A DNA stretch of 64,000 nt, from assembly GCF_013426205.1 (NCBI RefSeq), contig NC_089422.1, forward strand, positions 5,580,001 through 5,644,000, read 5' to 3'. The DNA is from Metarhizium brunneum. Its lineage: Eukaryota; Ascomycota; Sordariomycetes; Hypocreales; Clavicipitaceae. How positions within the stretch are numbered: position 1 is the stretch's first letter; each line of letters starts with the position of its first letter. The notes below the pieces were generated by a model. The model made no database searches and was not told the DNA's origin. It saw only the letters and a program-made list of their open reading frames with translations. Of the stretch, positions 1 through 64,000 are shown piece after piece. Both the position numbers and the translations under genes were made by a program.

Positions 1-21
1 GAAGAGAGGTTATACGGTCCT

Positions 22-3000
22 ATGTCGTCTCGCAAGCCCGAGGGGTGGCCCGATCCGAACGAAAAGGTCGACAATTTGGACGAAGACGAAAGCTACGTGT
101 CGATTCGTAAAATCCAGCGAGCCGTTGCAAGAACTCTACTCCCATCGCTTTTCGAACCCCCCATGCGCCCCAGTTCGAAGAGCATCTACCTAAACATGAG
201 GGTATGTTTCAGCTGGCTACTAAGACGAGACACGTTTTATCCGATTCTATCTCTCCACGACCCGTTTACCCCTGAGCGTTTGAAAGCTGCAAACTTCAAT
301 GACCAAGAGAGGGATGTGCTGCAAAATCCAGGTACGCCGCTTCAAATTGGTCGTAGAGCATGCGCTAATCGGGCACTTCAGGCGCCATTGCGACGAAGGA
401 GGACAAGGAGAGAGTCTGGAAGTATGCCACTACCATGGAATGGCTCGACAGATCCATCAAGACTATACAACAAGGTGGTGATCTTCCAAGTATGGACGAC
501 ATCTCACAATCCGATGCTGCGCATCGTATTGCAACTTCCCTTAAAACTTGGTATGTACGAAGTTGCATTTCAGGATATTCACAGTCTGATGGCTCCCACA
601 GGACGCAGAGCGAGGCTCCTCCTCGAAATAATATGCGCGAGGTTCGCAACCCCTTTGCTGTTGTAGAGGTGAGCACTTCTCCCGCACCCCCTTTTTTTTC
701 TAATTCTGCCAAATCCATCAATAACTAAGGAGGTGGTTAGGCGGAAGCTTCTTTTGGTACTATGCGCTGCATCCCAGCCTGTGTCTTGAATCAAATCCTA
801 GGTGAAATGCGGGCTGTCGCGTGCAATGAAAGGGAGAGCGAGTCCCGTCGGGCAGAAGCAGCTTGGCAGTGTTCCATTTTCCAGACCATGGCAGCACAGC
901 TTGACCAAGTTGACAACCCCGGTATTAGTCCTACTCTTGAGCTAATGCTTTTGGCCGCAAGTCTTGGAAACTGGAAGGCACAGAGTATCTGTGGATGGCT
1001 TCACTCTGTTTTTGACAGGCCATTTCCCGTAAGTGAAGCAGTCGAATTGGAGTGGCTCCATGATTCAATTTGCAAGGGAAGCGCAACAGCCCGCCGCCGG
1101 CTGGAATCCCTTGACCCAGGAGCCTATACTATAGCAGTTGACGATCTCAAACGTTGCTGGGCAGGCATTGGAGTCAATTTGCCTGATGACTGGCAAATTT
1201 ATGACGATATAGATTTCCTTGGACTTTTAGAAGACCAGCCTTGTCTGGTTGGTGACTATCTTCAGATTGCTGCAACATGCGGCCGTCTTTCTCTATTGCG
1301 CACCATTTTAAACAAGTACTCTAGTATTATCGACATCAATGCCCGGTATCCGGGCGATGAAACGATTCTACTGAAGGCCTGCCGATCCGGTCATTTCGAA
1401 GTTGTACTCTGTCTTCTTGACCAAGATGCAGATGCATCAATCTGCAGCGAGGACGGGGCAGCACCATTACACTTTTTGAGTGCTTTTGAAGAAGAACAAA
1501 TTCCCCTAGTAGCAAACAGACTGGTGGCGGCCAAAGCTAGCCTCAAAGCCCGATCAAAAAATGCAAAACTGTACAAACTAGCCGTCGACGCAACCTTTGG
1601 CATGGTGGATGGGACGCCGTTGACTTGGGCTGTGGCCGCCAACAACCACGCAGCCACCCAGGCACTTCTCGACCTTGGTTCAGATCCATTCGATATTGCT
1701 GGGAGGACAGCGGAATATGGGGACAGCTGGTCAAACAACGCTCACATATCTCCCGTCTGGACCGCGGCAGCGAGCTTCCAGTATGAACTATTGGAGATGT
1801 TGCTAAAGAGAGCCGGCGATTGTGCCGAGCATTTGAATTACAATGAGCGCACTTTCGGTACCCAAGGCTTGAAGGACCCATTCACAATCCTCGGCTGGGT
1901 GGTGAATGGTTGCGAGGGCCACGGCATCCGCAGACTACTCCTCCATGAGAAACAATTCTCCCAGGCGTTCCAACGAACCTTTGATCTTCTTTTGCAGTAT
2001 GGAGCAGATCCATCCATCGTCAGCGTGGAAGGTTTGTCATTCATCCGAACAGCTATCCAACGGGGCCAACCTTATATCATCGACCACCTGATGACAACAC
2101 GAGGAGGGATGTTCAAGCCTACCGCGTCAGACTGGTCCCATTGCGTGCTGATCGCACTTGCTCTTCAAGACAATTCCACACTCCGCGTCTTGCTCCGTCA
2201 CTCGCAGGCAGAGGCTCTTGATCCAGATCATTGGAACAAGTTCTTCGCCTCCACCAAGGCCCTGCCAGACGACAGCGAGATGCTCGACCACTTCCGCAAA
2301 TACCGCGATTCAAACCTCGACATGTTGCCGCACTGCGGGAACGCACTTTTGGCAGGCAAATACAAACTCGCCAAATGGCTCTACCAGACAGGCAAATGCG
2401 ATCTAACAACAATGGAGAACGACAAGACTCTCCTCGGACGACTCATCACAGCCTCCAAGGTATACCGAAACGCCAGTCTTCACATCGCCGCATTTCTCAG
2501 CTTAAATCCTCCCGATGAGGTGTATTACAATGTCATTGATCTGCTGGGCTCGCGCCTTACAGCCCTCCAAGCCGTGGTGTACATACAAGAGTACAGGCAC
2601 GGCCAAATGGCCACGACGGACATCCTCCAGGCCATTCTGCGCAAGAAGACTGACACCGATTATCTAAACCTTCGCGTGGAGGGCGGACCCTGGCAGGGCA
2701 AGACAGCACTACACCTCGCCGTGGAGTCTTGCAACGTAGATGCGGTGCAGTACCTCATCGACGCCAAAGGGCAGTACTTGGACTTGTCGGCACTCGACGG
2801 CAACGGGTTCAGCCTCATCGACCACGCGGCGCTGCTGATGAAGAATCAAAAGAGTAACATGGATGTGTGGGAGGTACCGAGTGAGAAGAGGCGCGACGTA
2901 GACCTGCGCCACTTTGAAAACACGCTGGTGATTATGAGGCTGTTGTACCGCACCAAGAGAGCGAAACCGAACAAGTTGGCGCTGTCGCTGACGAGGGTCG

Positions 3001-3423
3001 AGGTGGACGAGCTGCAGGTGATTCTTTATGGGGACGAGGAGCAGCTCGTCATCCCGTGCAAGATTCCAGGTGAGTGCAGACGGCGGGGGTATGTGAGGGA
3101 TCTATTTGAGCAAAACTGACCGTGTGTGTCTGTTGACAGATCTGAAGAGGGCCATTGAGAGTGGGCAATACAACTGTGACGACTGGCCAGAGAGCTCCAA
3201 TCCACTGCGCCGCCAGAGCGTGATGATCTTCCAAGTGCTGAGGGACTACGGGTTGAAGCTCGGCGTGAATGATTCCGTGTTTGGGTACACCGACACAGTG
3301 AAGCCGGCGGCGGGCCATGATTCTGGTGGTGAGCAAAGTCTGGTCAGCGACCCGGGTGAGCAGAGAGATGGCCAAGAGGCATACTCCGAGTTTGTAAACT
3401 CTGTTAAGAAGCTGAAGTTGTAG
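22..3423 (+). CDS. Ankyrin-repeat protein, 5' end probably outside the window
   Basis: Five exons join in one frame: 22-331, 382-550, 602-668, 741-3069 and 3140-3423. The introns (332-381, 551-601, 669-740, 3070-3139) all have GT...AG ends, and the second is 51 nt and frame-neutral. The product is about 1,050 residues from the ATG at 22. The frame is also open to base 1, so the true start may lie upstream. The large exon holds diverged ankyrin-like helix pairs, for example motifs such as TILLKACRSGHFEVV, GTPLTWAVAANNHAA and GKTALHLAVESCNVDAV, spread over roughly residues 350-900. Such repeats bind other proteins; nothing points to a particular partner or enzyme activity. No signal peptide or membrane segment was seen. 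In fungi, related ankyrin proteins are often linked to kinase or heterokaryon-incompatibility domains, but no such domain is visible in this part. The repeat call is fairly firm; the function is unknown. Confidence 0.7.
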
Positions 3424-4280
3424 GCTTGTGTCTTTTCTCCTGCCTCCTTTCGGGCAAAGCACGGAATCAGCATTCAGTTTCTCGTCGCCTTTGCTGGCCT
3501 CAAAACAAGACACTTGATAATACGGTGTTCTTGATAGCCGTACGAGTCATAGCAACCCAAAGGAATCTCAGCGTAACTAAGAGAAAAAACGGCACGTGGA
3601 ACCAAATGATCTTACGTGGCGTCAGAGTGCTACTTTGAGATTGAATATTTCGATCATGCCAACCTTGACAGAGTCGCTCGTTGCAGATTGGCGGCCGTGA
3701 TTGACTGCTGCCACCGCGACGACCAACTCGAATCATCGCAGCTCCATGTCCTTATGGGCGCCTCCTTCTGCTAGCCGATGCTGCCGTTCAGCCAATACCA
3801 TCACGATCAGAATCATCGTGCCATGCCATCCTTTTGCAACGCTCAGCTTGCCTGTCTACAAATCCACGATGGGCTGCCAAATGACAAAGAAGCACCGGCT
3901 GTGCGGTAGAACACAACTGCTTATTGACTCATGTTTCCCGCCTAGAAACTCAACAAAGAGGCTGGGTGCGGTAACATGGCCCCTGTGGTAATGGATCACA
4001 GTGGACACGTGTGCACTGCCTCTCAATGCTTGCAGTATCCGGACTCATCTCTTATGCTTGCATTCACATCCGGGGACTGACAGGGCCGGCCAGGCCTTGT
4101 CATGTATCAAATCAAGAGCAAAACGTATGTCGCGCATCCCATTCAAATAATCTATACTACTAGAAATAATTCTGGTGCAAATTGAACTGTATAGCTCGCG
4201 GGAGAGGCCTAGGTCCGTCGGCTAAGCCGTCGGAGTGCCGCCCGTCGCAAGACGTCAAGGCATCATCTCATCATCTCCAT
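3424..4280. other. Intergenic region between convergent genes
   Basis: This stretch holds the 3' flanks of the ankyrin gene (plus strand) and the metalloprotease gene (minus strand). Only short ORFs without family character occur. I see no RNA gene, repeat or mobile element. Confidence 0.6.
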
Positions 4281-5938
4281 CTACTTGCGCGCAATGTGGA
4301 CCAAACCAGAGCCATCGGGTTCCCCTGCGTCATCGCGTCGGGCAATGTGCACCAGACCAGACGCGTCGGCTTCCGCCTCAGCCCCCTCGCGTCGGGCAAT
4401 GTGCACCAGGCCAGACGCGTCGGCTTCCGCCCCTGGCTCGGCACGGGCACCGATGCGGGAGACTTCAAAGCCAGAAACGCGGCGGTCTCCAAGGATTTGC
4501 TTGACGTAGGCCCAGAAATCGGCATAATTGCCTGTGGCTGGGCGGCCGGATCCGGGATGGAAATCGGGATTAATGGGTCCCACGGGATTTCCCTGGCCGC
4601 CTGTGTTATCGCCGCCATTCCCATTTCCAAACGGATTGAAACCGGGATTAGTGGGTCTCACGGGATTTCCCTGGCCGCCTGTGTTGTCGCCGCCATTCCC
4701 ATTTCCAAACGGAGGGTGGGGTTGAGGGTGAGTGTTGACGATGTTATCCCCATTTCCAATCGGATCAAAGCCGGGATTAGTAGGTCTTACGGGATTTCCC
4801 TGGCCGCCTGTGTTGACGACGTCATCCCCATTTCCAAACGGAGGGTGAGGGGGAGTGTTGACGCCGCCGTCTACTGGGCCAGTATCCGTCTTGTTAGCCA
4901 CGGGGGTGTCTTTGTCCTTCACACGAGCAAGTGCCGTCTGGCGCATCCGTTGGAATTGATCTGCACTGAATGAATACTGCCTTTCAAATCTAGAAGACGT
5001 CAGGTTAGTCACACTTGACACTTTGAACACTGGTAAGGGAGGAGACACATACGTCGACCAAGGCACCATGACGTTTTCGGTGCCGGCGACGTCGCCGCCG
5101 CCGTTGGCATGAAGCTCGCCAAGCCAGTGGCCCGTCTCATGTACAGACGTGGCGAGGGCGCCGCTGATATGGGCACTGCCGCCGCCCCCGACCTCGCCGA
5201 CGCCGCCGACGCCGCCGTCCTGGCGACTGAAAAGACGGCCGAATAGCCCTCCAAGTCGTCCGCCGCTTCCGTTATTTCCTTGTAGACGACCATTGCCGCC
5301 GTTGCCACTGTTGACGCCGTTGCTACTATTACCCTCGGGCAGAGTGTCCATGGCGACAACGCATCCGTCCACGTCGCCAATACCCTTGGAAATGTTTGTG
5401 TCGGGTGACGGCACGATGCACATGCCTTTGGTTCCTGCGCCCGAATTTGTCGGCACGTAGACGATATTGAGAGTGGTCGTATTGCCTTGATGGACCCGCG
5501 ACTTCAGCTGGTCCATGGCCTTGTTATCTCTCACACCGGAAATGCAGAGTGGATCGGCGATACGCGAAACGTTTTGCAGGTTGAACTTGATCTTGCCATT
5601 TGCAAAGAGCCCGTTCATGTCTTCGACGGCCTTTTCAGCGACCGAGTCCTTGGGGTAGCATGTCAGCACCGGGACTCCGTTGAGCCAAGTCTGGGCAGGA
5701 ACCTTACCGAGGGGCATTGGCTGCCCCCGCCGCAGCAGAAATGCAAAACAAAGCCCAAGTTGATCTCTTGTCCATCGTCAGGCAGGGGGCTCTGCTGAGG
5801 CCTCTGTCGTGCGAACAGCCCGCGCTCCTCCAGGGGGCTGCGTGTCGCACAATGATGCCCAACGGCCCTCATGTCCATAGGGCCAGCTACGGAAACCGCC
5901 GCCATGAGGCCAGAGACGAGAAGGGGCAGCATCACCAT
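4281..5938 (-). CDS. Secreted M43/pappalysin-type metalloprotease with repeat-bearing C-terminus
   Basis: Three exons on the minus strand (5938-5708, 5648-5053, 4989-4281) with introns of 59 and 63 nt give about 511 residues. The start at 5938 is chosen because it opens a clear signal peptide (MVMLPLLVSGLMAAVSVAG). The metzincin zinc motif HETGHWLGELH lies at residues 247-257 and is followed by a Met-turn candidate ENVMVPW, which fits the MEP1-like M43 family of secreted fungal proteases. A Gly/Asn-rich insertion precedes the zinc motif. After the catalytic domain there is a Pro/Gly/Asn-rich tail with 26-residue tandem repeats. It ends in three copies of SGLVHIAR (residues 468-475, 486-493, 503-510), each followed by a basic residue and separated by acidic, Ala-rich spacers. 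Such a tail is not usual for M43 proteases, which are typically about 280-300 residues. It is probably secreted and acts on extracellular protein. The protease call is strong; the tail's role is unknown. Confidence 0.85.
4284..4440 (-). repeat. Triplicated SGLVHIAR peptide with dibasic sites
   Basis: The last 45 or so codons of the metalloprotease encode three copies of SGLVHIAR ending RR, RR and RK. The spacers are AEPGAEADA, EGAEAEADA and DDAGEPDG. The second unit repeats after 18 residues (54 nt). Kexin cleaves after dibasic pairs, and the EA/DA dipeptides resemble the spacers trimmed in fungal pheromone precursors. Processing is inferred only. Confidence 0.75.
4566..4850 (-). repeat. Coding 78-nt (26-residue) tandem repeat in the metalloprotease tail
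   Basis: Two near-perfect 78-nt copies lie at 4566-4643 and 4644-4721, with a third, more diverged copy near 4772-4850. They encode units with the cores GGQGNPVRPTNPGF and FGNGNGGDNT. The unit length is a multiple of three, so copy-number change keeps the frame. Confidence 0.85.
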
Positions 5939-6587
5939 GATGACAGACTTTGAAAGGAATATATGGGGAAAGTTGCTAGAAATAGCAGCCAGCAATCCAG
6001 CGCTAGAAAAAGAAAAAATTGGGGGTGAAAGGAGAGAAGAGAAAGGAGTATGATCAGGAACAAGACTCCTGGACCTGCTTGTCTAAAGCCCGAGCATGCT
6101 GTCGAAAGGGCGAGAGATGTGCTTCTTAAATATTTCCGAATGATCAAGACAATACACCGAGTTGTCGTGGCCTTGATTGTCGTGCAAAGGGCTATCCATG
6201 CTTCTCATTTCCAAGGCATAATGCTGTCGAATAAATTAGATTCATGGGAGCCTAGTTGCTTAAGTCTTGGACTCATCAGGCTGGATTATTCCCCACGGTG
6301 TCTAAAGAAGAGCCACAAAACTCGCCTGACTGGACGCGTCGTCCCGGCTCGCATTTATCATGAATAACCCTGTCAGGGGCGAAGGACGTGGAAGTGGATT
6401 ACTTGCAAGATGATTTGTTTGCATGTTTGCGTGGGTGAGAGGAGCTACCTTGATCTACCACTGAGTCAGGAGCATTGTTTATCAGTCCTTGACACAACAG
6501 CCCTGCCGTATTAACAGATGGCATGATGCAGAGGACAAGGTACAGCACTCCGGGTGATGATCCGGAGCAGCTGACGTACACCGCTGA

Positions 6588-6601
6588 CCCTAACCCTAAC
6601 C
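6588..6601. repeat. Short interstitial telomere-like run (CCCTAA)
   Basis: Two tandem CCCTAA units plus two bases lie in non-coding DNA. Filamentous fungi use TTAGGG telomeres. The run is very short and could be chance or a protein-binding site. Confidence 0.6.
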
Positions 6602-6620
6602 GCACTCCGGTGGGAGCTGA

Positions 6621-6718
6621 CTGAGACTACTCTGTAAGGCCAATATAGATGAATCAAAAGTGGGACGCGTTAATCCTAACTGAGACTAAGGTCAATATAG
6701 GTGAATCAAAAGTGGGAC
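6621..6718. repeat. Imperfect direct repeat, two copies
   Basis: Copy one (6621-6666) and copy two (6680-6718) share CTGAGACTA and a block ending in TGAATCAAAAGTGGGAC. Copy two lacks about seven bases. No coding potential is apparent. Confidence 0.75.
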
Positions 6719-7708
6719 CAACTTTGATCAAAATGTTTCAGTATTTATAACTACAATAGAGCAGTCATCATGCTCTCTTCGCCGCCGTGCTTAGCATGTT
6801 TGGCATTGACAATTTTCAAGGAAGCACCGTCTTTGCTCGAGGCGCGTGGCGTGAGTTTCCCGATTGTCACCGAGTATGCCCGGCCGTAAGCAGGCGCCAC
6901 ACACAGCACAGCCCGCCGTCAGAGGTTTTTTTCCTTCCCAGGTGAAATAACACAAACCACTGGCTGAGTCGCGACGAACGATGCGGCGTAGAGCCGAGCC
7001 TGTATGACGATGTACGGAAGCCCGGTGCGGCTGCCGAATTCGTACATGTGAGATACGCCAGCGGAAATAACAAAAAAGCACCCGACCCATTCGGCACGCC
7101 ATTCAGATGCATAAAACGGGGAGGGGGAGAGTATCCGAAAGATTGACTCAGCACCCCATTTGGCATAAACAGCACCCCTGACTGTGGCGAGGGTGGCTTG
7201 GGCAACTAATACCAGGGCCCCATGATTTACAGAGGAACATATATCTCCTCGAAAGAATGAATATGCAGAATCTAGGTGGTGGTTGCGAGTGGGGACGAGT
7301 TGGTGGTTCTCAACCAAGTAAGTACCAGAGATATATGCCTTGTCCCACGACGCTTCTACTTTTCTACAAGCACGCCGGCTATGGTTGATAATGGCCATTA
7401 TCTTTCTTGATATTAAAAGGCGTGACTTTTTTAAAAGCATGAAAAGGAAAGAAAAAGAATCTCAAAGGGCACCTGGTACCATGGCTGTGCTACCCACATG
7501 ACACACAAATAAACAACCAACCCCTTGGACTCGAGTTGCATACCGCATTTCGCACATCATGGTCATGTACTCTCATTTCAGCAGGACAATTTTGTTCCCC
7601 ACGCCCCATTCCTCAGTCATTTCCCCAAGGAGCAAAAATCAAGTCTGCACAGCGCCGACTACCACAGTCTTGCCGTTCCGTGGCCGCAGCAGCAAGCCTC
7701 CTCGCCCC

Positions 7709-9312
7709 TTAGAAACTCCTCCCAGCATCCCTGTTCTCGTAGCCCTCGACGCCGTTCAGCAGCCGCCGCTCCCTCTCGACAAAGGCCTTGGGCAAGTCGA
7801 TGCCGACGCCGAGGAACACAAAGACGGCCCACTTCCAGCGGAAGGGGTTGATGGCGACGCAAAAGACGAACCACCACACCAGCTCGAGGTAGGTGAAGAA
7901 GTCAAAGGCGCCGGTCGGGCTGGAGCGCTTGAGCAGGCGCGTCATGTCGATCCAGCGGCGCATCCAAAAGGGGCTGGGCCGGGCGAGCGGGTCGACGAGG
8001 AACATGAGCAGGATGCGCGTGTAGATGCCAATGTGCCAGTTGCCGACGGAGCCAATGGCCGAGACGTAGGTGCAGTTGATGGCGGACACGGACGGGTGCG
8101 GCGGCGGGAAGGTCTGCAGATACCAGTCGGGCGGCGGATAGGGGTCGGCGAAGCAGTCGTCGGGCAAGAAGGACAGCGACGGGCGCTTGAAGCCCGTGGC
8201 CATGACGATGATGTCGGCGTCGACGACCTCGTCGTGGCCCGGGCCGCCCTTGGGGACGCCCCTGGCGCGCCGGTTCACGCGCACGCCGCGCTCGACGACG
8301 GCCTCGATGTCGCCGCGGACCCAGGCGGCCTTGCCGTCGCGCAGCTTGGCCATGATGTCCGAGTTGACCATGGGCGTGTCCATGAAGAGGCCGTTGCCGC
8401 GCGCGGGCGCAATGTCCTCGAGGTCGCGGTAGAAGAGCTTGCGCAGCAGGAACTCGGGGATGAAGGAGAGCACCGTCTCCTGGCCGAGGATGTTGAAGGA
8501 CAGCAGCGTGTCGACGACAATGTTGCGCGGGATGATCCATTTCTCGGAGCGCGAGATGATGGTCACCTTGGCGGCGTCGGCCCTGGCGGCGAACTCGAGC
8601 GCCTCGATGGCCGACGCGCCGCCCCCGATGACGGCGAGCTTCTTGCCCTTGGCGTTCTTGCCCGTCAGCTGGCTGGAGTGGTAGACGTCGCCCTTGAACG
8701 AGCCCAGCCCGGGCAGGTTGGGCATCTTGATGTCGCCGCAGGTGCCGACGGCGGCGACCAGCCCGTCGAAGCGGCCGTTGGACGGGTTGTTGATGATCCA
8801 GCGGGCCTTGTCGTCCTGGTACGCCTTGTCGACCCGGAAGTCGAACCTGGTCTTGTTCTGGAGGTGGTACCTGCGCCAGAGCTTCTTGGCCTCGTGGACG
8901 ATTTGCTTGCGGTCGGGATATCCGCGCTCCCACTTGACCGAGGGGTGGAATCTGTACATGACGGAGTGGATTTGGAGGGCCGAGGTGTCGTTGACTCTCT
9001 GCCAGCATGTTAGCCAACATTGGGTAAGTCCAAGAGAAGAGAAACAGAAAAACATACGCTCCAGATCCCGCCCAGCTGCTCCTCGGGCCCGGCTTCGAAA
9101 ATAGTCACGTCGAAGCCGTGGCCGACACAGTGGGCGGCGGCCGTGATGCCCGTGATGCCGGCGCCCACAACGGCAATCTTGGGCCGGGACAGCTCAGCAT
9201 CGGCCCGGGGCGGGCTGGGCGACAGCGCGTAGTTGATGAGCCATTGGATGATTTGGTAGACGAAGAGGAGGGGGTTGAGCAGCGGGTTGGCAAGCTGCGA
9301 CCTGGACGCCAT
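7709..9312 (-). CDS. Flavin-containing monooxygenase (FMO/BVMO-like)
   Basis: Two exons (9312-9058 and 8998-7709) separated by a 59-nt intron encode 514 residues. The ATG at 9312 has a strong context (CACCATGGC). An N-terminal hydrophobic segment precedes the FAD-binding motif VVGAGITGITAA at about residues 45-56. A second Rossmann motif, VIGGGASAIE, fits NADPH binding. The stretch FKGDVYHSSQL resembles the FMO fingerprint region, and MATGFKRP is the conserved ATG-type motif near the C-terminal half. A hydrophobic C-terminal region suggests membrane association. The family uses FAD, NADPH and oxygen to oxidise N, S or C centres; the substrate cannot be read from sequence. The gene is divergent from the SigF-like gene with a roughly 700-bp shared upstream region. 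It stands alone, without other clear metabolic genes, so a cluster role is not supported. Confidence 0.9.
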
Positions 9313-10011
9313 GGTGTTTTGCCACAAAGAGGTCAATGTTGGGATGAAGAGAGAAGATCAAGGTCTGCAAGTCCACCTTGCCATGCCCATAAATACCGAA
9401 ACATGTGCAGAGCACCGTATCTGCGCCATCATGGGCCAGGCACACCAGACGGTTGGTCGGCGGTTCGCATCCGTCGGATTGTTCGGCGATGCAAGCCGGG
9501 CGCAAGATGAGAAGGTGGTGACGTCAGAGTGACCAGATGGGTCCGGTTTCACATGCAATTTCCCTCTCTTATCTCTCTCTCGAAACTCAGCCAGCGCCAT
9601 TCATCCCCAGCGGCCAACAAGACACGGCACATTGACCTGGAAAGCGGAGACGCACGGCAATGGCTTGTGCTTGGGTTGACAATCGTCGATCGACGGCTTC
9701 GACGGGCCGGGCACGCTGGTCGATAACGGCCCGTGGTGACGTCGCCTCTCACATCCGTCCAAGACTGCGTTTCGCACCCGCGCCCAAGGGAACCATGTGA
9801 GAGGGGTTTTTCGCCCCGTGTCTGTCCGCCTTGTTCACTTGCTTCCTTGCCAAGGCGAATTCAAAAACCGAACCCTCACCCTCATCCTCCGGAATTGGAG
9901 CTCGGTGGTCGCCGCACTCTCCGCTCCAACCTCGCCTCCTTGGGCCGTCATCAGGTCCATCACCAGCATCAACGCCCCCTTCACCAACAGCGTAAACCGC
10001 CAATCTTCAAA
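9313..10011. promoter_or_regulatory. Divergent promoter region, monooxygenase and SigF-like gene
   Basis: About 700 bp separate the start codons of two divergent genes, so both promoters and 5' UTRs must lie here. No conserved operator or repeat could be identified by eye. Confidence 0.5.
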
Positions 10012-10760
10012 ATGGAACACCCAGGTACCGACCCCCCTCCCTCCAACGCCCTCAACCCGCTGCTAACAGCGCGCTCCCAGTCCAAGAAATCGCCTCCGTC
10101 ATCACCACCCTCACCACCGGCTCCCCCCAGGAGCAGCAGGACACGCTCGCCGAATACTTCTCCCCCAATGCCTCCTTCTCCCACCCCTTCTGCCACGTAC
10201 CGTCCTTCGGCAAGGGCGCCGTCCCCCTAGCCCGCAACACCGACTCCCTCTGGGTCATCCTGTGCATCTACCGCTGGTACCGGACCCTGAGCCCCAACAT
10301 CGACATCACCATCGACTCAGCAGGTAAGCCCGCCAGACCGAAACGCAGCCCCCCCCAAGTCTCTGACGCTCTCCCAACCCTTCCAGTGTTCGACCAGCGC
10401 ACCAGCACGCTCTACGTCAACATCCGCCAGACCTTTGCCGTCTGGTTCATCCCCCTGTACTCGGCGCGCGTGCGCCTCCTCACCGTCCTGACCCTCGAGC
10501 GGCGCACCTCGTCCTCCGCCTCGGCCTCCCGCGCCGCCCTCTCCGGCCCCGGCCAGGAACGCGCCAAGTACTACATCTCCGCCCAGGAGGACCTGTACCA
10601 GATGAACGACTGCGTGCAGTTCCTGCTGCCCCGCGTCGGCCGCTGGCTCTGGCTGCTGTGGCAGCTCTTCAGCACCTCGCTGTGCGTGCTGGGCGCCCTC
10701 GCGTTTCTGCCCGTGTACTACCTCCTCAACGGGGGCAAGACGGCGAAAAAGGTGGCCTAG
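10012..10760 (+). CDS. SigF-like NTF2-fold membrane protein
   Basis: Three exons (10012-10024, 10081-10323, 10387-10760) with introns of 56 and 63 nt give 209 residues. The first exon is only 13 nt, and the start MEHPVQEIASVI is fixed by frame continuity across it. Residues 5-150 read as an NTF2-like fold (motifs FSPNASFSHPFCHVPS, IYRWYRTLSPNIDI and RTSTLYVNIRQTFAVWF). This matches the fungal family described as SigF-like NTF2-like proteins. A C-terminal membrane segment follows (LWLLWQLFSTSLCVLGALAF). No catalytic residue is evident. The name in databases comes from similarity to a sporulation-associated protein and says little about function in fungi. A membrane-anchored scaffold or lipid-binding role is possible but unproven. 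Confidence 0.75.
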
Positions 10761-11033
10761 TCGAGAAATTCTGCTTGTCGTGCTTTGCCGGCGTTGGTGG
10801 CGTTGCGGGCACCGGATCAGATTGTACGGATAGTCTTGTTTAATGAGAGTGAATGCCAACAAGTTACAACATTAGTATTTCGAATCTCAGTGATATTATC
10901 TACGGGATATATTCCTACCGTTTCTCCGGGGAAATAGCCCATTTCCCAACCCATCTACTTCAAAACATAATCTATTAAAAATAAAATAAAAATTCAAACG
11001 CTATGCTAGCCGAAATCGTCCATCGTATATAAA

Positions 11034-13499
11034 TCACCTCCCCTGCCTTCTCTTCATGTCCTCCTGCGCCGACGTCACGATGCCCACCGCCTCGGCAACC
11101 ACGTCGTCACCCGTGCGCCACGTATACAGCGCAACGCCCTGGTGATCCAGCTGCTCGTGGGCCCGGGCCAGCCTCCTCCTCCACAGCTCGAGCTTCTTGT
11201 TCGCGCCCTGGGCGCCCAGCGTCGGCGAGCCAGAGGGCGTTGACGATCCTGACCGCGATCCGGAGCGGTAGTAGCTGAATCCAAACGACGGCGGGGGCGC
11301 AGCAGCCGACGGCGGCAATGGTTCAAAGTCGACGTCGGTATTGGACGATGACGCCCCTCTGCCAAAGAGACGCGGGCTGATGCTCTTAAGTCCGGATCGA
11401 CGTCTGGGCAGCGGAGGAGGGGCAGGCTCCTGTTCCAGCGGCGCAGGTGTTGACGAGTCCTCCGTGGTCTGGGCACCGTCTTGGCCTGCGCTGAGTATGG
11501 TCGTGAGAGGCTGAAGGCCAGCCGCCCCGAGGCCCTGCGGTCGCTTTGGTTTAGGCGGCGGCATGTCGGCTTTGGCACCGCCATTCGACGCGTTGACATG
11601 CGAGGGTGCGCTTCGCAGCGCAGCCGGCTTTGCTGGTCGAGGAGGAGGCGGCGGCTTTCGTCCAGCAAGCGCGCTCGTAGCAGCGCCGGCTGGCCGACCC
11701 AAGTTGGCCATCTTGACCTGCGCAAGCGCCGCGGCTTCATCCAGCTTCACCTCTTCGGGCTCATCGGAAAAGTCAATCAGCGTTCCCATGACGGGTCCCG
11801 AAGCTGCCTGTGTTTCACCAACGGCACCTGGCGCTGAGTTCTGCCGGCTTGCCGACTTGACGCTTCCCGACCTACTGTAATCCAGCGTCATGCTCGATAT
11901 TTTACCATGAGTAAAGTCAAACGCGGCATCAAAGTATCCGGCTGCCTCGGGTGTGGTCACGTCCCGGATGAATATGGCCAGGACACGGCCAGGGTTGGCC
12001 AGGGCCAGTTCCGTGTATACTTCGAGGTCCGCCTCGCCACTGTCGCCGACCAGAAGGAACTTTCGATGTGGGAAGTCCTTGACGAGGCGGTTCAGGGTGG
12101 ACTTTTTGCGCTCCGCCACCGGTTCAAATATCCCCTGCAGCATGCCACTATACTGCTTCAGGTGGAGGGATCCCGCGGGCAGGCCGGCAATCTTGAAGAA
12201 GCTAGCCAACACAGGGAACAACTGCCACGGGCTGTTGGAGCAATAGTGCATGCTCACGCCCAGCCGATGCATATCTGTATACCACTCCCGCACCCCCTCG
12301 ATTGTCATGCCGTCGAGATCTCGCACAAACGTGTTGCGGAAAATTTCCCGAGCGCCGGCTGATATGTTGGAGCGTTTGATTGTATCGTCAATGTCGCTGA
12401 TCAAGCTGACGCCTGCCGGTTCCGTGATTTTGACTTCTTGCGTGGTCGACAGTTTCTCGTTTGCGAGCACTCTAACATGCGTGGGGATGAACTCCAGAGC
12501 TGCTCGAATATTGAAGTGGCCGGCATCGTCTGTCAAGATGGTCTTGGATTGGGACTTGGTATCATTATAGAAGAAAATAGTGATGGGCATGGCCACCAGA
12601 GGGTTCGTCAGGAACGGAGCCACGCGAGCCATCAGGTTGGCGTTTGCCACTGCCAGCTCCGCATCAGTGAGCTCGCCCAGACCAGACGGCTGTCGAGCCG
12701 GCATGCTTGGGCTTGGTGGTGCGGAATCAGGCGTGTAGCTGCCGCGCCGTCCAAAACGAGAAGCCGCTTCAACACCTAGTGTGTTGGGATCTTGCGACGG
12801 TTCGCTGTAGCCTCCTGCGTAGGCGACTCGTTTTTCCTCCTGTCCGCGCTTCTCAATCATGGCCGCCTTCTGTGCAATCTTTTCCTCGTCGTGGATTTCA
12901 GCGTGTATTTGATGCTGCGTCTTGGGTTCGCCACTAGCCGGTCCGTATCCTTGATCCGTCTTGGGGGCCGATATCCCGCTCAATTGGCGGGCCAAGCCGA
13001 TGAGAATGCGATTCCTCCTTGTCATGGGACCAACATGTGGTGAGTATATCCAGCCCCTAACATCAACGTCGACAACCGCTTTCTCATCCTCGTGCTTCTC
13101 CCACTCTTGCCGCCACCACTCTTCATTCCGTAATTCCGGCTGATCCACCGGTTGCTTCCGCGGCATTCGTGTCCAATCTTGTTTGATGTGTCTCTTGGCA
13201 TATGACGGAAACAACACCATCTGTTCGTTTCCCTGCGAGGCAATGGCAACATCCGGGAATGCACCGGGAATGTGAGTGCTCTGGTCCATTGCAAAGTCGT
13301 CGATACCTCTGCCTCTCGATTGCACATACGAGTCCCGCAGTTCCGTGACAGCTTGCTGTCCGCTGCGGTATAGGTTTCCTGCCATGGCCGCGAGCTTCCT
13401 CCGCCTGTAACCTCTTTCCCCTCTCTCCCCAACGTCCTGCGATGCATCACTTGTGCCGGGGCCATAACCGCTGGCCGTCAGCCCCGCGAAGGAGGGCAT
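11034..13499 (-). CDS. APP1: App1-like phosphatidate phosphatase (DUF2183)
   Basis: A single exon encodes 821 residues from the ATG at 13499 (MPSFAGLTASGYGPG). The frame stays open for 136 codons upstream, but that part is Arg-rich and lacks family character, so the internal start is preferred. The HAD-type catalytic motif DIDDTIKRS starts at residue 369, followed by the DUF2183 core with WQLFPVLASFF and FLLVGDSGEADLEVY. Yeast App1 is a magnesium-dependent phosphatidate phosphatase that acts at cortical actin patches during endocytosis. The long C-terminus holds proline-rich stretches (KPPPPPRPAKPA and APPPLPRRR) that fit SH3-domain binding, as expected for an actin-patch protein. Both catalytic aspartates are present. 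The family call is strong; the start and N-terminal boundary are less certain. Confidence 0.9.
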   Translation of the reverse strand: MPSFAGLTASGYGPGTSDASQDVGERGERGYRRRKLAAMAGNLYRSGQQAVTELRDSYVQSRGRGIDDFAMDQSTHIPGAFPDVAIASQGNEQMVLFPSYAKRHIKQDWTRMPRKQPVDQPELRNEEWWRQEWEKHEDEKAVVDVDVRGWIYSPHVGPMTRRNRILIGLARQLSGISAPKTDQGYGPASGEPKTQHQIHAEIHDEEKIAQKAAMIEKRGQEEKRVAYAGGYSEPSQDPNTLGVEAASRFGRRGSYTPDSAPPSPSMPARQPSGLGELTDAELAVANANLMARVAPFLTNPLVAMPITIFFYNDTKSQSKTILTDDAGHFNIRAALEFIPTHVRVLANEKLSTTQEVKITEPAGVSLISDIDDTIKRSNISAGAREIFRNTFVRDLDGMTIEGVREWYTDMHRLGVSMHYCSNSPWQLFPVLASFFKIAGLPAGSLHLKQYSGMLQGIFEPVAERKKSTLNRLVKDFPHRKFLLVGDSGEADLEVYTELALANPGRVLAIFIRDVTTPEAAGYFDAAFDFTHGKISSMTLDYSRSGSVKSASRQNSAPGAVGETQAASGPVMGTLIDFSDEPEEVKLDEAAALAQVKMANLGRPAGAATSALAGRKPPPPPRPAKPAALRSAPSHVNASNGGAKADMPPPKPKRPQGLGAAGLQPLTTILSAGQDGAQTTEDSSTPAPLEQEPAPPPLPRRRSGLKSISPRLFGRGASSSNTDVDFEPLPPSAAAPPPSFGFSYYRSGSRSGSSTPSGSPTLGAQGANKKLELWRRRLARAHEQLDHQGVALYTWRTGDDVVAEAVGIVTSAQEDMKRRQGR

Positions 13500-14702
13500 C
13501 TTGTTCGAATTTAAAGACCTCGGCGCTGCCGCCTTGACATGTTTGAAGGGCAGCCGCAGTCGTCTCCGCGGGCTGCTTGCGACACCAGTAGCACGAGAGG
13601 CGGAATGAGAGTCTCGAGCACCGAGCAGAATCCTCCGGCTCTGCCTCGCGACCAGGTCCAAAACGCGACCCTTGTTCGCGCGTTTAACTTGGCGACGGAC
13701 CAAGTAACGGTAAATACGGGATTGAAGCTTGAGCTTGACAAGTGGAAGCGTGTCCAGGTGGAAATCAAGCAAGCGTTCGCGGTACCGATCTCGGACAGCC
13801 TGCGGGAACAAATATCGAACAAGGCTCTGGCTATGGCGGGGATGCGGGCGAAGACGGCCAAAGAAGAAGAATCGAAACGGCGCCAGTTTGTTGGAATTAT
13901 AAATCAATAACTAATTCTCTTCCTTTTTATGTCCTTGCTACCCGGCTGGTTATATAGCTTATTGATACAGGGTTATTTATACAAGCCGGCCTTCCTGTTG
14001 GCTGAGTGGCGAAAGGGTGTCAAATGCTCAAGTTGGCGCACATGCATGTCCCGTCCTCAAGCACCCGTTGCTTGGCCCGGCAATCCTCAGACGAACCACG
14101 TCTTGACGGGACCTGCGGCTGCTTTCAACGGCAATGAGATGGGATAATAGGGCCACCGGCTCGTGCATGGGGCATCAGAGAGATGCGCGGTGATGAGAGC
14201 ACCTGACTCTCGTCAAGTGCGTGTGGCCACGGCACGCTGGTTTGATGAGGTGCGTGGTCTGTTGCGTGCGCGAGTGTCTGGTCCAGCCAGTTCCCAGAGT
14301 GTAACGCGGTGACAGGATGGCCGGGATGAGCAAGACAAGGGGTGATGGCGTAGGGCAGAGTGTGTGTGACTGCGATGGCAGAAGCTGGCCAAAGACAGTG
14401 AAGAGCCCTAGCTCGTGACTGCGTTTGCTGGATGAGAAGTGAGAATGAGAGTGAGAATGAGAGGATGCTTGAGTCCTCTCGCTTCACGCCCCACTTGGGA
14501 CAGCCGAGGGTGAGCCACACACAGTCACCAGGAGTGCTGATGTAATCAGCTCATCAAGTTCAAACATCTACTCCGTACTGTAGTCGATACCATCCATACA
14601 CACACAACTCGCCATTCCCAATGCAAAACATGCCGTGTGCTTATATAACTACAGTACATGCAATGCGACTGTCCTCTTGATTACCGCGTCTACCTCTCTA
14701 CT
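13500..14702. other. Intergenic region upstream of the App1 gene
   Basis: The App1 promoter and the 3' flank of the DRS1 gene should be here. A short GAGAATGAGA-type simple repeat lies near 14440-14463 and the 9-mer TACTCCGTA at 14569-14577. No further gene is supported. Confidence 0.5.
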
Positions 14703-17095
14703 TTACCGCTTGCCTTTGCCTTTACCCTTTGCCTTCACCTTCGCCTTCGCCTTCCCAGGGCCCTTGCCCTTGTGCGCCTCGGCATCCCCTTTGCCCTTCT
14801 TCCATAACCTCCCCTCTGATCGCATGGATTTGGCGTCAAGCGTCTTCTTGTCCTTGTTACTCAACTTTCCGCTACCCTTTTTCTTCAGTGACTCGCGCAA
14901 ACCATTCAGTTCGTCCTTGCCAGCTTGTTTGGCCTTCTTCTTGTCGTGCTCCGTCTCAAACCAAGTCCTCTTGGGTCTTGACTTGATTTCTGCCTCGTGT
15001 TCTATCAAATTTTCGCCCTTCTTCACTTGCATCTCTGCGTGTGCCAGTTGCCTCTCCTCCTTTTCTTCCTGCATAATTTCGTCAATCTCGTCTTCCATGC
15101 CGTCGATTTCCTCTTGAAGCTTGTCTGCATCAGCGGGGGCGATGACTCTGCTCGTAATCTTTGCGCCTTGCGCCTTTCCAGCCTTGACCGCAGCCTTGAC
15201 AACTTTGCGATCGCCCTCGGCTGCCAGAGTCACAGCTGTGCCCTTTCGCCCCGCGCGAGCCGTACGTCCAACACGATGAACGTAAATTTCGAGCGATTGA
15301 GGTGCTTCGTAGTTGATGACTGTGTCGACGCCCTTGATATCCAAACCACGCGAAGCCAGATCTGTAGCCAGCAGATACGACACTTTACCATCTCTGAATG
15401 CTTCAACACTAGAAATACGCTATAGAGTAGCCAGTTAATATCCTAAAATCGTGTACTGTTGAAAAGGGCACCACTAACCTGTGATTGGTTCATGCTACCA
15501 TGTAACTCGGAGCATGATAGCCCCAGCAGACCAAAAATGATGCGCGCCCTGTGAGCTTCCTTCTTCTGGCGGAAGAAAATGATGACCCTCTCATGGTAAA
15601 AGGTCTTACAAAGATGTGCAAGATATCCCATCCTCTTGTCTTCTCTCCCTGGTCGTAGTCGAACAAACTCTTGTACCAGTGTGGTTACAGTCTTCTTTTG
15701 CGAATCAACCATGAGCCGCACTGGCTTGTTTAGCCCAACCCGGATAAGACTATCAACAGTTGAGGTCATAGTCGCCGAGAACAACATGGTTTGTCTTGAT
15801 TTGGGCAGTGTTGTGAGAATCTCATTCAGTTCGTCGGCGAATCCATCCTCCAGCATGCGATCGGCTTCATCCAGAACCAAGATTTCGACAGTGTCGACGT
15901 TGAAACTGGCCGAGTTCCTCATGTGATCAATAAATCTTCCCGGTGTGGCAACAATGATATCAGGCCGCAGACGAAGCTCAACCTCTTGTGCCTTTAAGCT
16001 GAGACCACCGACAGCCAGGGAGAATTTGATGTCAGTATAGCGAGCCAGCTTTGTGCCCACATCGTGACACTGCATTGCCAATTCACGGGTGGGGGTGAGA
16101 ACGACGACACGAGTGGTCGGGATTTTTTTAGGGCGGAAGAGTAATCGCTCCAGAATAGGAACAAAAAAGGCACCAGTTTTGCCGGAACCAGTAACGGCAC
16201 CACCAACAAGATCCTTTCCCATGAGCGCGATAGGGATGGTTTTGGCCTGAATAGGAGTGGGCTTGGTGAAACCAACAGCGGCGAGGCCACGAAGGATCGG
16301 CCGAGACAATGACATGCCTTGGAAGGAAGAGAGGTCCACTATCTTGTCCGACTTTTGCCGTTCTTCGGGAGCAAAGAATTCGTCTCGTTTTGCTTGCTCC
16401 TCGGCATCTTCTTCATCGTCGGTGGCATCAGAGGCGTCATCCTCAGGGTGAGCCTCCGGCGTAGCCACAGAGTCGTCGTCTGAAGCGCGATCGTCATCAT
16501 GGTCGTCTTCATCAGCATCAGACTTGTCCGAGGCATCTGTGTCCTCTCCATCGCCGCTTCCGTGTGCTTCTTCCTCATTCTCTTCGTCCTCGGAGTCTGC
16601 ATTCATTCCAAAGGCATCATCGGCCAGCACCTCATCATCGCCGTCGTCCAGAGCCATCTCCAAGTTATCCTCAGTCTCGGCTTCCTGGTCGGCATTTTCC
16701 AAAGTCTCACCGGCCTTCCCATTCTTCTTTTCTCTTCGTCGCCGAATAATCTCTTCCAGGTCAACACCCTTCTTCTCGGTCATCCCCTTCTTAGCACCTT
16801 CAAATCCCCAGCCTTCGAATTCCTCATCGCCAAACTCCCCAGCGTCGTCTGCGACGAACTCAAAGTCAGAGTCCATGGCGTCATCGTCGTCATCCTTGGG
16901 GCCCCAGATGCCCTGAGGCTCCTCTTCGTCAGATGCCTCATCGTCTTTGCCAGCCTTTTTCGGCTTTTTGCTGGTCTTGGTCTTCTTTTTGGGTGGGCGA
17001 ACGGGGGCATCTTCCTCTTTGAAGGGATCCTCGTCGTTGTCGGAAAGTGTCGTGATGAAATCGTCATCGACTGGCTTTCTTTTCTGCGGCGCCAT
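14703..17095 (-). CDS. DRS1: DEAD-box RNA helicase Drs1
   Basis: Two exons (17095-15479 and 15419-14703) with a 59-nt intron give 777 residues. The first 270 residues are highly acidic (Asp/Glu runs), typical of nucleolar Drs1. The helicase core follows: Q motif GFTKPTPIQ, Walker A AVTGSGKT (about residue 299), PTRELA, VATPGR, DEAD (about residue 409), SAT, then [10 protein letters not shown] and [10 protein letters not shown] in the second domain. The C-terminus is Lys-rich and ends in a Lys/Gly repeat tail. In yeast, Drs1 is an essential ATPase for 27S pre-rRNA processing and 60S subunit assembly in the nucleolus. The intron falls between the two RecA-like lobes and restores the frame from MNQSQ to [12 protein letters not shown]. 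All helicase motifs are intact, so the gene looks functional. It is divergent from the EB1 gene across about 620 bp. Confidence 0.95.
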
Positions 17096-17715
17096 TTTGA
17101 TAATCCCAGCAACTCCTATACAACGGTATATTGGGGATATCGGGAGGAAAGTGGTTGTTCAGAGCTACAGGTCTAAACTACCTTTGGCTTTTGTCTCCTC
17201 TGGCGGGAAGCAAAAATTCCCCAACGGCTGGTTCCTGGGGCCAGTGGTTCGCCCATGGTTTTTCTGCCGGGTTGAGCTTTGAAAATTTTGGCGGTGAGGG
17301 GGAATTGCCCAGTTGGGCAGTCACCGAGCTAGGCCGTTGCTCTCGGGGCTCTCAGGAACAAGACGCGACGAGAGGCACCCGGTGTTTTCCCGACCGCCAA
17401 CAGTTCTCTTTGTCTGAGTGCTCAGGGTCCACGGTTGATTGGACGACGCTTGTCTGTTCCAGACTGACAACTTTTAGTAAACGATTAATTTCTCCAGCTC
17501 CCCTTTATCGCTGCCTTGTGCACATTGCCTTCCTTGGCACAACAGCATCTTCTTCGGCTTTTTATTTATTTATTCTTTTGATCTGCCTCGATACCCGCTG
17601 CTTCTCCCGATCTGTGGCTTGCTTGTTGCCACCGAACTGCGCAAGTTCCCGAGTTTTCCATTGACGGAAGCCTCGCACAAGCACGCCCGTTCCGCCAAAC
17701 AAACAGACAGTCGAC
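17096..17715. promoter_or_regulatory. Divergent promoter region, DRS1 and BIM1
   Basis: About 620 bp lie between two divergent start codons. The sequence is T-rich toward the BIM1 start. No specific operator could be recognised. Confidence 0.5.
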
Positions 17716-18751
17716 ATGGGTGAATCCAGGTTGGTAGCAGCGCGCGCCGGATCCCGCAGCACGTACGGGCAGCCACTTACTAACCGCATGATACAATCAG
17801 ACAAGAACTTATCCAATGGCTCAATAGCCTTCTCCAGCTCAACATGACGAAGGTCGAGCAATGTGGCACTGGGTGAGTCCTGACGGCTGGATGGATGTTA
17901 CCCCTCCCCCACTCCATGATGCAAACACGATGGAGACGCACGACGATGCCAGCAAAACGAACACCATGCGGACCAGAACGGAATACCGTCTAACCAGAAT
18001 TTCTATGCGGATAGTGCTGCTCTGTGTCAGGTTTTCGACAGCATTTATATGGACGTGCCCATGTCCAAGGTCAAGTTCAATGCCAATGGCGAATGGGCGT
18101 ATGTGCAGAATTTTAAAGTGTTGCAAAGTATGAATGCCATCCGAGTCCCTTCCCGGCGTAATAGTGCCCGGGAGACATCGGTTCTGCGATTACATGTGTT
18201 GACGAACTGGATCAGATTTATTTGCCAAGCACCAAATCGACAAGCCGATCCCCGTCGAGGCACTCATCAAGTGCAAGATGCAGGATAACCTGGAGTTTCT
18301 GCAGTGGACCAAGAAATTCTGGGATCTAAACTTCCCCGACCACGACTACGATGCCGTTTCACGGAGAAAGGGAGGGGCTCTCCCCAGCAGTAACTCTGCG
18401 GCGCCCAGAGCTCCCGTCTCAGTTGGCGCTGCTCGACGAGGCGGTGCTACTGCTGCTGCTGCCCCGCGGGTTGCTAAGGCTGCAGGTGCTGGCCCTAACA
18501 CGGTTGCTCTGCAGGCAGAGAATACAACACTCAAGGAGACTGTTACAGGCCTTGAGCGGGAGCGAGATTTTTACTTTAGCAAGCTTCGCGATATTGAGCT
18601 TCTGATTCAGCAGGCTGTTGAGGAGGATCCTGAGATCGAGAAGGCAGAGGATGGTCTGGTCAAACAGATCCAGCTTATCCTGTACTCCACGGAAGAGGGG
18701 TTTGAAATTCCTGAGGAGGGCGAGCCGCTTGATGACCAGGAGACATTCTGA
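17716..18751 (+). CDS. BIM1: EB1-family microtubule plus-end protein (Bim1/Mal3)
   Basis: Four exons (17716-17729, 17801-17872, 18015-18127, 18216-18751) give 244 residues. Exon one is just 14 nt (MGES plus part of an Arg codon) and its donor is GTTGGT. The splicing is supported by exact restoration of conserved EB1 residues (MGESRQEL, TKVEQCGTGAALCQVFDS, NFKVLQNLF). The N-terminal calponin-homology domain (residues 1 to about 105) binds microtubules. A basic Ala-rich linker follows, then the EB1 coiled coil and four-helix region (about 150-215) with FYFSKLRDIELL. The acidic tail ends in ETF rather than the usual EEY/F. EB1 proteins track growing plus ends and recruit CAP-Gly and SxIP partners; they guide spindle positioning and polar growth. 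Length and domain order are normal for fungal EB1 proteins. Confidence 0.95.
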
Positions 18752-20110
18752 GCGCTGCTAGATATTGCATGTTCATGTTATATGGAGGGGGGCTTAGGGT
18801 GGACATGGGGAGGAGTGGCACTCAGGGCTGTGGACTCGGATGAATGGGCCGAAGCGGGAAAATGGCGATGCGGTTCTGCGGCTGTTACATGACGCTTTAT
18901 GACTGGTATTGATGAGTCAATGAGGGGGGCTGGATTCGCGATATACCTTTCTTCTCTAGAAGATGTTATCAGACTGCCCAAATAGATCAAAGCAATGAAT
19001 GATGTTGGACAGGTAATGAGCAGAGTTAGAAACTGACACCTGGGGTTCGTGTACCAAGTACGCGGTGACTGTACTGTTTCGTTCGCGTTTCTCTCGAAGC
19101 GATGTGGGCCCCAAGTGTGGACTTGATGGTATAGGGTACGAGCAAAGGTGAAAATTGGCGTCGGAGTTTCGTGAGTTCCAGCTTGGTCATTGTGAGGGTT
19201 ATTTAAAAAAGGACTGTCTTGTTGCTTTGGAGTATTTCTGAGGGTGATACAAGCTGCATTCCGCTGAACACGCTGTTTGGGGAGATGAATGGAGTTGGTG
19301 AAATAAGGTCAGGTGCCTACAAGACGTACCAACAATTAAAGGACCCAAAAATAAAAAATAAAATCAAATGACAGAAACCAAGTCTACCTCCAGCTAGCTT
19401 GTTTTTTTTTTCCCTTGCTTGTCTTCGTGTCATCTGTGTTCGCCTGCTCTGCTGCCCACGATGCCCGATCACGTTAACCGAAACAAGGACTGTGTCGCAT
19501 GCCCAAGTCATTCACAGCAGTAGGCGGGAGAAGAGCCATGATGATGAGCCGTACTTGACTCAACCTGTCACGGCCATCCAATGGTGGCTAGCTTAAAACC
19601 CCACATCAGCTGCTCTAGAAGGCAGACCCAGCCAACCGGGTCTCAGGGTTTGAAGTTGAGCTACGGAGTAGGCATAGCCTCTCCACACTGGGGGTTTGCC
19701 ATTTCTAGTCTGGTCGGACTGCTTTAGTCGAGATGCTTGCATCATCGCCGCGCACTCACTTCACCAACTTGATGACCTCACAAGTCACAACGATATCTTG
19801 GCAGGCAGCGAGACTCGAGCCTTTCACGGAGTATATTTTTGTTCCGGTTCTAGATCGAGTACTTTGGACTGCGAGTTCACGCATTCTATCTGTCGAATTG
19901 TTTGACCCGTAGTACGGGGTGCTGACGTTCAGAGGGTGACGCAGCTTAGGCCAAAGGGAACGAACACAAACCATCAACATTCTTTGCCGTCTTGACACTG
20001 AACCACTCGAAAAAAAACCCCGACGCACGCTTACTCGAATTTTATCGCGGCACATCATAGAATAGAATTGCATCACGGGAGAAGACCCAACAAACACACA
20101 GATTGCGGCC
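18752..20110. other. Intergenic region between BIM1 and VAM7
   Basis: The 1.36 kb hold the BIM1 3' flank and the VAM7 promoter. The 9-mer TACGGAGTA occurs at 19662-19670. Short ORFs are unsupported and no RNA gene was seen. Confidence 0.5.
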
Positions 20111-21211
20111 ATGGCTCCGCCACCCGAGATTGCCATCCCGTCCACGAGTGTCTCTGAAGATGTCGGTTCCAAACCATACACACTGTACAACATCACGCTC
20201 CGCCTACCCCTACGGTCGTTTGTTGTGCAAAAGCGCTACTCGGACTTTGCAAGACTTCACAACACGCTCGTCCAACAAGTCGGCGTGCCACCGCCGGAGC
20301 CCCTCCCCGGCAAGCACTGGCTCAAATCTACCGTGCGATCACCAGACCTCGCGAGGAACCGACAAATTGCCCTGGAGAAGTATCTACGGACGATTGCAGA
20401 GACGCCGGACCGGCGATGGAGGGACACCTCTGCCTGGCGGGCGTTTCTGAACCTGCCCAGCACCAGCACTACCAGCTCGGCGGTGTCGGCGTCGGGAATG
20501 GCCAGACCGGCCGCCACGGGAGCAGCAGATCCCCAGACATGGCTGGACATGTACAGAGAGTTGAAGCAGAACCTGAACGAGGCAAGACAGTGTCTGTCAC
20601 GGAGAGACGCGGCATCAGACAGCGGCAACAGCACAGCAGCGGCAGAGGCGGGCTCAGCAGCGAGCAAGGTGCTTTTCAAAGCCGGCATCCTCGTCACCAG
20701 CTTATCAGACGGCCTCCGCAAGATGCAGGAATCCAACAGGCTGGGCGAAGGCGAGCTCCGCCGCCGCCGAGATCTCGTATCCAACGCACGCATGGAGCGC
20801 GACGGCCTCGAGAAACTATCCACCGCCCTATTCACCGCATCGGCGTCGGGCAGCAACCCCCGTAACGGTGGCAACAGCAGCGTCAGCGCGGCCGCCGCCG
20901 ACGAAAAATCAACCCTTCTCAAGAGCGCCCGCCCCACGACGGGCCGCGTCCTCGGCGCACCGCTCCCCGAGACGGCGCAAACCAGGGAACTCGACAACGA
21001 GGGGGTTCTCCAGCTGCAGAAACAGGAAATGGCCTCGCAGGACCAAGCCATCGACCAGCTCGCCGATGTTATACGGCGCCAAAAGGCCATGGGCATCCAG
21101 ATGAAGAACGAGGTCGATGCGCAGACTGAGATGCTGGCCGCGCTGAACGGCGATGTGGACAGGGTGAATGACAAGCTGGGCGTGGCTCAGAACCGGATCA
21201 AGAAGCTGTGA
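20111..21211 (+). CDS. VAM7: Vam7-like vacuolar Qc-SNARE with PX domain
   Basis: A single exon encodes 366 residues starting MAPPPEIAIPS. Residues 5 to about 120 form a PX domain (VQKRYSDFARLHNTL, then PPPEPLPGKHW and the helix LARNRQIALEKYLRTI), which binds phosphatidylinositol 3-phosphate on endosomes and vacuoles. A middle helical region follows. The last 65 residues form a SNARE coiled coil (QDQAIDQLADVIRRQKAMG to QNRIKKL). There is no transmembrane anchor, as in yeast Vam7, which is held on the vacuole by its PX domain and by the HOPS tether. Its role is homotypic vacuole fusion. PX plus C-terminal SNARE is diagnostic of the family. Length is close to that of other fungal Vam7 proteins. 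Confidence 0.92.
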   Translation: MAPPPEIAIPSTSVSEDVGSKPYTLYNITLRLPLRSFVVQKRYSDFARLHNTLVQQVGVPPPEPLPGKHWLKSTVRSPDLARNRQIALEKYLRTIAETPDRRWRDTSAWRAFLNLPSTSTTSSAVSASGMARPAATGAADPQTWLDMYRELKQNLNEARQCLSRRDAASDSGNSTAAAEAGSAASKVLFKAGILVTSLSDGLRKMQESNRLGEGELRRRRDLVSNARMERDGLEKLSTALFTASASGSNPRNGGNSSVSAAAADEKSTLLKSARPTTGRVLGAPLPETAQTRELDNEGVLQLQKQEMASQDQAIDQLADVIRRQKAMGIQMKNEVDAQTEMLAALNGDVDRVNDKLGVAQNRIKKL

Positions 21212-22552
21212 CTAGTCTTTATGATGGTCGTGGTGAGGATCATCATGGGGACGCTGGAATCCGTCGTCTGGACGGTGTGGATGGGCAGGAGAGTTTCCGA
21301 GGGGCTCGGATGGCTTGTCGACGTGCTGCTGCACATTTTGGGGCTAGGCTAGGCGGGCCAGTGAGATAGATGCGTGCTCTTTCTATATCCCGGCGTTCTT
21401 TTTTCGTTTCCCCCGATTCATGGGCGAGCGCTTGCCTCCTGGAAGGGTAAGCGAGGGGTTTGCCGCGCCGTGCTTCTGATGGATTGAGTGATTTAGGTAG
21501 GTAGCATTACGGCAGAGTAGCAACATGGATATCATTTATCAGGTTAAGGAGATTTGCAGATTCAAAGCAGTGAATAGCCGGCTGACTAGGGGACGCGATT
21601 AGGGGAACGCCACTGACATATCGACAGATGATTAAATTTGGCACGGGACTTTGAGAGTATCTTTTGCGTATGGCCGCTCTTGAAAAAAAGATGTGAGAAA
21701 ATTGTTGGAGCGGTATGCACAGTACGTCTTGGACGACAAGTCATGGCAGCCGTTGGATGGTCGGGTGGTATGTACATACAGGGCTGAATGATGCCTACTG
21801 GTGTCAATTGCGTCCTCATTCAAGCCCAACGTTGGATGGGCTGATAAATGCACGGGCTGCTGAAGGAAGCCACGGGTTCACAGATCAGTACATACGCCCA
21901 TGACTCTTGCACTTCATGTTGGTCGACAGCACCACGAAGTATTTTCTACGTCACATGTGCACTGTTACCTGCTTGTAAGCTGCATGTGGGATACATATGT
22001 ATTGTCCGCGTCCAAGCGGTACATATGTGGTTTGTGGGGAAGCCGGCCTGTCTCTGGCTTCCGGCTGGTTGCCGCCAGCCCAGGCAACAAACAACCACCA
22101 CCAATACACTTGACATGTACCCAACTCCATGTTCGCCCTGTTTTTTGTTGGTTCTTCATGCCCTGTTGGCCCTCGGCAAAGACGCTTATCAAAGTGTCCA
22201 TGTCTGCCTGATGTTTCCAGAGCAGCACCATCCGTTGGCTCGACCGGGATTGTCGTATTTCTCCGCACAATGATGAAATTCTGGCCAGCCCATGCCGCGC
22301 ATCGGCTCGTCTTCGTATCAGAACGCACGGTTCAACTCCCATTCCGGACCCTCGAGTTGGCCAGATGGCCGTCATGAAATGTTCCACCCGTTCGGGGCGT
22401 ACAGCTGCACCACGTCGTTCGACCAATATCTGGATCGTGATTTTGATTGCCTATATGAAGGACCAAGTGGTTGACCATTTGTCAACAGCGATCGAGCCTT
22501 GTGTGTATCTTTCGCTTTTGTTCTCCAAGGTGTACGGAGACTTGTTTTCACA
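21212..22552. other. Gene-free region downstream of VAM7
   Basis: Only short overlapping ORFs without conserved character are present. It probably holds the VAM7 3' UTR and the promoter of the small gene at 22553. No repeat or RNA gene was recognised. Confidence 0.5.
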
Positions 22553-23119
22553 ATGCCCTCCAGCAAGTCTGGCCACAGCAACCACAATAGTCACCAACCA
22601 CATAAAGGGGAAGAAGATGGGGATCGACATGGCGGTAAACCAGCCCGGAAAAGTGAAGAAACGGAGACGCAGGGCGACCAGGCCGAAGCAACAAGGATTC
22701 ACCTGAGCGTTTTCATCTTTCGAGGCGCTCCTGATGTGTGGTATAGACGGCATGTTATCATGTACTTCACATCGCCCGACGACCCGGGTTTCCACAAATC
22801 TGTCCACGTACAGCGGGACAATGAGAGAGACCCCTGGAGAGTCGCCCTAGAAAACGGACAAGCGCACTGGGAGCTTGATGCTTCCTACTTGGGCCATGTT
22901 GACGCTGGGTATATCCCTGTATGGAAGGGTCAGGAGGCGTGGCCGTTGAGTACTGTTGCGTCAGTCCAAGTGGAGGGTCGGGAGGCCGATTGGAACTGTC
23001 AAAACTTTGTATACGAGGGCCTGCAGGCAATTGTGCATCTCGGTCTTCAAGAAGAGGCGTGGTACATATGGGTTCAAGATGAAATCATGAACCAATTGTT
23101 GGAGGGGGCTGTTGGCTAA
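22553..23119 (+). CDS. Small protein of unknown function
   Basis: A single exon encodes 188 residues from the ATG at 22553 (MPSSKSGHSNHN). The first 50 residues are hydrophilic, His/Lys/Glu-rich and probably disordered. The rest is a compact domain with motifs WYRRHVIMYF, HWELDASYLGH, WNCQNFVYEGLQ and EEAWYIWVQDEI. Its pattern, a conserved WNCQNFV stretch in a protein of 150-200 residues, recalls a group of uncharacterised fungal proteins, but I cannot attach a function. No signal peptide or membrane segment is seen. The coding quality (long open frame, non-repetitive composition in the second half) supports a real gene. An inverted-repeat element begins within a few bases of the stop codon. 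Confidence 0.55.
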   Translation: MPSSKSGHSNHNSHQPHKGEEDGDRHGGKPARKSEETETQGDQAEATRIHLSVFIFRGAPDVWYRRHVIMYFTSPDDPGFHKSVHVQRDNERDPWRVALENGQAHWELDASYLGHVDAGYIPVWKGQEAWPLSTVASVQVEGREADWNCQNFVYEGLQAIVHLGLQEEAWYIWVQDEIMNQLLEGAVG

Positions 23120-23123
23120 TGTC

Positions 23124-23381
23124 CATGGGAGTTGATACCCGGGCATGACTTTAGTCCACATATACTTCCTAACAACAGTGTTGTACCAAGTTTCCCTGAC
23201 AGCCCTTCGCGGTTACATTCTATCTTATGTGATCCCATACTTGTTCGACAGTATCCTATAGAATAGGTACCTTGGGTGAAGGCGGCAGAATATAAGGTCT
23301 GTTAACAGGAAAATTGAAGACCACTTAAAGCATCCAAAGTCATGCCCGGATTAGAGTCATGCCCAGGTATCAATTCCCATG
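23124..23381. repeat. Inverted-repeat element (possible MITE remnant)
   Basis: A 34-nt arm at 23124-23157 reappears as its reverse complement at 23348-23381 with four mismatches, all transitions. The arms enclose about 190 bp without coding potential. The right arm is preceded by an extra AGTCATGCCC half copy. The structure fits a small non-autonomous DNA element or a long hairpin. No target-site duplication was identified with confidence. Confidence 0.6.
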
Positions 23382-23509
23382 CATCTTGATCTCTTTTGTT
23401 ACACTCCTCAGAGCTCGATATGCATGCGTCAAGAATGCCTTCCGCATTATTGGCTTTCTTGCAGAAGAACGAAATGTATCTGTCTAGTGGATTTCTAACA
23501 GATCATATT

Positions 23510-24120
23510 CAAGTCATGCGTCACAGCTCGTTCTTGGCATAGATTCATATGTACGACCAAGAAAGGAAACCGTATCAGAATGTATTCATTATCATAGCGC
23601 TGGTCAGAGGTCTGGAATACGACTGCCCAGTGTCTCCCAGTCAATGTTATCCAAACCATAATGGTAAAGGCATAGTCCCAATACTCCGGGTACCACCCAA
23701 CATACTCCCAAAATGGCGACGATGCGACCGTCACGTACCATGAAATTTCGTGCGGCAATATCGCTATGCGTAACGACAATTCTGTAATTAGCTCTACCAA
23801 GTTTAGTCGTAACTTGATGCCAGCACATTGACTCTGTCCAACCGGTGCAGTCCCAGTCGCTGCGAATCACCTCAGGGACAGGAATTAAGGTATTCTCCTG
23901 GATGTAGCGAAGGGCCACGGCTTCGTTGGGCTGATGATTGGCGCCCATGCCGGTTTTGCGTGGGTGTATTTTGTGACGGCTGCTCCTTGGCGCACCACGA
24001 AATGGTCGCCGAGTTGAGAGATGATCTCACCTTCCGGGGAAGGGGCGGGCTCTCGGGATACGCTCTCGCTCCATCATTTCAGCCATTCTGGTCGCCATGC
24101 TACGACATCCAAGCTGTCAA
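23510..24120 (-). pseudogene. Aminoglycoside-phosphotransferase-like kinase, broken
   Basis: Pieces of a phosphotransferase/choline-kinase-like domain occur in order but in different frames on the minus strand. An N-terminal piece reads HFVVRQGAAVTKY, followed by NEAVALRYIQENTLIPVPEVI and the catalytic-loop-like segment THSDIAARNFMV. The sequence then shifts frame after GRIVAIL to a piece with GWYPEYWDYAFT, and shifts back to GLDNIDWETLG. At least two frameshifts are needed, and the part where the metal-binding Asp is expected is damaged. Such APH-like genes are numerous in fungal genomes and their substrates are mostly unknown. Splicing does not explain the shifts. It is most likely a decayed paralogue. 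Confidence 0.7.
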
Positions 24121-27100
24121 TGGTTCGTTGAGCTCCAAGCGACGGATGCCCCTCACTGCCTGATTATGTCACCAACCTTGCCCTGTGTTCTGATGAAGGG
24201 CAGGAGGGCGTGGCACCATGTTCAGGATGTTGGATCGCCCGCACCAACTCAAGACCATTGGCATTTTCCGCACAAAGGAGTCAATCATCGTCCGCCTCGC
24301 TTTCATCATGCACGCCGGCGTTGCTGAACCCGCAGCTGCTTGGCTCGGCACTCGCTTCGTACCGTTTTCTTCGTAATAGAAAGGGAATACGCAATTTTAG
24401 CTTTGACAACAACAGCTTTTTGTTGGTTGAGCTGCTGGCTATTCCTTGTGGCTCCCTAACGTTGACGTCTTCAACCTCTGGGAGACCAGTCCTGATTCTA
24501 GGTACACCGAATGTTTCCCATTTTTTGTACCTGGGCTCAATACCCTTTTGGCCAGGTTTCTCCTTATTCGAGTTCAACCTTTAGTTCTGTCCTTGACACT
24601 TGTCATAGCCGTCCGTGGCTGGCCATACGCGACACAAGGCCTGTACCTCGTCTAGCCCCGTCGATCTCTACAATGCCGTCAGTGAATTTTTTTCGCCAAT
24701 TTTTCTCCACCTGGAGTTTTTTATGGTTGTTTAGAAGCCATGCCACCAACATCCCAGCCTGGGTGACGGTGCATTACAATTCCTTCCATCGCTTTCAAGC
24801 TCGCCAAGATTCAAGGGTCCTCGCCATTTTGCGAATCGGGACAGAATGCGTACCGTCTGGCGAGTGGCATTTTGTACCTGAACGCATCAACTTGAACATG
24901 ACCAAGTTGAGAACTGTTAACCAAATGGAAACAGAGGCAACTCTGCTGGCATTTGGCCAAGAAACATCGACCAACAAAAAAAGATGCCGATACCTGCACG
25001 TCGAAACTGAGGCAAGCCCATTGCCTGGCTATGACGTCGCAACGTCTTACCTACCCAGGCACTTGGCTAGAGTGTCTTGTAAGCTATTTCCAACGGCCGT
25101 TGAGCGTAACGCGTGCCATGTGGGATGTGTGCGGCAGACTCGCATTCTCTAGACGTTTGGCGCCAAAAGCTTGGGATACATGCCTAGGCCATCGTAGCTG
25201 TTCTACATAAATCGATCTAGAAGACTTGACGAGACAAGAAATAATACAAATGCGAAACGAGTCTTTTGGCACGCATGACAAGAAACAGACCGTCGACGCT
25301 TGCCCTCATTGTAGTACGTACCACATCTATCGACGTGAGCTAGCCGAACGTGTTTCGTCATTTCGTCAAAGCACATGGTACGTGGTACGTAACTCAGGTA
25401 CCCACCTCGCTACGGGATCGACCATGCTACGTCACCTGACCGACGCGCCGTGGCGCCCGTTGCTGGGCAACGGATAAATATGCAGCTGGGCGGGTGGATG
25501 ACACAATGATAACGAGGGTCCTGGTTTGCAATGCAGGCCGGCTGGGCAATATCTGGGCCTGTTGTAACATCTCAGTCAATCCTGTAACAATCGTGCCCGC
25601 ACCGTGCAGGAGGACAGGAGCCCGTTGTTCAGATTCTACGTTATACAGTCCTACACTGCCATCAGCGTCGCTAGACAGATGATTTGGTTTGCGCGTTTCG
25701 TTTCGTCCTTTATTTCTTATCGTTTTGGGCTGGTGGCTCCGACCACTTGTTGCACCGTGTCCTTTGGTCTGCCCTGCGCTCATGACTCTTTTCTTGCACA
25801 ATATTAATATCCATGCATGACGACGGAGTATTAGGGACTGTGGCGGAGCCAAGGCGAGTCTCGTGACAAGCGACTTTGACCGCCAGGCCTGGCATTCCGT
25901 ATCACTGCGCCGGGAGAAGCGGAAGCGCTGCGGCGGAGGGAAGAGGTGGTTCTGACTGGTAAGACGAAGCGTCAATTGGTGCAAGGTGATGACGAATTGG
26001 GATGCATCTTGCAGGACAGGCAGCTGTCTGCAAGTCTGGACCATGGCGAAGGAGTTGGCTTTCGTAGTACCTGGTACATCCGTAGGGTGGTCCGTATTGC
26101 CAGCCTGGCCGTTTTGACATGTCGACTCCTAATAATACATACTCGTAGAAGGTCTGGTCAATCCATGGGCGTTAGATGGTTCCAGGGAAAAGTCTGCAGC
26201 ATGTCCAACAGGGCGTTTGTTGCTGGTGACGGACCAGAGACATGGTCACGGCCGATATTCATCAATGCAAACCAACGACGACGGGAGAGCCTGCAGGTCT
26301 GCATGTTTTGTCTGGCGTGTTCCGTACGATCAAATCATCCATGGCCCGTGTCGACGCTCCAATGTTCCGTGTCATCAGGGATGTAGACGGTGAAGCGCTG
26401 AGGTTTCTGCCACGTTGCACGACCCCGCTGCCCACCTTGCTGCCCGGGTTGCTTATGATTTTGGTGCAAAAAGAGTCATGGGGAAGGACTTGGTGACCTA
26501 GATGGCGATTGATCATTTTTTGTATTTTTTTTTTTTCTTTCTTTCCTTCTTTTTTTCTGGTGTTTGCTTCGTGTTTGCTCCTTGAAGGCAGCCATCTGGA
26601 CGCCGTCGTCTGGAGCTTCGGCACGACTTGACGGTGTCGGTGTCCGTGGCGGCATCTTTCGATGCTAGCGACGTGCTTAGCGGCATGCGGGACCAACCGC
26701 AGCGATGGTAGTGGCTGGCTGGCGACGTCCACAGCACCCACTACGCCCACGACACCCACCAGAGGCACTTCAAGTGCTGCCAGGCATCCACCGCACTACA
26801 CCCTCTTGAGCAGTCTGGTGCTGGGCCTCAGCATGCACCGGCCGCTGTTGCGTCCACTCGAGCCCCTGCCTGCCCCGCCTCATCACCAGAGCTCAACATT
26901 GAATCAATAAGCGCTGGAGCCTAGGGACTCGACTTGCCAAGTGTGCCCCAGGTGCCGTGCCAAGTGCCTGTCCGCCCACCCGCCCTCCAGATGTCCCTCT
27001 GGGCAGGACATGGAAACATTGGAGGGCTCAGGACACCGGGACCCCGACTTGCCACCAAAGATGGCAGGGCGCCTGGGTAACTATGACCTGACTGGACCCC

Positions 27101-27664
27101 GAGCTCTCGACGTAAACAATGCGACAAGATCCACAAACCCATGTGAGCCAGTCAATCCAAGCCAAAGCTCGGAGCTGCAGAAACCGCGGGTTCGCAGCCA
27201 GCGTCGGGCAATTTCATCTTCTCCTTGCATCGACATTTGCCTCTACTAATTGTCTGCAGTGCAGTGATACCCCAGTTGGGTTTTTTGTCCTCTTTCGGCT
27301 GTTCCCTTCCAGCATTGCGAGCGGCTTGCGTCTTCGTTTCTTGACCCTATCATCTGCATCATCTGTTTTGGAGCCTGGCGTTTGTTTCCCTTCTCGCTTT
27401 CTGTTGGCACCGATTTCCACGTTGAGTGAGGTGCAACTGCAACAAGCCTTCCAGACGGTTCGCTTTCCCCGATACTTGTAGTAATGCGTCCTTTTCTTAT
27501 TCCGACAGGTGCTAATTTTGATAGAACTTTTCCCATCAAATAGAAGTTTCATGTTTCCTGCGAGATCGGTATAGTCGAAAATCACCAACAATTCGTCTGC
27601 TGACTCCTCATCGAATACCTATATTAGTCGGCAACTTGCGAACCTTGAGAAGTGAGTGACGAAT
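24121..27664. other. 3.5-kb gene-poor stretch
   Basis: Several ORFs of 100-213 codons overlap on both strands here (for example plus 24511-25152 and minus 25427-26044). None shows domain motifs, signal peptides or coherent composition. A pyrimidine-rich simple run lies at about 26516-26560. The last few hundred bases should contain the promoter of the gene at 27665. Confidence 0.5.
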
Positions 27665-29689
27665 ATGAGTGCACCGCCGCCGCCTCCGCCGCATGGTGAG
27701 GCGCCGAGGTCGTCGGGCCTGCCACCAGGCAAGTATGATATCTTCGTTATACCGGAGCATTCTGCGGGCGCTGGTTTTCTGTATCTGCCGTCATTAAAAC
27801 CCAGCGTCAACAGCTTCTTCGCAGGTTTTGCCTCAGCTCTCATAATGGTGGCTTTGTTCCAAAGCATGGCGCCGGCTTTTCGTACATGGTGGGAGACTTT
27901 CCAAGGCTTGGGCAACATGGGTATAACACTCCTGATACTCGGTGTCGGATTTGGTGCTTGGGCTCTGGGACGGACGCAAAAGGACACACCGGGCTCCAAC
28001 TACCATTATCAAAGCTCGTACAGCAGCGGGGAAAGCGGACCGGGTACCGGACCAGGTGGTTTCGCATCATCTCCGGGCGCATCTCCCAACGGAGGAGCTC
28101 ATGCTAGGGGACATGGGGGAGCACCACCCCCTCCGCCGCCTCATGGCAGTCCTCCTCCTCCACCCCCCAGAGGGGGAGGAGGTCCATCACCGCAATCGCG
28201 AGCGCAGTCACCGCCGCCTCCCCCAGAGCCAGAGAAGCCGAAAACGTCATGGGAAAGACCACCGCCCCAGCCTGATCCGCCCCAGCCCAGCACGCCCCAG
28301 CCTAGCACGCCCCAGCCTAGCACATCCAAACCTGGCTCGCCTAAGCCGCAAACACCAAAAGGGACTTGGGAAAAGGCTCGTGAGGAAACGAGAAAGAAAG
28401 AAGAAGAACGGAAAGTAAAGGAAGCAGAACTAAAGCGCCGGGAGGAAGCTGCAAAACGACTTGCCGAACTTAGGGCAAAGGAAGCGAGGGAGAGACAAGA
28501 GCGGGAGAAGGAAAGGGAACGAAAGGAAAAAGAGATCAAGGATAAAAAGCTCAAGGAAGAGGCTGAACAGCGGCGCAAGGAACTTGTCGAAAAACTCAAG
28601 AGAGAAAGGGAAGAAAAAGAAAAACAAAAAGAAAAAGAGGAGCAAAAGAAGAAAGAGGCTACCGCCACGGAAGGAGGTACGCGGGTGGCTAGCACATATG
28701 CCTTCTCAGGAGCTGGAGAGAAGACGAATATGTGGCCGAATGGCAGGCCATCCGTTCCACCACAAGCCACCAACCCGCCCAGTCCCGAAAGGAAGCCTCC
28801 GGCCCCGACAGCGAGGACATATGTCAGTACTCCCGAGGATGATGCGTTTTCGTACCGGCCGTACGATCAACCAAATAGAAAGAGTCGGAGACCGTCCCTC
28901 TCCTCCTTTGCCGGCTCCGATGCGTCGTGGGCGCAGTCTCACACGACGGCCCGGACCTCACCGCCGCCGTCAGTTCGTGGTCCATATTCAACCAAGGACC
29001 CTGACAAGATTGTCATTCAGGCTGTGTATCTCTTCATGAGCCAATATTCCAAGACACCAGCCAGTCAACTTATCTCTGGCGTAGGATCCGTCACGGATGG
29101 CCTCATCCTGCGGATCACGACTGAAGGTCTCTTCATCGACGACGACGTCCGCGGCGTTCCCCAACGTGAATGGGACGTCAAGGCATGGACACTCAAACTT
29201 GTCGAGGTATGGTGCCCCCCGCACTGCTTGAAATTGCCTGCTTCTGCTACTTCCAACACTTCGTCCGGACCCAAGAGCGCTCCCCATTTGCTTTATAAGA
29301 TGGCAACAGCCCGAAGAAACGCAGACCGCGACAGTCAAAAGGTGTTGAACGGCGATGAAGCCGACGCCTATCTTACTGAGATGCTGCGTGCCTGCAAGGA
29401 TTGCTGCCGTCTTGGTTTGTGCGAGCGTACATTTAAGAATACTAACATTCCGTCTTTGACCGGCCAGACTGGAGTATGGAAGTCAAAGGGCTTGCACGTC
29501 CTCCGTGCCAGCGTACGTGATCAAGAAGGCAAGAGATATGTGTTTGTCATGAGCGAGGCGGAAAGCTGGAAGCTTGCGTTTGGGCTGCAACGTCTGCGCG
29601 GCGGTACGCAGGTTCGACATCTGGGTGTAGCTGGAATGACGCCGTCCGAAGCCAGAGGCACATTGGAGATGTTGGGATGGTTGGACTGA
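27665..29689 (+). CDS. Two-TM, proline-rich, coiled-coil protein of unknown function
   Basis: A single exon encodes 674 residues from the ATG at 27665. The N-terminus is MSAPPPPPPHG, followed by a conserved-looking block (KYDIFVIPEHSAGAGFLYLP). Two hydrophobic segments follow (about residues 44-66 and 80-98, FAGFASALIMVALFQS and MGITLLILGVGFGAWALG), probably a membrane hairpin. Next come a Gly/Pro-rich region with polyproline runs, a PQPST tandem repeat and a highly charged Lys/Glu helix of about 110 residues (likely a coiled coil or single alpha-helix). The last 230 residues look folded (VIQAVYLFMSQYSKTP, LHVLRASVRDQEGKRYVF). Polyproline tracts may recruit profilin or SH3 proteins. I do not recognise a named family. 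The consistent codon use and the folded C-terminus argue for a real gene. Confidence 0.75.
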   Translation: MSAPPPPPPHGEAPRSSGLPPGKYDIFVIPEHSAGAGFLYLPSLKPSVNSFFAGFASALIMVALFQSMAPAFRTWWETFQGLGNMGITLLILGVGFGAWALGRTQKDTPGSNYHYQSSYSSGESGPGTGPGGFASSPGASPNGGAHARGHGGAPPPPPPHGSPPPPPPRGGGGPSPQSRAQSPPPPPEPEKPKTSWERPPPQPDPPQPSTPQPSTPQPSTSKPGSPKPQTPKGTWEKAREETRKKEEERKVKEAELKRREEAAKRLAELRAKEARERQEREKERERKEKEIKDKKLKEEAEQRRKELVEKLKREREEKEKQKEKEEQKKKEATATEGGTRVASTYAFSGAGEKTNMWPNGRPSVPPQATNPPSPERKPPAPTARTYVSTPEDDAFSYRPYDQPNRKSRRPSLSSFAGSDASWAQSHTTARTSPPPSVRGPYSTKDPDKIVIQAVYLFMSQYSKTPASQLISGVGSVTDGLILRITTEGLFIDDDVRGVPQREWDVKAWTLKLVEVWCPPHCLKLPASATSNTSSGPKSAPHLLYKMATARRNADRDSQKVLNGDEADAYLTEMLRACKDCCRLGLCERTFKNTNIPSLTGQTGVWKSKGLHVLRASVRDQEGKRYVFVMSEAESWKLAFGLQRLRGGTQVRHLGVAGMTPSEARGTLEMLGWLD

Positions 29690-30596
29690 GCATGATGGCT
29701 CGTAGCTGTCGTGAATATGGATTGGACATTGTCGACTCTGAAACGCCGCGCTCGATGCATCGTCGACAAGAAGAGACGTCAGGCAAGATGCATAGCAGAG
29801 GTCGCTGTTTATGAGCGTTTCCATGCACACCCGAAGTGAGAGCGACCCGCATGCCGAGCGAACATGTCAACAACATGGCTTTGATGATGGATGGGGCACA
29901 AAACCGAAGCTTGGAATGGAGTGCGGGGCGACGGATCACGATGAAATTGGGCACTACTACTAGTTATGTGCGTAAAAAGAGAGAGAGAGAAAGACGTTGG
30001 ATGATGGAGATTTTGTTTTATTTGTTTGTTGGAGTTGAGCATTCCAGCCAAGGCTGCGCATACCCACGTTGTCAATGGGGCGCAATCGGCAAAGCTGAGG
30101 GAGCGACTATTTTTTGACGAGGCTGCAAAAAGATACCTTACGAAGGCATATGAGAAGATACATGCCTGCCATGTCTAGATATGCCTAAGCATATATTATA
30201 TCCTTTTTTAATACATGGCAAATTTGCTACACCATGGAAGCCATACCCGTTATGGAGCGCATAAATCAGCCGTCATGGGCGCGTAATCAACTGTAAAGTT
30301 TGTAATCGCCCGTCATCCAGCGCGTGACTAGGACTCGGAAATTGGACTGATTCAACCAGGCACGATTTGTATCTGTTCTTGCGCAAGACGCATCTTGATG
30401 CGCATAATCGTGTAGCATGCACGATAGACCGCCAGGGTGAACCGTAGGGCTGTGAACTTTATCTGTGCGAACCCGACGTTATGTTGAACTAGCCGGATGT
30501 GTCAGCAGGTCAATCCGTTCGTTTGGCACGTTTTTTTTGTTGCTGCACTAGGGTATATAGTGTGTAATAAAATCGCAGATTACAACAACCACCATT
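29690..30596. other. Intergenic region upstream of tRNA-Gln
   Basis: The 3' flank of the preceding gene and AT-rich DNA lie here. No other gene or repeat of note was found. Confidence 0.5.
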
Positions 30597-30688
30597 GGTC
30601 CGGTGGTGTAAAGGCTAGCATTCTAGACTTTGACTTCGGCATTGGCTCATTTAATCTGGCGATCCGGGTTCGAATCCCGGCCGGACCT
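30597..30688 (+). tRNA. tRNA-Gln (anticodon TTG) with a 20-nt intron
   Basis: The acceptor stem pairs GGTCCGG (30597-30603) with CCGGACC (30681-30687), with T as discriminator base at 30688. The T-arm is CCGGG, loop TTCGAAT, CCCGG. The D-arm TGGTGTAAAGGCTAGCAT matches fungal tRNA-Gln genes. The anticodon stem is CTAGA paired with TCTGG and the loop starts CTTTGA, giving anticodon TTG. A canonical intron of about 20 nt sits after position 37. No CCA is encoded, as usual in eukaryotes. The gene reads CAA codons. Confidence 0.9.
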
Positions 30689-30699
30689 AAATACCTCGA

Positions 30700-30708
30700 T
30701 TTTTTTTC
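30700..30708 (+). terminator. Oligo-T RNA polymerase III terminator for tRNA-Gln
   Basis: A run of eight or more T residues starts about 12 nt after the mature tRNA end. RNA polymerase III stops at such tracts. Confidence 0.7.
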
Positions 30709-30850
30709 GTTGGCTCTGCTACCCGGCAACTTGATTTTTTTGTTGCCTGATTTGCGTATCACTTTGACGTTCTTTTTTTTATTAATTACGACCAATAATT
30801 ATAAGATGCTTTTGGTGTCTGGTAAGAGATTACCAGTTGCCTGTGAGGGG

Positions 30851-30867
30851 GTTAGGGTTAGGGTTAG
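30851..30867 (+). repeat. Interstitial telomeric repeat (TTAGGG), nearly three units
   Basis: The run GTTAGGGTTAGGGTTAG lies in non-coding DNA about 160 bp after the tRNA. It is longer than expected by chance in a window of this size. Confidence 0.85.
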
Positions 30868-31714
30868 AATTAGCCCGACTGGACAATTGTCGCTAAGCGT
30901 GCGTTGAACCACGAGATGATTCGGTGTGTCTGTATAAAATAGGGGCATGGAAGGCGGCCGTGATTAGGAGTGTGTATTCAAGTGCTACTATGTTTCTTGG
31001 GCCTTGCGTTATTGTGGCGTCGAACGCCGTGCTGTCAGTCGATCTGAAGCGACATGCCTGACAGCGAAGATTATTTCGAGTCTACTTTATGACAAGTATA
31101 ACTGGCTTTGTGTGAACACTATCAATGGTAAGTCTTGTGTAAGTTACGTGCCTTTTTCCAGGGAAGGACATGTTGGTGTGTTTCGGTACTTTGCCATGAG
31201 ATTTTGCCAAATCGACCCCGTAATGCGATTTAGCGCATCCATGTCTGGATAACATGTCGGGGTATTGTATAAGATGATTGGTTCATGAGGGAGCGCCATA
31301 AACTGGGCTGCACTCTCTGCCTTGGCCAGTTACATCGATGTTTAAACTTTTAGCCACCAGGGTATTTCAGCTTGGCAGTCTGGCAGTCATGCGTCGAAAG
31401 GGCACACTTTGCACTTTTACGATGAATATGAGGAAGTTGGGGCCAAGGGACGCTATTGTTGGATCTTTTCGGCCATATGTTCACGGTACAACCTAATCAA
31501 TTGGGTGTATACTGTGAAGTTGTTAAAGTGTAATAACCTTCACTCAACACTAGAGGACTTGTTGGCGCGCAGACGTTCACAGTAACAAAATAACTTGTTT
31601 TATCAAGAGTTGCAGAAAATTACAGAATATATTAATATTTCTCCACGATACAAAATATCCCGCCCGGAAGAACCGTACGACCGCCCTAAACTAACCGTCT
31701 CGCTGAGAAGACAT

Positions 31715-33070
31715 TCACAGCGAATACCAATGGCGACGGGGGCCAATGGGCTCTTTCAGCAGCGCCCACAGGTCATCCAGGATAGCCTTGGGGAAAATCT
31801 CCAGGGCCTTGAGGTCCAAAAATGAGGAAAACACGTTACTCGTAGAGCAGCCAGTAGGTTGGGGCTTGCCGTCCACAAGGCCGATCAACCAGGACAGAGC
31901 CTTCGGAGCACCGGTAGCCAACAGCGTGCCATGAAGGGAAACCCAGTCCCTCTCGTACTGGACCGAGCCGCCATTGGCGCAGTAAAACTCGACCAAGTCG
32001 TCCGTGTTGGCCACGGGGCTAATCTCGTCATGAACGGGCTTGTACACGTAAAGCGGCATCTTGGGCGCGCTCTTCCCCATCGCGACCTCGCCGAGAATGG
32101 TGGCAAGCGAGCCAGACGTAAGAATAGACGGCTCCTCGAGCATGGAGACGATGTCTTCGTAGAAGAACTCCTCCAGATCAGCCACCAGACACTGCTTCTT
32201 GACCTTCTCAAAGGCCGGTCTGTGCTGCGGCACAACTTGCTCGTGAATAATGCCCTTGAGCTCGGGATACTCGGCCGCCAGGCCTAGGAAGCCCGAGGGC
32301 AACAGACCCGCGGCGTAGCCCTTGTTGACGGCCTTGACGACGGGGGGGATGCTGGGCACCGTGCCGCCGAGCGCGGCCCCGACAATGTTGAGCTCCGGCG
32401 CGTACGAGGCATGCAGCTCGGCGGCCCAGCCGGTTGCGACGCTGCCCCCCGAGTACCCCCATAGGGCGACCGTGGCGTTGTGCTGGACGCCCGTGAAGGC
32501 GGTGGACTTGGTCACGGCCCGGATGCCATCCAGCACGGCGTGCGCGGCGAGTCTGTTGGCGAGAAAGGCAGAGTGCGGACCCAGGTAGTCGGGCAGAACA
32601 ACCACCCAGCCCTTGTCCAACAGGGCGGCAATCAGGAACAGTTCCGCCTGGGTTGTGAATGTGCCAAAGACTACGCCAGACTTGGACCCCAGCTGGAGAG
32701 CGTAGGATGTCGCACAGTCAATGGACGCGGCGTCGACAATGGACTGGTAGGAGAGGACCTTGGTCAGGTCAGCGTTGTGGGGGATCAGGACGGTTGTGAC
32801 TGTTGCTGTTGAGCCGTTGAAGCTGTTGGTCGTCTTGTACATGATTTGATGGGCGGCTTGGAGATTGACCGACTCGATGCCAAACGCGGCAATGGGAGCC
32901 GGGGGCTTCCGGCTCTTCAGGATGGAGCCGGGCGCAAGGGCATCGAGGTCTTTGGGCGCTTGATACCACGGATCTTGACTCGGAGGCAAGAGTCCTGTTC
33001 TCTCTATTAAAGGCGCCGCCGTGGCACAGGCCAAGGTGGCAAGGAGCGAGAAATACCGCGCGATGAGCAT
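31715..33070 (-). CDS. Secreted LIP-family lipase
   Basis: A single exon encodes 451 residues. The ATG at 33070 is chosen because it opens a signal peptide (MLIARYFSLLATLACATAAP). The alpha/beta-hydrolase nucleophile elbow is GYSGGS, within VALWGYSGGSVATGWAAEL. The segment KPVHDEISPV is the likely acid region and the C-terminal WVSLHGTLL supplies a candidate catalytic His. Overall layout and the motif DYLGPHSAF match the fungal secretory lipase family (PF03583), known from Candida LIP genes and Candida antarctica lipase A. The enzyme would hydrolyse acylglycerols or esters outside the cell. Its neighbour on one side is the tRNA gene and on the other a gene-free region, so no pathway context is evident. 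The gene looks intact. Confidence 0.88.
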   Translation of the reverse strand: MLIARYFSLLATLACATAAPLIERTGLLPPSQDPWYQAPKDLDALAPGSILKSRKPPAPIAAFGIESVNLQAAHQIMYKTTNSFNGSTATVTTVLIPHNADLTKVLSYQSIVDAASIDCATSYALQLGSKSGVVFGTFTTQAELFLIAALLDKGWVVVLPDYLGPHSAFLANRLAAHAVLDGIRAVTKSTAFTGVQHNATVALWGYSGGSVATGWAAELHASYAPELNIVGAALGGTVPSIPPVVKAVNKGYAAGLLPSGFLGLAAEYPELKGIIHEQVVPQHRPAFEKVKKQCLVADLEEFFYEDIVSMLEEPSILTSGSLATILGEVAMGKSAPKMPLYVYKPVHDEISPVANTDDLVEFYCANGGSVQYERDWVSLHGTLLATGAPKALSWLIGLVDGKPQPTGCSTSNVFSSFLDLKALEIFPKAILDDLWALLKEPIGPRRHWYSL

Positions 33071-35173
33071 CGTGGCGATGTGGTCTGAGGCTCGTTGGAC
33101 TGGGGATGATGACACAAGCAGATGAAGAAAGACGAAGGGGGTTGAGGGAAAAGGGCGAATTAAATAGAAAAATCGTGAGCCGGCAATACTTGTTCTAGAC
33201 GGACCATTTTCTCAACTCAGACGTGAAGACTCTGCTCCGAGGAGCAAACGCAGACTGAACTATCATCAGAGGCACTTTCGTCCATATTTCACCGGCTACG
33301 TTGCAGCAGAAAAGCAGGTAATACTTGATATCTCCGAGGAATTCTTCTGCAGGCGGTTTGTTAAGCTCAGTCGTCGGATGTTTGTCTGGGGTTATCACGC
33401 CCGAAGATGGTCTTCCGACACCTCTTGGGTAGTTCCGTGAGATGATGGCAACACGACCCTGTCAATACGTGCCCTGGTTTCATATTGGTGAAGGAGAAAA
33501 TGCCGGAAAATGCCCAGATGATGCTATCCCGATGACTAGCTAGTTCTCACGCACCGGCGGCCTGGTTGTCAAACCCGAATGCTAGAGAGTCCCGGCACCG
33601 GGATAGGAAGCCCACGATCACGGGTCGACGTTCAATCCAGACATGTGAAATCGACCAACCAGGCAGATTGCGGCCCTGCGGCTCCGGCCGAGCCTAGCCT
33701 GACCGAAAAGGATATTGGGAGCATGCGCAAAGCGGCTCCCCTACATGGATCCTTGTCGCGAGGGAAAGACTACTCCGAGCTGGTCAAGGCCGACTCGGTC
33801 TCTTTCGACAGGACATCGGGTGAAGGCATCGAAACACGGAGCTTTGCGGGGCTTTAACGCGGCACAGGGAGACTTGGAATCGTTGATATTGGGCATTTAC
33901 ACACAGCATGGCCGTTGGGAGATGGAGAACTGGCTCGCACGGCATGACCTCGAATGCTCCGCATGCCGACACCCCAATTTCACCATGCAGCGTGTCATTT
34001 GCGGCGCGGCGGAACTGGGGAAGATCGACATTTAAATTAAAAAAATGGAGTTTGTACCACTGGGGGCATGCGGCCGAGGAAATTTCGATCCTTTGTGGAC
34101 TTGTTGTGACCGTTAGGGCTCCAAGGCTGGTCAATTGCTTGATTACGCGTTGCAATCATGGCATATTTGAGGCTAGGTCCACGAACCTTTTTGTTTGTCA
34201 CCTGCTGAATGGTGTTGTATTGCTTTGTCCCCCGGCTGGCAAGGCATGAGTCGGCTAAATGGAGCTACATGTACGAATTATTGTGTGTGCCGCGGCCGAT
34301 AGAGCTTCAGCTGCTTGTATTATTCAATATGATTGGATAGGTATTCAGATGCATCAGGACAGCTTGCGACCGTAGCTATACTTCGTCATCTCAGTATTTA
34401 GCCCGGTGGAATGTATTTCGCATCTATGTACTACATAGGGCGGCCACTCTAAAGTCTGGGGTTCAGCTGCTTTAGTTACACAGCATCCAGGCAACTCGTG
34501 TGCTAGGACCTGCCGAGGAGCCGGGCCAAGACGAGCATATAAGAAATCTGCAGGGTTGTAGGCAGCTGAAGTCCGGATGTAACGCCAAGTCGGTAGCTTC
34601 GGCAAAGGCATTGTAAGCGACGTATCGCGAAGCTGTGACTGTTTGAGAGGATAGCCTTGTACTCGGCGTAGAATACTTTATAGCATGAGCGGGTTCATGT
34701 GAAATAGAACCGGCTGAGCCGTTCCCTTCTGTTTTCACCTAGCCTCTTATGGTACGCAGTTTTGCCCTCATCACCCTTGACGGCCACAGGGTCGCGTACT
34801 CATTCTAGTTCTACTTGACAAGTTCGACCTGTACTATCCAACATGCCGGTTGAGCCAGCTCAATCTTGCTACATTTGCAAAATCCCGTAGACCTACACAC
34901 CCGCTCCTGGGCGTGCGCAAAAGATGCATTCAGAACGGAGAAGTGACTGCGGAGATTTCGGAGGGAACAACTGTGTACTTAGACATGTTTCATTGAGAAA
35001 CGTCCATCTAGTAGCTAGAATCGCCACTTCTTCCGAAACCGCCACTCTGCTATCACAAACACACCATGGAAAACACGAACAAGAAGTCATCTTTACAGAG
35101 CTGAGAGAACCATGACTTGCATGGAGCTTCCCACTCTCAGATGGCAGGTCATACCAATTCCGCCAGTCTATCC
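33071..35173. other. 2.1-kb gene-free stretch
   Basis: This includes the lipase promoter on the left and the 3' flank of the MerB gene on the right. Several ORFs of about 60-125 codons show no family character. No repeat or RNA gene was recognised. Confidence 0.5.
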
Positions 35174-36031
35174 TCAAGACAAACCGTACCTACTCCATGC
35201 TTCGCGGGCCGATACCATCAGGTTTGCCACCGATATAAGAGAACCCGTGACACCGTTCGCCCGGGCCCAAGCCTCAGCCGCCGACTCGGACTGAAAAAAT
35301 CGCACTCTCCAACACCAGTCCTCGCAGACAGACCCCCCCGCTGGCATGTCTGCCATGAAAACCCCAAGCCCCGTCTCATCAGGAACACCCTTGACAAAGT
35401 TGACTACCAAGCGCTCGTTAGTAGCCGGGTCTACCGATGTCGCGAACCCCGATGCCTCAAGAGCACCAAAAATGCCAATCACGTCAAAGGCACACCAAGC
35501 CCAGAGTCTTTCCCCCTCGATGGAAAGTTGATGCTCTGTAGGAATGCAACTCAATCCAGCAACCCCGACGATGAAGCCTTGTTCATCTAGCTTGACATGG
35601 CCCCTGCGCCGAAGCGCCTCTATACCGGTCCTGATGTCGTCCGTATTTCTACCAGTCTCTTGGCTGACCTGTTCCAATGTGACACGCCCTGCGGTACGTA
35701 GCAGAATGTGAAAAGCAGACTTTCCCACCGCTGCCTCTGTTCCATCCTCGCAACTTAGAACGGACAGGCCCCGAAGAGCAGCAAGTATCTGCTCCTCATT
35801 GGGGAGATCGAGACGGCAGCTTTGTTGTCCTTGTGCCGAGACGGGTTTACCAGTGACGTCGAAGCCGTTGATGAGAAGCGTTGGAGAATGATACTCTCCT
35901 ACAAGCTCCTCGACCGTTGCGTCTGAGCGTGTTTTTGCCAAACAGTCGTTTAGTGTGTCACGAACTTTGGCTACCAACGGGCAGTCTGGCACGGTTAGCA
36001 GTTGAATCTTGATAGGGCTCTGTTGACTCAT
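35174..36031 (-). CDS. merB: Organomercurial (alkylmercury) lyase, MerB type, with thioredoxin-like N-terminus
   Basis: A single intronless exon encodes 285 residues. The C-terminal part (about 105-285) matches MerB: a winged-helix-like segment (VTLEQVSQETGRNTDDIRTG), then IPTEHQLSIEGERLWAWCAFD and CEDWCWRVRFF. Cys180, Asp183 and Cys240 correspond to the catalytic triad Cys96, Asp99, Cys159 of plasmid MerB. All three are present, so activity is likely. MerB cleaves carbon-mercury bonds to give a hydrocarbon and Hg(II). The first 85 residues read as a thioredoxin-like fold (IQLLTVPDCPLV, SPTLLINGFDVTGKP), but with one Cys instead of CxxC; this part is absent from classical MerB of about 212 residues. 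MerB is mainly bacterial, and lack of introns fits horizontal transfer. Metarhizium MerB is known to demethylate methylmercury. No merA, merR or mer transporter gene is visible nearby. Confidence 0.88.
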   Translation of the reverse strand: MSQQSPIKIQLLTVPDCPLVAKVRDTLNDCLAKTRSDATVEELVGEYHSPTLLINGFDVTGKPVSAQGQQSCRLDLPNEEQILAALRGLSVLSCEDGTEAAVGKSAFHILLRTAGRVTLEQVSQETGRNTDDIRTGIEALRRRGHVKLDEQGFIVGVAGLSCIPTEHQLSIEGERLWAWCAFDVIGIFGALEASGFATSVDPATNERLVVNFVKGVPDETGLGVFMADMPAGGSVCEDWCWRVRFFQSESAAEAWARANGVTGSLISVANLMVSAREAWSRYGLS

Positions 36032-36882
36032 GGTCGTAGTGGATATTGAGTATAACCAAGGCGCTGTGTAAGATGAAGTTGAGAGGGCGAGAGGATTGTT
36101 GATTTCGTTTTTAGAACAGAGACCAATGGGTCTTTACGTCGCGGCTTGAACAGACTCAACAGCCAACCCTAACCCGTCCGGAGTACGAGCAAAAGGGGCC
36201 AACGCAAGCGTTCGTGAGCACTTTTACCTGCCTGCTACTAGGCAACAGAATAAGCTCCGAGGTAAGTGATGCCTGGTATGTTGTGCGGTGCGGGCCGTTA
36301 CATCACTCGCCTGATGCCGAATGATCCGAGAGGCTGGCGTCGTCACCTCTGGGCCCCTCCAAGATGGACATTCAAGGATACCCTAGTTGCATATGTAGGC
36401 AGGACCAAAGTTATTTGGGAACAGCTTAGCGGGTGTTTATATGTAGTTGGGCAGTATGGAATCGGAAAGCCACAGCCACGCCGATCGGACCCGGGCGGCC
36501 TTTTAATATGGCCCGGTTGATGTTATGACCACCGAATCAACGCGGGGTTGTAAAGTCTCGGTGCTGTGAGAATCAACAACTCCCATGACCTCAACTGGAC
36601 TATCCCAACTAGATCCCTCGCGTTCTGGGTGGCTCTTTGAATAACTCTGGTATTTAATTATACACAAAGGTCGTATTCACATTTCCCTCAACCTGGACAT
36701 ATCTGCCGCGGCACTCCAGAATTGCGTAATGTTCAATGTTGCCTCTCCAGGCTAAGCCAGACAAACCATGATTGATCGCAAGTCCGGCGCTTCAAGTCGC
36801 GCAACCGTGAAATCTTGACATTCAAAACAACCAAAATTTCAATAAAATACAAGGACAAAGAGAAATACTCATATCCTTCCCC
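36032..36882. other. MerB upstream region and P450 3' flank
   Basis: The MerB promoter lies at the left of this segment. A short telomere-like AACCCTAACCC run occurs at 36165-36175, about 135 bp before the start codon. No gene was found. Confidence 0.5.
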
Positions 36883-38831
36883 TCAACATCTCGGCACAAA
36901 TCGAATGCGCACATCGGGCTTCACAAACATGCCCCATGCCTTCCAATCATTGGCCATGTCGATGTTCTGCCCCTCGACCAGCTTCACATCAAACGTCCAC
37001 AGCACCTTGGCCGCATAGATTCTGCCTTCCCACATGGCAATCTCCTTCCCGGGACACATCCGAGGCCCCTGGCTAAAGGGCTTTGAAGCGTCCAGATGGT
37101 CCGCGGCAAAATCACCATCATACAGCGCATGGCTTTTCGGCAGCCACCTCTCGGGGCGGTAGCGCAGAGCATCGTGGAAATTACAGCCATCGTGAGCAAG
37201 TGCCGTAGGGCTAGTCTGGCATACCACCTAAACAACGCATCACCGTCAGCATGCTCGACGGAAAAAGAGGACACAGCCGGATATAGACATGGAGTCTGCT
37301 TACACCCTTGGGAATAAAGTGTCCGTCCACCATGGCGCCGGGGCTGACGACAGGCATCCCGTTGGGGATCAAGGGCATCAGGCGCAGGGATTCGCTCAAG
37401 CAAGCCGCCAGGTAGGGCAATTTGGCCGCAGAAGTCGCCGTGATTTCGTCATAGCTCTCAAACGCTTCTCTAACCTCTCTAGTCGCGGCCTCGAGCATCC
37501 TCTGGTCGTTTGCTAAATAGTACGTCGTGAGGTACAGCCAAGTCGAGGGGCCTTCGTAGCCCGCCAGGAGCAACTGGCCTGCTACCTGTTCCAGATGGCG
37601 CATTTCCTGCCGCTCCGGGAGCTCTCGATTCTGCGGCATGAGCTGCTCGAAGAAATCGGGGTGCTCCACGTTTCCCTCTTGCTGGATGCGCCGCTGCAAG
37701 AGCTGGCGGCTGTGCTTTCGAGCGTCCGCGTGCGATCGTCTCGAAATGAGCAGCAGGTACATGTATTTCAGAGGGGTTAGGAATGGGAATCTCCAGCACG
37801 TCTGGATTACAACAACGGCCTTGTTGAACTCGCTGAGGATTGTGAGATATGGGGGCTCTTTCACTGTACAACGGTTAGAGTTTTTAGTTTTCCTCTGCCT
37901 TTTTTGACATGGAGCCACGTACTGTCTTGGAGGGCATTCATTTGCCGGTTGTAAGCCGTATCGGCGGATATGTCAAACGCGAGCCAACTGATCCATGTCT
38001 TGAGACTGATCCCCTCTGCAGATGTGGCCAGACACCTCATGCGTTGCACAAAGAGGTCTACGTATTTGTGAATTGTAGGCTCCTTGGCGCGAAGCGCTCG
38101 CCCGCTGAATGCAGGCGCCATTTGCTTAGATACCTGACGGTGTCTGATGGGATCCCATTCCCAGACAAGGCCGCCATGCTTGTCGTTTCCGTGATTGTTA
38201 ATTTGCGTCTTGGCAAATAGCTCTACGTGTTTATCGTGAGAGTCATATATATCTGGAAAAGACGTTGTTTTAGCTCGGCCTACCAGACTTGAACTAAAAT
38301 TCGTTGGTTTAGCAGTATCTTACCAGAGAATGCCTGAGGAGAGGAGAATGCAAGCTCGTTGGGTGCGACTCGAACAATGTTGCCTGTTTCTCATGCCATA
38401 GTCAGCAGGTCCAAATACACACACATGTAAACGTTCAGATTGCCAGACCGTATTTTTTGATGGCGTCTTCCACAGCCCAGGGCCATCGTCCTGCTAACCT
38501 TGGGTTTTATTTAGCGAGTTACACCCTTTATAGGCGGGAATACAGGACTTGTTCACTTACGAGTGATATGCGTACCAAGCATCGGAAATCGCGGCAAGCT
38601 TAGGCCCTGGAAACTTGGCAAGCGGGTGAAAGTGTAACCGCCAAATTGAGCTCGCGGAAAGATAGAAGAATATCTAGGCAAGCATTGTTTTGTAAGCAAA
38701 AGCAAGAAAGCAGACTGAGTTGGACTGTACTCTACAGCTCAAGGTAGGCATGGGCTGGAGGCACCAACGGTCACGGCCACATAAGCCAATAGCGGCCCAA
38801 CACCTGGCTCTTGAACAGGCAAAAAAGCCAT
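36883..38831 (-). CDS. Cytochrome P450 monooxygenase
   Basis: Seven exons were assembled: 38831-38769, 38673-38561, 38498-38449, 38383-38324, 38252-37923, 37863-37304 and 37227-36883. All junction phases agree and the product is 506 residues, normal for a fungal P450. The N-terminus has a membrane anchor (PLLAYVAVTIFFYLSASS) and the proline hinge FPGPKLAA. The I-helix region has LAGYEGPSTWL (AGYEGPST). The ExxR motif is E363-R366 (ESLRL). The haem loop is PFSQGPRMCPGK with the thiolate ligand Cys450. Two donors are non-consensus (GTTGGT and GTCTGG), so exons 1 and 3 are less sure. The subfamily and substrate are unknown. Position and strand next to the 7-TM, decarboxylase and NRPS genes make it a candidate tailoring oxidase of that cluster. 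Confidence 0.85.
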
Positions 38832-39692
38832 GATAGATTGACTGCAGAGTCCGAAGGGACACGTCTGAGATGGGTGGAGGCTACTCGCTACTCGCTCGCG
38901 ACTTGTTTAAGTTGGCCGCAGAGATAATGGAGTGTCGTTTCTTTGAGGACATGGAACTTGAAGCTTTGACATTGGGATCCCTATCACGTGCTATTGACAT
39001 ATATTTGCAACTCTGATGCTTGTTTGCTCATGAGCTCTTGTGTCATTGTCGTGTCGTCTGTGCTCCGCTACGGACCATGACACGCATGAATGTTGGGTCT
39101 GGTTGCTTGCTCCGTATGCTTGCCGAGTGGTTGGTTCGTCAGCATCATGTGGCATCCGTGCTGGAAATAGTATCTTGGCCACCAACTTCGACCTACCGGG
39201 TCCCAACACCCATACAAGCCTTGCCGGAATCCGGTGGTTGGGGTCGGCGGAGCGCAGTATTTTGCTCGCCTCGCCTTGAGAGTACGCACGATTTTGGCAT
39301 AGCCACAAGTAGTACTCTGTGAGCTATCAAAAGCGGTACCCAACGAAGTGTGACACCGAGACCTTGTTGGCAGAACGCTGGGGCAGGAGAACAACCAACA
39401 ACGCTTGAGTGCCTTGTCTGTTGGCACCAGCGCAGAGCATATGTACACATAACTCATTGTGGCGTAACTCATGGACATCCTCATTACAGACAAGGATACG
39501 AATTAAAAGAATAGCACAGCCAACAGCTACGTGGCTATCGTAGAAACGCGCCAACACATCTCCAAAACGAAGCAACTACTCCGTACCAATACTACTACTA
39601 GGCTGACCTTTTGCAAATAAAAGCTTAATTATTCTCAGATCAATCCAAGGGTCCAATCTACTTTGTTCTTTATTAAAGCATAGCTAGCCATT
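38832..39692. other. Intergenic region upstream of the P450
   Basis: The P450 promoter and the 3' flank of the 7-TM gene lie here. The 9-mer TACTCCGTA is at 39577-39585. No gene was recognised. Confidence 0.5.
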
Positions 39693-41029
39693 TCACGATA
39701 TATGTCCGCCTGATGACCCATCCGGGCCCCGTACATCGAATTCCTTCCTCACATGAATCCCACACGGTTTGGCTGGGCATGGCGTACCGGCAGTCATCAC
39801 ACTTAGGGGATATCTACCGTGGCCACGGGGTGCCTCGGTCCATGCAGCAAGACCCTTTGTGCTATCGCCGTCCTCTGCTCCAAGTATATTGCTAGGGGGC
39901 GAGGACTTGTTCCTGGAATTCTTGGCGTAGCTCGTGATACGAATGAAGAACTGGTGCAGAAGCACGCTGGTCGGTAGGATCGGACGGTAGACGGGGAGAC
40001 AGGCGCAGACCAACGACAGAAACATCTGCACGCAGCTCCAGAGAGAGATCATGCTGAAGGCATCTAGTTGAAGCATGGAGGTATTAGCCTCAACAGGTTC
40101 CAGCATCCGGATTAGGGAAAATTGTCCATCCTTATAATTAGCTTACAAAAGCAGTCCGTGGAATAGGTAATGATAATTTTTATGAAGCCAATGGCGCCGA
40201 CTCTGGAGTCAGAATTAGCACTTGTCTTTGCACGTGCTGGCATACTTACATGAAGCCAACTCCAAACAGTAGACGGAGCTTCCACTTGACAGAAGATGTC
40301 AAATGTAGCTGGCGAATCATGACCATGGCGAGGACAACTAAGCCAAAGTCTACAAACGTGTCGGGGACACTGCCCCCCAAAACGATGATGTTCTCCGGCT
40401 GACAATCGCCTGGGACGGATATGTCAAAGTATCGGCCAAAAGGCCTGCACTGTATAGCTTGCACGATGCAGAATATGACGATGAGCCCTGTCTGGAATGC
40501 GGCAAAGGCATAAATCCACAACCGATAGGTACGATGGATGCCAAAGATTCGGCGATACAAGGCTAGAATGCTGAGCTTGACCGTGAGCAGGTGCCCGAAG
40601 AACATATAAAGGCCGACCATGTCCCACTTGTGTATTCCGCGTGTAAGCTTCTCGTCTTGTAGCACTTGAGTCGACATCTGGGTCTGGCTTACCTTGCGCA
40701 TGAGCTTGTAGTCAGAGGGGGACTCGCCGACTTCCTGCTTGAGGGTCCTGCCGTTGATGATGCTGATAGCTATAGTCGGGCATTGATCAGTAAAGATTCT
40801 TCGAAACGGCGTGTCCAGGTGCCGACTTGCCCATGAGACCCGAAAGGTTGCACATTGCAAAGAAGATGGTTGCCAACACGGCTAGCCAGTCTTCTATATC
40901 GGTGTTGCGCTGGCTGCGGCGGGCAGCGACGAAGCGCAGCACCGTGACCAAGATGCCTATTGGCGTGAAGATCAAGAGCACGATGAACTGCGCCATTTGT
41001 GCCGAGCTTTTGTACGCTACGAATGGCAT
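39693..41029 (-). CDS. Rhodopsin-like seven-TM integral membrane protein
   Basis: Four exons (41029-40831, 40769-40250, 40202-40147, 40063-39693) give 381 residues. The first intron (40770-40830) appears to be of GC-AG type (GCAAGT donor). The others are GT-AG. Seven hydrophobic segments are visible, including FIVLLIFTPIGILVTVLRF, DWLAVLATIFFAMCNLSGL, WDMVGLYMFFGHLLTVKLS, LWIYAFAAFQTGLIVIF, DTFVDFGLVVLAMVMI, the spliced LLFGVGFIVGAIGFIKI and SCVQMFLSLVCACLPVYRP. This pattern, with an RFVAARR-like loop after TM1, fits the large fungal 'rhodopsin domain' family (PF20684) that is related to Pth11-type receptors. There is no CFEM domain and no retinal-binding Lys was identified. The C-terminal tail of about 85 residues is polar. 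Such genes are common next to secondary-metabolite genes, but their role there is rarely known. Confidence 0.8.
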
Positions 41030-42299
41030 TTTGGTGGAGTGGCTTCAAGGCAGTCGTAATTTACTATGGAAGAAGAGGCAAAAAGAAAAGAATACATATA
41101 TACTTGATATATATGTATATATATATCTCGTTAGCAGTGGCATCTGGCACTGGACAGCCAAGTCGAAGTGATGAAGGCGAGTGAGCCTTACGTTATTTAT
41201 TCACTGCACCTCATCGTATCATGTAGTGAACTGGGCTGAGCAAAGAGAGCTCACACAGCGCATTGACTTTATGAAGCCGTCAAGGTGCCCATCAGCAGGA
41301 ACAATACCTGAAACATAATGCGATCCTCTTCACTGCCCATTGGTGAGCGGTTCTGCAGAGTGCTGCAGAGTCATTTCCAACCAGTAGTACGACACACCAT
41401 GTAATATAAAGTGAAGAATTGTAGACTGCCGCAAGTTTGGGGTCTGCGTCCAAGATATTACTGGTCTGTGGCTTTCCAAGTGACTGTTGGCTATTTCTAT
41501 GTGATGAGGATATTTCGCACCAGACGTCTATATGCTGTGGAACATGGTTCATGTACAGCGTAGTAAACTAGATGCTGCCATATTAGGCGACAAGATAAGC
41601 GTATTTATATGGGATAACAAACGGCGCCAAGTTCCTGGGACGATGAAACTCTTTTATTCTAGCCTCCCGCGGCTATTATATGCGGCCTGCAACATTGGAC
41701 GTCCAGGAGCAGTTACCAATGCTTATTAATGCTTATTTTCGTCTTTGACTGACCTGTGGAACACCAATCCTGTCATTCTGCCCATATATTAAAAGAAGAA
41801 ACATGCATATGTATGTCCCTGCCTGTGAGCCAGACAGTCGCCCCCAAGTTCCGCTACATGTCCGTCCGGTAGACACTCACTCCCCATTCCGAAAGGATCG
41901 CACATATTGCCTCGTGGGACTCACAATAAGCCTTGGCTTGTCGTTTTCCGAGTGGACGGTGCAACAAGGAGCTCGACAATTTCTCATGACCTGCCGACAA
42001 CCAAGGCACCAAGAGGATCGGTTGAACGAAATACAGAGCGACGGAGCTTGTGTCGCGATTCGCGCTTGCGGTGTAACCAGCAGAGAGCGAATAGAGGCAG
42101 TCCATGAAGAAGCCGTCTCTTACTTGCCACCCGTCGCAGGAGTCAATTGCTCAAGGTGCCGTGGTGCTTCGGGATACCGCCTTTCAAGACGTGGTTGGCC
42201 GCGACTACATCAAAAGTTGGGGGTAGTCTTGATCTCAACAATCTCTTCCAAGACAACACTCTCGACTTCTTCTTTGTTAGAAGCAGTCATATTAGCCAG
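41030..42299. other. Intergenic region
   Basis: This holds the 7-TM gene promoter. A short AT dinucleotide-rich run lies near 41095-41125. Reading frames on both strands (such as plus 41803-42303) lack support. Confidence 0.45.
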
Positions 42300-42455
42300 T
42301 TAGCCAGGAGAACAAGGGCCAGGTCGGCGACAACGGATGATGGACGTACCGGCACCGATTCTAAAAGCCGCGTGCAAATTGGCCTTGTAGCTGTGCGAAT
42401 CGAGCTTCTCGACCTTGATGGCGTCGGCAAACGAAGGGCCCTCCTCGGTGGCCAT
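42300..42455 (-). pseudogene. Thioesterase-like N-terminal fragment
   Basis: From the ATG at 42455 the minus strand encodes MATEEGPSFADAIKVEKL and then DSHSYKANL. This resembles the first strand region of fungal hot-dog acyl-CoA thioesterase-like proteins. The expected continuation (a Gly-rich GGY segment) was not found downstream in any frame, even allowing an intron at the GTACGT donor that follows. It is therefore read as a remnant. It lies between the 7-TM and decarboxylase genes and might be a lost member of the cluster. Confidence 0.4.
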
Positions 42456-42943
42456 TGCTCGTGTGTTGAACAAGGTATTTGGTTTTAGGGTGAGGCTGTT
42501 AGACAAGGAAGAAAATCCAAGGGAGCAATATCCTGGGGACTTTATGCTTCATGTATTGCGCTGGGCGGGAATTGGTGTGGGTGGCATTGGTCGGATCATG
42601 ACTTGTTGGTTGCCTCCTTGTACCATTTCCGGAATGATAAAAATGTCACATCCTAGGTAAAACCGCAAGGGTCGTTGGGAGAAAGCGGAGAACAATACCA
42701 AGTTGGATTTATGTTGCAGTAGTCTTTCATCAGCAGCGCTCCGTTCTATATTCTGCTTCTTTTCCCGAAACCTGGCCTTGAATCAGCCCGTTGAATTTTC
42801 GAATCATGACAACCTTTATAATGCCAGCTGTGAATAAACTTGTACCTCTAAACCTCGACACATCGTTTGCCCCCTCGATACAGTTGAGTGATACCGAGTG
42901 TGTATAGTTCAAGACTGAACGCGGAAGAATGTAAAGCCCAACT
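42456..42943. other. Intergenic region, decarboxylase 3' flank
   Basis: No gene, RNA or repeat was recognised in these roughly 490 bases. Confidence 0.5.
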
Positions 42944-44542
42944 CTAACTACATGCAGAGACCTTGTTCTCGTCTACACCAGAAACATCTCGCCCAACATC
43001 ACACAGAGCTTTGAAAAGTCCGTCCACAGTTCCCTCGAGTGTCTGGCAGTTCACCACGACTCTGAACAGGTAGCCCTTTGGGCCGGGCGCAAAGTCAACC
43101 ATGAAGCCTCGACCCACCAGTTTCTGCACCATTTCCCTTGTGCGCATCGTGTTCTCCTCGGCATCGTCCGGGGCCCGGCCACCAGGCGCATGGTAAAAAC
43201 AAACCTGCAAACACGGCGGCGGGTTTGTCGAGACGAGCTCAAAGCCAGGGGACCCGTCCACCAGGGTAGCCAGGCGCTGTGCCATGTCGAAAGCATGATC
43301 AATGCCCTGCTCGAAACCACGAGAGCCGTAGTAGACCCAGGCAAGCGCAAGCTTCAAGCTGTCGCCCCTCCGCCCGCACTGCAACGTCAAGTCCGCCAGG
43401 TCCCAGACGTCATCGTCGCTCTCCTGGCCGTGGAAGAGATACCCAGCGCGCAGGGAGTTGGCGGCGTGAAACCGGCGCACATCGCCTGTCAACAGGAACG
43501 AGCACGTCATGGGCACATTGAGCATCTTCTGCGGGTTGATGGCGATGGAGTCGGCCAGCTCGGCGCCATCCAGCTTATGTCTCTGCTTGGCCGAGAAGCA
43601 CACGGAGCCGCCCCAGGAGCCGTCGACGTGCAGCCACATGCCGAACTCGTCGCACACGGCCCTGATCTCGCGGAGCGGGTCGTACGCCCCCAGGACCGTC
43701 GTTCCCGCCGTCGCGTTGACGTACAGCGGCGTTTTGCCTTGGGCCTGGGATTCCAGCACCAGAGACCGCAGGGCCGCGGGCATCATGCGTCCGGCCTTGT
43801 CCACCGGCACGCAGACGACGCTTGACGCGCCCATGCCGCAGGTCACCGCGGCCTTTTCGACCGAGAAGTGGCCATGGGCGCTTGTGAAGATGGCAAATCG
43901 GTGTCCCTGGCAGCCCAGCAGCCTCGTGTCGGGGTACAGGACGCCCCGGGCCGTCACGAGCGACGTCAAGTTCGAAGCGCTGCCGCCCTGGCAGGTGATT
44001 CCGCCGGCGTGGGGGCCCTCGAAGCCGAAATAAGACGCCAGTGTGCGTGCCGTGACCTTTTCGACGACGGTTAGAGAGGGGGAGACACGGAAGACGTGGA
44101 CGTTTGTGTTGAGCGCAGCCAGCACGAGTTCCGATGCCACACCCACGGCGTTTGTACTGGCCGTGAGCTTGTCCAGGAATCCTTGGTCCCACGTGTTGAC
44201 GCTGTACCGCAGGACATCCTGGATAGTTGTCATGAGGCCGTCCTTGCCTTGTCCATTATCCTGCGGCAACGAGAATCCGAGGCGCTCGACGAGTTCGGAG
44301 GGGGAGTACGGCTCGACGAGTGCGTTTCGCGGACAGCCATTGGAATCTCGTTGAGGGTGACCGCTTGCTTTGGTGTGTGCTGCTTCGTCTGCTGCCCTGA
44401 TGTAGGGGATGATGAGGGACTTTACGGCGTTGATCAAGTCGTCTGTCTCTTCTGCGCGCCGCAACGTCTTCTCAGGGGTCGATGAGCCATTAAGTAGGCC
44501 GCCTTCTCCGTTCGGCTCCTTCCTATGCCCGTTGGTAGGCAT
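42944..44542 (-). CDS. PLP-dependent group II amino acid decarboxylase
   Basis: A single exon encodes 532 residues. Family landmarks are present: substrate/PLP region HVFRVSPSLTVVEK, GGITCQGGSASNLTSL, the stacking His in TSAHGHFSVEKA, TAGTTVLGAYDP, the PLP-pyridine Asp in LHVDGSWGG and the Schiff-base Lys in INPQKMLNVP. Most glutamate and cysteine-sulfinate decarboxylases have NPHKM; here Gln replaces His. The family converts glutamate to GABA, aspartate to beta-alanine or cysteine sulfinate to hypotaurine, and sequence alone does not decide among them. No N-terminal calmodulin or targeting signal is seen. It lies 1 kb from the 3' end of the NRPS on the same strand. In the destruxin cluster a similar enzyme makes beta-alanine for the NRPS, so a precursor-supply role is plausible here but unproven. 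Confidence 0.88.
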   Translation of the reverse strand: MPTNGHRKEPNGEGGLLNGSSTPEKTLRRAEETDDLINAVKSLIIPYIRAADEAAHTKASGHPQRDSNGCPRNALVEPYSPSELVERLGFSLPQDNGQGKDGLMTTIQDVLRYSVNTWDQGFLDKLTASTNAVGVASELVLAALNTNVHVFRVSPSLTVVEKVTARTLASYFGFEGPHAGGITCQGGSASNLTSLVTARGVLYPDTRLLGCQGHRFAIFTSAHGHFSVEKAAVTCGMGASSVVCVPVDKAGRMMPAALRSLVLESQAQGKTPLYVNATAGTTVLGAYDPLREIRAVCDEFGMWLHVDGSWGGSVCFSAKQRHKLDGAELADSIAINPQKMLNVPMTCSFLLTGDVRRFHAANSLRAGYLFHGQESDDDVWDLADLTLQCGRRGDSLKLALAWVYYGSRGFEQGIDHAFDMAQRLATLVDGSPGFELVSTNPPPCLQVCFYHAPGGRAPDDAEENTMRTREMVQKLVGRGFMVDFAPGPKGYLFRVVVNCQTLEGTVDGLFKALCDVGRDVSGVDENKVSACS

Positions 44543-45519
44543 GGCTTGTGAGTTCCAAGTACGGAGTAGTGGTAGGACAAAAGGTGATTATGCTGCAGTC
44601 ATGGGCATTGCAAAAGATGCGAAATGTAGCTTTGCCATGTGCGAATCTCCTTTATAGGTCATCCCTCCGTCGTCCTGCCCTCCCCTTATTCGTATTCATG
44701 GGTTCCATGTTTCCTGTAATAGAACCTTTACCCCTCTTCGACCGTTTTGGGACTATTCAGGATCGACTAACCAACCGCATGGTTTGATTTAAGACCTTCT
44801 TCAAATCCCGCAGGTTGAGCCTGACCCGTCGCAGGGATCTCTCTGCCGTGTCTGAGTGTGACCCTATGGTGGTTACGGGGTAGTATGCCATTGGATAAGC
44901 TTTGGTACCTTTTCAGATTGTGGCGCTTTTGACAGAGCTGAGACGTGCCGGAATAATGTGTTTTCATCCGTAGAAAACTAAAAATGTCTCGCCACGAAAA
45001 GACAGAGCGGAAGGTGTGTGAGGTATTTTGCGTATTTTTTCCCTGTCACACAAAAAATGTGATAGATCTTCTCCAGGGGCACATTCTCAATTATTCTGAC
45101 ATCTGCTCATGCATGTGCTTCAGGGTACAATGCAACGAAAATGGTCTTGGAACCGACTCCTCTCGGTGCGGTCATTACCCTAGCCCATACGGAGTACTCC
45201 GACCGGACTTCTCGTCTCTTTCCATACACCGCAAGAGGGATACGGTATTCTTGGACAACTGGCGGCCCTCGGCTACATGTCCCTGGGGATGAGATAGTTA
45301 GAAATAAGATACCGTTGCACGTATAGAAACGCACACCCTTGGATATAAGCATATCGATCAAGATAATTCAGAAAATATGCAAAAAATGATGGAAAATAAT
45401 ATAACCGTATGAAACAACAGCACACCATATCAAGGAAATCACTAAATAATTGCCAACCACTCAACTCCCTTTCTTCCCCTGAACCATAACAAAATACTGC
45501 TCATGTTATATGACAGACG
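44543..45519. other. Intergenic region between NRPS and decarboxylase
   Basis: The decarboxylase promoter should be at the left. Two copies of the 9-mer TACGGAGTA lie here (44560-44568, 45188-45196); the second is part of the palindrome-like CGGAGTACTCCG. No gene was found. Confidence 0.5.
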
Positions 45520-48500
45520 TTACACATGGACCCAGTCATCATAACTGTCCTCACCAGGCACGCACACGCCTTCTCTGCAAATTGCCAACATGGCAGACAT
45601 CTCTTCCATCAAGCGATCGATTTGAGCTTGCGTCGCAATCTCACTGCGAGAGAAAATGTTGATGCTCAACCCATCTTCTTCTGCCATGGTAGACACCCAG
45701 ACATTCATTGCAGGTAGGGAGAGGGGCGACCACGCGTCAATCCGGCATGACAGCTCGTTGGATTCCAGCGCGCTTTGATCCTGGGAGAACCGGTGGTGGA
45801 CGATGGACCCAAAGTCGGTGTTCGCCGGCCATGAAGTGCTATTCTTGACAATTTCCTGCAGCCCCGTCGTTTCAAAGGGCATCGTTTCCACATGCTGCGC
45901 CTGCACTTGCTTCAGAAGCTCGCTGATTGTCTGACCTGGGTGTAATTGAACCCGCACAGGTATCATGTTTATGCAGGGCCCTATGACGTCCTCCAGGTCG
46001 AGGACGCCCGTGTTGCGACCGCTAACTAGTTGGCCAAAGACAAGGTCGGATCGCCGCAGTAGTTTCGACTGAGCTAAAGCCCAAGCCGTCTTCACCACGG
46101 TGGCCAATGTGATTCCCCGAGGGGGCGTTGGCAAGGGTACATTTGCTATCGATTCGACTAGGCCTGATGATCTGGAATCATTCAGTGCACCTGTTGCTAC
46201 TGGCTGATCGAATAATGAAGTCATGGATGAACCATCAAGTAAAGACCTCCAAAAGGCGAATGTCGTTGCGTTCTGGCTCCGGTTACGATGCCGTACATAT
46301 GTTGCAAAGTCTGCGGAGACGGATATGTGTTTTTCATGATACAAATCAAGAAGATTCGCCATCAACTTGGGTATGGATAGGCCATCATACTGAGCGTGCG
46401 ATAGACGCATTATGAGAAGATGGCGTTCATCACTGCCTCTTACAAGTGTCAGTGCCAGTGGCACCGATCCGTATAGAGTTTGTGAGGGGAAATCTTGACG
46501 ACTGTATTCCTCCGCAAATGACCTCAGGTCCTTCTGATTGGCGTTGCATTCGATCACGTCCAGAGGTAGGCTGCGTAGGATGACTTGCAAGATTTGGCCT
46601 GCACACGGAATAAACACAGTCTTGAGAATCGAGTGTTTCTCGACTAGTTCTGAGCAGGCTCGCTTCAGTCGAGCTGTGTCCAGTGGCCCTGTTAGCTCCA
46701 AGAACCAGTAGTTCTGAGGCCGGCCTGCAGAAAAGGCTTGAACGATTGTTGCAGGAATGACATCAACCACGTCATCCTTGCGGAAGGGCAGGTCTTTCCA
46801 AGGCAAATCTCTCAACAATTCGTGGTCGGTGTTACTGGAAGGCTCCACGACGTACGATGCCAAGTCCGACACGGACGTGGACTGTTGGATCTCTCTCGCA
46901 AGATCTGCCAGTACTGGCAAGATGAATATTTGTCTTACAGTCACTGAGAGACCCTCATGACGTGCAAGGGATACTAGCTGCATAGCCGTGATTGAGTCAC
47001 CACCCATCTGGAAAAAGTCGCCGTCGATGTTGATGACATCTGGCCTAACCTCCAGCACTCGGGAAACAATCAATTGTATTTTGCGCTCGGTTTCGGTCAA
47101 TGACCGTCGGGAGGTGTGCTCAACACTAGAGCCCCCGTCAGGCCATGAAATCTTCGTTGCCTGGTTACGCAGCTTGGATCGATCAATCTTGCCCGACCTA
47201 GTCAATGGAATATGATTGACAGCAAGAAACATGACTGGAACCATGTGCCGAGGCACATTCTGAACGAGACGCAATTCTGCAATGTGGACATCTGTGACAA
47301 ACTCTTGGCTGGATTCAAAAATCGAAAATTCTTGCCTTGTAGAGTCCAGTGCCTGTCGTCTTATAAATGCTGTCAATACCTTCTGAGATGCGACATCTGG
47401 CCGTTGGAGAATTTCTACAGCCACATCCTGAGATCCTGGGAAGAAACGGCGTAGGTGGGATTCAATTTCCTCGAGCTCGACACGCTGGCCGTGGATCTTG
47501 ACTTGGCTGTCACGGCGTCCAACGTATTTCAGAGAGCCGTCAGGTAGATAGTGAACGAGATCTCCGGTCCTGTATATGAGCCGCTGATAAGCGTCATGGC
47601 CTCTGAAAGACTGAAGCCATGGGGGTCGTTCGATGAAGGCTCGACGAGTTTGTTCTTCATTATGCAGATACCCGCGACCGACGATAGGACCCTCGACAAG
47701 CAACTCTCCAACAACACCGATAGGAAGTATACGAGCGGGATTATTTCTGTCGGTGACCCAACAGGTTGCGCCACTTGCGTATCCAATGCTTAAAGGACTT
47801 GATACCACCTGATCGTTGACGACGCAGTCTACAGAACACTCAGCTGGTCCGTATGCATTGATGAGATGAGCTGAATGTCCCCATGTCGTGATGTTCTCTG
47901 GCTTGATAGCTTCGCCACTCAAGACCAAGACCTTGATCCCTTCCACTTGCGATGGGTGGAGAATTTGCGCGACGGATGGTGTAATGTGCATCCAGTTTGC
48001 GTCCAGTGTTTGCACCGCGTGGGGGATATTATTTATTCGCTCAATCTCGGAGGGAACACATATGCACCCGCCCGCTATGAAGGTCGTCAAGTAGTCGCTA
48101 ACGCTCACATCAAACGCGTGCGAAGCAAATTGAAATACTCGAGATTCGTTCGTAACTCTCAGTCGTTTTTGGAGCGATAGGCCACTTGTTGCATAGCATG
48201 AGTGGTCGATCACCACGCCTTTAGATTTACCGGTCGAACCGGAGGTAAAGACACAATAGAGGGCGTGGTGAGGAAGGACATTTTGCTGGAGAGACAATGT
48301 CCCTATATTTGACTTCCATTGTGCAGCTTCACTCTGAGAGACCATAACCACTCGCTCAGTGAGCGGCGCGGCTTTTCCATAGGTGGAAGACGAGGATATG
48401 ACAAGAGGGCAGCGTGAAGTCTCGCATATTTCACGCAAACGGGCTTCCGGATAGGAATCATCTAGCAGAATAAATGCGCCGCCGGCTCTCATGACCGCAA

Positions 48501-48770
48501 ACATCGCCACAGAGACCCATTTCGACTTCTCAAAGAGTAGTGGCACAAAGACATCAGGTCCAACCCCGAGCGTCTGAAGCTGTATGGCCAGGTCCTCAGA
48601 AAGCTGAGCCAGATCCTTGTAGTTGAAGGTGCCATCCCATGCGCAGACGGCCGGTGCCCCAGGATGAACCCGGCATTGATCAAAGATCAGGTCGTGGACA
48701 CATGCTTCTTCTGTCTTCGGCAATTGCGCGTTCCAAGAGTGAATAACGTTGAGCTCCTCCTGACTAACAA
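45520..48770 (-). other. NRPS terminal module 'd': A-T-CT
   Basis: The A domain is intact (FTSGSTGKSKG, YGPAE, YRTGDLV); hand-read code DVSHVSAVDK. T has MGGDSITAM. There is no E domain. The last domain is condensation-like (SHAQYDGLS, FETTGLQEI) and resembles fungal CT domains that cyclise the peptide. Confidence 0.85.
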
Positions 48771-51700
48771 GGTCAATGTCGCCGACGATTGTGGAGGGAC
48801 CATCGATGATGCTCGAAATAGTCTGCACTAAACTATCACAGAGTCTAGATCCTTGTTCAGGGGAGAGGAAGGCGTCCCAGAAACTGAGGGAGAGGCTGAC
48901 GTGATCGCTGCTAGCATTCACGTTGATGACCAATCCGTACTATATTGCATGTTAGCTTACGAAATTTTCTTTCCTTTCTTACGTATACCCTGCGCTGTTC
49001 AAACAGGCGTTCAATAGGGATAAAGAACCCGTACCTCTGTTGGATCTTCCCCTCCAACTGTCTCTACCAAGGCTAGCGCGTGTTTGTCATGTGCCCGATG
49101 ACGGTTTTGTTCCCGTACTGGGGAAGCGGACTGATAAGAGACGATGGAATTAAAGAGTGGCTCCCTGTTGAGGCCCAAGTCATGCTGGATTTCAGCCAGC
49201 GAGCAATGTTGGTGGTCGAGACTGCGAATAAAGTCGCTTTCATTTCTCTGTAGAATTGACAGCATTTGGTGGTTGCTGTCCAGCTGTAGGCGGCACACCA
49301 GCATATTGATAAACAGGCCAACCGAATTCTCAATACCGGAGAGCGGAATATCTCGCCCAGATGTTAAGTAGCCAAAGCAAACATCGTCTGTGCCGGTGTA
49401 GCAGCGTAAGACCAGGGCCCATGCTACCTGTATCACATTGGATAGCGTGAATCCGTATGTCTTGCAGAAAGCTCCAATGCGTTGAGCGTCAATATAGCGA
49501 GTCACAAAGTGCAACTCGCCCTCAGAAGCATCATTCAAGATGGGGAATAGAGTTGGGTTGACGTCACTGAGATATTCCCCCCAATAGTCAGCAATCTGCT
49601 GGCGGGGAACAGATGTCAAGTAAGAAATATAGTCTTTGTATGGCATGGCCGGCGAGTCAATAGCCTTTCCACCTATCATGCCGCTCAACTCTGTGCCAAG
49701 GATACTAATGGAGATACCGTCAACTAGGGCATGACTAATGGCGAGTTCACAGAGGATCTCTGCATTACATGTTGGCTTGATAATGAATTGCCAGGGGAAA
49801 GTTCCCAGGGGTTCCATGGGAGAATCGATAGAATCTAAAACGATGACCTTGCCAGCTCCATGATCAATGACCAATTGATCGTGTAGCCTGTCGCGGGAAG
49901 TACTCTCGGTGATAATGGTACGAAGTGCCGAGTGTCTCATCACGATCTGGGCCCACGCCTGTTGAATTTGGCTGATAGAAATGGGCAGCCGTGAGTCTGG
50001 AGTCGATACCTTCCAGACCGTTCTGGTAGTGTACAATGCATTGTTTCGCTCCTGGCTCAATAGTATGCCTTGTTGTACGGGCGAGCAAGGATAGGCTCCC
50101 TGTACCGAGGCTGGGTCAATGCCAATATAGCAAGGATGCTGCGAAGGCTGACAAAGTTCAGGGCCGGTCAGTGACAACTGGGGCGGTTTGCTAAGGGTAG
50201 AGAGACACGAAGCATCAGACAGCTCCTCAGCTGCGCTTTCAAGGAGACTCCGACAGGAAGAAACCCAATTCTGGATGGACGTTTGGCGCAGGGAATGCTT
50301 GTTATACGTGAAATCGAACTCCAAAGTATCCCCAGAGACCCAAATCTCGATGTCGAATATCTCGCCCCTTGGCATCCGCGGATCCACGCCGGCTGGTATG
50401 TCCAAAATGTCGGATGTGACTTGGAGGACAGAATCTTTGCTCTCCAGACTCTGATAACTTCCATGGTAATTCATAAGAATCTCCATCGGCTCTCTGAAAG
50501 TAAGCCGTTTACTTCCCTCGGGATGCAAATACCGAGCAGTGAAGTAGCTCCAACCGTTGGCTTGCGTCTGGCGTATAATGTCCTTTGTAAGTTGCGCCAC
50601 GTCCATAAAGCTCGAGTCCACCTTGGCGCGAATAAGGGCAGGCCAGATAGTTGTGAACCAACCCACAGTTCCCGAGACATCCACGGAGCTGTTCCAAGGT
50701 TCTCTTCCATGACCTTCCTGGTATATAATTGGGGGCGGACGATCTGGGAACGACTTGACAAATGAAAGGAGAATTGCAGCGTGCAGAAGCTCAACGGGTT
50801 TGGTATGTAGTGCTTCATTTGCGGGCCCAAGTAGCAGCTTTGTGACACGTGCATCAATGTTGAATTTGATAGACATCACGTCGGCATGAATGTTCGAACA
50901 CTTGGGGACCCCCCAATATTCTTCAACATTGAGCTCAAAATCCGGTATATTCGCCAACAATGGAAGTGTCTTTGACGGGATTAGATGCTTTTTCGCATGT
51001 TCGGCCTGCAAATGGCACCAGACCTGGAAGGGCAAGGAGCAAAGAGGTGGCAAGGACTCTCCTCCCAGTAGCATCTCGAGATCATTCAAAATGATCCGCC
51101 ATGAGACAAGGTCAATGACTAGATGATGCGCCGCGAGGAAGAGATACTGATTGGCACCAACAGTTACGTGGTCTGCCACAAACAAGGGGCCTTGCATGAA
51201 GTCAAGGGCTGCCTGGCTTTCCACGAAACACTTCTTGGTCATCTCCGCAACAGAGAGTGTCAGGTTGCGATAACGATATGAATGCTCAATGTCATCAGTG
51301 ACTAGCTGTACCCAAACTCCAGCTTCTTTCCGGAATCGGGCGCGGAGCATTGTGTGTCTTTTCACTATTGTCGCAATAGCAGTCTCAATGGATTCCCTTG
51401 GTTGTCTGAGCTTGACTAAGAAGCTCTGACTGAAATTGTTTAGGCCCTCCGAGGTTCGATCAAAAAACGCCTGCTGAATGGGGGAAAGGTCGAATACCGT
51501 TCCCACAGACTCCTGAATCTCTGCTGCTGTCGCCTTGGCCGACTGAATATGGGAGGCCAATCGTCGGATAGTTTTGTGACGGAAAATATCCGCAACAGTT
51601 ACCGCCATTCCTTGCCGGCGACACTGGGAAACAAGCGTCATGGCACTGATAGAATCTCCCCCGAAGCGGAAGAAGTTATCGTCCAAGCCTATATGACCAG

Positions 51701-54700
51701 GAGCCTTGTTGAGCACACGGGCAATACAAACTTGCAGTGATTTCTCGAGTTCACTGGCTGGAATTCTTCCTTCGTCGCTGAGGGGTGAGAAATCGACATA
51801 TTCATCGATTTGCTTGAGTGAGAGATTTGAGGCAGCCTCCCGGAGAAGCTTCCGGTTCACCTTGAGAGCTACACTGAGCGGTATCCCTTCCACAGGAAGG
51901 AATGCTGCGGGAACCATGGAAGGGGATAATATCTCCGCGAGCTGGGTCTGCGCCGCGAGAATTGCCATCTGGAAAGGAACCGAAGGTCCAACAAAAACAA
52001 CATTGTCTGGACCGCCAATGACGGGACTGAAGGAGTGACTGATGAATGCGGCCAACATTGGTTTCGCATTTCCATTATCAGGTCGGATCACATCAACAAC
52101 CACGTCCACGTCCCTGTCCTGGGGGAAGTATTGACGGATATGATAGGCAATTTCTTCAAGTTCTAGCCGCTGACCTTGGAGCTTGGCTTGAGTATCCTTG
52201 TGTCCCATATACAGGATGGATCCATCGGACTGGTACCGAACCAGGTCACCTGTCTTGTATAGCTGACTAAAGACACTTGATTGGAGGTGTTGCAGCCAGA
52301 TTGGAGGTTTGATAAAAGAGGTATTATTTTGCTTCTGGCCTCCAAGATCGCCCCGGGGGAGAATAGGGCCTTGAAGAAGGAGCTCTCCAATGGCACCCGG
52401 AGGGAGGAGTCTTTGGTGATTTGCAGGATCTACAATCCAACACACCGCACCCGTTCCGACGCCGATATCATGCGGGTCTGATGTGTTCAGAGTGTTGGGC
52501 CGGATAGTACCACGAACTAAAAACTCAGTAGGGCTATAGCCTTTGACCAACCGGACAAAGCCCTGCCACCGTGCCACGTCCCAGGAGGTCGTGGGCTCGC
52601 CACCGAGATAAACTGTCTTCAGGGATGGGACACGTGAAGGATTAATACGCCGGGCCACTGAGGGAGTGAGATTTACCCAGTTAGCATTCAGATCATGAAT
52701 CGCCTTTTCCACGTCCCCCAGCTGTGATGCAGATGGGATACACACACAGCCGCCTTGTGTGAGTGCCATTAAATAATCACCAATGCTTGTGTCAGATGCA
52801 AATGAGGCAACTTGTAACATCCGAGTGTTGCTGTCTATCCCCATAGGCCCCTTATTCGCCCCCACAGCCGAACAAAACGAGGCGTGTTCAATAATGAGTC
52901 CGTTCAGCTTACCGCTTGACTCAGGGGTGAAGACGGCGGACAGAGCATTTTGAGGCTTTGCAACAGACGGCAGTACTACGACAGACGGCCAGAGGTACTC
53001 AGCTTCTCTGTTCACTACAACAAGATCGACCGGAAGATGACGCAGCATTTCTTTATTGGCCATCGAGCTGAGGACAATCTTGACCTTGGCGTCTGCACAC
53101 ACTTTCTCCAGGCGGCTTACAGAGCTAGTCGGGTCCAGGAGAACGAATGCAGCACCAGATTTCATCACCGCAAGTATCGAAACAATAACCCACATGGACC
53201 TTTCAAACAGCAAGGGGATAAATGTTTCTGCTTGAACTCCCAAGTCTACGAGTCGAGTGGCAAGTCTGGACGAAAGGCGATCCAAATCTTGATATGAGAG
53301 GTCACCGTCCCAAGAGTGGACTGCCATGGAGGAGGGACTGCATTGGAAATGTCGCTCAATGAGGTCATGCACACAGGAGTTGAGGGTTATGGGAACCTCC
53401 TCGTTCCACCTATGAAGTTGAAGCTGATCCTCGGGGCTCAACAAACTCACCTGCCCAACTTTGACGTTGGGATGGGTCGCGATGCTAATTACTGCCTCCT
53501 TCATTGTGCGAAGGATCTGCCCGGCTTGCTCTGCTGATAGGTGCTCGTCCTTCCAGTAATTCAGCGAAAGGGATATACCTTGTCTGTCTACGAGGGCATG
53601 TATAGTGATGTCATACTAGATTAATAAACGTTAGAATGACGTATAGGGCGTAGCAAGCAAAGGGGTTCCGGTATTTTACCTCTGTTCGGTCCTCTCCATT
53701 CACTACCGAGAACTCGAACGATAAACCGGAGGAGTCGTAGTCTGAAGTCCTATTTTGCACAGACATGCTGGAGTTGAACAGTTCCGCTGCACCTATGGAC
53801 ATGGCGTGGAATATCTCTGCGAGGGAACAGTTTTGATACTTCAAGTTGTCAACGTTATCATCCTGATTAACCCGTAACACATCGAGCAGAGGCATATCTG
53901 AATCCAGTGGCATGTGATTGATCAAGACGTTGATGAAAGGACCGACAGCGCCTTCAATGTTTGACACGGGAGCGTCGCGACCAGACGTGACATATGCAAA
54001 ACAGACGGATTTGGATGTGGTATAGCACCGCAGAATAAGAGCCCAAGCTACCTGAAGGATGTTCGAGATGGTAAATCCATGTTGCCTGCAGAACTGGTAG
54101 ATAATAGAGGCGTCCTCGATCTCCAGCTCGACAGAGCACAGCTCTCGCTTGATGTTACTGGTAGAAGGTGGCCTACTCTGGCTGCTGATCCTAGGGAACA
54201 TACACGGTGATATGGCGGAGAGCTTCTTCTTCCAGTAATCAATGACAGTGTCCACCGGAGTGGATTGTAGGTACCTGATATAGTCGCTGTAAGGCGGCCC
54301 AGCGCCTGCAGAGAGCATCTCGTCATATGCTAACTGCACTTCTCGTGTCAGAACAGCCATGGATGTTCCATCAATCAAGGCGTGGCTGACTTTCAAGTCA
54401 CAAAATGTGTCACCCCTCTTGCTCTGGCATAAAATGAGGTGCCACAGAGCATTCTGATCTAGGTGCAGTCGAGTTACACGATAATCTCGGACTAATTCCA
54501 TCACATCCTCGTCGTCATACTGCAAGGTGGTTATGTTATCCGGCAATGAGACCATGACCGCTTGATTATAGTATTCCATGTGTGAACTGCTCTGCACAAA
54601 GACGGTTCGGAAAACGGGGTGTCGGTCAAGAACACTTTTCCATGCTTCCCGGAGCCGGCTCAGGTCAATGGGGTTCTGTCCAGCGACTTGAAGTTTCCAA

Positions 54701-57700
54701 GTGAAACGAGGGCTGTAGAGATCATTATTCTTGGATTTGCTGAGCAAGATACCACGCTGAATGGGAGAGCATGGGTATGCATTCTCGATGATGGCACTGT
54801 TTTCTCCCTCTTGCAGACCAATCTGATCCCGGACTCTGGCGACAAACGCGTCAAGATCTTCGTAGGTTGTTGTAAGTAGGGGGAAATCGCTGAGTGTATA
54901 GGCTGGGGAGGCGTGACTTAAGCCCATAACCGCCCTGACGATCGACTTTTGATACTCATCAACCCAGTCTTTCAGCAAAACTTTGTGTTTCATTTGCTCA
55001 TTGAAGGTAAAATACGCCATCAACTCTCCTTGGACAACGACGGCCGAAATAGTAATGAGTGCAAAGCGCGGTGCTTCTGATGCTCTATTGGTTTCTTGAT
55101 GCTCTGTGTACGGCGATCTAATAATTTGTAAGATCGAGTTGTTATTCTCAAGCTGCTCTTTCACCCCCTCAAAGTTGAAAACGATTTCGACCGGCGTTGG
55201 TAATATGCTCTCCGAGTATCGCGAATCTTTGCAAAGCGAACTAAGACGGGCCCAGTCATTTGGAGTAGCCGAGCGGTGGGCATCTTTTGTGCGACGTACC
55301 ATCTCTACCAGATCTTGACAATTGTCGACATTGACTAGAGTGGGATGAAGTGTAGCAAACAACCCCACCGTATTTGAAGTATCAATGGACTTATCGGCAG
55401 GCTGACGACTGTAACCTTCATTATACATGATTGGAGCGTTCCGTTCCACGAAGGTCTGAATGAAAGAATGGACTAATGCCGCATGCAAGATCTCAGCTGG
55501 CTGCGTCTGAAATGCCTGGTTGGCACGGCCCAAGAGCAGATTTGTTGTGGAATGGTCAATCGTAAATATGGTAGTGTTGGAGTGTTTGACCTGATTTGGA
55601 CGTCCTGTCATACCCCAAAACTCAAGTGGACAGACCATAGGGACTTGTTCCCCCGAGTGAGGAAGAAGTCTGTTTCCAGTGAGATGATGCCTAGCCTTGG
55701 AATCTGTCTCTAAACTGCACCAAGCCTGGAAGGACGTTGGTACCGGAGCAAATGCAGGGATCGGGTTTTTCTGGCTTAATACAGTCTCCAGGTCACCGAG
55801 TATAATGTGCCACGAAGCCAGATCAGCAACGAGACGGTGGACAACAAGAATGAGATAATCGTCTTTTTGTCCATCCGGTTGCACATGATCTGCAACTAAT
55901 AGCGGACCGTGTTGAATATTAACACACTCTTGTGCGCTTTGCAGCACCTGAGTGATTTCATTCTCACCAGAGATGATCGAGTGCTGAAATCGGTACGACC
56001 CTTCAGTTTGAGATGTGATGCGCTGCATCCAGGAGCCGTCACAATCCTGGCTGAACCGAGAACGAAGCATGGAATGACGTTCGACAATGGTCCTGATGGC
56101 CCTTCGCAGACGCTCAGCCTCAATTTTTCTAGTAATCTTCATGACGCTACAGTAATTGAAGTCATCAAAACCATGTGGAGAAAAATGGAAGAAGAGTTGC
56201 TGGCTTGAAGACAAGGGGAATGGTTCATCGATCTTTTCAACAGCCAACGCATCAGCACTGTTTTTTTCGTTTCGAGCATGAGTGGCAATTGCGGCAAGCG
56301 TGCGATACCGAAATACATCTTCCATGCCAATAGAAATACCAACACGGCGACATTGGAAAACCAGCTGCATGGCCGAAATGGAATCCCCGCCCAGATGGAA
56401 AAAGTCATCATTAGTTCCGATCATCTCCGTCGCCAGGTTTAGCACCTTGGCCCAGAGTGGATGTAACTTCTGTTCCATTTCGGTCGTGGGAGTCTGCTTG
56501 ACTGACGCACCGGCGTGCATATATGTTTCTAGCTCACTCCGAGTCAGCGCCGCTGCTCTTCGTTTCAGCATACGACGATCTGTCTTGCAAGAACTGGTCA
56601 GAGGGACAAAGTTCAGAGGCAGAAAGATCGTGGGCACCATGTGCTTGGGCAGCTGGTTTTGTAGCCGGGCCTGAGTGAGAGCCACCTGTACAGAAAATGC
56701 TGTACTTGGAGGAGCAAAGAGATCAGCGTCAATGTCAACGTCGTTGTCATTTAGACTCGCGGGCTTGACAAAGGCAACCAAGAATGAACGAGAGGCTTCT
56801 GATTCCAACGCGAGAACATCCACTACGACACGTTCCGCGCCGTCGAAGCTATTGGATATATGATGCTCAACCTCACCAGGCTCAATGCGTTGGCCCCTAA
56901 GCTTGACTTGGGTGTCCTTGCGCCGGAAGAAACGGATCGACCCGTCTGGGCAATAATGAACCAAATCCCCCGTCTTATAGAGTCGGACACTCTGGTTGTT
57001 ACGGAACCTTTCTGCCCAACCTGGGTTTTCGATAAACGCTGCTGAGGTCTTTAGAGGGTCATTCAAGTAACCGCGGCCAAGAATCGGGCCTTCGATGAGC
57101 AGTTCCCCAATGGCCCCTACCGCTACCAGCTTGTTGTGATCGTCTGGATCGACAATCCAACAGATACAGCCGCTCTCACGGCCAATGTTCCTTGGATCAG
57201 ATGATAGATCTGGGTTGACGAGAGCCAGGACCGAACACTCTGTCGGACCAAATGTCTCCCGAAGAGATACCCGACCCTGCCACATCTTTATATCATCGTA
57301 TGATGGAGTCTCACCAATGAGAATTATGGTTTGTAGTGATGGGACCTGGGTAGGCTCGAGCAGACGAACAACCGGCGGCGTTGTTTGAATCCAGGTAGCG
57401 CCGTATTGTTGAATAGCCTCTGCCAGCGCGTTGACTCGTTGAGACTCCGAAGGTATGCAGACGCAAGCACCTGCCATGAACGTTGCCAGCTGGTCCATGA
57501 TGCTCACGTCCCAGGTGTAGGCGGAAAATTGTAGCACACGAGTAGAACTGTCGATGGATAAGGATTGATGCTGGGCCATCGCACTGGTACAAAACGAAGA
57601 ATGATCGATAACAACGCCTTTGGGTTTCCCGGTTGAACCAGATGTGAAAACCGCATACGCTGCATGTGTAGGCTTGGCTTGTGATGATCGTATGGGCTCC

Positions 57701-60700
57701 GATGGGGGCACGACCCACGACTCATCTTCGCCGTCGCCAATCATGATCATCTCTCTGACCAACGACGAGGCATCCTCAGCTGTTTTGGAGGAGATCATGA
57801 TTTGACAACCCAGATCAGAGCAAATGGTCTGCTTATGGGCAAGGGGGAGAGAAGGATCAAGGAGGGTAAAAGCACCGCCAGCACGGAGGACGGCAAGCAT
57901 GGCCACAGATGTCCACCTAGATTTCTCACAGTGTATGGTTACATATGTCTCCGGTTCAACACCACGGTGGGTCAAAACTCGAGACAGGCTGAACGACAAT
58001 TGATCCAGCTCCGCGTAAGAGAAATCACCATCCCACGCACAAACAGCCTGAGCTGAAGGGGTAGACAGGAAAAATGGCTCGATGGCTTCATGTATGCACA
58101 CCTGTCGCGTCTCGGGGAGAACCTCGTTCCGCAATTGTAACCAGTGAAGATGATCTTCGCTTAGAAGATCGACATCCCGGATTTTTGCATTCGTCAAGGC
58201 TACCGAACTCAGAAGGGCTCTTTCAAAGGCAGCTGCAAGATCATGGACCTGGCTTGGTGTGAATGAGTGCTCGTAGTACCACAGCGCATATTCCATGTCG
58301 TCTTTGGATACAGAAACGTTTAACGTAAGGTCATACTGTAAGATGTATTAGCGACGTCATGTGAATGTAATGCAAAACGTGGAGATGGAAAAAGCTACCT
58401 CTGTCGGGTCGTCACTGTCGACTGTACGTATGGAAAGCCCAGAGGTATGATTGACTTGTTGTTGCTCAGATTTGGTCTGGAATGAGACCACGGTATTGAA
58501 CAAGCCACGTCCAGAAATACCCAACGAATGGTATATCTCGGCCAGCGAGGTGTGCTGATGACCCAGCCCTCGTAGGAAGTCTGAGTGAATCGACTGGACC
58601 AGATCTGCAATGGCGTTGCTGCCGTCCAAGTGCATCTTGCTTACAAGAATATTGATTAAAGGCCCGATGACCTCGTCTATTCCAGCAATCGGCATATTTC
58701 GACCGGTGACCAGATAGCCAAAGCATACAGCATCAGATGCAGTGTAAGCTCTCAGAACCAAACCCCAAGCCAGCTGAACCAGGCTAAACAGGGTGACCCC
58801 ATTCTCTCCACAGAACACTTGAAGTGGGCGAAGATCGTCAAGCTTCCGGGTGACATATGATACTGAACCCGGGTAATTGGGGTCTTGAGAATGGTGTAGA
58901 GTGGGAAGGATACAGTGGTCTGACCCCTCTAGATACGTGGCCCAGAACTGCGTGGCTACTCCACTGGGAAGACTCTGAACATAAGAAATATAATCTTTCA
59001 GAGTTGCCACGGGCTCGGAGAAAACTTGGTCTCCATAAGCACGAGACAGTTGCTGTTCAAGCAAACTCGTTGAAAACCCATCCACCAGAGCGTGAAGGAT
59101 GCGAAACTCACACAAGAGCGCAACGCCTGCACGAGTCACAATGAGTTGCCACGGGCGGGATGCTCTGACACTACCGAACTCTTGAGAGACCGGAGAGTTT
59201 ATACCATCAGCATCGACAAGTATGACATCGCCGGCTGAGTGTCTCAGCACCACTTGGTCCCAGAGCTGGCCCGAATGGCTCTCCACGAAGATGGTGCGGA
59301 GAATGGGATTGTGATTGACAACCTTATGCCATGAGCGTATGAAGCGGTCAACATCAATGCCTTCCATAGTTTGAACCTCCCATGTAGTACTGGTAATGTA
59401 CTGTGCTGCATCCTTGGCTTGACTGAGGAGCATGCCTAGTTGAATGCTTGAACATGGGTAAGCATCCTCGATCTCTGTTATGTCGTGTACTTCTGCCACG
59501 GTGGCAACCGTATCGACTAGATGCGCCAGATCACTGTAGCCGATTTGTAGAAGAGGGAAGTCGGCAAGCGTAAATTGCCTCTGGATTTCCTGGAGCTTCA
59601 CACTGGCCTCGCGCAATGCAGCCTCAAAGGACGAACCCCACTGCCGAATGCGAGCTTGGGGCATAGCTTGGTGATGGGAGATTTCCACCTGCAACTGTCC
59701 ACGATTAACTACAGCTGACACGTCGAAGAGCTCAAATCGAGTGGCAGTGGCTGCTACGTCAAACCGAGTATACTGAGTCTCAGCCATGTGGAATAGTCCC
59801 TGTCGCTGTTCCAACTGTTGGAACGATCCAGCATAGTTGAATACTATCTCGAGGGGCACCTCCAGCGGCAGTTGGCTGCGTCCTGCGGGGTGTAGGAATC
59901 GTGATGCAAAATAAGCCCATCCGTTATTTCGGACTTGTCGTCGCCCATCTTTGGTTCGTTTCACCACCTCGATAAGACTATGCGTCGGGTGCACGGTGAT
60001 TAGGGTAGGCCATATAGTGGTAAACCATCCTACGGTTCGGGATAAATCGATCGAGGGATCCCATACTTCTCTTCCATGTCCCTCGCTATAGATGATTGGG
60101 GCATCTCGATCTGGGAACTGTTTCATGAACGAGTAGACGAGTGCAGCCTGAATGATTTCCACGGGTCTCGTCCGCAAGGCATCATTAGCGTGACCCAAAA
60201 GACTCTCGGTCACTTCTGCATCCAGGGTGAAGCCGATAGAGACAATATCCGAACAAGTGTTAGATCGGCTTGTCAAGCCCCAGTAATCCATGCATGTAAA
60301 GGTTGTCGACAGCGGGACATGGTTCTCTGTAGGTGTCGGATACACTTTCTGAGGGGGGAGTTGTTCCCGGACATGCTGAGCCTGGAGATGGCACCAGGAC
60401 TGAAAGGATAACGATGACTCGATGTTGCGACAACCGCGAGCATTAGAGGCGGAAGATGCCTCCAGGGACTCCTCCAGATCGCTGAGGATAATTCGCCATG
60501 AGACATGGTCTACCACGAGGTGATGCGCCACAAGGAGAATGTATTGCCCCTGACCATGGACTTGATAGAGGTCAACTGCCAGCAAAGGACCACTCACGAT
60601 ATTAAGGCTTTGCTGGGTCTTCAATGCATGGGGCTCAATGGACGCAACATCGGCCACCTCGTGCGATTTGAATAAATAGGGCGAGGACGACTCTGGCTTG

Positions 60701-63700
60701 GAAGTTATGCTCTGCGTCCACAGGCCCTCTGCATCCTGACTAAACCGGGCTCGCAGCATCACGTGATGTCTAACCACCTCGCGGACGGCGTCCTCCAAGT
60801 CTTCCACAGAAACATTTCTTGCGAGAGACAAAAAAAAGCTTTGATTATAGTGATTATGGGACTCCTGCGGCACGACGTCGACAAACATCTCTTGTATCGG
60901 AGACAATGCAAATGATACATCCAGTTCCTCAGGTTGCGGCAGAAGCAGGGCTGTGGTATTTTTCGCACGCGACGCCAGTTTCTCAATCGTGCTCTGGGTC
61001 AAGACATCGCCAACAGACATGGCAATTTGAAGAGCATTTGCACGCGCCACGAGCGACATGGCACTGATGGAATCACCGCCCAGCGCGAGAAAGCTATCGT
61101 CGATGCTGACCTCGCCAAGTGGTAGGTTCAAGACCTTGGCGCACAGCATCCCTAGAGCTCGTTGCATTTCCGTTTCCGGTGCTCGTTTGGTTCTGCGAGG
61201 GTTGATAAAGGCTTTGATGTCCTTCCGATTCAAATTCCTACCCAGATTCTGCAACACACCGCGGTTCACCTTTCCAGATAGCGACAGTGCAATGCGATTC
61301 ACGGGCAGGAAAAGGGTGGGAATCATGTAGGGCGGGATCGTGTCGCGCAGTTCGGACTCGGTCCTCTGCACATCGGCAAGGAACGAGGCTGTTGCTGGTA
61401 GTATGCTCATCTCTGTGGATGATGAGTGGCCATTGGGGAGTTTCTGCAGATGAGGAACCTCTAAGAAAGCGGCGAGGATTGACTTCCCCTGTTGTTCATT
61501 TGGATGAAGAACCTCCGCTGCAACGTTAGTCGCCTGGGGGAACAGGCGATGCACGTGGTGCTCGACGTCGCCCAGTTCAATTCGCTGACCGTGAATTTTT
61601 ACCTGGAGATCTTTGCGGCCGATATATTTCAGGTCCCCGGTAGGTAGTAGCTGCACAAGATCGCCAGTTTTGTACACACGATCTTCTTCGCCGCGAACTC
61701 GCTGGAGCCATCGCATTGATGGAACGAAGACAGATGCTGTCAGTTCCGGGGCATTAAGGTACCCTCGTCCAACAATTGGTCCCTCGATAATTAGCTCACC
61801 TATTGCGCCGATAGGGACCAGTTGCTCGTCATCAGCAGGATCTACAACCCAACAAACACCTCCCATGCCCTTACCGAGCACTTGAGGAGGATGACTTAGG
61901 CTCACCGGGTTTTGCCCAGTTGCGGCACAGGAGCACTCCGCAGGCCCGTACAAATTAATGAGACGGACTTTGTCTTGCCATTTCTCAACATCAGCTTGGG
62001 TCATGGCCTCACCGCTCATGACAAGGATCTGCAGACTGGATACATCGCCTACATCAAGCATTCTAGCCACAGAGGGAGTTAATTCTGCAAAGTTTGCGCG
62101 CGACTCCCTCAAAGAAGCTGGTAGGTTATTCTTAACATTCTTGCTATGTGGAATAAAGATGGAGCCTCCATGCATTAAAGGAAGCAGATGATCGGTGATA
62201 CTGACATCGAATGCATAGGATGCGAATTGGAAGACCCGCGTGCTTTGGTCCATACCGATGAGCCGCCCTACCGCCAGGCTGCTGGTACAGAAGGAGGAAT
62301 GCTCGATAAGGATGCACTTTGGTGTACCGGTAGATCCACTGGTGAAGACGCAGTAGGCAATTTGCCTGGGATCAGAAACCGGAACTGGGAGGGCCACTCC
62401 GTTAGGGAAACCAGAGGACGCAAGATCTTGCCGCGAGCACACCACTACCCGTGCCTCTGGGACCAGTGTGGATGCCAGATCGGCGTGTTTCGCTGATGCT
62501 ACAATTATCTTTGCCTCAACAGCTTCGCAAAGGGATTTCAGGCGGGGGGCTGGCTGTGAAGGATCAAGCAGAAGAAACGCCAAGCCAGCCCGCATCACAC
62601 CAAGCAACGCAATGGCTGTGTTCATGGACTTCTCTGATAAGATAGGGACAATTGTCTCGGGCTTCACTTGGGCTGAGGAGAGTAGGTGCGCTGACAGGCT
62701 GGAGGAAGACGAGTCCAGTTCGCGGTACGTTAGCGTCCCATCCCAGGCGTCCACGGCAATTGCGTCTGGCGTATTTTCACTATAGGATAGAATTAAATCG
62801 TGTACGCAAGCCTGAACACGTGGTGGCAGATGGGCGTTCCGCTTGAGGAGAGATTGCATGCCCTGTGGACTAATCTCCTTCAGATCCCTGACAAACATAG
62901 CGTTATCCATGATTCGGGAAATTGCATTGGATAGTTGGAACAGCATCATTTGCATGACGGCGGGCTCGGTGATGTGGCTGTCAAACGCGACTCGGAACTT
63001 GATTGCGGAGGAAGCCAAGTCGCACGTGAGGTTGATGGCATATGAGGAGAAGGCTTTCTCGTCATGAGCATACTCGTAGGCCACAGAGAAGTCTGACGAT
63101 TCGGTACTTTCTTCATTCATCCACTGAATCACAAGCAGACTCTGGAACTGGCAAGCTAACGCGGCCTCGGGGCTCAGCGAGCGGATGGATTGGAGTCCGG
63201 TCTGCTCGAATCGTATCATTTGGGTTCCCTGTGTTCGGATGTCTCCCAGTGCATCTTTGGTACACATGTTGGGGTCGACGCGAATGCGGATGGGTACTGT
63301 GGCAATAGTTGGGCCTGTCATGTTCTCAATGCCTGGGACTGGAGCGCTGCGTCCAGCGACAGTGGTGCCAAAAACCACATCGTCCGAGCTGCTGTAGCTC
63401 GAGATCACCGCTGCCCAAGCTAGGCGTACTATTGTGGAAATGGTGAAGTCAGAAGACAGCCCACGGAGCGCGAGCGTGTGTTCGAGGAAGCCATCTATGG
63501 ATGGAACATGATGAGCTGAAGGCAGCGGGGGGAACTGTTCGCAGGAAAGGCCCTCGAATTCGTTTCTCCAGAACTCGGAGCTAGCAACATCATCAGCGCG
63601 GCAAATGTAGTCCACGAACCCATTGAACGGACGAGGAGATAACATCTGGCCCATATAGGCTGTTTGCAGATCCTGGACAAGCATAGGGATGGACCATCCA

Positions 63701-64000
63701 TCGTATAAAGCGTGATGCAGCGTCACCACCAGATACCACCCGCCCTGCTTAGAATCCTGCACAATGGCAGCTCTGGCTAGAGGACCCCCCATGCGTATAG
63801 GTATAGAGGCTTCCACTTTGAAATACTCATCCAGATTAGCTGCCTCGTGCCACTCAACTTCAGAATCCAGTACGGCCTGGTATAGTTGTCCATCGGCGTC
63901 TTGGACGATTCGAGTGCGTAGAATGACATTCGCCTTTACGGTCGACTCCCAAGCCTTCTTCATGCTATCGAGGTCGACACCGGACGGCAGCCGTATAGGA
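45520..64000 (-). CDS. Giant non-ribosomal peptide synthetase, 5' end outside the window
   Basis: One gene spans four long open frames joined by three short introns (48940-49034, 53616-53679, 58336-58398). The frame runs off the right edge, so the N-terminus and starter module are missing. More than 6,000 residues are visible. Reading from the edge the order is: C (partial), A-T-E-C, A-T-E-C, A-T-E-C, A-T-CT. Each intron lies after a D(P/R)TE motif near the end of a C domain, where the next exon starts Y(D/G). Thiolation serines are in GGDSIS(A) or GGDSITA. No methyltransferase, thioesterase or reductase domain is seen. The terminal condensation-like domain (SHAQYDGLS) is of the type that releases fungal peptides by macrocyclisation. 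By eye the third A and second E domains are degenerate. Product: probably a cyclic peptide with D-residues, not identified. Confidence 0.95.
48770..53490 (-). other. NRPS module 'c': A(degenerate)-T-E-C
   Basis: The A domain departs from core motifs: FTPESSGKLNG for the A3 loop, GYSPTE for A5 and PRGDLGG where GRGYL is expected. The Asp235 equivalent is kept; hand-read code DTGNYGGVRK. T (FGGDSISAM), E (HHLVIDLVSW, EGHGRE) and C (SHALVDGIS) look intact. Confidence 0.85.
53490..58190 (-). other. NRPS module 'b': A-T-E(degenerate)-C
   Basis: The A domain is intact (FTSGSTGKPKG, FGPTE); hand-read code DVMQIITVLK. T has LGGDSISAM. The E domain reads VHRLVADLASW, so the second His of HHxxxD is Arg, and EGYSRQ replaces EGHGRE. 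Both key positions are changed, so epimerisation is probably lost. C has SHALIDGTS. Confidence 0.85.
58190..64000 (-). other. NRPS module 'a': partial C, then A-T-E-C
   Basis: The partial C domain has HHALYDGWS and the segment RFEQTGLQSI, unlike the later C domains, which have SLAEI. It therefore probably follows a module without an epimerase. The A domain has FTSGSTGTPKC and YGPAE; specificity residues read by hand alignment to GrsA are DVTEVSLCAK. T has LGGDSISAM. E has HHLVVDHVSW and EGHGRE, so it looks active. The following C has HALVDGFS. Confidence 0.85.

What the first reader, a model, noticed from the sequence alone, without database searches (positions are those of the whole stretch)
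36883..64000. Candidate undescribed NRPS gene cluster with P450, 7-TM protein and amino acid decarboxylase
All genes from 36.9 kb to the edge lie on one strand and combine a macrocyclising NRPS, a PLP decarboxylase, a P450 and a membrane protein. I do not recognise this set as a known cluster. A cyclic peptide with several D-residues and possibly an achiral amino acid from decarboxylation is predicted. The cluster may extend beyond 64 kb.
Basis: partly seen in the sequence, partly recalled or inferred. Interest (0 to 1): 0.75.

Follow-up and report, generated by a model that had tools for sequence, protein, structure and literature searches.

The report
Serinocyclin peptide gene cluster of Metarhizium
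The genes are almost certainly the pathway by which the insect-killing fungus Metarhizium brunneum makes serinocyclin, a known ring-shaped seven-residue peptide, so the cluster is not new, although its layout suggests which module adds which residue.

Summary
In detail: P450, fungal-rhodopsin-type 7-TM protein, PLP decarboxylase and a large NRPS lie on the minus strand from 36,883 to the window edge. The reading as an undescribed cluster is not supported. The genome is Metarhizium brunneum ARSEF 4556. The NRPS continues 10 kb past the window (9,413 aa, five exons, seven modules, terminal CT domain), followed by an ACC-synthase-like enzyme, a 2OG-Fe(II) oxygenase and a likely MFS transporter. 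This fits serinocyclin, cyclo(Acc-Hyp-Ser-D-HyLys-beta-Ala-D-Ser-Ser; order recalled): Ser-like codes in modules 3 and 7, genes for Acc and beta-alanine supply, two oxygenases for Hyp and HyLys. Of four epimerisation domains only those of modules 4 and 6 keep catalytic motifs; those on the achiral residues (modules 1 and 5) are dead, as in the relatives read (E1 one, E5 three), while 11 of 11 E domains in six other NRPS loci of the genome are intact. It is the only seven-module NRPS found there. Two papers report a serinocyclin hit in this strain. Against: codes of modules 2 and 6, and the published synthetase sequence was not at hand. Already known; interest low to moderate.

The parts
36883..38831 (-). 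Cytochrome P450 gene (crude 6-exon model, about 506 aa); probable hydroxylase of the peptide or of a precursor (inferred)
   Evidence: PF00067 hits on 37214-37972 and 37864-38319; spliced model with heme motif
39693..41029 (-). Fungal-rhodopsin-type 7-TM protein (crude 4-exon model, about 371 aa); role unknown, may not belong to the pathway
   Evidence: PF20684, E 3.2e-23; model
42944..44542 (-). PLP decarboxylase, 532 aa; proposed aspartate decarboxylase giving beta-alanine
   Evidence: PF00282; 67% identical to the decarboxylase near the six-module NRPS on contig C7, which I take for dtxS4; some relatives in the listing are named L-aspartate decarboxylase dtxS4, but most named ones are called glutamate decarboxylase, and the best PDB match is a glutamate decarboxylase
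45520..48939 (-). NRPS exon 5: A7 (about 47167-48666, Ser-like code DVSHVSAVDK), T7, terminal CT domain (about 45523-46836)
49035..53615 (-). NRPS exon 4: A6 (about 51840-53336), T6, live E6 (about 50340-51539), C7
   Evidence: E6 keeps HHLVID and EGHGRE
53680..58335 (-). NRPS exon 3: A5 (about 56566-58059), T5, dead E5 (about 55069-56268), C6
   Evidence: E5 reads HRLVAD and EGYSRQ
58399..64000 (-). NRPS exon 2, part inside the window: end of C4, A4 (about 61252-62769), T4, live E4 (about 59758-60957), most of C5. Exon 2 continues to G000:C1:5649525; exon 1 is G000:C1:5649578-5654035, outside the window

Best explanation
This is the serinocyclin biosynthetic cluster of Metarhizium brunneum ARSEF 4556. 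A 9,413-aa heptamodular NRPS reads, in module order, Acc(1)-Hyp(2)-Ser(3)-D-HyLys/Lys(4)-beta-Ala(5)-D-Ser(6)-Ser(7), and its terminal CT domain joins Ser7 to Acc1 to close the ring. An ACC-synthase-like PLP enzyme upstream makes Acc from S-adenosylmethionine; the PLP decarboxylase makes beta-alanine from aspartate; the 2OG-Fe(II) oxygenase and the P450 supply the two hydroxylations (Hyp and 4-hydroxylysine; which does which is open); the MFS protein is a candidate exporter. E domains in modules 4 and 6 epimerise; those in modules 1 and 5, which carry achiral residues, are catalytically dead but retained. Shown by sequence: gene order, seven A and T domains, C-type terminal domain, codes, live and dead E motifs, enzyme families. 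Inferred: substrate of each module, each tailoring step, identity of the product.
For: Species: G000 is 37,771,916 bp = 37,746,951 + 24,965 given for ARSEF 4556; contig C2 is 7,478,350 bp, the longest contig of a protein cluster named Metarhizium brunneum (P0303). Seven A and seven T domains in one spliced ORF; the other large NRPSs read have 8, 8, 6 and about 4 A domains. Ser-like code DVSHVSAVDK in modules 3 and 7 and in none of the 33 A domains compared from seven other loci. Live E only in 4 and 6, dead in 1 and 5; 11 of 11 E domains found in six other NRPS loci are intact. The pattern fits one rotation of the published ring (order recalled). ACC-synthase-like neighbour: the six best PDB matches are all ACC synthases, 174 to 137 bits against 71 for the next kind. 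Decarboxylase 67% to the C7 copy. 2OG oxygenase plus P450 for two hydroxylated residues. Composition three Ser, Hyp, beta-Ala, Acc, HyLys gives C27H44N8O12, 672.3079, the formula listed for serinocyclin A in M. brunneum isolates. Serinocyclin hit in ARSEF 4556.
Against: The published synthetase (MaNPS1, name recalled; MIBiG BGC0001240; GenBank JELW01000052.1 as given) was not at hand, so no direct alignment was made. Module 6 should load Ser but its code DTGNYGGVRK is not Ser-like. Module 2 (DVWAITAICK) does not resemble the third C7 module (DLHEIGIHIK), the proline module if C7 is DtxS1. The module 5 code differs from that of the first C7 module, presumed beta-Ala. Most named relatives of the decarboxylase are called glutamate decarboxylase and its best PDB match is glutamate decarboxylase 1 (280 bits; cysteine sulfinic acid decarboxylase 268). 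The tyrosine of the QDY motif of the matched ACC synthase is a glycine in the fungal enzyme and in 23 of 23 relatives aligned, including a protein named ACC synthase in A. terreus. A 100% antiSMASH hit to serinocyclin also occurs in Nigrospora, so such a hit alone is weak; the passages seen do not say which locus gave it, and one paper found it in ARSEF 4556 but not in strain 3297. Serinocyclins were not detected in a metabolome study of seven Metarhizium species.
Confidence: 0.93

Rival explanations
1. A different, undescribed cyclic heptapeptide made by a relative of the serinocyclin synthetase, the true serinocyclin locus being elsewhere in the genome.
For: Modules 2 and 6 have codes that do not point to Pro and Ser. 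Relatives at 51-56% identity have the A1, A5 and A7 codes kept or nearly so where covered, but differ in modules 2, 3, 4 and 6, so the family does make variants.
Against: No other seven-module NRPS among the eight loci read; no further locus among the 80 hits has enough C-type domains for seven modules (the list is a lower bound). The precursor genes fit serinocyclin.
Confidence: 0.05
2. A destruxin or destruxin-like cluster (six residues, beta-alanine by DtxS4, P450 DtxS2).
For: It shares an NRPS, a P450 and a decarboxylase with the destruxin cluster (gene set recalled); some homologues of the decarboxylase are named dtxS4.
Against: A six-module NRPS with a decarboxylase some 7 kb away is on contig C7 (2.770-2.802 Mb); its second A domain lacks Asp235, as expected for a hydroxy acid. 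The window NRPS has seven modules and an ACC-synthase-like neighbour.
Confidence: 0.01
3. Compatible with the best explanation: only NRPS, decarboxylase, ACC synthase and 2OG oxygenase form the pathway; the 7-TM protein and the P450 are neighbours with other jobs.
For: The 7-TM family has no step in peptide assembly that I know of. Conservation of the P450 and 7-TM genes beside the NRPS in relatives could not be tested here.
Against: Two hydroxylated residues call for two oxygenases, and the P450 lies on the same strand.
Confidence: 0.35

Closest known systems
Serinocyclin A/B cluster, MaNPS1 (name recalled) / MIBiG BGC0001240 (Metarhizium)
   Same: Genus, number of modules, Ser-like codes at 3 and 7, D-forming modules at 4 and 6, genes for Acc and beta-Ala supply
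Destruxin cluster (dtxS1-S4), taken to be the locus on contig C7 of the same genome
   Same: PLP decarboxylase (67% identical), large fungal NRPS; P450 (recalled)
   Different: Six modules instead of seven, second A domain without Asp235; ACC synthase not looked for there
Serinocyclin-like NRPSs P0245, P0276, P0292/P0298, P0293, P0297 (metagenome proteins, 51-56% identity)
   Same: Where the module is covered: A1 code DPMSEAAVYK (P0245) and A7 code DVSHVSAVDK (P0298) identical, A5 nine of ten (P0298), dead E1 (P0245) and dead E5 (P0298), live E4 and E6
   Different: Codes of modules 2, 3, 4 and 6 differ, most in 3 and 6, so a related but different heptapeptide is expected
1-aminocyclopropane-1-carboxylate synthases (plant enzymes in the PDB; fungal proteins so named)
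   Same: AEN and SKD motifs, whole-length match
   Different: QDY is QDG; the role here is NRPS precursor supply, not ethylene (inferred)

Membership tests
Serinocyclin synthetase cluster | One NRPS with seven modules | tested here: met
   7 A and 7 T domains in one 9,413-aa ORF
Serinocyclin synthetase cluster | Macrocyclising terminal CT domain | tested here: met
   PF00668 stretch at the C-terminal end after T7; cyclising activity is inferred from the position
Serinocyclin synthetase cluster | Three Ser-loading modules (3, 6, 7) | tested here: inconclusive
   Ser-like code in modules 3 and 7 only; module 6 DTGNYGGVRK
Serinocyclin synthetase cluster | Proline-type module 2 | tested here: inconclusive
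   DVWAITAICK, unlike the third C7 module DLHEIGIHIK
Serinocyclin synthetase cluster | Epimerisation at HyLys4 and Ser6, none at Acc, Hyp, beta-Ala | tested here: met
   E4 and E6 with HHxxxD and EGHGRE; E1 and E5 without; no E in 2, 3, 7. Ring order recalled; D-serine and (2R,4S)-hydroxylysine, which gives no positions
Serinocyclin synthetase cluster | Nearby gene for a likely source of Acc | tested here: met
   ACC-synthase-like enzyme at G000:C1:5656896-5658209; activity not tested
Serinocyclin synthetase cluster | Gene for a likely source of beta-alanine | tested here: inconclusive
   PLP decarboxylase present, 67% to the C7 copy; aspartate against glutamate not decided by sequence
Serinocyclin synthetase cluster | Oxygenases for Hyp and HyLys | tested here: met
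   2OG oxygenase and P450 present; assignment open
Serinocyclin synthetase cluster | Sequence identity to MaNPS1 / BGC0001240 | not testable with these tools
   Sequence not available; Moon et al. 2008 is not held
Destruxin cluster | Six modules, hydroxy-acid module | tested here: not met
   Seven modules, Asp235 present in all seven A domains

The most novel reading that the evidence does not exclude
Serinocyclin is one member of a wider family of heptapeptides built on one scaffold: Acc in module 1, beta-alanine in module 5, Ser in module 7, with catalytically dead but conserved E domains directly after the two achiral residues. The dead E domains are kept for architecture (handing an achiral residue to the next C domain), and DPMSEAAVYK is a signature of A domains that activate Acc. 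Within this family the ACC-synthase genes of an Arthroderma and a Trichoderma species nest inside Metarhizium, which suggests transfer of the pathway between distant fungi.
Probability: 0.4. Interest if true: 0.5.

Novelty: already known. Interest (0 to 1): 0.27.

Why it matters
It removes a false lead (a 'new' cluster) and gives a genome-anchored assignment of modules to residues for a known insect-active conidial peptide. The retained dead E domains at achiral positions are a testable case of structural, non-catalytic use of an NRPS domain, and the A1 code is a candidate marker for finding further Acc-containing peptides.

Tried and rejected
Destruxin cluster: rejected on module count and because a six-module NRPS with a decarboxylase near it sits on C7. 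Rotation of the ring by three residues (HyLys in module 1): fits the two Ser-like codes but needs a live E1, a Ser code in module 4 and no live E in module 6; rejected. Four D-residues from four E domains: rejected, two are dead. A-domain identity as a guide to substrate: uninformative; for 7 of 7 modules the best match (38.8-44.3%) is another module of the same NRPS. NRPS homologue search with the complete protein: not done; a 3,440-aa part was used, so full-length orthologues fell outside the length limits.

Rows dropped before counting: A-domain matches of 230 residues or fewer (5 of the 45); the alignment left a gap at one code position of module 2 that one search had read as C. E typing used seeds cut from the window NRPS itself; its self-matches prove nothing, and the independent evidence for C-type domains is Pfam.

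Literature: eight searches, of which I saw listings, plus passages of eleven papers. None of these passages gives the ring order, the gene-by-gene pathway or the dead E domains; subscription papers are not held and the listed papers were not read whole, so this does not show that they are unpublished.
Full report
Observation. The four features of the finding are real and in the right place: P450 36883-38831, fungal-rhodopsin-type 7-TM protein 39693-41029, PLP decarboxylase 42944-44542, and an NRPS from 45520 to the window edge, all on the minus strand (the spliced models are crude).

Where it is. The window is G000:C1:5580001-5644000 of a 37,771,916-bp genome in seven contigs. Passages of PMC11457142 give 37,746,951 bp and a 24,965-bp mitochondrial genome for Metarhizium brunneum ARSEF 4556; the sum equals the size of G000 exactly. 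By subtraction of the contig lengths shown, G000 has no contig of mitochondrial size, so the paper's split of the total may be nominal. A protein cluster named Metarhizium brunneum has 7,478,350 bp as its longest contig, the length of contig C2.

The whole synthetase. With 40 kb beyond the edge fetched, the NRPS splices into five exons (window numbering carried past the edge: 45520-48939, 49035-53615, 53680-58335, 58399-69525, 69578-74035) and one ORF of 9,413 aa with no internal stop. The four introns lie 92 to 94 residues before the start of the A-domain matches of modules 2, 5, 6 and 7. It holds seven A and seven T domains. C-type domains: ten PF00668 hits at this locus and an additional stretch in exon 1. 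By order and motif I read them as six C, four E and one terminal CT: A1-T1-E1-C2-A2-T2-C3-A3-T3-C4-A4-T4-E4-C5-A5-T5-E5-C6-A6-T6-E6-C7-A7-T7-CT.

Neighbours outside the window. Upstream of the NRPS lie a class I/II aminotransferase-fold protein at G000:C1:5656896-5658209 (+), a 2OG-Fe(II) oxygenase (about 5658642-5659927, -; crude model) and a marginal MFS hit (5661087-5662082, -; 34.3 bits, cut-off 33.4). The six best PDB matches of the first are all ACC synthases (174 to 137 bits; next, an aspartate aminotransferase, 71 bits). It keeps the AEN and SKD motifs; the QDY tyrosine of the best-matching ACC synthase is glycine here and in 23 of 23 relatives aligned (chosen from the 120 listed), among them a protein named ACC synthase from Aspergillus terreus. 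The C-terminal piece of the oxygenase matches thymine dioxygenase and UcsF best.

The decarboxylase. It is 67% identical to a copy on C7 and 62% to one on C2. Names in the listing are mixed: several L-aspartate decarboxylase dtxS4, more often glutamate decarboxylase, the latter also for the 91% M. acridum protein; best PDB matches are glutamate decarboxylases (280-278 bits), then cysteine sulfinic acid decarboxylase (268). Aspartate as substrate is therefore inferred from the product, not shown.

Codes. Numbered on PheA (recalled reference), the codes are 1 DPMSEAAVYK, 2 DVWAITAICK, 3 DVSHVSAVDK, 4 DVTEVSLCAK, 5 DVMQIITVLK, 6 DTGNYGGVRK, 7 DVSHVSAVDK. Codes 3 and 7 are identical and resemble the bacterial Ser code DVWHLSLIDK (recalled); none of the 33 A domains compared from seven other NRPS loci has it. 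Code 4 carries an acidic residue in the pocket, as expected for a basic side chain (inference). Codes 2 and 6 do not point to Pro and Ser.

Live and dead epimerisation domains. E4 and E6 have HHxxxD and EGHGRE. E1 reads SQIVVD and ECDGRT, E5 reads HRLVAD and EGYSRQ. All 11 E domains found in six other NRPS loci of the genome keep both motifs (EGHGRE or the variants ECHGRE and ESHGRE; the seventh locus, C2:1.86 Mb, gave none). Two D-residues are therefore predicted, at positions 4 and 6.

Fit to serinocyclin. Composition (three Ser, Hyp, beta-Ala, Acc, HyLys; Lys replaces HyLys in B) is stated in passages of PMC13027451; D-serine and (2R,4S)-4-hydroxylysine in passages of PMC4778507. The ring order cyclo(Acc-Hyp-Ser-HyLys-beta-Ala-Ser-Ser) is recalled from Krasnoff et al. 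2007 (paper not seen). The composition gives C27H44N8O12, 672.3079, and C27H44N8O11, 656.313, equal to the formulas listed for serinocyclins A and B in M. brunneum isolates other than ARSEF 4556 (passages of PMC9336478; far less in isolate Mb7 than in MbK). Of the rotations of the ring only the published numbering itself puts Ser at modules 3 and 7 and leaves D-residues possible at 4 and 6 alone. Then the two dead E domains sit on Acc and beta-alanine, the two achiral residues, and the two live ones on hydroxylysine and Ser6.

Uniqueness in the genome. The other large NRPSs have eight (C1:0.56 Mb), eight (C5:0.04 Mb), six (C7:2.78 Mb) and about four (C2:7.33 Mb) A domains; the remaining loci among the 80 hits have too few C-type domains for seven modules (a lower bound: 77 of 104 candidates scored). 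The C7 locus has a decarboxylase about 7 kb away and an A domain without Asp235, and is taken to be the destruxin cluster. Passages of PMC11457142 (100% for both V275 and ARSEF 4556) and PMC13236867 (ARSEF 4556, not 3297) report a serinocyclin hit; the passages do not give the locus, and an equal hit in Nigrospora shows that such hits are weak alone. Against this, passages of PMC5159617 list serinocyclins among known products not detected in a metabolome study of seven Metarhizium species. Disruption of the serinocyclin NRPS in Metarhizium is cited in passages of PMC5615635 (Moon et al. 2008 itself not held). In M. anisopliae the serinocyclin cluster (MANI_020119) was down-regulated late in infection (passages of PMC5088523).

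Relatives. Of the 120 proteins listed, I aligned twelve: a metagenome protein at 98% (P0242), M. acridum 87-89%, Arthroderma sp. PD_2 78% over 5,325 aa, seven metagenome proteins at 48-56%, and two at 37-38%. E domains were read in nine of them. Besides the window's own, E1 was covered once (P0245, 53%) and is dead; E5 three times (P0241, P0243, P0298) and dead in all three; E4 eight times and E6 twice, live in all ten. P0245 has the A1 code letter for letter and P0298 the A7 code; P0326 (48%) shares none of the codes of modules 2-4. In a tree of 24 ACC-synthase-like proteins those of Arthroderma sp. PD_2 and Trichoderma chlorosporum group with M. brunneum and M. acridum to the exclusion of M. 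album (98/92 support). No Arthroderma protein is among the best 120 for the decarboxylase. Passages of PMC5159617 mention an NRPS cluster shared by seven Metarhizium species and Arthroderma gypseum, without enough detail to say that it is this one; the figure legend names another fungus instead.

Judgement. The finding is a correct description of a known cluster. What I did not meet in the listings and passages seen are the module-by-module reading, the conserved dead E domains and the candidate Acc code; subscription reviews could already contain them.

Noticed in passing
window 35174-36031 (-): ORF with an alkylmercury-lyase domain (PF03243 MerB, 57 bits) directly beside the cluster, a possible methylmercury demethylase.
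   Followed up: no
G000:C1:5656896-5658209 (L010:2896-4209): ACC-synthase-like proteins of Arthroderma sp. PD_2 (89%) and Trichoderma chlorosporum (84%) group inside Metarhizium in the tree; horizontal transfer or contamination.
   Followed up: partly
G000:C1:557542-588248 and G000:C5:40-75 kb: Two further NRPS loci with eight A domains each; products not worked out.
   Followed up: no
G000:C7:2770474-2802273: Presumed destruxin cluster (six A domains, decarboxylase 67% to the window's), starting about 72 kb from the end of contig C7.
   Followed up: partly
G000:C2:4808001-4809591: Third close relative of the decarboxylase (62%), away from any hit.
   Followed up: no
window 30597-30688 (+): tRNA hit, 49.2 bits, 92 bases long against a 71-position model, so possibly with an intron.
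   Followed up: no
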